A stretch of 40,299 nt of DNA, from the IMG/VR virus record IMGVR_UViG_3300009168_000073, positions 1 through 40,299 of that record. One strand, written 5' to 3'. Numbering within the stretch: position 1 is the stretch's first letter; each line of letters begins with the position of its first letter. The notes beneath the pieces were generated by a model that saw only the letters and a list, made by a program, of their open reading frames with translations, made no database searches and was not told the DNA's origin. The stretch comes from a virus. The position numbers and the translations under genes were made by a program. Positions 1 to 40,299 of the stretch are shown here, one piece after another.

Positions 1-16
1 AAGCTTTAAAGCATCG

Positions 17-75
<59 letters not shown>

Positions 76-615
76 GCACGATACCTTTTTGATCCGCACC
101 CGCGCGCGTTGCAAGTATCGTGCCAATTCCCGGAAGTTTACTGTAGGGAAACTATTTCACTGTCAGGAAATGCCTCTGTAAGCTCCTAGGAAGCGATTTA
201 AGCGCGTATGAGTTCTAGGGGTACCCGCGACACCCAAAATAATTTCTTCGCGCTCTACGGTATATCCTAGGCGGTATTCGCCTTTTGTTCTTTTGTCGGA
301 TATGTCCGTCATACGGTATAGCTAAGTCACTGATTTCATTGGATTTTAGTGTCGGACAGAATGCACTCGCGCAGTAGGATTTGTCCTGCATTTGAGTTGT
401 AGGGGATTTCCTAGGAACATACCCGGAACGCTAGGGCAGTGTGGCTTTACGGTAACAAAGTGTGCCTGATTGGCAACAGTAGGGGTTATACGGTATAGGT
501 GTGTTAGTGTGTTACTTAAGGTAATACACCTAGGTATGGCGCAGGAGGTTACTTGCTACGGTATATTATTAGCAAACACATGATATAATGTTACACCCCG
601 CCTGTCCCACTCATG

Positions 616-681
616 ATAATAATAATAGCGGTATACTTGCTAATAGTTCCCGGTAATTGACCAGTATACTATTATTATTAT
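616..681. repeat. Imperfect inverted repeat of ATAAT triplets
   Basis: The left arm ATAATAATAATAG (616-628) plus TATAC (632-636) pairs with GTATA (664-668) plus CTATTATTATTAT (669-681), leaving a three-base bulge in the left arm. The arms are almost pure A/T. An AT-rich cruciform of this kind would melt easily and could be an unwinding element. It lies within the control region together with a second, perfect inverted repeat at 729-778. Confidence 0.6.
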
Positions 682-728
682 TATTAAAACTGAGGGAAAC
701 GTAGGGGCAGGCACGCCCGCGCGCGAGA

Positions 729-778
729 TTGATAATAATAAGGCGATCTGTTCTGTATAGGCAAAGTATTATTATCAA
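729..778. repeat. Perfect 12-bp inverted repeat, AT-rich
   Basis: TTGATAATAATA (729-740) is exactly repeated in inverse orientation as TATTATTATCAA (767-778), with 26 bases between the arms. No T tract follows on either side, so it does not look like a terminator. It is the second ATAAT-type inverted repeat in 170 bp. Confidence 0.75.
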
Positions 779-822
779 AACTATTTGTCCTGTACTGTCA
801 GTGTCCAAGTATACCGTATAAC

Positions 823-887
823 TTATACTTAGATGCTTTAAAGTACTTTAGTATAGCCAAGTATAGTTATACTTAGATGCTTTAAAG
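823..887. repeat. 21-bp direct repeat carrying TATACTT and CTTTAAAG
   Basis: A 21-base sequence containing TATACTTAGATG and CTTTAAAG occurs at 823-843 and again without change at 867-887, 44 bp apart, close to four helical turns. Between the copies lies an AAGTATA box in the opposite orientation (859-865). This joins the TATACTT box and the genome-wide CTTTAAAG palindrome into one unit and looks iteron-like. Confidence 0.8.
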
Positions 888-1085
888 CTCATAAGTAATA
901 CTTGAGCTTTAAAGCAAAAGGGGCCAATACTAGGAAGTTTCCTAGTGTGATAATATGTATTATGTTAAATGTGTATGACTTATATAACACACTACATTCG
1001 GCGGGGCAGGCGTACCTATACGCTTTAAAGTATCGCTCAAGTATTCATAAGTATAGTTATACTGTATTACTTGCGTGTTACTGTG

Positions 1086-1168
1086 CTATACTTGAGTATC
1101 ACTACTTAATTGCTTTAAAGCACTCAACTATACTTGAGTATTACTTGAACTGTAGTTGAACTATACTT
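1086..1168. repeat. TATACTTGAGTAT direct repeats
   Basis: CTATACTTGAGTAT occurs at 1086-1099 and at 1128-1141, 42 bp apart, nearly the same spacing as the repeat pair at 823 and 867. A third, shorter box CTATACTT lies at 1161-1168. CTTTAAAG sits between the copies at about 1111. The repeated boxes could bind an initiator or regulator. They also contain a TATACT -10-like hexamer, so overlapping promoters are possible. Confidence 0.6.
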
Positions 1169-1425
1169 AGTGTATTACTGTGTTAATACAGCAACACGCC
1201 ACCGGCCTCGGCGGCAGGGCGGGTCAATTTCGGCGTCTAGCAGGCTCATACACAAAATATGACTTTAATTGGTAAAAGTTATACGGTATAGCTTGGTTCC
1301 CGCGCAATTCATCGTAGCCAGCTAAAGCTGCCTACTCGGTATAATTACCCTCCGGTCACATACTTTAAAACACCCTAAGTAATTACCCCCTTGACAAACC
1401 CCCTTCTCCGAAGGACCCTAAAGGC

Positions 1426-1953
1426 ATGTTACAGCGATCCCCCGAGACGCTTTCCGCTCTGGAGGAAGCGATATGCTCGAATGCGGGCGACCTGACACGG
1501 GCCTGCCACTCCCTAGGCATAAACCCGAGGGAACTGCACCAGTGGACGCTAGCTGACCCCTCTATACAGGCTGCAATCAAGACGGCACAGATGATCGGAT
1601 GGGCTTCCTTGGAGTCCGAAGCATACAGAAGGGCAGTGCTAGGTGTAGAGGAAGATGTGTATTACCAAGGTGAGGTAGTAGGCAAGAAACAAGTATACTC
1701 AGACGGCTTACTAGCCACTCTCCTTAAAGCACGGGTGCCGGGGTTCGCCCCGGAGGAACAGAAGGCTGGTGTCACGGTGAACGTCAACCTGATGCCAAGA
1801 GCCAGTACCTATGAGGAATGGCTGGACCACAAGCAGGAAGCTTTAAAGCAATTAACGACCGATGTACAGGATGCTGAGTATGAACCTGTAAGTGGTGCAG
1901 CCAAGGCGGCGTACGAAATAATGAAGCCACCGGGGTTACGTGATGTTCTCTAA
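1426..1953 (+). CDS. terS: Terminase small subunit (probable)
   Basis: The 175-residue protein has the layout of small terminases that bind the packaging site. An N-terminal helix-turn-helix-like segment (residues 5-40, with the phrase NPRELHQW) is followed by a motif around residues 80-105 (GEVVGKKQVYSDGLLATLLKAR) that recurs in phage small terminases. It sits first in the rightward arm, 1.3 kb before the large subunit, rather than directly next to it. The start uses AAGGA about ten bases upstream. The C-terminus is L-R-D-V-L, a tail shared with four replication proteins. A generic DNA-binding protein is the alternative. Confidence 0.75.
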   Translation: MLQRSPETLSALEEAICSNAGDLTRACHSLGINPRELHQWTLADPSIQAAIKTAQMIGWASLESEAYRRAVLGVEEDVYYQGEVVGKKQVYSDGLLATLLKARVPGFAPEEQKAGVTVNVNLMPRASTYEEWLDHKQEALKQLTTDVQDAEYEPVSGAAKAAYEIMKPPGLRDVL

Positions 1954-2050
1954 GAACGACGGATTGGACCCCGGATGGGCAGGGTGCAGCTACATGGTGT
2001 TGTTGCTGCTAGGGCTGGCTGTGCTGGTGAGTACGATCTACTATGACTGA
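1943..2050 (+). CDS. Tiny single-helix membrane protein
   Basis: A 35-residue frame starts inside the last codons of the small terminase gene and ends in ATGACTGA, so its stop overlaps the next start. After a polar N-terminus with GLDPGW comes one hydrophobic helix (about residues 17-32, YMVLLLLGLAVLVSTIYY). A topology or lysis role (holin-, pinholin- or amurin-like) is possible because no standard lysis genes are seen elsewhere. It is read directly from the sequence, and no strong ribosome binding site is visible, so expression may depend on coupling. Confidence 0.55.
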   Translation: MFSKNDGLDPGWAGCSYMVLLLLGLAVLVSTIYYD

Positions 2051-2156
2051 GCCTGATCCGGACCCCGGCAGGGGTGTCATAGTGATGCTGATAATGATGG
2101 CAGTGGCTATCGTGGCTGTCATAGCAGGGCTGTTTGTAGCAAGTGAGGGAGGATAG
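2043..2156 (+). CDS. Tiny single-helix membrane protein
   Basis: A 37-residue frame overlaps the preceding tiny gene by eight bases (ATGACTGA) and ends one base before the next ATG. A short acidic, proline-rich head (TEPDPDP) precedes one long hydrophobic helix (about residues 12-33, VIVMLIMMAVAIVAVIAGLFVA). Together with its neighbour this makes a pair of coupled one-helix proteins in the late operon, an arrangement seen for holin/antiholin pairs. Function not assigned. Confidence 0.6.
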   Translation: MTEPDPDPGRGVIVMLIMMAVAIVAVIAGLFVASEGG

Positions 2157-2157
2157 T

Positions 2158-2655
2158 ATGCAGTTGAATTTCTACATGAAAGAGATACAGAATGGGGTGG
2201 TAATAGGCTGGTACACGCCTGATGAGTGTTACCAGAAGGAAATGTACTTTAAAGAGTTCGTGGTGGCGCTGGAGGCACTGCCGCAGGTGGTACTGGAGGT
2301 GTGGCACGACCAGAAGCGGCGAGCGCAGGAGGTAGAGGAACAGCAGAAGAAGGGGTATCCCACCACACAGCAGGCGGGTGCCAGCATACTGGGTAGTCCG
2401 TACATGCAACAGGGGATGCAACAGGGTACGTATGGGAGCGATGCTTTAAGGCGCGGTGACGATCTGGACCCGAGGGTAGTACACGGGACTGAGCCAGCCA
2501 GTGAGAGCATTACCATGCCGGATCACAGCTACATGGGCGACGATGCACAGGAGTACGATCCTGTAGATGAGCAGGGTATTCCGCTACCAAAAATGGACAA
2601 GACCGAGGGCCTTACTGACGAGCAGAAGGCGAAGCATTGGCGGGATAAGCTGTGA
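2158..2655 (+). CDS. Hypothetical late protein
   Basis: The ATG at 2158 follows GGGAGGA at a good distance, and the GTG 15 bases upstream is less likely. The 165-residue product starts with a folded-looking segment (QLNFYMKEIQNGVVIGWYTPDE, then YFKEFVVALEALP) and ends in a low-complexity, glutamine-, methionine- and aspartate-rich tail with QQGMQQG and KMDKTEGLTDEQ. I do not recognise a family. It is coupled to the next gene through a four-base GTGA overlap. Confidence 0.75.
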   Translation: MQLNFYMKEIQNGVVIGWYTPDECYQKEMYFKEFVVALEALPQVVLEVWHDQKRRAQEVEEQQKKGYPTTQQAGASILGSPYMQQGMQQGTYGSDALRRGDDLDPRVVHGTEPASESITMPDHSYMGDDAQEYDPVDEQGIPLPKMDKTEGLTDEQKAKHWRDKL

Positions 2656-3071
2656 GCAAGCCTATACTCTGCATCGACTTCGATGGGGTTATCCACAGCT
2701 ACGAGCGTGGATGGCAGGATGGGGGGATATACGGGACAGCTACCGAGGGGTTCTTTGCTTGGGCTATAGAAGCGGTGAAGCTCTTTAAATTAGTTGTGTA
2801 TTCATCGCGCAGCAAGGAACCTGACGGTGCGCGGCTGATGAGCGAGGCCATTGGTAAGTGGTCGATAGATGCCATAGATGCCGGGGAAGTACCACGGGAC
2901 TATGACTGGTCTGAATTGTTCGGTGATCTTACGTTCGCCAATGAGAAGCCGCCTGCTTTCCTGACTATAGATGACAGGGCTGTACAGTTTACAGGTGACT
3001 GGTCTATACTGGACCCTGTACTGTTACGGTCCTTTAAACCGTGGAACGCCGGTGGGTCGGAGAAGGTATAA
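2652..3071 (+). CDS. HAD-superfamily hydrolase
   Basis: All HAD signature elements are present. Motif I is DFDGVIH with Asp9 and Asp11; motif II is the serine in VVYSSRS (about residue 51). A lysine near 99 is followed by the motif IV pair Asp107-Asp108 in FLTIDDRAVQF. At 139 residues it is a minimal HAD without a large cap, as often found in phages, and may act as a nucleotidase or a polynucleotide 3'-phosphatase. The substrate cannot be read. Translation starts at GTG inside the stop of the previous gene (GTGA). Confidence 0.85.
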   Translation: MSKPILCIDFDGVIHSYERGWQDGGIYGTATEGFFAWAIEAVKLFKLVVYSSRSKEPDGARLMSEAIGKWSIDAIDAGEVPRDYDWSELFGDLTFANEKPPAFLTIDDRAVQFTGDWSILDPVLLRSFKPWNAGGSEKV

Positions 3072-3279
3072 CAAGCCCGATGACCTGACCATACGGGAGC
3101 ATGAAGTGATGCGCCTGATGATGGAGGGTAAACGGAGCGATGAGATAGCCCTCTTGCTTGGTATAGGTGTGGGCACAGTGAATACGCACAAGTTACATGC
3201 CTTTACCAAGCTACAGGCTAATAATGCTGCCCATGCTGCGGCCCTGTACATAATGCGGGAGCGAGAGAAGGATGAGTGA
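3052..3279 (+). CDS. LuxR/GerE-type HTH protein (late arm)
   Basis: A 75-residue protein consists almost entirely of a LuxR/GerE helix-turn-helix: LTIREHEVMRLMMEGKRSDE, then IALLLGIGVGTVNTHKLHAF and TKLQA. There is no receiver or ligand domain. The start is uncertain. GTG at 3052 is chosen because the longer frame back to 2971 lies inside the HAD gene and has non-conserved sequence. It overlaps the HAD gene by 20 bases and the large terminase by eight. A clear paralogue is encoded on the other strand at 25476-25724. A regulator of late transcription is a reasonable inference. Confidence 0.75.
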   Translation: MGRRRYNKPDDLTIREHEVMRLMMEGKRSDEIALLLGIGVGTVNTHKLHAFTKLQANNAAHAAALYIMREREKDE

Positions 3280-4771
3280 AGTATGGGAACCTCAACCCGG
3301 ACCACAATCCTTAGCGGTGTCAGCCCGCTTTGTATTGGAATTGCTGTATGGGGGTGCGAGGGGCGGGGGGAAATCGAGTTACCTTCTAGGGGACTATCTA
3401 CAGGACGTAGAGCAGGGAACGGGGTGGGCCGGTATCTTGTTCAGACGGAGCTATCCGGAACTGGAGGAACTGGTAAAGCAGTCCAAGGAAATGTACTTAC
3501 CGTTGGGGGCGACTTGGAAGATATCGGATCGCACATGGACGTTCCCAACGGGAGCTACTTTAAAGCTCCGCCATATTGATAGCGAAGAAGATGCGAACTT
3601 GTACCAAGGCCACGAATACGCGTGGATCGGGTTTGACGAACTGGGCAACTGGCCTAACCTGAACAGCTACAAGAAACTTAAAGCATGTTTGCGTAGTACT
3701 GACCCCAAGGTGAAGTTCCTGCGTATACGTGCAACAGCTAACCCCGGTGGCCCCGGACACCATGAAGTCAAGAACTACTTTATAGATCATTTCCCGGCAG
3801 GCTTTAAACTACTCACCACCGCCGAGGGTACTACCCGAATGTTCATCCCTGCGAAGGTGACGGACAACAAGATACTACTGAATAACGATCCCGGCTATAT
3901 CGCCCGACTACGCGAGGTCGGCAGTCCTGAACTGGTCAAGGCTTGGCTTGAAGGTGACTGGAATGTTATTACAGGCGCGTACTTCCCCGAGTTCTCTACG
4001 GCAGAACACTGCGTTGACCCCTTCGTTATACCGGCCCACTGGATGCACTTCATGTCTGGAGACTGGGGTAGTGCCTCACCCTTCTCATTTCATTGGCACG
4101 CCGTCAGTGATGGTACGGTATCTATACCTGATACAAGAACTAATCCCCTATCATTTGATGGCAAGTACAAGTATCCCCGACTTATTCCAAAGGGTGCGAT
4201 TGTTACATATCGAGAGTGGTACGGTGCTGTGCATGGCATGGTCAATACTGGACTTCGATGGCCTGCTTCCCGTGTCGCACAAGGTATCCTAGCTAGGACT
4301 CCTGCCCATGAGAGAATTACGTATAGGGTCTTGGACCCTAGTGCTTTTAAGCAAGACGGAGGTCCAAGCCACGCCGAGGTCATGGCGCGGGCGGGAGTAT
4401 TTTTTAGGCCCGCTGACAATACGCGGTTGGCCGGGTGGGGTGCAATACGTGAGAGACTTACGGGGATCGACGCGGACCCTGATGTTAATCAAGGCGTCGG
4501 TATCCCTATGTGGTACTGCTTTAATACTTGTCCGCACCTGATACGGACGTTGCCTACGCTACAGCATGATTTAAAGGACCCTGAGGACTGCAATACAGAT
4601 GCGGAGGACCATGCGCCGGATGATTTACGGTATGCGTGTATGTCTCGCCCGTGGACCAGACCAAGGCCCAAGCCGCCCGAAGCGCGCTACAAGACATTGC
4701 AACAGGCTACGCTTACTGACCTCTTTAACGACCGTCAGAATGCTATTGCAATGAACCAATACGGGGCGTAA
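3272..4771 (+). CDS. terL: Terminase large subunit (ATPase-nuclease)
   Basis: This is the DNA-packaging motor, 499 residues. The N-terminal ATPase shows Walker A GGARGGGKS (residues 27-35), Walker B AWIGFDE (117-123) and the coupling motif ATANPGG (154-160). The C-terminal RNase H-like nuclease begins at MSGDWGSASPF (Asp264) and ends with the acidic cluster AEDHAPDDLRYA. Length and order fit Terminase_6/Terminase_3 families. The ATG overlaps the HTH gene by eight bases. The portal follows 40 bp downstream. Confidence 0.95.
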   Translation: MSEVWEPQPGPQSLAVSARFVLELLYGGARGGGKSSYLLGDYLQDVEQGTGWAGILFRRSYPELEELVKQSKEMYLPLGATWKISDRTWTFPTGATLKLRHIDSEEDANLYQGHEYAWIGFDELGNWPNLNSYKKLKACLRSTDPKVKFLRIRATANPGGPGHHEVKNYFIDHFPAGFKLLTTAEGTTRMFIPAKVTDNKILLNNDPGYIARLREVGSPELVKAWLEGDWNVITGAYFPEFSTAEHCVDPFVIPAHWMHFMSGDWGSASPFSFHWHAVSDGTVSIPDTRTNPLSFDGKYKYPRLIPKGAIVTYREWYGAVHGMVNTGLRWPASRVAQGILARTPAHERITYRVLDPSAFKQDGGPSHAEVMARAGVFFRPADNTRLAGWGAIRERLTGIDADPDVNQGVGIPMWYCFNTCPHLIRTLPTLQHDLKDPEDCNTDAEDHAPDDLRYACMSRPWTRPRPKPPEARYKTLQQATLTDLFNDRQNAIAMNQYGA

Positions 4772-4810
4772 AAGGCGTCGGAGCCAAACCGCTTGCGCCT
4801 AGGGGATCGC

Positions 4811-7156
4811 ATGGCTACCGCCTCGAAATCTGACTATCCGCCGAAGTCGAAAGACACGCCGCCGACGAACCGGCGCGAGTTCTGGATGGAACAGGTTTCC
4901 AAGGCGAACAAGCGGTGGGATACTTTTCAGACAGACGGTGAGGCAGTAATCGACCGTTTTGTACTGGAAGGTTCTCGCGGGGCTGATAAGTATAACATCT
5001 TGTACTCCAGTACAGAGACGATCAAGCCTAGCCTGTACGGGCAGACCCCCAAGGTCCAAGTCAAGACCCGTCAGCAGGACACGGAGGACTCTTTAAAGGT
5101 CGCGGCAGCAATGCTGCTTGAACAGGTCGGTCAGTATGCGGTAGACATGCTGGACTTCGATTATGTACTCCAGAATGCTGTATCCGATTACTGCCTGCCG
5201 GGGATGGGCAGTGTATGGGTTCGGTACGATCCCAAGTTTGAACCAATATACGACAACGACAACAAGCCTGCGAAGAATGAGGACGGTTCCAATAAGGAAC
5301 AGGTGACATTCGAGGGCTTGGCGCTCGATTATGTACACTTTAAAGATATCCTGTTCGGGCCGGGGCGGTACTGGCATGAGATACCGTGGGTAGGTCGCAA
5401 GGTCTATTTTACCAAGGCAGAGGCCAAAAAGCGGTTCGGTAAGGAAAAGGCCGATGAGCTTGCGTATACCTACAACGCTCAGGACCGTAAGGATAAGAAA
5501 GATGAGGCCCCAAAGCGGCAAGCGGTCATATACGAGATTTGGAACAAGGAGGAAATGGAGGTTGTCTGGTATTCGGAGGACTATCCTAACGATGTACTGG
5601 AGACAAAGAACGACCCCCTGCGTCTTACTGACTTTTTCCCATGCCCGCGTCCAATGCGCGCTGTGTGGACGACGCGGAGCTTTGTGCCTAAGGCCCTGTA
5701 CAGTCAGTACAAGGCACAAGCAGCAGAGCTTGACCGACTTACGGAGCGTATTAGGTACTTAACGGAGGCTTTAAAGGTACGCGGGCTATACGACGGTTCC
5801 CAAGAGAACCTCGCCAACGTACTGGATGGACCGGGGAACAAGATGATCCCGGTACAGGATTGGTCGTCTTTGATGGGCAACGGTGGCATTGTGGGCAGTG
5901 TCCAGTGGGTGCCCATCAAAGACGTAGTGCAGTGTCTTACAGAATTGTTCAAGCAGCGTGAAATCTGTAAGAACGAGATATACGAGATTACTGGTTTCTC
6001 GGACATTGTGCGGGGGATCAGTAAGGCGTCGGAGACGCTAGGCGCACAGCAGATCAAGGCGGATTGGGCAACAGGACGCCTTAAAGATATGCAGCGCGAA
6101 GTGCAGCGGTTTATACGGGATATCATTCGGCTGTTCATTGAAGTTGCGGCAGAACACTTCAATGAGAAGTCGTTACTTCTGTATAGTGGGCTACATATTC
6201 CCCCTCCGACGCCGCAAGAAGTACAGATGAAGCAACAGTACCCGCAAGCGGTACAGGCGGCACAGATGCAGGGTCAGCCGCCGCCCCCGCCGCCGCCACC
6301 TACGCAGGGTGAAGTTGTACGGCAAATGTTCTCGGCGGTTGTAAAGCTCGTCAAGAAAGAGAAGCTGCGTTGTGCTGCGGTCGGTATAGAAACCGATAGC
6401 ACGATCCTGCCGGATGAGCAGAAAGAGCGTCAAGACAGGATGCAGTTCCTGAATAGCATGGGTGCTTTTCTACAGCAGGCAGCACCGCTTGCCATGCAGT
6501 ACCCGGATATGCGGGGCTTGCTTGGTGGCATTATGATGTTCACTCTCCGCACGTTCAGCGCCAGTAGACCGCTGGAGAAGGAATTTGAGGAATTTCAGAA
6601 GAAGCTGGCACAGCAGCCGCCCATGCCGCCTCCGGGGCAAGAGGATCAGAAGGGTAAAGCCGAAGCTGATAAGGCGCGTATACAGGTGGAACAGCAGAAG
6701 GTGCAGCAAGCGGGTCAAAGTGAGCAGCAGCGGCTACAGGCTGATCAGGCTACAGCGCAGCAGAAGCTACAGGCTGACCAAGCTGCGGCAGCACAATCCG
6801 ATGCTACGAAACGCTATGAGATAGATCAGCGTACTGCCAATGAACGCTTTAAAGCACAGCAGGACCATGAGTATCGTATGCGCCAGTTACAGCTTGAAGA
6901 AGATAAGATCGAACTGGAGCGTACCAAGCTCGGGCTTGAGACTATTGACAGTGAGCGTACAGTTGATTTAGAGCAGGCCAAAGAGGCGAGGGAACAGGCG
7001 GCTCAGGAGGCAGCAGAGGCGGCTCAGAGGCAGGATCAGGCGGTTGATCGGGACCTTACCGATGAGCGCGAACACCGCAAGTTGGACATTCAGGAAAAGT
7101 CTGTACAGGACAAAGCGAATGCCGCTAAAAAAGGGAACAAGCCGAAAAGTGATTAG
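4811..7156 (+). CDS. Portal protein (P22-like)
   Basis: The 781-residue protein follows the large terminase and has the size and pattern of P22-type portals, which form the dodecameric DNA gate of the head. Typical N-terminal phrases are [20 protein letters not shown] and [15 protein letters not shown] middle region with [14 protein letters not shown] resembles the portal core. From about residue 600 a long glutamine/alanine-rich coiled coil extends to the end, matching the extended barrel of P22 gp1. The ATG at 4811 with AGGGG upstream is preferred over a TTG at 4793. Confidence 0.88.
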
Positions 7157-7283
7157 CCGCAACATTGAAGAAATGGTAGCGGCGGGTCATCCTCGGGATC
7201 AGGCAGTAGCGGCTGCTTTAGAGACTGCACGTAAGAGCGGCGCGAAGATACCGCACAAGCGGTTTACAGGAAACAGGCGCTAA
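7119..7283 (+). CDS. Small basic conserved phage protein
   Basis: The 54-residue product begins [20 protein letters not shown] and continues [20 protein letters not shown], a pattern common to a small phage/prophage protein family of unknown function found near head genes. It is strongly basic. The start lies 38 bases inside the end of the portal gene, with AGGA upstream, and the stop forms TAATG with the next gene. Longer in-frame starts lie deep in the portal gene and are unlikely. Confidence 0.75.
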
Positions 7284-7666
7284 TGGACGACCTTTACGAG
7301 TTCTCTCCAGATTACATAGGCCGTAAGGTTTACGTATCTGTACGAGGGCACTCACGGTCGATCCCACGTTACAAGACGTATAGGGGGGCTGATGGGTATA
7401 ATCATATTCACCCTGATTTTGGCGGGAGTTGGGATGGCCTTGGGCAGATAAGCGCGTATATCTTGCCAGACAAACAGCCATACAAGTCTCCGCTTGACGG
7501 GAGCTATGTTACAAGTCGTTCGACGCACAGAGAGCATATGCGGAAACATGGTGTGATCGAAGCAGGTGATATGGTTCCCGGCAGTATGACCCGTGATCGT
7601 GACGTACACCCTCCGGTATCGGGGCGTGACATTGCCGAAGCGATCCGTCACATAGAGAGGCTTTAA
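7283..7666 (+). CDS. Hypothetical head-region protein
   Basis: The start ATG overlaps the preceding stop (TAATG). The 127-residue protein carries DGSYVTSRSTHREHMRKHGV followed by IEAGD, a phrase I associate with small proteins encoded between portal and scaffold in P22-like and related podophages. The N-terminal half is rich in aromatic residues and glycine (PDFGGSWDGLGQ). The molecular role is unknown; a minor head protein is likely from position alone. The stop abuts the scaffold start inside CTTTAAATG. Confidence 0.7.
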   Translation: MDDLYEFSPDYIGRKVYVSVRGHSRSIPRYKTYRGADGYNHIHPDFGGSWDGLGQISAYILPDKQPYKSPLDGSYVTSRSTHREHMRKHGVIEAGDMVPGSMTRDRDVHPPVSGRDIAEAIRHIERL

Positions 7667-8851
7667 ATGCCTGATCCGGAAGATATTGATATCACTACAG
7701 ATTTGAACGGTGGCGAGGGTACGCAACCGTTCCATTCTGGTGATGTGCCTGTCAATCAGCGTGGTGGTGATGCGCCACAACAACTAGAGACAACTACAGA
7801 AACCCCGGCACCTTCGCTCCGCGACACCCTCACGGATGCATTTAAAGGTACCGAGGCTCCAGCGGTCGCTCCGCCTGCCGGACCCCCTGCCCCGGATGGT
7901 GGCGCACCAGTACCAGAATTGGTGAAAGTGGGCGACCGCTGGCATAATAAAGATGGTACCTTCGCCAGTAAGGATGCCATAGAAGCCTTTGAAGCTGTCC
8001 AGCAAGGGCAGCAGCCTCCGCCTGTAATGCCGCCTTGGATACAGGGCCTTACAGAACTGGAGAAACAGCAATTCACGGCGCTCCCTGCGGAAACTCGGCA
8101 GTGGCTAGAGCGTACAATGGACGGCGTGATGCAGCGTGGGTCGCAGTACGGTGAGTACGACCTGATCGAACAGGTGATTGGACCGCGAAAGCAGGCTTGG
8201 GCCGAACAAGGTATGCCGCCTGCCGTAGCTTTAAATCAACTGCTTGCTCTATCGGACTTTGCGGGGCGTGATCCAAGTGAGTTCGTTATGTGGTTTGCGG
8301 ACCAGCATAGGCTCGACTTGGACGCTCTACTGGATGCGAGGGATGCCGCCCGTCAAAACGGCGAAGCTCCCAATCCCGCGTTTATTGGTTTGCAACAGGA
8401 GATAGCACAACTACGCAACACCATTAACGGATTTACGACGAACACCGTGCAGCAACAGCAGACTGCAAACATGCGTCTGGTACAATCCTTCATTGATGAG
8501 AAAGATGCAGCGGGTCAGCCCGCGCACCCGTATTTCAATGAGGTAGCCGACGCGATAGCGCAGAATGTACAGTTCATTCGCCAGCAGCAACCGCACTTGC
8601 CGGAAGCTGATATCCTTAAAGCAGCTTACGACTTTGCTACGTACAATAACCCCGCTATACGGGATCGTATGCAACAGTCGCAGCTTAAGGCTCAACAGGA
8701 TGCAGCGGCAGCGGAAGCGGCGCGGGCGCGGGGTGTCGCCGTCTCCATTAATGGTGGTCCCGCAGGGGATGCGAGTAGCCAACCTAATAACGCAAGCCGA
8801 ACCCTCCGTGAAGAATTGGTACACGCGTACAATCAGAGTACGCTACAATAG
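7667..8851 (+). CDS. Scaffolding protein (probable)
   Basis: Position immediately before the coat gene, length (394 residues) and composition suggest the procapsid scaffold, which shapes coat assembly and then leaves. The first 90 residues are acidic and rich in proline, alanine and threonine. Then come KVGDRWHNKDGTFASKDAIE and a mostly helical body with coiled-coil character (QQEIAQLRNTINGF), ending in an alanine/glutamine-rich segment. Scaffolds diverge quickly, so the call rests on context more than on motifs. Confidence 0.75.
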   Translation: MPDPEDIDITTDLNGGEGTQPFHSGDVPVNQRGGDAPQQLETTTETPAPSLRDTLTDAFKGTEAPAVAPPAGPPAPDGGAPVPELVKVGDRWHNKDGTFASKDAIEAFEAVQQGQQPPPVMPPWIQGLTELEKQQFTALPAETRQWLERTMDGVMQRGSQYGEYDLIEQVIGPRKQAWAEQGMPPAVALNQLLALSDFAGRDPSEFVMWFADQHRLDLDALLDARDAARQNGEAPNPAFIGLQQEIAQLRNTINGFTTNTVQQQQTANMRLVQSFIDEKDAAGQPAHPYFNEVADAIAQNVQFIRQQQPHLPEADILKAAYDFATYNNPAIRDRMQQSQLKAQQDAAAAEAARARGVAVSINGGPAGDASSQPNNASRTLREELVHAYNQSTLQ

Positions 8852-8863
8852 GAAGGTACGGTA

Positions 8864-9832
8864 ATGGTTACTCCGAACGTGTCGGAAATCGTCACGACGA
8901 CCCTTGAACACCGCAGCAAAAAGCTCGCGGATAACGTGACAAAGAATAACGCACTTCTCGCTCGGCTACAGGCAAAAGGCAAGATCAAGCCTGTCAGCGG
9001 CGGTACGCGGATCATTCAGGAACTGGAGTATGGGGAGAACAGTACGTTCACTTGGTACTCCGGATACGATACCCTGAACATCAGCCCCAGTGACGTACTG
9101 ACGGCGGCTGAGTTTGACTGGAAGCAGGCTTCGGTGGCTGTCACCATGTCTGGTCTGGAAGAACTACAGAACTCCGGACAGGAAAAGCTGATCGACCTAC
9201 TGGAAGCTCGGATCAACAACGCCGAAAAGACCATGAAGAACAAGATGGCGGCAGCTATCTACGGCGATGGTACGGCGGCTTCTGGCAAGGCAATCGGTGG
9301 CCTTGGTCTACTAGTGTCTGATACTGGCGCCGGCATTGTCGGTGAGATTGATGCCGGTACATGGACGTTCTGGAAAAATCAGACGTTCGATGCGACTACT
9401 GACGGTACGGCGGCGGCAACGTCCGCGAACATGCTGAACTACATGAACCGCATGTGGATCAAGCTCGTACGCGGTACTGACCGTCCTGACCTGATCGTGG
9501 CCGACGATGCGTACTACATGCTGTACTGGGGCGCTCTGCTCCCGAACCAGCGGTTTACGTCATCGGGCATGGCTTCCTCGGGTTTCGAGAGCCTTCGGTA
9601 CATGAATGCAGACGTTGTGTTCGACGGCGGTATAGGTGGTGCGGCTCCGGCCAACCATATGTACTTCCTGAATACCGACTACCTGTATTTGCGGCCTCAC
9701 ACTGACCGCCAGTACGTGCCGCTGTCGCCGGATCGCTACACGAACAATCAGGATGCGTTCGTGAAGCTGATCGGGTGGGCAGGCAATATGACCACTTCGG
9801 GACGCAAGTTCCAAGGGGTCCTGAAAGACTAG
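8864..9832 (+). CDS. Major capsid protein
   Basis: The 322-residue protein follows the scaffold and has a typical coat composition, without cysteine and with many alanine, glycine and aromatic residues. Phrases such as GGTRIIQELEYGENSTFTWY, DWKQASVAVTMSGLEELQNS and RGTDRPDLIVADDAYYMLYW are of the kind seen in the HK97-fold coat proteins of proteobacterial phages. AGGAAGG lies just upstream of the ATG. A strong hairpin directly after the gene fits the need for much more coat than the following proteins. Confidence 0.88.
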   Translation: MVTPNVSEIVTTTLEHRSKKLADNVTKNNALLARLQAKGKIKPVSGGTRIIQELEYGENSTFTWYSGYDTLNISPSDVLTAAEFDWKQASVAVTMSGLEELQNSGQEKLIDLLEARINNAEKTMKNKMAAAIYGDGTAASGKAIGGLGLLVSDTGAGIVGEIDAGTWTFWKNQTFDATTDGTAAATSANMLNYMNRMWIKLVRGTDRPDLIVADDAYYMLYWGALLPNQRFTSSGMASSGFESLRYMNADVVFDGGIGGAAPANHMYFLNTDYLYLRPHTDRQYVPLSPDRYTNNQDAFVKLIGWAGNMTTSGRKFQGVLKD

Positions 9833-9868
9833 TACCGCGCAGCCTAGTCCGCTCGGCGGATACTGGTG

Positions 9869-9914
9869 CTGTGGGGGCTGGATTTTGGTTTGGCTTCCTT
9901 GCCAGCCCCCACAG
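9869..9914 (+). terminator. Strong hairpin after coat gene (attenuating terminator)
   Basis: CTGTGGGGGCTGG (9869-9881) pairs perfectly over 13 bp with CCAGCCCCCACAG (9902-9914), leaving a 20-base loop. The tail TTACTTT is only weakly T-rich, so partial termination or mRNA 3'-end protection is more likely than full arrest. Its position between the coat and the next late gene suits dosage control. The loop contains the complement of AAGGAAGCCAA, a motif found in several leaders. Confidence 0.7.
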
Positions 9915-9934
9915 TTACTTTAAAGGAGTTCAGT

Positions 9935-10603
9935 ATGGATAGCATGACAGAAGGCATGATGAAGGGACCGGATGGTACGATCCTACGGTTCTTCTACGAT
10001 CCTGCCAAGAATGATGTGGCCTCGGTAGCAGAGGGCCGTGCTATCTTTGATACTGTCCTCTACGTCGATGTTATCACGCCGGGGCAGAAGTCCAGTACAC
10101 CGCGCTTTGAACTGGAGCGTGTGTGGAGCGAGCCTTCAAAGCGTGTCTTGGGTACACCGGCGCTCTCCAAGAAATCTCACAAGTACGAGTACTATCGTGA
10201 GCAGATCGAACAGTTCAAGCGGAACGAGCATGTAGGGGACCTAGGTGGAACCCCTTTAAAGTATTGGCCGCAAATAGACCGTGGCCTTGCCGCCACTCTT
10301 ATGGCGGCGAATGTGTATACGGTAGAACAGCTTGCTGGATTGTCGGATGCCAACCTTGATGTAGTTGGTATCGGGGCGCGAGAGCTTCGAGAGCAGGCTA
10401 TATCGTTTCTTGCACAGGCAGGGCAGAATGCGCCTGTATCGGCACTTACGGACGCCAATTCCAATCTCGTTGTTGAGAACCAGCGGCTTACTCAGGCGTT
10501 GGCACTCGCCAATCAGCAACTTACAGAACTGAACCGGCAGATTGAACAACTGACCGGTAAGCCAACGCCAGAGAAGAAGCTGGTAGATATTACTCTCCCG
10601 TAA
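9935..10603 (+). CDS. Virion-region protein with HhH-like and coiled-coil segments
   Basis: The 222-residue product starts at ATG 9935, preceded by AAAGGAG; an upstream GTG frame would translate the hairpin. Residues 1-90 look like a beta-rich domain (GTILRFFYDPAKNDVASVAE). Residues 125-160 (ANVYTVEQLAGLSDANLDVV, then GIGARELREQA) resemble a helix-hairpin-helix. Residues 175-210 form a coiled coil (NQRLTQALALANQQLTELNR). Similar proteins follow the coat gene in other podophages. Head decoration or connector assembly is possible but unproven. Confidence 0.75.
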   Translation: MDSMTEGMMKGPDGTILRFFYDPAKNDVASVAEGRAIFDTVLYVDVITPGQKSSTPRFELERVWSEPSKRVLGTPALSKKSHKYEYYREQIEQFKRNEHVGDLGGTPLKYWPQIDRGLAATLMAANVYTVEQLAGLSDANLDVVGIGARELREQAISFLAQAGQNAPVSALTDANSNLVVENQRLTQALALANQQLTELNRQIEQLTGKPTPEKKLVDITLP

Positions 10604-10613
10604 GGATACAGCC

Positions 10614-11336
10614 ATGTCGTTGTTCACTATTGTCAAGACAGTAATGGACAGCAATGGCTGGCCTTCGCCTGTAGTTGGCGTTTCGGCCTCGCAGGACCAG
10701 AACATGCGGCAGAGCATGGCATTGGCGAACCTTGCTTTAAAGAGTACGTCCTTCAAGCACAACTGGCCGCACCTTATACGGGAGCACCGTTTCGATACCA
10801 TCGGCGGTGAAGGTACGTACGATTTGCCGGATGACTTTCATCATATGGTCGTACCATCTGCGGTGGATGCAGGGCAGTACTACCAGCTACGGGGTTCGCT
10901 TACGCCGCTCCAGTGGTACAGGAAGTCTTTAAATGGTGGCGTTGATTGGGGTAACGGGTTCCGGGTGGACCTATCCAGTGCGCTCGGCGGGATCGGTAAG
11001 TTTCTGGTAGCGCCTACTCCCGGTAGTCCGATGGACTTGGTGTTCATGTACATCACGCGTAACATTGCGTATGATACGGGCAGGAACCCACGGGACGCAT
11101 ATTATGAGGATGGGGACAGTGCGGCGATAGATGAGGACCTAGTACAGTTAGGTCTGTCATGGCGCTGGCGGCAGAAGAAGGGCCTCGACTACACGGCTGA
11201 AATGGCTGAGTACAGTGGTACCATGAAACAGCGGATCGCGCAGTACATGGGTACTGGTGAACTACCGATAGGTGGTAAGTTTGACAGCATGTGGCCTTTA
11301 ACGCAGGGCCGTATACCTGACGTAATTGGAGTGTGA
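10614..11336 (+). CDS. Head-tail connector protein (P22 gp4-like)
   Basis: The 240-residue protein fits the first head-completion/tail-adaptor protein of P22-like phages, which docks below the portal. Marks are the helical N-terminus, the phrase EHRFDTIGGEGTYDLPDDFH and the C-terminal WRWRQKKGLDY segment followed by YMGTGELP. It lies before the gp10-like gene as in P22 relatives. Stop and next start are one base apart, with GGAG upstream of the next ATG. Confidence 0.75.
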   Translation: MSLFTIVKTVMDSNGWPSPVVGVSASQDQNMRQSMALANLALKSTSFKHNWPHLIREHRFDTIGGEGTYDLPDDFHHMVVPSAVDAGQYYQLRGSLTPLQWYRKSLNGGVDWGNGFRVDLSSALGGIGKFLVAPTPGSPMDLVFMYITRNIAYDTGRNPRDAYYEDGDSAAIDEDLVQLGLSWRWRQKKGLDYTAEMAEYSGTMKQRIAQYMGTGELPIGGKFDSMWPLTQGRIPDVIGV

Positions 11337-11337
11337 C

Positions 11338-12903
11338 ATGCTCTACGAAGGTATCAATGTCAATACGTCTCAGAAATCTGAAAGCCATACTATCGTTGCT
11401 CCGGTAGGTGGCCTTAATGGCCGCGATGCTTTAGCGAATATGGCGGAAGTCGATGCATACGAAATGGTAAACTTGTTTCCCGGTACAAGTACTTGTGTAG
11501 TGCGGGAGGGTTGTGAAATACATCAAGCACCTGTCGGTGCGCCCGTAACGTCTTTAGAGACATTCGCCAGTGGTACGGGACAGAAGTTGCTTGCGTTTGC
11601 TGCGCCGAATGTCTGGAACGTGACGGTTAAAGACGTAAAGACTAGCCTTAAAGCAGACTTAGTACAGGACGCTGTTGTAGCTACCATGTTCAGCACGGTA
11701 GCAGACGCGGCGCAGTTTCTTATCGTCACTACTGGATCAGACACGCCATTCCAATATAATGGTACAACGATCACGAACCTTGCGTTGACAGGGTTAGTGC
11801 ATGGGGACATAGCACAGAAAATCAATTTTGTCTGTAACTACAAGCTACGGCTCTACTTCGGTATTGAGGGACGGCTTGGTTTTTATTACTTGCCTCCGGG
11901 GGCTATACAGGGTGCTTTGGAGTGGTTCGACCTCGCACAGTTATCACATTATGGCGGGTATCTGCAAGCTATTGCGACGTACTCGGAGGATGCCGGTGCT
12001 GGCCCCGATGACTATATCATATTCATTACAAGTCGCGGCGAATGTATAGTCTTTAATGGACTTGACCCCGGTGATGCGGCGGCGTGGGATATAGTTGGTC
12101 GCTATAAAGCCGGTGCGCCTATCGGCAAGAAATGTGTATGGGACTATGCTGGTGACTTGCTGATACTGACTTCCGAAGGTGTACAGCAGTTCTCGGCAAT
12201 CAAGAAGCTGGCAGATACGCGTTATGAGGCGACGGCGCTTTCAAGCAAGCTCGGTGACATACTGTTGGACCTTAATGTAAACCGTGACATACACGGTTGG
12301 TCTATGATAGTATGGCCGTCTGGCGGTAAGCTAGTAGTTAATGTTCCTGCTACCACGACGCGACTAGGCGCGTATAAACATTTCGTGATGAACACGACTA
12401 CGCAGGCGTGGACAGTATTTGATAGCAGGGAGTGGGACGCGCAGTGTTTCGGTGTCTTTGAGAAGAAACTGTATTTCGGGCGCTATGATGGTTCGATCCG
12501 TGTAGTGCAGGGTACATACGATAACGGTGAGTCTATAAGTTTCCATGCCAAGCAGGCGTATAACTACTTTAAAACACCCCAACGCAAACAGTTCCACTGG
12601 GCGCAGTTCTTGGTCAAGTCGGAAGCGGAGGTAGCTCTAGCTTCCCGGCTGTCTGTAGACTTCATCGAGAACACTCCGGTAACTGAGCCTAATCCGCTAG
12701 GGTCGGGCGGCGGTGCTGAATGGGATATCGCGTACTGGGATCAGGACTATTGGGGCTATGGTCCATATACACAACGCTGGATAGCTCCGTATGGGAATTA
12801 CGGGATTGCGGCTTCGCATTGGCTTACTGGTCAAGTAGCAGGAGCTACTTTCGAGTGGTACTCGACTGAGCATGTTTTCCAGAAGGCAGACGGATTACTA
12901 TGA
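11338..12903 (+). CDS. Tail-completion/DNA stabilisation protein (P22 gp10-like)
   Basis: The 521-residue protein has the signature of P22 gp10-type packaged-DNA stabilisation proteins: GGLNGRDALANMAEVDAYEM, then VNLFPG near the N-terminus, then a repetitive beta-rich body resembling a propeller (FITSRGECIVFNGLDPGDAA, ILTSEGVQQFS, FGRYDGSIRVVQG) and a C-terminal beta domain. It would extend the hollow tail below the gp4-like ring. ATG 11338 is preceded by TTGGAG. The stop overlaps the next start (ATGA). Confidence 0.8.
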   Translation: MLYEGINVNTSQKSESHTIVAPVGGLNGRDALANMAEVDAYEMVNLFPGTSTCVVREGCEIHQAPVGAPVTSLETFASGTGQKLLAFAAPNVWNVTVKDVKTSLKADLVQDAVVATMFSTVADAAQFLIVTTGSDTPFQYNGTTITNLALTGLVHGDIAQKINFVCNYKLRLYFGIEGRLGFYYLPPGAIQGALEWFDLAQLSHYGGYLQAIATYSEDAGAGPDDYIIFITSRGECIVFNGLDPGDAAAWDIVGRYKAGAPIGKKCVWDYAGDLLILTSEGVQQFSAIKKLADTRYEATALSSKLGDILLDLNVNRDIHGWSMIVWPSGGKLVVNVPATTTRLGAYKHFVMNTTTQAWTVFDSREWDAQCFGVFEKKLYFGRYDGSIRVVQGTYDNGESISFHAKQAYNYFKTPQRKQFHWAQFLVKSEAEVALASRLSVDFIENTPVTEPNPLGSGGGAEWDIAYWDQDYWGYGPYTQRWIAPYGNYGIAASHWLTGQVAGATFEWYSTEHVFQKADGLL

Positions 12904-13472
12904 TTGTCATTCCTGCCGGAACTAATACTGAGCTAGTCGGCATGTACGTGTCAGACAAGGCAGGGTGTACGTTCGCTCCCGGCATGTATCAGGCGTTGGC
13001 TGTTCTTGACGATGACGGCGCATTTTGTGCTGGCGTAGTAATTCACGAATGGCGAGGTCACGACTGTCAAGTGTCTTGTGCCACAGAGACTAGTGCTGCA
13101 TGGCGTCCGCATGTAATGGCTGGTGTATTCGACTACATATTTAACCAGCTAGGTTGTGTACGCTGTACTTCCGTAACAAAGAAGTCGAACAAGCGGTGTA
13201 GGGACTTTTTAACGGGCCTCGGTTTTCAGCTTGAAGGCCGTATGCGAATGGGGTATGACGGTGTTAAAGATGCCCTAGTCTACGGGCTTCTCGCCTCTGA
13301 GTGCCGTTATATTCGAGGGGAAACCGATGGGGATGCCGAAGGCCCCGAAATACTTGCCGCCACCGACGATCACGCTGACGAAGGACCGGAAGAACGTGTA
13401 CCGGCTATACCCAGTGAGGTCGCTACCGAAGTCGGGAACGGGGGTACCCAAGACGAGTTCTGGACGTTCTAA
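12900..13472 (+). CDS. GNAT-fold acetyltransferase-like late protein
   Basis: The first 140 residues match the GNAT-like fold often encoded in phage late operons: a beta-rich start, GVVIHEWRGHDCQVSC, HVMAGVFDYIFNQLGCVRCT then SVTKKSNKRCRDFLTGLGFQ. This resembles the Asn-X-X-Ser/Ala-x-x-x-Y/F-E-x-G-F ending of GNATs. The C-terminal 45 residues are acidic and unstructured. Substrate unknown; some such phage proteins are structural or enzymatically degenerate. The start overlaps the previous stop by four bases. Confidence 0.65.
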   Translation: MIVIPAGTNTELVGMYVSDKAGCTFAPGMYQALAVLDDDGAFCAGVVIHEWRGHDCQVSCATETSAAWRPHVMAGVFDYIFNQLGCVRCTSVTKKSNKRCRDFLTGLGFQLEGRMRMGYDGVKDALVYGLLASECRYIRGETDGDAEGPEILAATDDHADEGPEERVPAIPSEVATEVGNGGTQDEFWTF

Positions 13473-13542
13473 GGAAGCCAAGCCCTTAGTACAGGACAAG
13501 CCCAGTGGGGAAGAAAGCACCGAAGGCCCCGACACCGCCTGA
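13327..13542 (+). CDS. Small proline/lysine-rich protein overlapping its neighbours
   Basis: A 71-residue frame starts at ATG 13327, six bases after GAGGGG. It encodes MGMPKAPKYLPPPTITLTKD, then a basic, proline- and serine-rich sequence. It overlaps the end of the GNAT-like gene by 146 bases and the next gene by 38. Small proline-rich proteins with a similar beginning are often encoded just before the ejection proteins in podophages, and the ribosome binding site is good. The heavy overlap leaves doubt. Confidence 0.5.
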   Translation: MGMPKAPKYLPPPTITLTKDRKNVYRLYPVRSLPKSGTGVPKTSSGRSKEAKPLVQDKPSGEESTEGPDTA

Positions 13543-15175
13543 TCCGTACCAAACGGCTGCGGCACAAACGGAAATGAATAAAGACACGGCGATAAGCAAT
13601 GCTTATCTGAACCGTATCAACCAGTATACGCCGGAGGGGTCTTTAGAGTTCACGCAGACCGGCACGAACCCGGATGGTACTCCGAAGTTCGAGAGCCGTC
13701 AAACGTACTCGCCTGAACAGCAGCGCCTCTATGAGAGCCAGAATGCTGTATCGAATGCACTGTCGGACCTTAGCCTTAGTAACGTCGGCAGGGTGGGTGA
13801 GGCGCAGTCCAAGCCATTTGACTATAGCGGTATGCAGCCGCTACAGACTGGCTACGGGCGTGGTAATATTGCTACCGGATATGACCCCGGTGGGCAAGTA
13901 CGGCAGGGTTTTGAAGGTGGTGGGGATATCACTCGCGGCTACGGTACTGGCGGGGATATCCAGCGGCAGTTTGGCGAGGGCGGTAATATACAGGATACGT
14001 ACGCTAGTGGTGGCGATATCCAGCGCGGGCTGAATTTCGCTGATCTACAGGGCATACCGGGGCTTGGTGATTTTGGGGCGGAGTCGCAGCGTACTCAGGA
14101 TGCCGTGTACAAGCAGGCTACTAGCCGACTTGATCCGCGCTTTGAGCAAGAGCAGCGGGCGCTCGGTGCACAGCTTGCGGGCAAGGGTGTATCGGAGAAC
14201 AGTGAAGCGTATCGTCGCGCTATGGATCAGTTCGCCCGTAACAAGACAGATGCGTACAATCAGGCCACGTATAGCGGCATACAGGCTGGATCGCAGGAGC
14301 AGTCACGACTGTTCGGGTTGGCTATGGGTGCGCGTCAACAGGGTGTGGGTGAACGGACTACACAGGGGCAGTTTGCCAATAGCGCGCAGGCGCAGGCCGA
14401 AGCGCAGGCAGCGGCGCGGGCAGGCTTCGGTAATCAGGCGCAGCAACAGCGGTTCGGGCAGGAACAGGCGCGGGGGCAGTTTGCCAATGAGGCGCAGCAA
14501 CAGGCATATGGGCAGAATAGGGAAGCGGCTCAGTTCGCCAACGAGGCACAGCAACTCCAGTATGCTCAGAACGAGGGTCAAGCCCAGTTCGGTAACATGG
14601 CGCAGCAACAGCAGTACGCGCAGAACGCGGCACAGGCTGCATTCGGTAACATGGCGCAGGGGCAGGACTATCAGCAACAGGCTGCACAAGCGGCCTTTAA
14701 TAACAATGCTCGTCAGCAGCAAATACAGGAAGCTACTTATCTACGGAACCTCCCGCTCAATGAGATAAGTGCTTTAATGGGCGCGGCGGGCGGTGTACAG
14801 GCTCCCAACTTCGAGGACTTTGCCAATACCAATGTAGCGAACACTGACTATTCGGGATTGGTACAGAACCAGTTTAACAACCAGATGCAACTGTATCAGC
14901 AACAGCAGGCGCAGAAGAACGCCGCGCTTGGTAGTATATTCGGTCTAGCAGGGTCCATTGGTGGTGCTGCTATGATGAGCGATCGTCGCGCTAAAACGGG
15001 CATTAAAGCGATTGGTAAGCTCGCCAATGGGTTGAATACGTATGTATTCAACTACATTGGCTCGAAGGTTCGTGAGTTTGGCGTCATGGCTGATGAGGTC
15101 TTTAAAGTATCTCCAAGCGCAGTCATCATACGGCCTGACGGCTACTTGATGGTTGACTACAGGAAGGTCTGGTAA
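13505..15175 (+). CDS. Internal virion/tail protein with S74-type C-terminal domain
   Basis: The 556-residue protein starts MGKKAPKAPTPPDPYQTAAA, a beginning typical of podophage internal virion or tail proteins. Residues 116-174 hold a 10-residue glycine repeat and 288-413 an 18-residue Gln/Ala repeat. A glycine/alanine-rich hydrophobic segment (475-490) precedes SDRRAKTGIKAIGKLANGLN, then FGVMADEVFKVSPSAV. This last part matches the intramolecular chaperone (peptidase S74-like) domain of fibres and related proteins. GTG start with AGGA upstream. Ejection or tail-tip assembly is an inference. Confidence 0.75.
   Translation: MGKKAPKAPTPPDPYQTAAAQTEMNKDTAISNAYLNRINQYTPEGSLEFTQTGTNPDGTPKFESRQTYSPEQQRLYESQNAVSNALSDLSLSNVGRVGEAQSKPFDYSGMQPLQTGYGRGNIATGYDPGGQVRQGFEGGGDITRGYGTGGDIQRQFGEGGNIQDTYASGGDIQRGLNFADLQGIPGLGDFGAESQRTQDAVYKQATSRLDPRFEQEQRALGAQLAGKGVSENSEAYRRAMDQFARNKTDAYNQATYSGIQAGSQEQSRLFGLAMGARQQGVGERTTQGQFANSAQAQAEAQAAARAGFGNQAQQQRFGQEQARGQFANEAQQQAYGQNREAAQFANEAQQLQYAQNEGQAQFGNMAQQQQYAQNAAQAAFGNMAQGQDYQQQAAQAAFNNNARQQQIQEATYLRNLPLNEISALMGAAGGVQAPNFEDFANTNVANTDYSGLVQNQFNNQMQLYQQQQAQKNAALGSIFGLAGSIGGAAMMSDRRAKTGIKAIGKLANGLNTYVFNYIGSKVREFGVMADEVFKVSPSAVIIRPDGYLMVDYRKVW
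13850..14026 (+). repeat. 10-residue glycine repeat (30-bp units) in virion protein
   Basis: Five tandem decapeptides with consensus G-[YF]-x-x-G-G-[DN]-I-Q-R cover residues 125-174 of the 556-residue protein. Examples are GYGTGGDIQR, QFGEGGNIQD and TYASGGDIQR. A degenerate sixth copy at 116-124 lacks one residue. The regular GG[DN]I pattern suggests a beta-solenoid or an extended repetitive rod. Confidence 0.85.
14366..14743 (+). repeat. 18-residue Gln/Ala repeat (54-bp units) in virion protein
   Basis: About seven tandem copies of an 18-residue unit, consensus [AQ]-F-[AG]-N-x-A-Q-Q-Q-x-Y-x-Q-N-x-x-Q-A, cover residues 288-413. Clear copies begin QFANEAQQLQYAQN, QFGNMAQQQQYAQN and AFGNMAQGQDYQQQ. 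The 18-residue period equals about five helical turns, fitting a long amphipathic helix or coiled coil with aromatic residues on one face. Confidence 0.85.
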
Positions 15176-17490
15176 TGCCGGGTAAAGCTACAGAAGCACA
15201 GAAAGAGGAAATCGCAAAGAACCTGTTTCTCGCTGCGAACCCTCACCTAGCCGCTGCGTACAAAAACAACCCGCGTACACTGCTCGGCAATCAGATGATT
15301 GACGAAGGTGCGAATATGAAGCCGGTAGCGGGTGGCTATGCGGAGGGGCTGGCGCGGCTAGGTTCCGGCCTCGCTGGCGGGCTGGTAGCCAAGCAGCAAC
15401 AGAAAGTCTTTAAAGGTGCTGACATTGCCGCTTCGGAAGCGAATGAAGCTGCGATGAACGCGGCGCGGGCGAGACTAGGTGGCGGGCTACCGGCTGCGGC
15501 GGGCGGCGTACAGGATGCTTTTGGGCCGGGGGCGATTGCACCGCCGCCCGTAGCACCGCCTGTAGCACCGCCACCACAGCCGCCTGCGGCACAGGTAGCA
15601 AACGCCTTTGGTGGGGGTCCGATCAGTAGGCCACAGGGACCGCCGCCTGTACCTCCCGGTCCTCCGGGGATGCCTCCGGGTGGACCCCCCGGTATGCCGC
15701 CCGCTGCGGCAGTAGCTAATGCGTTCGGTGGTATGCCTAATGCGCCCATAGCACCTATAAGGCCGGGAGTACCCCCGCCAAACCCTACGGTGGCCCCGGT
15801 TCAAGGCCGGGGCGCGGCAACTGGGGCCGTTAATCCAGTAGCAGCGGCATTGACTGCACAGCCAGCTATGGAAACTGTAGCTGGCCGACAAGCTATGCCT
15901 ACTGTACGTCCTATGCCTGCGGTAGTACCGCCGCCTGCTCCGGGTGAACCTGCACCACGGCGGCTAGAACAACAGGGGTTGTTTGCGCCACGGGCAGAAC
16001 GCCGTAAAGCACTTATAGAAGGTCGGTTCGGCGGGCGTGATGATCCTATGGGTGCGTATGGGGTGGTCCTAGGCTTCGGTGATTTGGGTAGGCCACCTAA
16101 GCCGCTAACTCAAATGTCGGTAGGTGAGGTCATAGATTTCGGCAAGAACGTACTTATACCTAGGAGCAAAGCTGCGGGTATAGGTCGTGATAGTCGCGGG
16201 CTTGTTGGCTCCAGTGCTGTGGGTGCGTTCCAGTTTACAGGAGAGACTTTAAAGGAACTGGCTCCTAAGGTACTTGGCGAAGATTGGCGCAGTAAGCCGT
16301 TCGATCAGGACGCACAGGATGAACTAGCTAACGAGCTATTCAACCAGCGTAAGGGTGGTAATTTAAAGGCTACATGGGCTTCACTGCCTGATAGTACTCC
16401 CGGCGCGTATGCGAACAAGACATGGAAGGAAATGCGCCCGATCATTATGAAGGGCGAGAGCGGCGGCGGTGGTAGCACTGCTAGTAGCGTAGCTCGGCCT
16501 ACAACTGGCGGTGCTGTAGGCGCTGATGGTATAGTACAGGCGGAGGTTCCCGGCGCGCCTGATGTAGAAATTCCAGATATGCCAGCGCCTCCACCTGAAC
16601 CTGTACGTGAACCGCTACCGCAGCGAGTACAGTCGCTCCGTATGGCTATGGCAGAAGAACTCATTAAAGGTCGTAAGGCATCTGGCATATCGGCGGATAT
16701 CACTGCGCCTTCACTGGCGGCAGAGTGGGAGGCGGGTACCAAGGAAGAAAGCGCGTACAAGGAACAGGAACGCGCCGATCAGGTACAACAGATTAGGGAT
16801 AAGTATACGTCCGATCTGTCGCTACGCAATCAGAATGCGGCTGCTCTGTATAAGCAGGGCCTTGATGAGCGTACGCAGGCTATCGGACATAAGTACGGGT
16901 TCGAGAGTAAAGAATATGATGCAGCCGTTGCAGCGGCGTCAGAAGCAGCGGAAGCACAGAACGCTCTGATTAAGCAGCGGGAAGAAAATGTTGCACAGAG
17001 GGAGCGGGCTGAGATTGCAGCGGCACGTATGCCTGCAAAGACAACACAAAAGTATTTGGATAACTATTCTCGTACGGAGACTTTGAGTAATCTTATGACT
17101 GATCTGGCTGCGCGACCTAACTCCGTTGGTCTACGCTTTAAAGCACTTCCAGAAGAAGCGTGGCAGCGGCTTGATAAGGAGGGTGTAGGTATCAGGGCAG
17201 CGATCCAAGATATCGGTAGCATGGTGGTACATGACCGATCTGGCGCCGCTGTGACTGCTGCGGAGTGGCCGCGCCTTAAAGGCTTTATACCGAAAGTTGA
17301 TGATACACCAGAAGCAATCAAGTATAAGTTGGAACAGATGCAGCGTGTCATTAATGAAGAACAGGCTGCTATGGAAATGATGTTTAAAGGTAATCCGCTC
17401 ATAGCCAATATGCAACAGGGTGGCTTTGGTGGCGTGGTGGCCCCGCACCTGTTGCAAGCTACTCAAGCCCCCGGTTGGAGTAAGCCGTGA
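15175..17490 (+). CDS. Ejection protein with lysozyme-like domain
   Basis: This 771-residue protein is probably a virion component delivered with the DNA. A helical N-terminus (1-100) is followed by a proline/alanine/glycine linker (105-265). A lysozyme-fold-like segment at about 305-425 has LTQMSVGEVI, then GLVGSSAVGAFQFTGETLKE and FDQDAQDELANELF. The rest is helical coiled coil. The G-x-x-Q-F and D-x-x-x-Q-D-x-x-A pattern resembles phage muramidases that open peptidoglycan during infection. It is the only cell-wall hydrolase candidate in the window. Starts at TAATG with AGGAAGG upstream. Confidence 0.75.
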   Translation: MPGKATEAQKEEIAKNLFLAANPHLAAAYKNNPRTLLGNQMIDEGANMKPVAGGYAEGLARLGSGLAGGLVAKQQQKVFKGADIAASEANEAAMNAARARLGGGLPAAAGGVQDAFGPGAIAPPPVAPPVAPPPQPPAAQVANAFGGGPISRPQGPPPVPPGPPGMPPGGPPGMPPAAAVANAFGGMPNAPIAPIRPGVPPPNPTVAPVQGRGAATGAVNPVAAALTAQPAMETVAGRQAMPTVRPMPAVVPPPAPGEPAPRRLEQQGLFAPRAERRKALIEGRFGGRDDPMGAYGVVLGFGDLGRPPKPLTQMSVGEVIDFGKNVLIPRSKAAGIGRDSRGLVGSSAVGAFQFTGETLKELAPKVLGEDWRSKPFDQDAQDELANELFNQRKGGNLKATWASLPDSTPGAYANKTWKEMRPIIMKGESGGGGSTASSVARPTTGGAVGADGIVQAEVPGAPDVEIPDMPAPPPEPVREPLPQRVQSLRMAMAEELIKGRKASGISADITAPSLAAEWEAGTKEESAYKEQERADQVQQIRDKYTSDLSLRNQNAAALYKQGLDERTQAIGHKYGFESKEYDAAVAAASEAAEAQNALIKQREENVAQRERAEIAAARMPAKTTQKYLDNYSRTETLSNLMTDLAARPNSVGLRFKALPEEAWQRLDKEGVGIRAAIQDIGSMVVHDRSGAAVTAAEWPRLKGFIPKVDDTPEAIKYKLEQMQRVINEEQAAMEMMFKGNPLIANMQQGGFGGVVAPHLLQATQAPGWSKP

Positions 17491-19961
17491 CCAGCTATAC
17501 TCGAACAGCACCTAACGGTAAAAGCTATACAATAAATGGACCAGAAGGTGCGTCCGAGACGGATATACGTACTCAGATAATGATAGCGTATCCGGAGATT
17601 ACGCAGGATATGCAGCGAAAGGCTGCACCGCCTACTACACGCGCCGAAGCCAAAGAACAGAATGTACCCCGTAGGTCTTTAAAGGACTATGCGGGCATGG
17701 GCGGTAGAGCCGTCATGCAGGGTCTTGGCGATCTAGGTGAAATGGCACAGATGGTTAATCCTCTCGTAGCCATATCTAGGACCGCTGCAAAGTATCTACC
17801 GGAAGGCAAAGCCAAGCTGATTGCTCAGTCTCTCGGCCCCGATGTTAATGTACTGGCAGAACGAGGGGCAGATGCTTTAAAACTTGCTAAAGCCGAAACG
17901 GCCAAAGAAAAACTTGCCACTGCCGCGCTCCGTGGTGCTACTGGTTCTATCGTACCCGGAGGCGGAGCCAAGGCATTGGTATCGGCTGCGCTTTCTGGTG
18001 CTGCTTCTGGCTTAGGGGGAGAAGGCGCGAGGCAACTGGAATTAGGTCCAGCGGGAGAGATAGCAGGTTCGGTAATTGGCGGGTTTGCGCCTAGTGGATT
18101 ACGTGGCGTTAAAGAGCTTACTGGGCTTGGTAAGTCTTATGTAGGCAACGCAAGTGAGCGCGCAGCTAAAGCCTTACAGGCTAATGTTACCAATAGACCG
18201 GCGGCGGTAGCTGAACTTGAACGGCAACGCATGGCTGTGCCGGGATCGCGGCCTACTAGTGCGGAACTGGCGGGTGATACGGGTTTTGCCGCGTTAGAGC
18301 GAGATAGGTTAAGTACTGCTATTACGGACAGGCGAGCCGCCAACGCACAGGCACGTACTACGGCAGCGGGTGAAGCAATAGGTGAAGCTGGCGACGTAGC
18401 GGCGGTGCCTGCTCTCGGTGGTCGTGTGGCGGCGCGGGAGCAAGCACGAATACAGGCTGATCTGGCTCGACAGGAAGCGGATCGTGCTACTGCACTCGGT
18501 AGGGCGAAAGAGGATATAAGTCCTGTAACTGAACGTGCTGATGTAGGTTCGGACTTGCGCGGGGATATTGAGGGTGAGTACGAGGCAGCGAAACAGGTTA
18601 CAAAGACTAAGTACGAGAACCCTATATTGAGCGCAGAGCATCCTGTGCGGTTTGACAAGACGCTTCATGCTGATATCACGAATGACATGTATAAGTATTA
18701 TGGGAACGCTAAGGGTGATCCTCCCAAGGGCGTACAGAAGATACTGGAGGATACACTGAATTGGTCGAAGTTACAGCGCAGTGGCAAAGAGCTTACCAAT
18801 ACCAGTGTAATCGCTAACGTGGATCAGCGGCTTGCAGACTTTGCTGGTGAAATGACTATGCGGGGCCGAAAGACAGAAGCGGCGTTTGCTAACCGTATAC
18901 GGCAGACATTGGATAACAATATAGCCGATCAGATGCCTGCTGACTTTAAAGCTGCTCTCGCTGATGCCAAGGCGGCTCGCAATGAGCAGGGTTTGCGGTT
19001 CGAGGACCCGGAGGTTAATCCAGTAGCAAAGGCTATTGCAGAGAATAGGTATAACCGTGCCAAGGTGTCCGATGTTGAACTACCTGAAAAGCTCATTAAG
19101 CGTGGGACTGCTGGTGGGACGGCTGCACAGGCTCTTGTCCGTGCAGTAGGTCGTGACGTATCGGAACCGCGTGTGCGGGCGGTTGTGCGTGACCTCGTTG
19201 ATACTGGTAAGCTGACGCCAGATACTTTAAAGGACTTTCAGTATCTTCTGAAAGAGTATCCGGACATTGAGAAGCATGTTAAGCAATTACACCTTACCGA
19301 TGAAATGCATCAGGTCAAGGCGCTAGAGGATACCTTTAAAGGTACTGCACTAGGGAAGGTAGGAGCCGGTGCCGAGGGTGGCGCACAAAAGCAGATATCT
19401 TCGATGTTGGTAAATAACAACGGAGCGGCCTTTAAAAACCTACTGGATGATGTTCGGAAGGAAGGTGATCCCGACGCGCTAGGAGGCGTACGGCTCGCTC
19501 TCGCGGAGCATGTCAAGACAGGTGGTGGTACTGCCAAGCGTGACGCAGCGAATAATATCATACCTGACAATGACCGTACGTTGCGGTCCCTTGAGCAAGT
19601 ACTAACTAATAGTGGCGATGCGCTCGCTCCGGCACAGCGAGAGGCTTTAGAGGCTATCCGTACAGAGCTAGGACGTACCAGCTTTGTCAAGGGTGCTGGT
19701 GTTCCTACTGGGCATACCACTAAGATCGGAACTATCCCCGGTAAGGCAATTACTGCGAGGATGATCCGGTTTGTGCTGGAACATGCTACTAATCTGAAAC
19801 AAGTAGATAGGCTTATAGAGACTGCGTTACTTGATCCCAAAGAAGCAGCACGTCTTTTAAAGCGTCCTACTCAGGCTCGTAAGGCTCGAATGTTACGCGC
19901 TCTCCGTGGTGGTGCCATTGGTACCACTATGGGACTGCAACAGACAACGGAGACACAGTGA
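17487..19961 (+). CDS. Large DNA ejection protein (internal virion)
   Basis: The 824-residue protein has a short N-terminal domain typical of internal virion proteins (TAPNGKSYTINGPEGASETD, then IRTQIMIAYPE). A glycine/alanine-rich stretch near residues 150-210 (GATGSIVPGGGAKALVSAAL) could insert into membranes. Long alanine/arginine/glutamate-rich helices fill the rest. Order and size fit the trans-envelope channel proteins of podophages. Start GTG overlaps the previous TGA. I see no enzymatic motif. Confidence 0.75.
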   Translation: MTSYTRTAPNGKSYTINGPEGASETDIRTQIMIAYPEITQDMQRKAAPPTTRAEAKEQNVPRRSLKDYAGMGGRAVMQGLGDLGEMAQMVNPLVAISRTAAKYLPEGKAKLIAQSLGPDVNVLAERGADALKLAKAETAKEKLATAALRGATGSIVPGGGAKALVSAALSGAASGLGGEGARQLELGPAGEIAGSVIGGFAPSGLRGVKELTGLGKSYVGNASERAAKALQANVTNRPAAVAELERQRMAVPGSRPTSAELAGDTGFAALERDRLSTAITDRRAANAQARTTAAGEAIGEAGDVAAVPALGGRVAAREQARIQADLARQEADRATALGRAKEDISPVTERADVGSDLRGDIEGEYEAAKQVTKTKYENPILSAEHPVRFDKTLHADITNDMYKYYGNAKGDPPKGVQKILEDTLNWSKLQRSGKELTNTSVIANVDQRLADFAGEMTMRGRKTEAAFANRIRQTLDNNIADQMPADFKAALADAKAARNEQGLRFEDPEVNPVAKAIAENRYNRAKVSDVELPEKLIKRGTAGGTAAQALVRAVGRDVSEPRVRAVVRDLVDTGKLTPDTLKDFQYLLKEYPDIEKHVKQLHLTDEMHQVKALEDTFKGTALGKVGAGAEGGAQKQISSMLVNNNGAAFKNLLDDVRKEGDPDALGGVRLALAEHVKTGGGTAKRDAANNIIPDNDRTLRSLEQVLTNSGDALAPAQREALEAIRTELGRTSFVKGAGVPTGHTTKIGTIPGKAITARMIRFVLEHATNLKQVDRLIETALLDPKEAARLLKRPTQARKARMLRALRGGAIGTTMGLQQTTETQ

Positions 19962-21616
19962 TGCCCGGTTTCGACCTCTCCGGTAATTTTACCCGCGCAA
20001 TGAACTGGAAGCAGGACCGTGACAACGGTATTCGTATACTTGCTGATCGGCACGATGTAGAGGACGATAATTTCGCTGGCGCGTTTAACCAGACGTTCCT
20101 GCGTAATGGCGCGGTGCCGATGACCGGCAATCTGAATATGAACGGTAAGAAGATTAATACCATATCAGCGGGTACGGAGCTTCTACCGGGACTTACTTTC
20201 GAGCTTAATGTAGCTACTGGTCTGTATCAGGCAGACCCCAACCATATCGGTATCAGTATAAACGGTAGTAAGCGTTTGGAGGTTGCTACTAATGGTTCGG
20301 TAATATACGGCGGTTCTCAGGTACTTGCTTTAAAGGCTGCTTCATCGGATCATACGTATTTGGCTTTCTATCCGCGTACTGCTGACCTGCTTACAATAGG
20401 CGGGTGGGTCGGGTATGGTGCCGCTCCCGGTACTGTGCATATGCAGATCGCTAACAATATTGCTGCTGGTGCTGTTAGCTTAGTTACTAGGGTCGGTGAC
20501 GGCGGTGCTATTGAATTAACGCCGCGCACTGGATTAGCATTGGCGGCTACTCCGTTAGGCACTATAACGCATGGCGCTGGCATGTTTAGGGTACAAAGTA
20601 CCGGCGCTGTTGGTGTTCCAACTGGTTCGGCGGGTACTGGTATTGAGTTATGGCGCGCGGGCATACAGTCATATGATCGTACAGCTAATGGATATACGTC
20701 TATGTCCATTGACAGTACCATAGTAAATTTTGGCGGGCCTAACGGGGTGCTTGCAACTATAGGTAAAATACCTAGCAGAGCGGCGGCGGCATTGGCCTTA
20801 AATGGTGCTGATCCTGTCATAAATATGACAAGTAGTAGTGGATTTGCTGGCTCCTATGAGATAGTGGCAGGAGCCAATGAGCATCTTACAGCTATAGGTA
20901 GCGTATGGGCTACCCATAATGTACCATCTACTCGCGGTATCAGCTTTTCTATCGGCAATGTTTCCAAGCTACAGATTGCTCAGGCCGGTATTATTAATTT
21001 AGTCACTTTTAATAATGGGATACTATCTAAGGGGTCTTGGCGTAGTCGATTTGAAGAAGGCGAGGGTGTAAACGTAGGTGTAGGTCCCGGTATTGAGATA
21101 ATTGGTAAGCACAGTAACGGTTGGTCGTACATATATGCTTATAATCAGACTTCCGCAGCTTTTGGTAATCTTTCCCTAAGTGTTGCTTTACTGGCCTTCC
21201 AAGGTATCACGACGACGGCAGATGCGGCTAACCTGAACCTTAGTCCTAGCCAGTATGTGCTTAAATCAACGTCCTCGCGCAAGTACAAGAAGGACATTAA
21301 AGCACTGGCGACAGGGATATCCAGAGATATCATCATGGCGCTGAAACCAATCACTTACGTATCGCGTGGCAAGTATGATAGTCCTGCACGACACTATGGT
21401 TTGATCGCAGAGGACGTAGCCGAAGTAGCACCGCAGCTTGTCAGCTACTCCTTTAAAGATGATGATATGGTGCAACAGAATGGTAATGCTCCATCGCTTC
21501 CAAGAGAAGGTGCTGTTCCTACTGTGCCAGATGGGGTTCAATATGAGCGCCTGATAGTGCCGCTAATCAAGTATATTCAGGAGTTAGAAGCTAGGCTCCA
21601 GAAGGCAGGAATTTAA
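19961..21616 (+). CDS. Tail fibre with C-terminal S74 chaperone domain
   Basis: The 551-residue protein begins with a probable tail-attachment segment (MPGFDLSGNFTRAMNWKQDR) and a NGAVPMTGNLNMNGKKI phrase common to fibres. A repetitive beta-rich shaft follows. Residues from about 440 (SRKYKKDIKALATGISRDII) to the end contain YGLIAEDVAEVAPQLV and YERLIVPLIKYIQELEARLQ. This is the typical peptidase S74 intramolecular chaperone, which trimerises the fibre and cleaves itself off. Start ATG lies in TGATG. It probably binds the host receptor. Confidence 0.88.
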   Translation: MPGFDLSGNFTRAMNWKQDRDNGIRILADRHDVEDDNFAGAFNQTFLRNGAVPMTGNLNMNGKKINTISAGTELLPGLTFELNVATGLYQADPNHIGISINGSKRLEVATNGSVIYGGSQVLALKAASSDHTYLAFYPRTADLLTIGGWVGYGAAPGTVHMQIANNIAAGAVSLVTRVGDGGAIELTPRTGLALAATPLGTITHGAGMFRVQSTGAVGVPTGSAGTGIELWRAGIQSYDRTANGYTSMSIDSTIVNFGGPNGVLATIGKIPSRAAAALALNGADPVINMTSSSGFAGSYEIVAGANEHLTAIGSVWATHNVPSTRGISFSIGNVSKLQIAQAGIINLVTFNNGILSKGSWRSRFEEGEGVNVGVGPGIEIIGKHSNGWSYIYAYNQTSAAFGNLSLSVALLAFQGITTTADAANLNLSPSQYVLKSTSSRKYKKDIKALATGISRDIIMALKPITYVSRGKYDSPARHYGLIAEDVAEVAPQLVSYSFKDDDMVQQNGNAPSLPREGAVPTVPDGVQYERLIVPLIKYIQELEARLQKAGI

Positions 21617-21617
21617 C

Positions 21618-22373
21618 ATGGGCTTTGAAGCTGCTCCCGGTTATCCCGTATATGGTGAATGGGTGTTCGGGTATCTGGACGGTTATCAGGCATGGTTACA
21701 GAAGGGATCAGAAATGCCGGGGATCGTAGGACAACAGGTTATTACTGCTACTGGCGCAGGCGTGTATACTCCTACTCCCGGTACTACTAGTATAGTAGTC
21801 GAGATAGTCGGCGGCGGCGGTGGGGGCGGTTCCGCTATACTGTCAACTGCTGGTAACTGTTCAGGCGGCGGTGGTGGCGGCGGTGGCGGTTATTGCAAAA
21901 AACGCTATACTAGTGGCTTCGCTGCGGCTGCTTATAGCGTCGGTATAGGCGGTGCTGGTGGCACAGCGGCGGCTGCTAATCCCGGTGCAGTCGGCGGCAA
22001 TACTACTTTCCTAGCCATGACAGCCAGCGGTGGCCTTGGTGGTCCTGCTACTGGTAATGCCAGCGCACTCGGCCCTGCATCTGGTGCCGTAGCTGGTGGC
22101 GCTGCGGCTGGCGGTGATTTAAACATACCGGGAGAACCGGGAGATAGCTGCAATCGTTTTGTAGCAACTACCATAGCAGGCGGCTTGGGTGGTAGTTCGC
22201 AGCTTGGTTCTGGCGGTACACCAGTAGGTGCTATAGGCACTATGACATTCGCTGGTGGAGCGGGACGCGGGTATGGCGGCGGTGGTAGTGGCGCGGCGGC
22301 AGCTAATGGTGGCGCAGCGGCAGCGGGCGGTGCAGGCGCTCCGGGTGTACTCATTATTACTGAGTACTCTTAG
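21618..22373 (+). CDS. Glycine-rich fibre-tip/adhesin-like protein
   Basis: Residues 1-35 are an aromatic-rich head (PGYPVYGEWVFGYLDGYQAW). The middle contains poly-glycine runs ([23 protein letters not shown]), and the protein ends GVLIITEYS. This pattern matches glycine-rich domains of fibre-tip adhesins such as T-even gp38 and of other phage tail proteins, where poly-Gly helices form a sandwich and loops contact the receptor. It directly follows the fibre and is the last rightward gene. Its end overlaps the converging gene by 17 bases. Confidence 0.75.
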   Translation: MGFEAAPGYPVYGEWVFGYLDGYQAWLQKGSEMPGIVGQQVITATGAGVYTPTPGTTSIVVEIVGGGGGGGSAILSTAGNCSGGGGGGGGGYCKKRYTSGFAAAAYSVGIGGAGGTAAAANPGAVGGNTTFLAMTASGGLGGPATGNASALGPASGAVAGGAAAGGDLNIPGEPGDSCNRFVATTIAGGLGGSSQLGSGGTPVGAIGTMTFAGGAGRGYGGGGSGAAAANGGAAAAGGAGAPGVLIITEYS

Positions 22374-22740
22374 CCTTTAAAGTAGCTTCCTCTATCGCAT
22401 AGAGCCTGCGCGCTTCATCCGGATCACGGTACGGCCAGTTCTTCTTGCCGCCGTTCTTGATCCGGTTGTATACCCAAAACTCATGTAGCAGGCTTTCTAT
22501 CTGCCCCGCTGTTAGTTCAGGGAACCCCCATGTCACGAACCTGTGCTGTAGGACCGTGACCGCCTCATGGGTCCTACCCCTAGGTATGTACTGACCGGCT
22601 GCTTTAAGGTATATCAGTATGTTACCTTCTGGTCTGTCCTTGGTAAGCAGGTCATAGGCTCGATATGTGATATCTGACCGACCTTCCAGACGCATACGGG
22701 CGAAATCCTCGAAGCGGCGGGCCTGTTCCTGATTGGGCAT
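22357..22740 (-). CDS. Hypothetical protein, last gene of leftward arm
   Basis: The 127-residue protein is charged and helical (NQEQARRFEDFARMRLEGRS; TAGQIESLLHEFWVYNRIKN) and has no motif I recognise. Its start overlaps the stop of the zinc-ribbon gene (TAATG). The 3' end overlaps the end of the rightward operon by 17 bases, and no terminator hairpin is visible between the two arms. Confidence 0.7.
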   Translation of the reverse strand: MPNQEQARRFEDFARMRLEGRSDITYRAYDLLTKDRPEGNILIYLKAAGQYIPRGRTHEAVTVLQHRFVTWGFPELTAGQIESLLHEFWVYNRIKNGGKKNWPYRDPDEARRLYAIEEATLKAKSTQ

Positions 22741-23099
22741 TATGTTCTCTTTTTGTCCGTCGATTTGCGGGGGGTCCGGGGCCGCTTGGCCTTGGGGGAG
22801 CCAGATTTCGGTTTGCTCACTGAGCGCCTTTTGGAACGGTGTTCCTGAGCCGGTTCCGGGGCCTCTTTAATTGGTATGGGCGCGATCACGAAGTTAGTCA
22901 GCGCCAAACGGCGGGGAGCGCCACAAACGGGGCATACTACTCGGACCCCGCGACCGTTAGCGCCGTCATAGTACAGACCATCCATAGGGCGGGCAGTAAG
23001 CATACTCTGACAGGCTACACAGGTGTACGTATACGTAGCACGTTCATGTGCGTTGTGGCGTTCTACTATTGTCACTGTGCTTTCAGGTGCGTCGGTCAT
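22740..23099 (-). CDS. Zinc-ribbon protein with basic tail
   Basis: The start at 23099 is chosen because AGGAGA lies at the right distance; a longer frame to 23204 has none. The 119-residue protein has paired cysteines C27-x2-C30 (TYTCVACQSML) and C56-x2-C59 (VVCPVCGAPRR), a clear zinc ribbon. The lysine/arginine/serine/proline-rich tail from about residue 76 looks disordered and could bind nucleic acid. Role unknown; it lies downstream of the helicase in the replication arm. Confidence 0.75.
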   Translation of the reverse strand: MTDAPESTVTIVERHNAHERATYTYTCVACQSMLTARPMDGLYYDGANGRGVRVVCPVCGAPRRLALTNFVIAPIPIKEAPEPAQEHRSKRRSVSKPKSGSPKAKRPRTPRKSTDKKRT

Positions 23100-23323
23100 T
23101 GTATGTCTCCTATGTTTTCTCCTGTAACGGCTGCACAGGTCCGTGCATGTTTGATGAGCATACCAGCCATAGCAACGGCTTCGGCGGGGTGCATACCAAG
23201 CCATGTTACTGGCGTACCGAAGTCGAGGATGACCCTGCCGTTCTGTACGCCTATTTTCATGGAAAGTTCGCCCTCGTCATCCGGGTTCAGCTTGCCGTCA
23301 GGGAACTTATCTGTCTTTACCAT
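23096..23323 (-). CDS. Small conserved phage protein
   Basis: A 75-residue protein with the phrase RVILDFGTPVTWLGMHPAEA followed by VAMAGMLIKHAR, which I recognise as a small phage protein of unknown function often encoded near replication genes. AAAGGAAAAA precedes the ATG. The last codons overlap the zinc-ribbon gene start by four bases. Confidence 0.7.
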   Translation of the reverse strand: MVKTDKFPDGKLNPDDEGELSMKIGVQNGRVILDFGTPVTWLGMHPAEAVAMAGMLIKHARTCAAVTGENIGDIQ

Positions 23324-23334
23324 TACTTTTTCCT

Positions 23335-23574
23335 TTATGCTTTAAAGCGTCTAAGCAGTTCCTCCATTGTCTTAACTACATCTGTACGTTCGCCGTTACT
23401 GATGTAGTTTACACGACCCTCTTTAATGTCACCGAACTTGGTCATAAGTAGTACGAAACAAGTGTCTCGGTCAGTCCCCTCCCTGTCACCATTAAGTATT
23501 TGATCTATACCGGATGCCAACGCGTTCATCATGGCATGGTATTCCTCTTGTATAGGTCCGTGTGACTTGTCCAT
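23335..23574 (-). CDS. Small conserved phage protein
   Basis: A 79-residue protein. The segment TCFVLLMTKFGDIKEGRVNY followed by ISNGERTDVVKTMEELLRRF matches a widespread small phage family of unknown function. The ATG sits in CTTTAATGG and overlaps the stop of the SNF2-type helicase, so the two are translationally coupled. Confidence 0.7.
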   Translation of the reverse strand: MDKSHGPIQEEYHAMMNALASGIDQILNGDREGTDRDTCFVLLMTKFGDIKEGRVNYISNGERTDVVKTMEELLRRFKA

Positions 23575-25187
23575 TAAAGTACGTCCTCTAGCTTCTTGTT
23601 CAGTTCCTCAATGTCGCGTACGTTCCAGCCCCGGAGGTCCTGATACTTGCGGAGCGCAGCCCTGAACTTTGTTTGTGTATCGCCTCGCTCACGGTAAGTC
23701 ATAAGCATCAAGTCATCCACTGTCTTGTTTGCTACTATATGATGGATGCCTACAATGTTCTGCTGACCGCTACGGGCGATCCTAGCGTTGGTCTGCATGT
23801 ACTTCTCTAGGCTCCATATCTGGCTGAACCATATGATATGGTGGCCTCCCATCTGTGCATTGATCCCATGCCCCGCCGACTGCGGGTGTAGCAGCATGAC
23901 AGGCAGCTTGCCGCTGTTCCACAACTTGAGCATCTGCTCAGAGTTTTTACTGGTCAGTAGCCCATGACTGATACCGGCTGTATTTAAAGCATTCACTATG
24001 CGTTCTTTGTCGGCCTTGAAGTGATATGTCACAATCACGTTATTGTCGATCATGTCGATCAACTCTACCAGCTTCACTAGCTTGTAGTCGTGCAAGTGTT
24101 CAGTAACATTATACCCAAAGTCGTCGTTCTTGTATATGAAGCCGTTAGCCATCTGGTGACAGAGCATGGATTTAGCCCCGCCGTTTGCGGCCATTATGAA
24201 GTCCTTGCCCAGTTCTATTAAAGCCTCTCGCTCCATCTTGTCGTAGAACTCCCGTATGTGTACAGGAAGCTCTATCTTGTGTAGGTGGCTCTCGGGTATG
24301 TCCGTTTTGCTGGCGTCACCTATGGTAGCAGGCAGTACGCCGTAGTCCTCTGCCGATAGCTCTACTGTAACGTCTGCGATCAGTTCGTGTATCTTGACAG
24401 GTGCGCCGTCCTTGGGCATCCACTCTGGACGTACTTCTAGCTCGTCAGGCTTGATTTCGGTACGCCATACATGGTCAGCTACCTGTCCTGCCTTGTAGAA
24501 GAACCGCTCTTTATACGTGTCAAAGTTCTCATGTAGTCGCTTACCGTGGTCAACGATGTACATGGGTGCCCATAGGTTCAGTAGCGAGGTAGGGGCGGGT
24601 GTCCCGGTCATAATCACGGTGCGCTTGAACTTGTGCGGGCCTACCCGAATGACCTTACCATCGGGGTCCTTTAAAGACTTTCCATCTTCACCCTTGATCG
24701 TGTGCCGATCACCGTAGTTGGACAGCAGCTTGAACCGCTTGCTGTTGTGGGCCTTGAACATGGAACTTTCATCTACGACCAGTACATCGAAGCGATCCCA
24801 ACTATACCGAAGCTCTTTAAAGAGCCACTCCAGAAGCTCCGGGTTGACCAGATAGATATGTGCGGGGCGGTACAGGGCTAGCCGTCGTTGCGGTACGGTC
24901 CCGCGCAGCAGGCTGAACTGGAGCCACGTTGTACTGCTCCAGCCAGCGGCTTCCTGCCTCCATACGGTGTTACAGACAGCTATCGGTGCTACGACCAGTA
25001 TAGGCTTCTCTATCTGCCGCCAGTTGATAAGGTCTACTAGCCCTTGTAGTACGGCGAAGGTCTTGCCCAAGCCCATGTCAACGATCACAGCAGTACCGTC
25101 GCCGCTGTTACCAGTGAATACCTTGTGCGCCGTACGCATCTGGTACGGGCGGGCAGGAGCGCCGTCTATGAGCCGGTACGGGATCAT
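23574..25187 (-). CDS. SNF2-type DNA helicase/translocase
   Basis: The 537-residue SF2 enzyme shows motif I DMGLGKT (37-43), motif Ia near LVVAP (64-68), motif II VVDESS (137-142, a DEAH variant), motif III MTGTPAPTS (193-201) and motif VI around QTNARIARSGQ. Between motifs II and III is the SNF2-like FKAHNSKRFK. Such proteins accompany family A polymerases, VRR-NUC and DUF2815 proteins in many phages and are thought to remodel forks or recombination intermediates. GGAG lies eight bases before the ATG. It ends L-E-D-V-L. Confidence 0.9.
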   Translation of the reverse strand: MIPYRLIDGAPARPYQMRTAHKVFTGNSGDGTAVIVDMGLGKTFAVLQGLVDLINWRQIEKPILVVAPIAVCNTVWRQEAAGWSSTTWLQFSLLRGTVPQRRLALYRPAHIYLVNPELLEWLFKELRYSWDRFDVLVVDESSMFKAHNSKRFKLLSNYGDRHTIKGEDGKSLKDPDGKVIRVGPHKFKRTVIMTGTPAPTSLLNLWAPMYIVDHGKRLHENFDTYKERFFYKAGQVADHVWRTEIKPDELEVRPEWMPKDGAPVKIHELIADVTVELSAEDYGVLPATIGDASKTDIPESHLHKIELPVHIREFYDKMEREALIELGKDFIMAANGGAKSMLCHQMANGFIYKNDDFGYNVTEHLHDYKLVKLVELIDMIDNNVIVTYHFKADKERIVNALNTAGISHGLLTSKNSEQMLKLWNSGKLPVMLLHPQSAGHGINAQMGGHHIIWFSQIWSLEKYMQTNARIARSGQQNIVGIHHIVANKTVDDLMLMTYRERGDTQTKFRAALRKYQDLRGWNVRDIEELNKKLEDVL

Positions 25188-25297
25188 ATTCTAGGCTCCA
25201 ACCATTGTACGCGACACTTGGGGCAAGTGACTATACACCAGTCTCCGGAGCATTCCTTTTTCCATATCTTGCGATGAAAGAGCCAGCACCAAATCAT
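25184..25297 (-). CDS. Tiny cysteine-rich protein (WC-FHR family, copy 1)
   Basis: This 37-residue frame fills the gap before the helicase gene and overlaps both neighbours by four bases (ATGA). It reads MIWCWLFHRKIWKKECSGDW then CIVTCPKCRVQW, with C-P-K-C as a zinc-knuckle half and further cysteines at 4, 16 and 21. A second tiny gene at 25986-26111 has a very similar start (WC..FHR.I) and a C-x-C-G. Perfect packing between neighbours supports that it is real. Function unknown. Confidence 0.7.
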   Translation of the reverse strand: MIWCWLFHRKIWKKECSGDWCIVTCPKCRVQWLEPRI

Positions 25298-25479
25298 CGC
25301 TTTAAAGCCTTCTTGATAGCGCGGTGGGTTTTGATGAAGTCTGTGGTATTCCACACACCTAGGGCGAAGAAGATTAGCGCCAGTACAGTGTTACCAGCCC
25401 ACAGGTTCGCCCATAGGCACAGGAACAGCATAAGGCTGCTACAGGTGTTTACCACGTATATGAGCCATACAGGGATCAT
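25294..25479 (-). CDS. Small two-helix membrane protein
   Basis: The chosen ATG at 25479 overlaps the stop of the HTH gene (ATGA); a longer frame has no better start. The 61-residue protein has two hydrophobic helices (about 3-22 and 29-46) and a basic tail (KTHRAIKKALKR), the layout of class II holins. It lies in the replication arm rather than next to an endolysin, so a role in lysis is only a possibility. Confidence 0.65.
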   Translation of the reverse strand: MIPVWLIYVVNTCSSLMLFLCLWANLWAGNTVLALIFFALGVWNTTDFIKTHRAIKKALKR

Positions 25480-25724
25480 TCGCCGGTCAGCAGTTTGCGG
25501 GTGTACTTGGAACAAGCATGGCATCCATTTAAAGCACCTAGCTTTACGAAAGCATTACGCTTGTGTGACTCTATGGTTTTGGGCGACACCTGTAGCAGAT
25601 GAGCTATCTCTTTAGCCATACGGCCTTCAATTAAGTAGCGCATGATTTCGTGCTCCCGTCGCGTTAGAGCGCGTTTGTCCGTAGCATGTAGTCGGGCATA
25701 ATCTGTTGTATTAGTTCCTGGCAT
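25476..25724 (-). CDS. LuxR/GerE-type HTH protein (early arm)
   Basis: About 82 residues, almost all a LuxR/GerE helix-turn-helix: LTRREHEIMRYLIEGRMAKE, then IAHLLQVSPKTIESHKRNAF and VKLGALNG. It aligns over about 60 residues with the protein encoded at 3052-3279 and shares the HK..AF.KL ending. No regulatory domain is attached. The start is uncertain (25724 or 25736); neither has a clear ribosome binding site, and the gene overlaps the VRR-NUC gene by about 60 bases. Confidence 0.7.
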   Translation of the reverse strand: MPGTNTTDYARLHATDKRALTRREHEIMRYLIEGRMAKEIAHLLQVSPKTIESHKRNAFVKLGALNGCHACSKYTRKLLTGE

Positions 25725-25996
25725 GTCTGTTCGCATTCGTGCATACTGGTGATAGGGTCTAGTACTTCACAGCCACGCCTTGCCCATTCCTGTCCAATGG
25801 CGACCTGTAGCAGACGCAGCTTCTTGCCGGGGCGCTTAAGCTCGACAAAGCGGGGAGGACCGGGGGAGTATGTAGGGTTTAGGATCATGCGATCCATTGT
25901 GCCGATGTTTCCCGGTGTGTACAGCTTAAGTACTTTAAAGCCATACTCACTCAGGTTCTCACGTAGCTTGCGCTCAATGTCACTTTCAACTATCAC
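25664..25996 (-). CDS. VRR-NUC nuclease
   Basis: The 110-residue protein is a stand-alone VRR-NUC domain (PD-(D/E)XK fold). It begins ESDIERKLRENLSEYGFKVL, then TPGNIGTMDRMIL with Asp35, FVELKRPGKKL with Glu52-x-Lys54, and LLQVAIGQEW with Gln64. Such nucleases cut branched DNA and are standard in this replication cassette. GTG at 25996 is preferred to the longer frame at 26050 because a coupled tiny gene occupies that space and family members begin near this residue. Confidence 0.88.
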   Translation of the reverse strand: MIVESDIERKLRENLSEYGFKVLKLYTPGNIGTMDRMILNPTYSPGPPRFVELKRPGKKLRLLQVAIGQEWARRGCEVLDPITSMHECEQTCQELIQQIMPDYMLRTNAL

Positions 25997-26111
25997 TGTA
26001 CCAGCCCATTCTGCCGCAAGTACAGCGCCAGTTCCATACGTGGCTACCACCTTCCCACCGTATTATGCGGTGGAAGATGATACACCACAAGCGCGGCCAA
26101 CGCTCTTTCAT
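25986..26111 (-). CDS. Tiny cysteine-rich protein (WC-FHR family, copy 2)
   Basis: A 41-residue frame starts in the stop of the preceding gene (ATGA) and ends 11 bases inside the VRR-NUC gene. It reads MKERWPRLWCIIFHRIIRWE, later WNWRCTCGRMGW. The WC-x2-FHR-x-I pattern and the cysteine pair echo the tiny protein at 25184-25297. It is probably a small metal-binding protein; function unknown. Confidence 0.65.
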   Translation of the reverse strand: MKERWPRLWCIIFHRIIRWEGGSHVWNWRCTCGRMGWYSDS

Positions 26112-26359
26112 ATCATGCGCCATATTACCAGACCCCACATGGAGCCTTCGTCGCGGATAGTCCTGTACCTGTAGCTGCCCTGCCGGTTGATCGTGTACAG
26201 CATACGGCGGTAGCTCTCCATAGTCTTTTCAGACCGGAAGGTAATCACGCGGGTTTCTGTAGCGGGGAGAAATTCGTGAAGATGCTCGGGAGTCACGTAG
26301 CCCTGATACGTGCTGCGCTCAATCTTCTGTAGAGTTTTCATGTGAATTACGTTATTCAT
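26108..26359 (-). CDS. Hypothetical small basic protein
   Basis: An 83-residue protein rich in Arg/Tyr/Thr (TRVITFRSEKTMESYRRMLY; GSYRYRTIRDEGSMWGLVIW). ATG 26359 is chosen because AAAGG lies six bases upstream as part of a CTTTAAAGG motif; an internal ATG at 26341 lacks one. No family recognised. Confidence 0.65.
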   Translation of the reverse strand: MNNVIHMKTLQKIERSTYQGYVTPEHLHEFLPATETRVITFRSEKTMESYRRMLYTINRQGSYRYRTIRDEGSMWGLVIWRMI

Positions 26360-26388
26360 GCTGTGACCTTTAAAGTACCCCTAGGGGT

Positions 26389-26432
26389 GGGGATGCAGGG
26401 TAGTGAGCGGGGGGCTGTGTCCCTGCATCCCC
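26389..26432. terminator. Strong hairpin between polymerase and downstream genes
   Basis: GGGGATGCAGGG (26389-26400) pairs perfectly with CCCTGCATCCCC (26421-26432) around a 20-base loop. No T tract follows on either strand, so it may be an mRNA processing or protection element or a weak terminator. The geometry (12-bp stem, 20-base loop) is close to the hairpins at 9869 and 35002. Confidence 0.6.
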
Positions 26433-26473
26433 CCATGCCGCGATCAGGGGTAGAAGGTCGCTGGCATGGTTTC

Positions 26474-26572
26474 TCATTGGCTCTGAGCCGCCAGCAGGGT
26501 CAAGAGGACGCCTGCTATCAGGATCAGAGCAAGTAAAACTCTGGTTCGATAAGTGAAAATGTTAACCCCCAT
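26474..26572 (-). CDS. Tiny single-helix membrane protein
   Basis: A 32-residue frame begins 46 bases after the DNA polymerase stop, with AGGGA upstream of its ATG. A short basic head (NIFTYRTR) is followed by one hydrophobic helix (VLLALILIAGVLLTLLAA, about residues 12-29), so an N-in topology is likely. It could be a small lysis, exclusion or membrane-targeting protein. It is the only reading frame in an otherwise non-coding 258-bp gap. Confidence 0.6.
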   Translation of the reverse strand: MGVNIFTYRTRVLLALILIAGVLLTLLAAQSQ

Positions 26573-26617
26573 TTGCTTCCCTACCTGCATAGGGATTTCC
26601 CTTAAGTCTGTCAACGG

Positions 26618-28747
26618 TTATTTTGAATATCTTTCCATTGACTTTACCTCGGCGTCGAGCGGAAGTCCCGCCGTCCAAGTTGGTAGGTCTAGGAGGGCTT
26701 GCTTTAATTGTCGCTTTCTTTCTTCTACAAAATTATCGTCGCCCAGACTGACAATTTCATCGTGTATAAGTGCGAAGATATTAAATTCCGCAGCATCAGC
26801 GTTATTAGCACCTATACACATGATGTCGCGGGCGATGCCCTGTACCATGTTTTCCACAAGCCGTCCCCCATACGTCTGTTCGCGGTAACTCTTACCCATC
26901 CATTCAGTCCGGAAGGTAAGCATGGGTTTGCCCCATTGGTTGAGTGTGTCCGTTTTGGGGCGATAGTAAGCGATGTGCCTGCCACTTGGCAGTGTACACA
27001 AAAGCCACCACCTTTCGCTGTCGATACGGTGTACATGGTAGGTAACTGTAGTACCGTAAAGCTGTACCGTCTCACCTTCTCGCTCCACTGCCTTTATAGC
27101 GCACCAGTTAGCGCGGCTCCACAGCCCGCTATTCCAGTCGCTTATTTCCGGATACGCCGATCTGTACGCGTCAATAGTGAATTGGGCTTCGTCGAGGTCG
27201 ATGATGATATCCATGTTGTCGCAGTATTCGAGGAACCCAAGCGCCCCCAGTTGAAACCCACAACCCAATACAGCAGACTTAGCGCGCTGTCTTTCGTCTG
27301 CCAAACTTGGTACGATCTTACCATCTGCCCCGAAGTAATCACTGTACTGCCTTCTATACATATGATCCGCAGCGAACCTAACATAAACATCTTCTCCCGC
27401 CGCATATGATTTCAGTAACGTCTCACAACAAGCCAGCCATGCTAGTACACGGGCTTCAATCTGTGAGTAGTCTCCTGATAAGATTACCTTACCGGGGGGT
27501 GCTTGGATGAACCCCCTCATACTGTGGGCTAGTGCTTTTAAAGGCCGCGGAAAGTACAGGTCGGCTGTCTCGACCCATGCGGGGAGTCCGCTTGGTCCAA
27601 GGCCCCCGTGCCAGCACCCGTTTGCGAAGTACCGGAACGTGGCAGCGGCCATTCGTCCGTCTCCGCGAATGAAGTTATGGGGCTGTACACGTTTGGCGCT
27701 AAATCTACCAGTGTGCGCGCCGTAGTATACAAACAGTCCACGAGCGTACCCATCTGTGCTTGTGTTAGCCCGCATACTTTCAAGTTTCTTGACACTCGCC
27801 CTTGCGCTATCGAGGCGGATATTGATAACGTCGCGTAAATCTTCGGGGAGTTCATTCTGTGTGATCCTACTCAGTGTCTTGGTGCGAAGGTTAGGCAGCT
27901 TTTCCATTTCCTCGCGTTGGTTCAGATATTCCAGTACCCTATCCCGTTGAGTTGGATTAAGCGCCGTAATTGCATTAAAGCGTTGTACAGCATGTTGGGA
28001 ATAGTGGTCAGAGAAGTGTATAGCCTTGCCGACACTATCGAGGTCAATAGGGATACCATGCGTGTTAATGCGGAAGTCCAAATCCCAAACCTGTTGCTCG
28101 AATTGCGGTAGGTCAGGGAGTATAGCGTCAATACCGGCCTCAGTCTTGGCATCCATGAGACAGTAATGTACACCATCCGACCACCTAAATGGTAGTTCGT
28201 AAGGCTCTGCCCATAGCTGAGTAATAATACCATTTTTCTTCGGCCCCTTATACTTGCGCGGTATGCAGAACGTATTGATGAACGCTTTACCTTCCTCAGT
28301 CTGCTTTTGTATCGGTAGCTCTAGGTCCGATCCCGCACCCTCTAGGCTTGCCCGTAGTCCCCAATAGCGCGCTCTGGCGGCGGTGCAGGACCAGTGCTGT
28401 GGCATAGGCCAGCCCCACCGCTTATGACAAATCCAGTACCAAATGTCTTGCTCGAAACGAGCGTTATGTGCGACGAATACCGCATTGTCTTTAATGGCCT
28501 TGTCTATTTCATACGGTATTACTGGAGCATAGGAATGTAGGAAAGGATCATCCTCAGTAGCACAGTTAGGATAACTACTGTTACGGTAGCTCTTATTATT
28601 TCCCATGAAGTCGTAGACAGTTTCACAAGTCCCCCATATGAACGCAAGCATTAAAGGGCTTGTCGTCCAATGCTGTGCATAGATAGTGGACCCCCGCGTA
28701 CGGAGGTCCACAGTACTACGCGTTTCAAAATCAACGTGGGCGCGCAT
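26618..28747 (-). CDS. DNA polymerase, family A, with 3'-5' exonuclease
   Basis: The 709-residue replicative polymerase has an N-terminal DEDD exonuclease (HVDFETRS with Asp6 and Glu8; FVAHNARFE around 91-99; YCLMDAKTE around 195-203). The polymerase domain has motif A VILSGDYSQIEARVLAWL (Asp426), a motif B region ERQRAKSAVLGCGFQLG (485-501) and motif C FALIHDEIV (His662-Asp663-Glu664). No 5'-nuclease is present. The start overlaps the stop of the ssDNA-binding protein gene (TAATG). Confidence 0.95.
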   Translation of the reverse strand: MRAHVDFETRSTVDLRTRGSTIYAQHWTTSPLMLAFIWGTCETVYDFMGNNKSYRNSSYPNCATEDDPFLHSYAPVIPYEIDKAIKDNAVFVAHNARFEQDIWYWICHKRWGWPMPQHWSCTAARARYWGLRASLEGAGSDLELPIQKQTEEGKAFINTFCIPRKYKGPKKNGIITQLWAEPYELPFRWSDGVHYCLMDAKTEAGIDAILPDLPQFEQQVWDLDFRINTHGIPIDLDSVGKAIHFSDHYSQHAVQRFNAITALNPTQRDRVLEYLNQREEMEKLPNLRTKTLSRITQNELPEDLRDVINIRLDSARASVKKLESMRANTSTDGYARGLFVYYGAHTGRFSAKRVQPHNFIRGDGRMAAATFRYFANGCWHGGLGPSGLPAWVETADLYFPRPLKALAHSMRGFIQAPPGKVILSGDYSQIEARVLAWLACCETLLKSYAAGEDVYVRFAADHMYRRQYSDYFGADGKIVPSLADERQRAKSAVLGCGFQLGALGFLEYCDNMDIIIDLDEAQFTIDAYRSAYPEISDWNSGLWSRANWCAIKAVEREGETVQLYGTTVTYHVHRIDSERWWLLCTLPSGRHIAYYRPKTDTLNQWGKPMLTFRTEWMGKSYREQTYGGRLVENMVQGIARDIMCIGANNADAAEFNIFALIHDEIVSLGDDNFVEERKRQLKQALLDLPTWTAGLPLDAEVKSMERYSK

Positions 28748-29418
28748 TACAGAACGTCACGCATCCCAGTGCCGGGTTCTGGCGGGATAGGTGTGAACTG
28801 GCTTTTGGCGTCGGGGCGTGTAGTCCCGATCCGCTCACCGTCTGCAACCTTCTGTATGTTGTTCAGGCGGGTGCTGATGAAGTTCTTGCCCATGTACTCG
28901 GTGCCGAACATGATACCGGACACCTTACAGGTACAGCCGCTATACAGGTCCAGAGGCAGTATATCCTCATTGTTCCGCCCGACAAGCCCCGGTGCGCCGC
29001 TGTAGATGACCTGTCCGGTCTGCGGGTGCCGTGTAGCCTGTGCCTTCTGCTTGAAGTTCAGGTAATACTTGCCGAACAGGTATTCCCGTTTTTTGGTATT
29101 AAAGGCGGGGTTGTCGCCGTCACGGAAGAACGGTTCCAGATGGAAAAATGCCCCCGGTGCGTTACTCCCCGGCCATGCTTCTTCCTGCGTCTGCTTGACG
29201 AGGTTAATCATTTCCTGTAGCTCGGCTAGGCGGGTCTTTTCCCACGCCAGCGTAACACGGTATTCAGCCTCCTGTAGTCCCTGATCGTCCAGTATAGGCT
29301 TCTTCGTCTGCTCGTTTGTTTTGAGTAGCGGGCGGTCGTGGCTGGCGTGACACAGCAGGCCAATCGGTGTAATGAACTGATTGAATATAGGCTTGGAACT
29401 GTTGTTTGGATATGCCAT
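28747..29418 (-). CDS. ssDNA-binding protein (DUF2815-type)
   Basis: The 223-residue protein matches DUF2815 proteins, phage single-stranded DNA-binding proteins linked to family A polymerases. Characteristic phrases are ITPIGLLCHASHDRP, FFRDGDNPAFNTKKREYLFG and the C-terminal LYSGCTCKVSGIMFGTEYMG, then KNFISTRLNNIQKV. The tail is proline-rich and ends M-R-D-V-L rather than in the long acidic tail of many SSBs. It is coupled to both neighbours by TAATG overlaps. Confidence 0.85.
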   Translation of the reverse strand: MAYPNNSSKPIFNQFITPIGLLCHASHDRPLLKTNEQTKKPILDDQGLQEAEYRVTLAWEKTRLAELQEMINLVKQTQEEAWPGSNAPGAFFHLEPFFRDGDNPAFNTKKREYLFGKYYLNFKQKAQATRHPQTGQVIYSGAPGLVGRNNEDILPLDLYSGCTCKVSGIMFGTEYMGKNFISTRLNNIQKVADGERIGTTRPDAKSQFTPIPPEPGTGMRDVL

Positions 29419-30632
29419 TATAATACGTCCTTTAAAGCGTTTGTAGCGTTTACAGCGTCTATTGCGGTTAAAACGTCCTCCGGGGCTGCTCCGTCTATTG
29501 GTGGAAACTCCGAACCCCGTGTGTAGGGTTTCCGACCATCAATCGCTTTCTCCAGAGTAAGCGCCTGATTACTTGGCTCCAGTGCGTCGGGCGGGCATAC
29601 GTACTGCATACCCTTCAACCAAGCACTGCGCCCCTGTGGCTTGAATACGCGCTTGACTTCGCGTTCTACTCCCGCCACTGAAATAGGTTCTTTCACGTAC
29701 AGATTATCTTCCGGTACACCCAGTTCCTTAAGGTTCTGGTATACGGCCTGTCTGGCCTTCTCGTCTTTAAAGGCTCTGTCCTTCTTGGCCTTCACGATCT
29801 TGTAGCCAGCTATCTCTCTGTTCTGGTGCAGTATCCGTCTCATGGCCTCGCCGCGTAACTGTTCGCGCCAGCCCTGTAGTACGTCTGCTTCGTCTAGCGC
29901 CTGTGACAGTTGCTCGTCTGTCATAGCTATAGACTGACCGGGATAGTAAGCGAGCTTTAAATTCTCCTGCGCCCATCCTAGGAATACGTTACAGGTGCCT
30001 CTCGCGGGGCAGTATGTCTCCCGACAATGCTTGCCTGCTACTATCGCATTGCTATGTAGCGCGCTAGCGACCTCCTGCCTGAACCATGTAAGGTCATCCT
30101 CAGTAACGTCCTGTGACCGGATCATACCATCGGCATGTACGTAGTTCGGCTGGATCACTGTAATCTTGTACTGTCTCCGTTCCCCATGCTTGGCTATAAG
30201 GCCCAGTAAGTAGAGCAGCAGTTGTGGGTTCATACGTATATTTACGGGGACGTACCCATTCTTGTAGTCGATGACATGGATTAAAGACGGCGTTATAAAC
30301 CCGATATCTAAAGTACCGAACTCGCCAGTCTCGGGTATCTCTATGGTTTCCTCGCATACCAGTTCACACCCTCCCTTGCCCTCTCTGTATTGCTTGTACA
30401 GAGGCAGGATATACTCAAGTGCCATTGAGACACCCTGCACGATATCAATGTCAGGGTGATTAGGTGTTACGCCAAAGGTGACTGCATCCACTAGTAGCTC
30501 ATGCGATACAGTGCCTTTAATGCTTGCCTCGCTATCGGGGTTGTCGTAGCCCAGTAGTACCTCCGGAGAGCCGGGACATGACAGCCACCTATGCGCGGCT
30601 GACGGGGGCCTAAGTTTAGCGTGACCTATCAT
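29418..30632 (-). CDS. DUF2800 RecB/Cas4-like nuclease
   Basis: The 404-residue protein matches DUF2800, a PD-(D/E)XK exonuclease family. Catalytic candidates are His44 in KGTVSHELL, Asp109 in GTLDIGF and Asp122-x-Lys124 in HVIDYKNGYVPV. Four cysteines (19, 203, 208, 214; SCPGS and CRETYCPARGTCNVF) are spaced as in Fe-S cluster nucleases (Cas4/AddB). It probably resects DNA for recombination with the adjacent ssDNA-binding protein. AAGGAAG precedes the ATG. It ends L-K-D-V-L. Confidence 0.85.
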   Translation of the reverse strand: MIGHAKLRPPSAAHRWLSCPGSPEVLLGYDNPDSEASIKGTVSHELLVDAVTFGVTPNHPDIDIVQGVSMALEYILPLYKQYREGKGGCELVCEETIEIPETGEFGTLDIGFITPSLIHVIDYKNGYVPVNIRMNPQLLLYLLGLIAKHGERRQYKITVIQPNYVHADGMIRSQDVTEDDLTWFRQEVASALHSNAIVAGKHCRETYCPARGTCNVFLGWAQENLKLAYYPGQSIAMTDEQLSQALDEADVLQGWREQLRGEAMRRILHQNREIAGYKIVKAKKDRAFKDEKARQAVYQNLKELGVPEDNLYVKEPISVAGVEREVKRVFKPQGRSAWLKGMQYVCPPDALEPSNQALTLEKAIDGRKPYTRGSEFPPIDGAAPEDVLTAIDAVNATNALKDVL

Positions 30633-30734
30633 TTTTGGCTTCCTTAGTATAAAATGGAGCCTTCCCTCCGAACAGCCAGTGCTGTCATCATAGGGAACCC
30701 GTGAGGGCTTTAAAGACGTGCTCAGGTCTTACTC

Positions 30735-30854
30735 TTATTCCAGTAGCAGTTCCGGCTCGACAGGTTCATCCTGTTCTTCCGGTTCTTCTCGGTTCGATAC
30801 TACTAATCCGTGCAAATGGATATTGTAGTACTCGAACAGGGCTTCGTCCAACAT
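30735..30854 (-). CDS. Tiny acidic protein
   Basis: A 39-residue frame follows an excellent ribosome binding site (GGGGAGGAAGG). It begins MLDEALFEYYNIHLHGLVVS and ends in an acidic tail (EEPEEQDEPVEPELLLE). It lies 17 bases after the previous stop. The strong signal and the gap-filling position support expression. Function unknown; the acidic, partly aromatic make-up would suit a DNA mimic or an inhibitor, but that is speculation. Confidence 0.65.
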   Translation of the reverse strand: MLDEALFEYYNIHLHGLVVSNREEPEEQDEPVEPELLLE

Positions 30855-30870
30855 GTGACCTTCCTCCCCT

Positions 30871-31128
30871 CTACGGGGCTGGCTGCGGTATCAGCCAAGA
30901 CTGCACTGGACCTCCCGGTTCTGTAGGAGGGGCAGGCGCGACGTTAGCCGGTGCCACCGCAGCCGCTACCGGGAACCCCGGCGATCCAGTAGGATCAGGT
31001 GACGCATACGGCGAAATTGCCGGTATGGGCCAATCGTCTCCCTTGGGCATACCATCCCTGTCAGACAGTATAGCGTTATGCGGCGGTAGCGGGTTCTCCT
31101 GCTTCGGCGCGTCTCTCGGATTAACCAT
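30871..31128 (-). CDS. Proline/alanine-rich hypothetical protein
   Basis: The ATG at 31128 lies seven bases after GGAAGGAG; the ATG six bases upstream is too close. The 85-residue protein begins MVNPRDAPKQENPLPPHNAI and is otherwise a proline-, alanine- and glycine-rich low-complexity chain (GFPVAAAVAPANVAPAPPTE). Probably disordered. The opposite-strand frame here is a shadow. Confidence 0.65.
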   Translation of the reverse strand: MVNPRDAPKQENPLPPHNAILSDRDGMPKGDDWPIPAISPYASPDPTGSPGFPVAAAVAPANVAPAPPTEPGGPVQSWLIPQPAP

Positions 31129-31145
31129 TACCATTCTCCTTCCTA

Positions 31146-31161
31146 GTAGCTTTAAAGCTAC
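31146..31161. repeat. Perfect 16-bp palindrome GTAGCTTTAAAGCTAC
   Basis: GTAGCTTTAAAGCTAC in the leader of the proline-rich gene is the longest perfect extension of the genome-wide CTTTAAAG palindrome that I noticed. It lies 15 bases after one stop and just upstream of GGAAGGAG, outside any coding sequence, so no codon constraint explains it. Confidence 0.8.
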
Positions 31162-31176
31162 CCTGTAGTGGCCTCC

Positions 31177-31974
31177 TTAGCGGTCGTCATCCGGAATGTC
31201 ATCGTCGCCCCGGTGTTCGTCCTCGGACGTGCGCTGGTCGGCGTACGAACCGGATACCCCGGAACCGTGTTCCTTTCCCTGTTCGTACTGCCGCCTCTCC
31301 CGCGCCCGTTGCGCCATTTGTCCCGGTAGCTCACGCTCCCGCTGGCGGTCACGGCGGCGCTGCTCGACCTGCTCCTGTTCCTCTTTGGTATAAGGACCGG
31401 GACGCTCGTTCTGTTCCTTGTACATCGCCTCGGCTTCATCCGGAGGCAGTACGGCAGTGCCGGGGTTGCCACCTTCCCATACAGGTGCGGTGTCAGGCAC
31501 GTAGTCTGCGCCCTCGGTATGAGGCTCCACAGGGTACGGCGGTACAGGTGACGTTTCCGGGTTCGCCGGATTGTCGGGGTTGTGTATGTTGTCGGGCGGA
31601 AGCTCGTTCTCGATTTCATCCACCAACTGCCCCGGACGGTCGAAACGAGTACCCGGCTGTTCCTCACGGTCCTGCCGCCGATGAAGGTCCTCGTCATAGT
31701 CCGTCAGGCGCGTATCAGGTGCGTCAGGGCGCTTCTCACGCTCTGGACGATCACCGTCGTTGTCGCCGCGCATCGGCGTATTCTCTGCGGCCCTCTCCTG
31801 TACTTGGCGCTGCTCCTGCCGCTGGTCGTCTGATCCAGTAGCAAGCGGGTCGGCAGGGTTCGGCTTGTCGGTATCCTCACCTTTCTTTTTATCCTCGGGG
31901 TTATCGCCCTTGGACTGCTCTTGCTTGAACGCCTTGCGTTCGGCTTCTTCTTCCTCTTTGGTTTTCTTGGTCAC
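31177..31974 (-). CDS. Highly charged disordered protein
   Basis: The 265-residue protein is nearly all charged or polar residues and proline (KTKEEEEAERKAFKQEQSKG; EQEQVEQRRRDRQRERE) and ends with DDDIPDDDR. No folded domain is apparent. The start is GTG within AGGAGTGCTTTAAAGTG. It lies between the small proline-rich protein and the primase-helicase in the replication arm. The acidic terminus resembles tails that bind partner proteins. Function unknown. Confidence 0.7.
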   Translation of the reverse strand: MTKKTKEEEEAERKAFKQEQSKGDNPEDKKKGEDTDKPNPADPLATGSDDQRQEQRQVQERAAENTPMRGDNDGDRPEREKRPDAPDTRLTDYDEDLHRRQDREEQPGTRFDRPGQLVDEIENELPPDNIHNPDNPANPETSPVPPYPVEPHTEGADYVPDTAPVWEGGNPGTAVLPPDEAEAMYKEQNERPGPYTKEEQEQVEQRRRDRQRERELPGQMAQRARERRQYEQGKEHGSGVSGSYADQRTSEDEHRGDDDIPDDDR

Positions 31975-32017
31975 TTTAAAGCACTCCTATGTGCAGGGGT
32001 GGTTTGGCTTCCTTCTC

Positions 32018-32404
32018 CTATATGATACCCTGCGGTTGCGCCGGTGCAGGCTGTGTAGCAAACTGCTGGATGACCTGCGAGAACCGAGTATAAAGTTCCG
32101 GCAGTTGGTCGGGGCGGGCTTCGGGCAGGCGGGCAATACCCATCTGCGAAAGCACCTGAGAAAGCTGGCCCTTCAAGGCCGCGTTGTCAAGGTGCGGTTC
32201 AATCAGGCTCATCACCTGTGCCTCAGTCACCTGAGCGGGCTGTGCAGGCGCTGCCGGGGCCGCTGCGAACGGATCAACGGGCTGCTGTAGCTGCGTCTGC
32301 GGAGGCTGTGCAGGAGCCTGTTGGCCTGCACCAGTAGCACCGCCGTTGAGCAGTCCCTTGATAATCTGTAGGTCGGCGTGGATTGCTTCGAGAATACCAG
32401 TCAT
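32018..32404 (-). CDS. Hypothetical protein with Pro/Gln/Ala linker
   Basis: The 128-residue protein has a short helical N-terminus (MTGILEAIHADLQIIKGLLN), a proline/glutamine/alanine-rich linker (26-60) and a helical C-terminal domain (EAQVMSLIEPHLDNAALKGQ, then LSQVLSQMGIARLP). AAAGGAAG precedes the ATG. It directly follows the primase-helicase gene and may be an accessory factor, but no family is recognised. Confidence 0.7.
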   Translation of the reverse strand: MTGILEAIHADLQIIKGLLNGGATGAGQQAPAQPPQTQLQQPVDPFAAAPAAPAQPAQVTEAQVMSLIEPHLDNAALKGQLSQVLSQMGIARLPEARPDQLPELYTRFSQVIQQFATQPAPAQPQGII

Positions 32405-32422
32405 ATTACTTCCTTTGCTTCC

Positions 32423-34738
32423 TTAAAGTACATCGGGCAGATTATTTACTACAGGCAAAGTCGCTGCCCCGACTAGCATGTATAGCTTATCCCTGATATT
32501 ACGGGCGTCCTCATGTATAATCCCCATATTGTTCATATACTTAAGTCGCCTCAGTATAGCTTGATAATTTATGTTCAGACGAGCTTCTAACTCACGGGCG
32601 CGTAGCCCCTGCGGTTCGTTAGCCAGTTCACCCAGTATTTTCTCGTCTGTGCGGGGGTCCTTTAAACGTCCTCCCCGCCCATCCGGCTTGGTGGCTAAAT
32701 ACTCGTCAAAGTCAGGTATCTCCATATCAGGCGGTGGCTTGACCCATGACACCCCATCCGAGATAATCGGTATCTTTTCCTTACCGAAGTCACGGCTCTG
32801 TATAATAAGCCAGTTCAGACCCTCTAGGTTATCAAACCCACCATTGGATACAAACTGTATCTGTGCATCTGGTGCGCCGCTCTGTGCTACTGATCCGCTG
32901 ATGTTGTCCATCAAGTTTCCTACACCGCGATTGCCGCCTGCCGGTCCCTTGCGGTCATGTTTGATCGACACTATCGAACAAGTATACTCAGATGCTTTAA
33001 TGATATCGTTGATTATCTCTATCTGCTCGTACTCAAGAGCGTTGAGGTTGTGCGAGAAGATAGTATGATCGTGAAACTTGTTCACTGGCTCTATCAGTAT
33101 GAACCACGGGCGGGTACTATCCTCACGTATGATGCGCTTGATTTCCTCCGCGCCTTCGCGCCCTTTCGGTAACGTCCCAATAACACCATTCTGGTTACGG
33201 CTGTCTTTGGTAAAGAACCGGAAGTGTTTAAAGGCTTCCTGCTTTTGCTCGTCCGTGACCCCACCCCACTTAGCCTCTAAGTTGTAATACTGTTCCCACA
33301 GCTTGCGCCGGAACCGCTCGTCGGTTTCTTCCAGCGCGCAGAACAGTACGTTACATAACGTAGCGGGGCGGTCCCATATAGGCTTACCAAATAACAGGTG
33401 CAGGCACATGGCGTACATTAAAGTACTCTTGCCTAGCTTGGCAGGCGCACTCAGTACGGTGTGCGTGTTCTCCGCAATGAACCCCCGTACAGTAAATGTC
33501 ACTGGACGTACTGGTTCATGCATTACATCGGCAAATGTACGTGCCTTAGCGAATGGGGTTGTGTCCCCGCCCATAAGCTCCGGGGGCATGGTGACAGGAG
33601 CCTGTATCAGCTTTCCCTCAAACTCATGCAGGGGGAGGTTCAGGCAGAGCGCCAGTGACTCCGCTGCCTTCCGTTTGTCCCCATCATGGTTGATTTCAGC
33701 CAGTAAGCTAATCGGTGTACGCCTGCCTTCCGTGGCGTCTCCCATGTCAGCTACACCGAAGTCTTTAATGCCCTTGTCATTTATACTGATATCTTCTTCA
33801 AGGGGCCTGCCTATGTCTCGGCTGGCTATCCTGTAGTCGTCGCCACTAGGGCGGGCTACATGACCCAGGAGGTTCGCTACCCAATCGTGCTTACGCGCCC
33901 TAGCGGCTAGGTTCAGGGGCCGATACATCGCTTCGTCAGGGGGATACTCCCCGCGATACTTTGAGCCTGTACGGGCCGTTTGCGGGGCTTGGGGGACACC
34001 ATAGTAAGACACCATGCGCCGGATCGTGTCGGCATGGAGTACGTCCATCGGATCGAAGTCGCGTATCAGTCGGGATCGCCTGTGCGGGCGCTCTTTGGTG
34101 TGTTCACCCTTGCGGGCTGCTGTACCGACTACGCGCTGTATGCGGGCTGCATTAAAGACTGTCTTATCTATCGTAACAGTCGGAGTACTGAACCGACTAT
34201 CTAGCACTGAGAGAGTTGCTTTAATGAGGTCCGTGGTATCCTGATCGTTAGGTAGCGGTTCCAGCACGTAACGAGCGTGTCCACCGTTACCGGAGTCTAC
34301 TAAGCAGGGAGTGGGAAAGCCATGCAGGAAGGTCAGGCGCTCTGTAATCTCCTGCATGTACTGGAGCGCAAGCTCATGCTCTGCGTCAGTGCTGGAGATA
34401 CCGCTTATACGTACTGGATCGAAGTCCAGTAGCATCCCTCTACGTTCCAGTATCTCGCGGTCACTGGTGAAGCTGCCACGGCTTGCAGCTACCATGTGAT
34501 TGCTACAGCGGGCAAACGCCTCGGGCATGACAGGATTGATTGTAACGTACGTGCCGCCTATGCCGTCATTGTCGGAGTTGACGATAGCATTGGCTGCTAG
34601 TACAGGATCATTAAAGTACCCTGTGCTGGCGAGGCCCCTGTAGGCCGTTAAAGCACGTATCTCAAAGATTTGATTGGGGAGCGGGAAGGCCCATCGCAGG
34701 CTTTTATGCACAGTGTCATAGTCCGGAGGGACTAGCAT
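32423..34738 (-). CDS. Primase-helicase (AEP-like primase + RecA-fold helicase)
   Basis: The 771-residue protein combines two activities. Residues 100-210 carry the archaeo-eukaryotic primase pattern: LLDFDP with Asp105/Asp107, VDSGNGGHARY (147-157) and DKTVFNAARIQRVVGTAARK (191-210). Residues 415-600 are a RecA-fold motor with Walker A APAKLGKST (431-439) and a Walker B-like stretch PWFILIEPVNKF. The C-terminus has a winged-helix-like segment (GLRARELEARLNINYQAILR). The start has no clear ribosome binding site. It ends L-P-D-V-L. Confidence 0.85.
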   Translation of the reverse strand: MLVPPDYDTVHKSLRWAFPLPNQIFEIRALTAYRGLASTGYFNDPVLAANAIVNSDNDGIGGTYVTINPVMPEAFARCSNHMVAASRGSFTSDREILERRGMLLDFDPVRISGISSTDAEHELALQYMQEITERLTFLHGFPTPCLVDSGNGGHARYVLEPLPNDQDTTDLIKATLSVLDSRFSTPTVTIDKTVFNAARIQRVVGTAARKGEHTKERPHRRSRLIRDFDPMDVLHADTIRRMVSYYGVPQAPQTARTGSKYRGEYPPDEAMYRPLNLAARARKHDWVANLLGHVARPSGDDYRIASRDIGRPLEEDISINDKGIKDFGVADMGDATEGRRTPISLLAEINHDGDKRKAAESLALCLNLPLHEFEGKLIQAPVTMPPELMGGDTTPFAKARTFADVMHEPVRPVTFTVRGFIAENTHTVLSAPAKLGKSTLMYAMCLHLLFGKPIWDRPATLCNVLFCALEETDERFRRKLWEQYYNLEAKWGGVTDEQKQEAFKHFRFFTKDSRNQNGVIGTLPKGREGAEEIKRIIREDSTRPWFILIEPVNKFHDHTIFSHNLNALEYEQIEIINDIIKASEYTCSIVSIKHDRKGPAGGNRGVGNLMDNISGSVAQSGAPDAQIQFVSNGGFDNLEGLNWLIIQSRDFGKEKIPIISDGVSWVKPPPDMEIPDFDEYLATKPDGRGGRLKDPRTDEKILGELANEPQGLRARELEARLNINYQAILRRLKYMNNMGIIHEDARNIRDKLYMLVGAATLPVVNNLPDVL

Positions 34739-34846
34739 AAAGTCGGGCTTTCATCGCGGAGAAGTAGGCGTTCGTCCCCGAAGGGATCGCCAACATGGAT
34801 CAAGGGGAGGGGAGAGTCAAGCGCTATTTTGGGGGAGAGACGAACA

Positions 34847-34876
34847 CCCCCGGTAGGCTCTCCAACCTACCGGGGG
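34847..34876. promoter_or_regulatory. Leader hairpin upstream of primase-helicase
   Basis: CCCCCGGTAGG (34847-34857) pairs perfectly over 11 bp with CCTACCGGGGG (34866-34876), loop eight bases. Neither side has a T tract. It lies in the 320-bp non-coding stretch 34739-35058, between the candidate promoter at 34965-34993 and the primase-helicase start, so it would fold in that mRNA leader. No other gene is seen in the stretch. Confidence 0.55.
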
Positions 34877-34964
34877 CGGCTTGTCTACCTAGGGGCTGAC
34901 TAGCCTTCCTCACTCTCCGAACCGGGGAAGGTCACTAACCCCGGCCCGTTGCGCGATCGGTACC

Positions 34965-34993
34965 CATCTAGGGCCTTGTTCGCAGTGTGTCAA
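34965..34993 (-). promoter_or_regulatory. Candidate leftward promoter for replication operon
   Basis: On the reverse strand an exact TTGACA (34988-34993) is followed after 17 bases by TAGATG, a weak -10 match. It begins just past the terminator of the upstream single-gene unit and points toward the primase-helicase. A second candidate, TTGACT at 34815-34820 with CATGTT after 17 bases, lies nearer the gene. Only the -35 boxes are convincing. Confidence 0.45.
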
Positions 34994-35001
34994 GATAGAA
35001 A

Positions 35002-35046
35002 ATACGGGGTAGGATCGGGACTAGCCAGAACCGTCCTACCCCGTAT
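35002..35046 (-). terminator. Rho-independent terminator of the 35059-35733 unit
   Basis: A perfect 13-bp stem (ATACGGGGTAGGA at 35002-35014 with TCCTACCCCGTAT at 35034-35046) has a 19-base loop that can pair further through CGG/CCG. On the leftward transcript the stem is followed by TTTTCTATCTT, the expected T-rich tail. It lies 12 bases beyond the stop codon. This is the clearest terminator in the window. Confidence 0.85.
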
Positions 35047-35058
35047 GCTCCGGTAACT

Positions 35059-35733
35059 TTAAAGGATGCCGTCTGCGTCCTTCAACTTACCGGGGCTGTC
35101 CATGCCGAGCATGATACGAGCGGGCTTGATGTACCGCGTTTCGAGGTACGAGTTCAGCGCGTTCGCATCGGCACCAGCGGCCACCTTCTCGTCAATCTTC
35201 GCCTTGAGGTAGGCGAGGCCGTCGCTACCGACTTCCTTCTGAGCAGTCGGGTACCGATACTTGGGATCGCTTGCGCGGCCCTTCTCGTATACCTCGGCCA
35301 CGACCGAACGGGTGATCTGCGTGATAAGCGGGTCACGCAGGACCTTGGGCTTGCCCTCGCCAGTACCGCGCTTGCCGAGTTCGCCGGAGTAGAGTGCTTT
35401 AATGGCACCGTCGATTACGTCAGCGAAATCAGTGTTCTTGCGCTCACCCTCGGGCTTCGGAACCGCCGTCTGGAGCGGATCGTTCTTCATCGCCGCTTCG
35501 TACGTGTCAAACTCGCCGTTGTCCTTTTTCGTCTTGGCGACGGCGGTGCTGATCCGATTGGTGATGTATGCGCGGGTCGCCGTGCGGAGCAGACGCATCC
35601 GAACATCGGGCGGGATTTGCGCGAGGTCAACACCGACCTTGGGTTCGTAGCCCTCGACTTCAAATTCGAGCAGCGTATCAGGTGCGGGAGCGGGAGCCGC
35701 TTCCAGCGGGGTAGCTTCAAGTGCAGTTGCCAT
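35059..35733 (-). CDS. Highly expressed hypothetical protein (single-gene unit)
   Basis: The 224-residue protein has its own promoter (35771-35798), an exceptional ribosome binding site (GGAAGGAAGGAA) and its own terminator. It starts with an alanine/proline-rich head (MATALEATPLEAAPAPAPDT), then acidic and mixed helices (DVRMRLLRTATRAYITNRIS; ITRSVVAEVYEKGRASDPKY) and ends KDADGIL. Codons are more C/G-ending than in neighbouring early genes. No family recognised. The layout implies a product needed in high amounts, perhaps a DNA-binding or host-directed protein. Confidence 0.85.
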   Translation of the reverse strand: MATALEATPLEAAPAPAPDTLLEFEVEGYEPKVGVDLAQIPPDVRMRLLRTATRAYITNRISTAVAKTKKDNGEFDTYEAAMKNDPLQTAVPKPEGERKNTDFADVIDGAIKALYSGELGKRGTGEGKPKVLRDPLITQITRSVVAEVYEKGRASDPKYRYPTAQKEVGSDGLAYLKAKIDEKVAAGADANALNSYLETRYIKPARIMLGMDSPGKLKDADGIL

Positions 35734-35770
35734 GATTAAATTCCTTCCTTCCGATTAATTCGGTATGACC

Positions 35771-35798
35771 ACAATACCGCGTCATACATGGGTGTCAA
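35771..35798 (-). promoter_or_regulatory. Leftward sigma70-type promoter
   Basis: On the reverse strand TTGACA (35793-35798), a 16-base spacer and TATTGT (35771-35776) precede the strongly translated gene at 35733. Upstream of the -35 box lies an A/T-rich tract (ATTTGAAATTAG, near 35802-35817) that could serve as an UP element. It overlaps the end of the preceding gene. Confidence 0.7.
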
Positions 35799-35818
35799 CA
35801 ACTAATTTCAAATTATTT

Positions 35819-36163
35819 TCAGAGCAGGTCCAGCAGCCAGCTATCGTCCAGCCAGTGTGCCGACTTCCCATCTACCAGCACATAATACATTCCCGGCTGA
35901 ATATGGGAGTTACCATAGTCGGGGTCCGTATACTCTTTAAAGCATACCACCCCATGTTCTTCACGGTGTCTTACTTTCTCTCCTTTCATCACTCTGTATA
36001 CGCTCATACCTAGCCACGGGTGCGGCTTCTGGCGGGCTTCATCGAGCTTGGCGTCAGCCAGTTCTCGACACGCCTGTATGTACGCATCATTGGCGTCATG
36101 GACTAGCTTTAAAGCAGCCTCTACCGCAGCCCTAGCTTCCGCTAGGCGGTTAGGCAGAGCCAT
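35819..36163 (-). CDS. Hypothetical early protein
   Basis: The 114-residue protein has a helical, alanine-rich N-terminal half (RLAEARAAVEAALKLVHDAN) and a C-terminal small domain, YRVMKGEKVRHREEHGVVCF then GMYYVLVDGKSAHWLDDSW. Its start lies 14 bases inside the previous gene. No ribosome binding site is obvious, so expression probably depends on coupling. No family recognised. Confidence 0.7.
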   Translation of the reverse strand: MALPNRLAEARAAVEAALKLVHDANDAYIQACRELADAKLDEARQKPHPWLGMSVYRVMKGEKVRHREEHGVVCFKEYTDPDYGNSHIQPGMYYVLVDGKSAHWLDDSWLLDLL

Positions 36164-36422
36164 GCTGGTCGCCGTCCAGTAGTGTCATTATCTCATGCTT
36201 GTCCATCCAGTAGTCGCAGAAGGCTATCGCGCCTTCATAGTCGTATACGTGGATGGTGTCCGATGTAAGCGCGTCCAGTTTGCCGAATAGCTCGACAACG
36301 AACGGGGCCTGTTCCGTTACGGCGCTATGCTCACAGCGCGAACAGGCTAGGATATGCTCGAACAGGTCCCGTGCCGCCGCTATCATCGGGGCATCGCCTG
36401 AACAGTAGAGAATTGCGCGCAT
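36150..36422 (-). CDS. Hypothetical early protein
   Basis: The ATG at 36422 follows AAGGAAGCCAAAAGG. The 90-residue product (MRAILYCSGDAPMIAAARDL; ILACSRCEHSA; VYDYEGAIAFCDYWMDKHEI) is helical and has one CxxC pair. The longer frame extending upstream to 36623 is a shadow of the neighbouring gene. No family recognised. Confidence 0.7.
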   Translation of the reverse strand: MRAILYCSGDAPMIAAARDLFEHILACSRCEHSAVTEQAPFVVELFGKLDALTSDTIHVYDYEGAIAFCDYWMDKHEIMTLLDGDQHGSA

Positions 36423-36448
36423 GACCTTTTGGCTTCCTTGTGAAATGA

Positions 36449-36472
36449 GGGGGCGACAGTATAGCCGCCCCC
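36449..36472. terminator. GC-rich hairpin overlapping a promoter
   Basis: GGGGGCG (36449-36455) and CGCCCCC (36466-36472) form a 7-bp GC stem around a 10-base loop that contains the TATACT of the adjacent promoter. For the upstream gene (36481-36687) it could act as a terminator, although no T run follows. The overlap could couple termination of one unit with initiation of the next. Confidence 0.45.
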
Positions 36473-36484
36473 TGTATGTGTCAA
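36458..36484 (-). promoter_or_regulatory. Leftward promoter upstream of 36422 gene
   Basis: On the reverse strand TTGACA (36479-36484) and TATACT (36458-36463) are near-consensus, but the spacer is only 15 bases. Transcription would start near 36451, in front of the gene starting at 36422. The -35 box overlaps the stop codon of the preceding gene. Confidence 0.55.
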
Positions 36485-36687
36485 GATCGAATGTTGTCAG
36501 AGATATAGTTACGGGCTTCACTAGCCGAACCAGTAAACCCGAGCGGACCTTCAATCTCTTTAAAGCTAACCTCGTTAATGTGATGATCCATATGGGTAAG
36601 CCCGAGCAAGATACTGCGGGCACTAGAGTCAGTAGCGGTAAACTTAACAGTACCGACGTTACCAGATTTCCAAATCCACGTACTCAT
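36481..36687 (-). CDS. Hypothetical small early protein
   Basis: A 68-residue protein (MSTWIWKSGNVGTVKFTATD; THMDHHINEVSFKEIEGPLG; SEARNYISDNIRS) with its own promoter and AAAGG before the ATG. No family recognised. Having a dedicated promoter suggests a specific early role. Confidence 0.75.
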   Translation of the reverse strand: MSTWIWKSGNVGTVKFTATDSSARSILLGLTHMDHHINEVSFKEIEGPLGFTGSASEARNYISDNIRS

Positions 36688-36712
36688 GTGTGACCTTTCA
36701 TAATGTCAAAGA

Positions 36713-36739
36713 GCCGTCAGCACGTTATGTACTGACGGC
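36713..36739. promoter_or_regulatory. 5'-leader hairpin of 36687 gene
   Basis: GCCGTCAG (36713-36720) pairs with CTGACGGC (36732-36739), 8 bp, loop 11 bases. The predicted start site of the promoter at 36743-36773 falls at about the outer edge of the stem, so the hairpin would form the very 5' end of the mRNA, a known way to protect messages from decay. A short CTCTTT tail also permits a role as a terminator for the upstream genes. Confidence 0.6.
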
Positions 36740-36742
36740 CCT

Positions 36743-36773
36743 AGTATATAGCAAGGTTCCAGGAGTATGTCAA
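36743..36773 (-). promoter_or_regulatory. Strong leftward sigma70-type promoter
   Basis: On the reverse strand TTGACA (36768-36773) is followed after 17 bases by TATATA and after 19 bases by TATACT. The flanking CGGTATTGAC also precedes the -35-like box at 39710-39715. It drives the gene starting at 36687. Confidence 0.75.
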
Positions 36774-36783
36774 TACCGTATTA

Positions 36784-36999
36784 TTACCGTATCAGTGTCT
36801 CAATTAGACTGATCGCGCTCCTACGAGACATAAACCCGAACCCTGCACGGTTCAAGTCGTATTTCTCATGCCCGCCTTGGAATACATACCAGCGTTGATG
36901 CTTGGCAGCGGGATCGCACAGCAGGCTAGCATGTTTCCCATTCTTTCGATTGGTGAAACGCTCTCCACCTAGGCCGTCAGGCGTGACTATAACTTGCAT
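36784..36999 (-). CDS. Hypothetical small early protein
   Basis: A 71-residue basic protein (MQVIVTPDGLGGERFTNRKN; HQRWYVFQGGHEKYDLNRAG; SRRSAISLIETLIR). GGAG lies nine bases upstream of the ATG, separated from it by the CTTTAAAG motif. No family recognised. Confidence 0.75.
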   Translation of the reverse strand: MQVIVTPDGLGGERFTNRKNGKHASLLCDPAAKHQRWYVFQGGHEKYDLNRAGFGFMSRRSAISLIETLIR

Positions 37000-37011
37000 C
37001 CTTTAAAGCTC

Positions 37012-37176
37012 CTACCAACCACCGGGGGGTTCGTGACTTACATATGTAGGCTTTAATTTGGGCAGTCGCTTGCGCTGGTACGCCATGTGACCGCACTTGT
37101 CGCACTTGAAGTAGGCGACTACTCGGGTTGACTTCTGAGGGACCATGCGCCCCCCGCACTTGTGTACGCGGATCAC
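37012..37176 (-). CDS. Small zinc-ribbon protein
   Basis: A 54-residue protein starts at GTG inside AGGAGTGCTTTAAAGTGA and shares bases with the preceding stop. Cysteines 7, 25 and 28 with His30 (HKCGGRMVPQKS; YFKCDKCGHMAYQRKRLPKL) indicate a zinc ribbon with a basic face. The C-terminus is SHEPPGGW, nearly identical to that of the unrelated gene at 38158-38403. The competing frame at 36977-37159 lacks such features. Confidence 0.8.
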   Translation of the reverse strand: MIRVHKCGGRMVPQKSTRVVAYFKCDKCGHMAYQRKRLPKLKPTYVSHEPPGGW

Positions 37177-37709
37177 TTTAAAGCACTCCTATATAGTTCA
37201 GCCCTATCCTCGGGCGCATGTATGACCCACTGTACTCCCTTGTCGTCGGGCGGGGTAAATGACTTGACTATCTTCCAGATCGCTCCGTGTTGCTTGTAGA
37301 AGATGGTACGCTTTAAAGTAGTCTCAGGTTTGGCAGGGTCTACCGCAGAAAGCACCACGTTAAAATCCGCCATTACCAGATTTTCGATTACCTCCCATAC
37401 ACGGGGTTTGCGCCACGCGTTCGGGCGGGCAGGGTCTACGTAAGCCCCTATGATATCCTCTCGCGTACCCTGTCCAAACACTACCCCGCATCTGTCGGGG
37501 CGCATATGCTTGGGGCTAATACCGGGGCCGGTCATACCCATGCGCCACATACAGAGGAAATCGCGGCAGACCTTGGGGCGCGTCTCATAGATGCCGCAAC
37601 CCTTATGGTTCTTGCATATATGCTGGCACCATACCCCGTCGTTTTTCGGTATCTCGGGGATAGCCATGACCTTGCAGCACAAGCTGCACTCTCCGCACTC
37701 GTTAGCCAT
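37173..37709 (-). CDS. CxxCxxCC (YkgJ-like) metal-binding protein
   Basis: The 178-residue protein begins MANECGECSLCCKVMAIPEI with the CxxCxxCC signature (Cys5, 8, 11, 12), followed by more cysteines in WCQHICKNHKGCGIYETRPK then VCRDFLCMW. This is the YkgJ/zinc-or-iron-chelating family, of unclear biochemical role. AGGGGTGA lies before ATG 37709; the longer frame has no signal. It is coupled by overlaps to both neighbours. Confidence 0.85.
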   Translation of the reverse strand: MANECGECSLCCKVMAIPEIPKNDGVWCQHICKNHKGCGIYETRPKVCRDFLCMWRMGMTGPGISPKHMRPDRCGVVFGQGTREDIIGAYVDPARPNAWRKPRVWEVIENLVMADFNVVLSAVDPAKPETTLKRTIFYKQHGAIWKIVKSFTPPDDKGVQWVIHAPEDRAELYRSALK

Positions 37710-37870
37710 TACTGTATCACCCCTGTCAGGACCAGCACGATCAACAGGCCCAATAGGCCTGCTCCTACGATTAGCAGGAAGCACCCAACGCCAGCCAGTA
37801 GCGCCATTAGGTCCGGGGACACCGCAGCCGCGATAATCCCCAATAGGACCACTACCAATACGGCGAACAC
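37709..37870 (-). CDS. Small two-helix membrane protein
   Basis: A 53-residue frame starts at GTG within GTGCTTTAAAGTG and ends in TAATG with the next gene. Two hydrophobic helices (about residues 2-17 and 22-52, with MALLAGVGCFLLIVGAGLLG) are joined by a short SPDL turn, and there are almost no charged residues. The composition is holin-like; other membrane roles are equally possible. AGGGTG serves as a ribosome binding site. Confidence 0.7.
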   Translation of the reverse strand: MFAVLVVVLLGIIAAAVSPDLMALLAGVGCFLLIVGAGLLGLLIVLVLTGVIQ

Positions 37871-37871
37871 T

Positions 37872-38144
37872 TTAAAGCACCCTTCCTGTACGGACCAGTA
37901 TCAGCGCTGCCTCATAGTCCGGTATAGAGTCGTTGATGAATTGGGCGGTGCTGTCCTGTATGATACGGGACGCGAACAGCGTCACCATAGCCTTGTACGG
38001 GTACGGGGCAGTATCCGCTATCCGGGTGATGGTGCTAGCCGCCTCTAGGGCTGCATGCTCACTTAGTTCAGCTACCATGCCAGCCTCTACAGCAGGCATG
38101 CCAAGCTTGATAAGAGTGGATTTCAAGTCGAAGTCTTGGGACAT
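37872..38144 (-). CDS. Hypothetical early protein
   Basis: A 90-residue helical, alanine-rich protein (MSQDFDLKSTLIKLGMPAVE; SEHAALEAASTITRIADTAP; SRIIQDSTAQFINDSIPDYE). AAGGAG plus the CTTTAAA motif precede the ATG. Its stop is the TAA in GTGCTTTAAAGTG, which also gives the start of the next gene. No family recognised. Confidence 0.75.
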   Translation of the reverse strand: MSQDFDLKSTLIKLGMPAVEAGMVAELSEHAALEAASTITRIADTAPYPYKAMVTLFASRIIQDSTAQFINDSIPDYEAALILVRTGRVL

Positions 38145-38157
38145 GATTTAAAGCTCC

Positions 38158-38403
38158 TTACCAACCGCCAGCGGGTTCGTGAGTGGTTTTCTCGCGGATG
38201 CCTAAGGCGTCCAGATCAGTGGTTTCAATGGCTCCTGTATTCCGAAGCCCGAATTTAATCGGTATGCGGAAGCGCTCAGGGTCACGCTTCCACCGCTTAG
38301 TCGCGCCATTGCGCCTAAGCTGCCAGTAGTTCCCGTTACGCATCAGGATTTCAAGCTTGCCAGTATCCAGCAAGCGTTCAATGTCAGCAATAGTATAGGG
38401 CAC
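38158..38403 (-). CDS. Hypothetical protein, paralogue A
   Basis: An 81-residue protein starting at GTG in CTTTAAAGTG. Residues 1-53 (MPYTIADIERLLDTGKLEIL, then RRNGATKRWKRD and IPIKFGL) are nearly identical to the beginning of the protein at 38670-38981. The C-terminal part differs and ends THEPAGGW, a tail shared with the zinc-ribbon protein at 37012-37176. The block is rich in basic and aromatic residues and may bind nucleic acid. Function unknown. Confidence 0.8.
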   Translation of the reverse strand: MPYTIADIERLLDTGKLEILMRNGNYWQLRRNGATKRWKRDPERFRIPIKFGLRNTGAIETTDLDALGIREKTTHEPAGGW

Positions 38404-38404
38404 T

Positions 38405-38668
38405 TTAAAGACCCTCTATATAGGACTCGGGGATGCAGTACCAGTCGATGTTAGTATTGCCCGCCTCACGCTCTGCACGGGTGCGCCGTTCGCCCTCCTG
38501 TCGCGCCTCTGCCTCGGTATCGAAAGCGGGGCCGTTGTCCGGGTATACGGACTTATCCTCACGGTTGATCCGTATGGTCGCGCCCCCGTCACTGTTCAGT
38601 GTAGTACTGAAATCAGTGACAGTCGTGGCAGACATTACACGAAACTTGCCTGTGTTAACTATACGCAC
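38405..38668 (-). CDS. Hypothetical protein between the paralogues
   Basis: The GTG at 38668 in CTTTAAAGTG is chosen over a longer frame that would lie inside the previous gene. The 87-residue product (MRIVNTGKFRVMSATTVTDF; DGGATIRINREDKSVYPDNG; EAEARQEGERRTRAEREAGN) has a beta-rich first half and a charged helix. It ends in the TAA of the next CTTTAAAGTG. No family recognised. Confidence 0.7.
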   Translation of the reverse strand: MRIVNTGKFRVMSATTVTDFSTTLNSDGGATIRINREDKSVYPDNGPAFDTEAEARQEGERRTRAEREAGNTNIDWYCIPESYIEGL

Positions 38669-38669
38669 T

Positions 38670-38981
38670 TTAAAGGTCCTTCTCGCATTGGGCGTATACG
38701 TCCACAACGAACGCAGTCAGATTGTCCACTAGCACCTTAGCAGCCCCTACTCGCGTAATGGCGCGCAGATGCTCGATAGCGTAGCTGTCGAGATTTGTGT
38801 CGTCCGTAATGGTTCCACAAAACTTCAACCCGAATTTGATAGGTATGGCGAAGCGTTCTGTATCGCGCTTCCAACGTTTTGTTGCGCCGTTGCGTCGGAT
38901 CGCCCACCAATTCCCGTTACGCATCTGTATTTCCAGCTTGCCAGCGTCCAGCAGGCGCTCGATTTCTGCAATGGTATGCAT
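38670..38981 (-). CDS. Hypothetical protein, paralogue B
   Basis: The 103-residue protein shares its first 53 residues (MHTIAEIERLLDAGKLEIQM; RRNGATKRWKRD; IPIKFGL) with the gene at 38158-38403, evidence of a local duplication with one gene between the copies. The C-terminal 50 residues are different (SYAIEHLRAITRVGAAKVLV). GGAG lies nine bases before the ATG, which overlaps the previous stop. Confidence 0.8.
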   Translation of the reverse strand: MHTIAEIERLLDAGKLEIQMRNGNWWAIRRNGATKRWKRDTERFAIPIKFGLKFCGTITDDTNLDSYAIEHLRAITRVGAAKVLVDNLTAFVVDVYAQCEKDL

Positions 38982-39121
38982 TAGTCGTCTCCATCAATGG
39001 GTTCATCAGCCCAGTAGCTAGGGTCCGTGAGAACGATGCAGGCGGTGCATAGCTCAATGCCCCTCGCATCTTTCAGCCAGTACCGGGGTTGTCCCGATCC
39101 GCATGTGCATGGGAGTGCCAT
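38981..39121 (-). CDS. Small zinc-finger protein
   Basis: A 46-residue frame with GAGGAAG seven bases before the ATG, coupled at both ends by TAATG. It reads MALPCTCGSGQPRYWLKDAR, then ELCTACIVLTDPSYWADEP, with cysteines 5, 7, 25 and 28 forming a plausible zinc site, and an acidic end (DGDD). Function unknown. Confidence 0.75.
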   Translation of the reverse strand: MALPCTCGSGQPRYWLKDARGIELCTACIVLTDPSYWADEPIDGDD

Positions 39122-39363
39122 TAAAGTACTTCCTCAATATGTATGGCGCGGCATCCGTTGTCGAGCAACAGGGAATGAATGGCGTCCTTTGGCGTCTTGT
39201 GCGTCTTGCCACAGCCGAAGCCCGTAGCAATGGCATAGTAGCCGTGTTCCTTATCGCCTCCTACGCGGTAGGACTGCGACCATTCGCCTGCTTCTACAAG
39301 CAAGAACGGTTGCTTAGTCAGTTGCCATTTGGGGACGGGGTGACTTGCCGATACGATAAGCAC
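39121..39363 (-). CDS. Hypothetical early protein
   Basis: GTG 39363 in GAGGAGTTGCTTTAAAGTG is chosen over an ATG eight codons upstream that would overlap the previous gene and lacks a binding site. The 80-residue product (MLIVSASHPVPKWQLTKQPF; GGDKEHGYYAIATGFGCGKT; HSLLLDNGCRAIHIEEVL) ends I-E-E-V-L, loosely similar to the D-V-L tails. The GFGCGKT phrase is too short to be a Walker A ATPase. No family recognised. Confidence 0.7.
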   Translation of the reverse strand: MLIVSASHPVPKWQLTKQPFLLVEAGEWSQSYRVGGDKEHGYYAIATGFGCGKTHKTPKDAIHSLLLDNGCRAIHIEEVL

Positions 39364-39364
39364 T

Positions 39365-39658
39365 TTAAAGCAACTCCTCTTTTTCATGGATCGCCAGCGT
39401 CTCGCGCTCTATCTCGCGGTGAAGCTCATACAGGACGTTGTAGCGGTTATCATACAAGGCTTTGTCACGCCTGTACTGGTTATCGTTGGGGTATCCCTGA
39501 TAGTTCCGCCCATGCGGGCAAGTATCAATCAGCGCCCTAAGCGCGTCACTGATAGCGTTAAGCGCCTTAGTGCGCTGCTCTACCAGCGTCTCACGCCTGT
39601 CGCCGTTCATGTTGATTAGGGGCCGCATCTGCCCACGAGTAACTTTATAATTGCCCAT
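39365..39658 (-). CDS. Hypothetical early protein, helical
   Basis: ATG 39658 is preceded by GGAAGGTCACACA; the longer frame to 39778 is unlikely. The 97-residue protein is mostly helical and charged (RRETLVEQRTKALNAISDAL; YELHREIERETLAIHEKEEL), possibly a coiled coil. The stop is the TAA of GCTTTAAAGTG. No family recognised. Confidence 0.75.
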   Translation of the reverse strand: MGNYKVTRGQMRPLINMNGDRRETLVEQRTKALNAISDALRALIDTCPHGRNYQGYPNDNQYRRDKALYDNRYNVLYELHREIERETLAIHEKEELL

Positions 39659-39677
39659 TGTGTGACCTTCCATTGGT

Positions 39678-39710
39678 GGGGCTTCCAAAGTGACATACTC
39701 CGAAAGCCCC
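39678..39710. promoter_or_regulatory. Leader hairpin next to a -35-like box
   Basis: GGGGCTT (39678-39684) and AAGCCCC (39704-39710) form a 7-bp stem with a 19-base loop in the 85-bp gap between the first two leftward genes. A TTGACG box (39710-39715, reverse strand, flanked by CGGTA) abuts it, but no -10 at a proper distance is seen. Role uncertain: leader structure or attenuator. Confidence 0.4.
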
Positions 39711-39743
39711 GTCAATACCGTAGTAACCGCAGGTACAGATACT

Positions 39744-40043
39744 TTAATGACTCTGCCAGCGTGTCTGTTCCTCCACAAACATAAGCCTCCGGACCTTATG
39801 GTTCACTCCATAGGGGTTCGCCCCTACTGGCGGGTGCTGTGCCTCAATGCAGGCGGTTGCGTACTCAGCCGCCTCACTAGGGGTCGCCCATTCGTATACC
39901 ATGCCGTCGCTTAGGTCCTCTACCAGATAAGGGCGCGACAACTGCGATACCAAATAATCGCCAAGCGCCACGGCATCCACGGGGTTTTCAGATATGCGGT
40001 AGGCTTCAATTAGCCCTAATAGTCTTTCAGTTGGGGTACTCAT
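39744..40043 (-). CDS. Hypothetical protein, first leftward gene
   Basis: ATG 40043 has GGAG eight bases upstream; the frame to 40106 has no better start. The 99-residue product begins MSTPTERLLGLIEAYRISEN and contains VALGDYLVSQLSRPYLVEDL, then EWATPSEAAEYATACIEAQH, mostly helical. As the first gene out of the control region it is probably among the earliest expressed. No family recognised. Confidence 0.75.
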   Translation of the reverse strand: MSTPTERLLGLIEAYRISENPVDAVALGDYLVSQLSRPYLVEDLSDGMVYEWATPSEAAEYATACIEAQHPPVGANPYGVNHKVRRLMFVEEQTRWQSH

Positions 40044-40077
40044 TCCATTCACTCCATTGCCACCATTTAGCGCCCTT

Positions 40078-40106
40078 GGCCTAGCATGGATTGCGGGTAC
40101 CGTCAA
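40078..40106 (-). promoter_or_regulatory. Weak candidate promoter for the leftward arm
   Basis: On the reverse strand TTGACG (40101-40106) lies 58 bases before the first leftward start codon, in the context TATTGACG that also appears at 39710. The -10 region at 17 bases is TAGGCC, a poor match. It may need an activator or be a different promoter class. Confidence 0.3.
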
Positions 40107-40156
40107 TAGGTATTTTCCTGTCTGTCCTGTAGCTTTAAAGCTGGCGCGCTATACTG

Positions 40157-40275
<119 letters not shown>

Positions 40276-40299
40276 CGCTACCGCTAGGTCCGGACCCAC

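Follow-up and report, generated by a model that had tools for sequence, protein, structure and literature searches.

The window analysed in this study, a single virus record 40,299 bases long (IMGVR_UViG_3300009168_000073), belongs to an uncultured phage. Five of its genes end in a tag of the form [LM]xDVL, and they are listed here with the other genes on which the comparison drew.

1426..1953, plus strand: small terminase subunit (TerS; PHROG 4044 terminase small subunit, E 1e-17), tag LRDVL at 1936-1950, stop codon at 1951-1953
23574..25187, minus strand: SNF2-type helicase (SNF2; Pfam SNF2-rel_dom and Helicase_C), tag LEDVL at 23577-23591
26618..28747, minus strand: family A DNA polymerase (PF00476; PDB match), untagged, ending ERYSK
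28747..29418, minus strand: gp2.5-type single-stranded DNA-binding protein (SSB) of the DUF2815/Enc34 family (PF10991; PDB 4klk, 4jg2), tag MRDVL at 28750-28764
29418..30632, minus strand: DUF2800 protein, exonuclease-like (PHROG 69), tag LKDVL at 29421-29435
32018..32404, minus strand: 128-aa early protein of no assigned function, ending QGII (-SII in relatives)
32423..34738, minus strand: primase-helicase of the AAA_25/RepA type (PF13481), tag LPDVL at 32426-32440
35059..35733, minus strand: 224-aa early protein of no assigned function, ending ADGIL (LPSIL in relatives)
35819..36163, minus strand: 114-aa protein, ending LLDLL

A preliminary description of this DNA had claimed five [LM]xDVL ends, and all of them were present, each at the stop of the gene named, with TerS carrying the same tag as the replication proteins. 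The 15-base intervals given there spanned not the whole pentapeptides but their final four residues with the stop codon, the peptide starting one codon further upstream, while the terminal codons were quoted correctly (GTT CTC, GTA CTT, GTT CTG and GTA TTA, with GTA CTT again in the primase-helicase). The five ends are near-identical on five unrelated replication and DNA-packaging proteins, and the present analysis both confirmed and strengthened this observation. TerS and SNF2 are themselves unrelated, and their genes are located about 20 kb apart in this record.

Gene ends were taken from 48 genes, which were called with a simple codon model. Sequence composition predicted 0.0013 [LM]xDVL ends among these genes and five were observed, corresponding to a binomial P of about 3e-17, a value that carries the bias of a motif picked post hoc. 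Because the motif had been chosen after inspection, a second test was run without a preset motif, which took the largest set of ends agreeing at three of the five terminal positions, whichever three these were, and compared its size with that among random internal 5-mers. Five gene ends were observed, while 20,000 draws gave a maximum of four, reached twice, and never five; chance was thus rejected by the permutation test that the preliminary description had named. Inside the proteins of this proteome, [LM]xDVL occurred nowhere.

Relatives were collected by using the SSB, the polymerase, SNF2 and the large terminase (TerL) as queries against viral contigs, which yielded 18 related records at 48-73% polymerase identity, several of them close to full length. 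A bacterial genome collection was also searched for relatives and none were found, and the nearest database phages had about 33% identity in the polymerase and about 43% in TerL. Across the 18 relatives, a short hydrophobic C-terminus was nearly always kept on TerS, SNF2, SSB and the 224-aa protein, and the linkers diverged. The SNF2 alignment consisted of a conserved body, then a linker variable in length and sequence, and then a conserved end, and similarity was 0.16-0.20 in linkers versus 0.43-0.51 in the last five residues. The orthologue comparison that the preliminary description had suggested therefore revealed an end conserved where the rest diverges. That orthologues keep the tail held for most TerS (terminal Leu in 15/15 relatives), SNF2 and SSB (hydrophobic end in 18/18), and failed for the SNF2 of record G002, for the primase-helicase and in part for DUF2800. 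The primase-helicase tag was confined to the subclade of this phage, in the forms LPDVL, LPDLI, LIDIL and LPDLD, and DUF2800 had a hydrophobic end in 15 of 17 relatives, with the tag or a similar end in most and no tag in G001, G004 and G012. Extending the TerS tag to relatives at or below about 57% TerL identity was rejected, as no TerS-like tag was seen there on genes upstream of TerL.

Over the 19 records, regular expressions written after seeing the data gave 59 matches of the tag pattern at gene ends, where about 0.1 per genome would be expected. These fell on TerS, replication proteins and small unassigned proteins, and recognised virion proteins of the 19 records had zero; in G004 the pattern matched no gene end. 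Polymerase, TerL and the VRR nuclease were without the tag. The polymerase ended RY[SG]K or similar in the 19 records, with a hydrophobic terminal residue in only one of them, and its predicted structure was Klenow-like (pTM 0.76). Being conserved, untagged, of family A and adjacent to the gp2.5-type SSB, it is a candidate for a hub on which tagged proteins could meet, and it also served as a negative control for the tag.

TerS and SNF2 switch tail type together between clades, and the polymerase tree supports the clades defined by these types, which are LxD[VI]L, PLEGLGL and Fx[GD][IV]xL. TerS/SNF2 ends in the clade of this phage were GLRDVL/KLEDVL, VLKDIL/VLKDIL and GMPDVL/KLEDVL, those of the second clade NPLEGLGL/NPLEGLGL, and those of the third included PFAGIEL/PFAGIDL, AFQGIEL/SFGGIEL and PFKGIDL/PFGGITL; in that third clade, several short proteins have LPDIL or LPDLL as their end. 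Comparing the six C-terminal residues of TerS with those of SNF2 gave a BLOSUM score of 17.5 within genomes versus 3.9 with genomes shuffled (p 5e-5), and residues 13-18 from the end gave no signal (-5.7 versus -5.4). The tail score was 18.5 for another genome of the same clade and -4.5 for another clade. As the similarity follows clade and not genome, only about three independent states support the joint change, namely three clear types, accompanied by two weakened lineages (G004, and G016 with G002). Outside the subclade of this phage, SSB, DUF2800 and the 128-aa protein track TerS/SNF2 loosely.

Small proteins of this phage were also considered as carriers. The 224-aa protein had a terminal L or F in 14/14 relatives, mostly as LPSIL, and its tail was modelled as disordered, with pLDDT below 50 at residues 220-224; the fold was predicted as helical, and structure comparison gave no significant relative. 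The 128-aa protein, with a terminal I or M in 16/16 relatives, mostly as -SII, is possibly a further carrier of a related end. The 114-aa protein might conceivably be another, but its LLDLL fits the post hoc pattern in this phage alone, and its relative in G004 ends KPELF.

The SSB tail differed from that of its family. SSBs of this kind are known to interact through an acidic C-terminal tail, and in Enc34 ORF6 as many as 16 of the last 29 residues are acidic (PMC5686142). Net acidic charge over the last 25 residues ranged from -2 to +1 in the 18 clade SSBs, whereas the median of 51 distant SSBs was +5. The clade SSBs belong to the DUF2815/Enc34 family and have lost its acidic tail, carrying a short, near-neutral hydrophobic end, the tag, in its place.

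Shared ends were also found in distant phages. In the cultured Rhodoferax phage P26218, SSB, gp05 and gp15 end DDLL (3 of 44 genes), and three such ends were obtained in none of 5,000 random draws. Its gp05 is weakly related to the 128-aa protein (E 0.0016), and its gp15, annotated as small terminase, reads as a P-loop nucleotide kinase and was therefore left out of the terminase evidence. At locus L045, SSB and one other protein end FDPLA. Sharing of the SSB end among distant phages was about twofold higher within a locus than across loci (0.34% versus 0.15%), and because this excess is modest the DDLL and FDPLA cases count as leads towards a more widespread practice; they suggest that phage interaction networks could be read from gene ends.

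Considering these results, we propose that one C-terminal docking motif probably attaches the replication proteins and TerS to a single hub at the replication fork. The motif would read approximately [LMF]-x-[DSG]-[IVL]-(x)-L-COOH and be carried on a flexible linker, and the proteins docked through it would be SSB, SNF2 helicase, DUF2800 nuclease, primase-helicase, the 224-aa protein and TerS. One pocket on the hub would accept the free carboxylate together with two or three hydrophobic side chains. With a single pocket the proteins could exchange on the hub, and packaging could start on newly made DNA. We infer docking, the single pocket, exchange and the packaging link from the comparison of gene ends. 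The hub may be the host beta sliding clamp, an assignment that we make tentatively; the family A polymerase of the phage is a somewhat unlikely but serious candidate, and another host or phage protein accounts for the remaining possibilities. Several observations speak against the docking reading, in that the pattern has no match in G004, some carriers have lost the end, and the tag has neither the Gln of the clamp motif nor the acidity of the T7 tails.

Alternatively, two look-alike tags could exist, one placing TerS and SNF2 on one partner and the other placing SSB, DUF2800 and the small early proteins on a second, for example the polymerase, the two being alike only in the subclade of this phage. 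In the third clade, TerS and SNF2 do end Fx[GD][IV]xL where TVL, TIL or LPSIL is found at the end of SSB, DUF2800 and the 224-aa protein, and joint change was absent for TerS-DUF2800 (p 0.51) and SNF2-DUF2800 (p 0.27) but present for SSB-DUF2800 (p 0.02). However, TerS-SSB (p 0.002) and SNF2-SSB (p 0.006) also change together, both p values being uncorrected across many pairs, and in this phage all five ends are the same. Clamp pockets, moreover, accept both penta- and hexapeptides (PMC11139829), so two forms of the tag do not require two partners. On this evidence we regard two separate tags as unlikely, and the single docking motif as the better account.

Much less probable is that a host protease or adaptor recognises the tags as signals that set protein degradation or stability. 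Some known degrons are short C-terminal peptides, and one end common to several unrelated proteins would suit such a role. Yet the carriers are replication and packaging proteins, for whose joint turnover no reason was found, and the SSB tag occupies the usual place of its family's interaction tail.

It is very improbable that the ends reflect a DNA signal at gene boundaries, such as translational coupling, ribosome binding or stop context, even though many genes overlap the next start and CTA TGA or TTA TGA is a frequent ending of SNF2 and TerS, from which an ATGA overlap would result. Across the records the tag ends use each of the six Leu codons and each of the three stop codons, with SSB mostly ending CTG or CTT before TAA, so a DNA signal does not explain the end. 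Ahead of the last codon the amino acids are conserved but their codons vary, and the codons of TerS and SNF2 differ even where eight residues are identical (NPLEGLGL). In some genes for SNF2 and TerS, an ATGA overlap may favour CTA or TTA as the last codon. That one peptide is encoded by different codons indicates selection on the peptide and bears out the earlier view that the peptide rather than the DNA is conserved. Gene-end duplication was not supported either, as the codons differ. Lastly, a coincidence picked from many gene ends, to which frequent leucine and the temptation of finding patterns in 48 ends might lend some appeal, is contradicted by the permutation test, by the joint tail change in relatives and by the differently encoded NPLEGLGL on TerS and SNF2 of G014, and can practically be dismissed.

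Returning to the single docking motif, its most unusual point is that a packaging initiator and fork proteins share the tag. We speculate, with some reserve, that TerS carries the replisome ticket of the phage, a peptide exchangeable with those on SSB, helicase and nuclease, that packaging might start on the replisome hub, and that hub and tag might co-evolve as a private docking code specific to each clade. T4 apart, there is as yet little understanding of how packaging reaches phage DNA that has just been replicated, and one peptide on TerS and fork proteins offers a direct experimental handle on the link between packaging and replication. The tail also links early proteins of no assigned function to the replisome through their last residues. 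No relevant earlier report of such a shared tag was found in the literature, though one may exist.

Several known systems are comparable. In T7, helicase tails bind the gp5 polymerase (PMC8472574), and this phage likewise combines a gp2.5-type SSB with a family A polymerase; unlike the tails of T7 gp2.5 and gp4, those described here end in Leu and are not acidic, and TerS and the SNF2 helicase are tagged as well. Beta-clamp motifs are penta- or hexapeptides (QL[SD]LF) that slightly favour Asp at position 3 and have a terminal L or F, often at a free C-terminus, as in Pol IV, which binds the clamp through a terminal QLVLGL (PMC11139829). The tags resemble them in having penta- and hexapeptide forms, a common [DS] at position 3, a hydrophobic position 4 (V, I, L or M, where the clamp motif has Leu or Met) and a terminal L or F in both forms at position 5/6, and LEGLGL of the second clade is close to the Pol IV end. 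In contrast, position 1 is L, M or F and not Gln, and position 2, aliphatic in the clamp motif, is mostly R, E, K, P, G, Q or A. A canonical beta-clamp motif was rejected, as the Gln at position 1 is absent; the only natural clamp ligand without Gln cited in a review is AMSLF of the delta subunit (PMC11139829). A phage-encoded clamp of bacterial type was rejected as the hub, since ten phage records from the clade, this one included, yielded no such gene when searched with controls that worked; a search for a T4-type clamp gave no match, but its controls were equally silent. In T4, gp43, gp55 and gp33 dock on the gp45 clamp by highly similar, interchangeable C-termini that follow divergent linkers (PMC2988020), and the T4 terminase contacts gp55 (PMC9026906). 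In this phage TerS itself is tagged, together with SSB, helicase and nuclease, and the polymerase, unlike T4 gp43, is untagged; the likeness to T4 lies in similar short C-termini of hydrophobic and acidic residues, carried by several unrelated proteins beyond divergent linkers.

The same C-terminal end, DDLL, is carried in Rhodoferax phage P26218 by the single-stranded DNA-binding protein (SSB) and two further proteins, and it recurs on two proteins of a second phage, as follows:
L137 (NC_029061, Rhodoferax phage P26218) 4737-5342, SSB, end DDLL
L137 (NC_029061, Rhodoferax phage P26218) 1919-2821, gp05, end DDLL
L137 (NC_029061, Rhodoferax phage P26218) 10603-11181, gp15, end DDLL
L295 (MW202557) 14811-15431, SSB, end DDLL
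L295 (MW202557) 12303-13184, 293-aa protein, end DDLL
The 293-aa protein is apparently a relative of P26218 gp05. The record annotates gp15 as terminase small subunit; because gp15 contains a P-loop (GTNGSGKST) and looks like a nucleotide kinase, this annotation is probably mistaken.

Within the window, the virion-region gene at 9935-10603 has relatives that frequently end in PII, SII or DII, resembling the end of the 128-aa early protein. The record's right end (40135-40299) is a short tandem repeat, through which open frames encode repeated GWLA or SQPA. In related viruses the early genes are separated from the small terminase gene by a block of DUF7192, CobS-like AAA and SprT-like genes (G001 38702-41500), and no match to this block was found in the window (compare 35733-40299). 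It may be that the window is truncated on the right, or that the block is absent from it.

Among the phages linked via their SNF2 helicase relationship (L159-L208), the SSB frequently ends in DDFLS or similar and the adjacent DUF2800 protein has a C-terminus near ADFKED, and the two may have an acidic DF end in common. In three other distant loci the SSB end is matched by that of a different protein of the same locus: FDPLA in L045 (6725-7333 and 9191-9805), DIFK in L093 (5396-5959 and 9352-9954), and SLFD in L094, with SVFD on its DUF2800 protein. The proteins involved are not the same ones, and the end-sharing at these three loci could represent one and the same habit recurring in phages far removed from the window.
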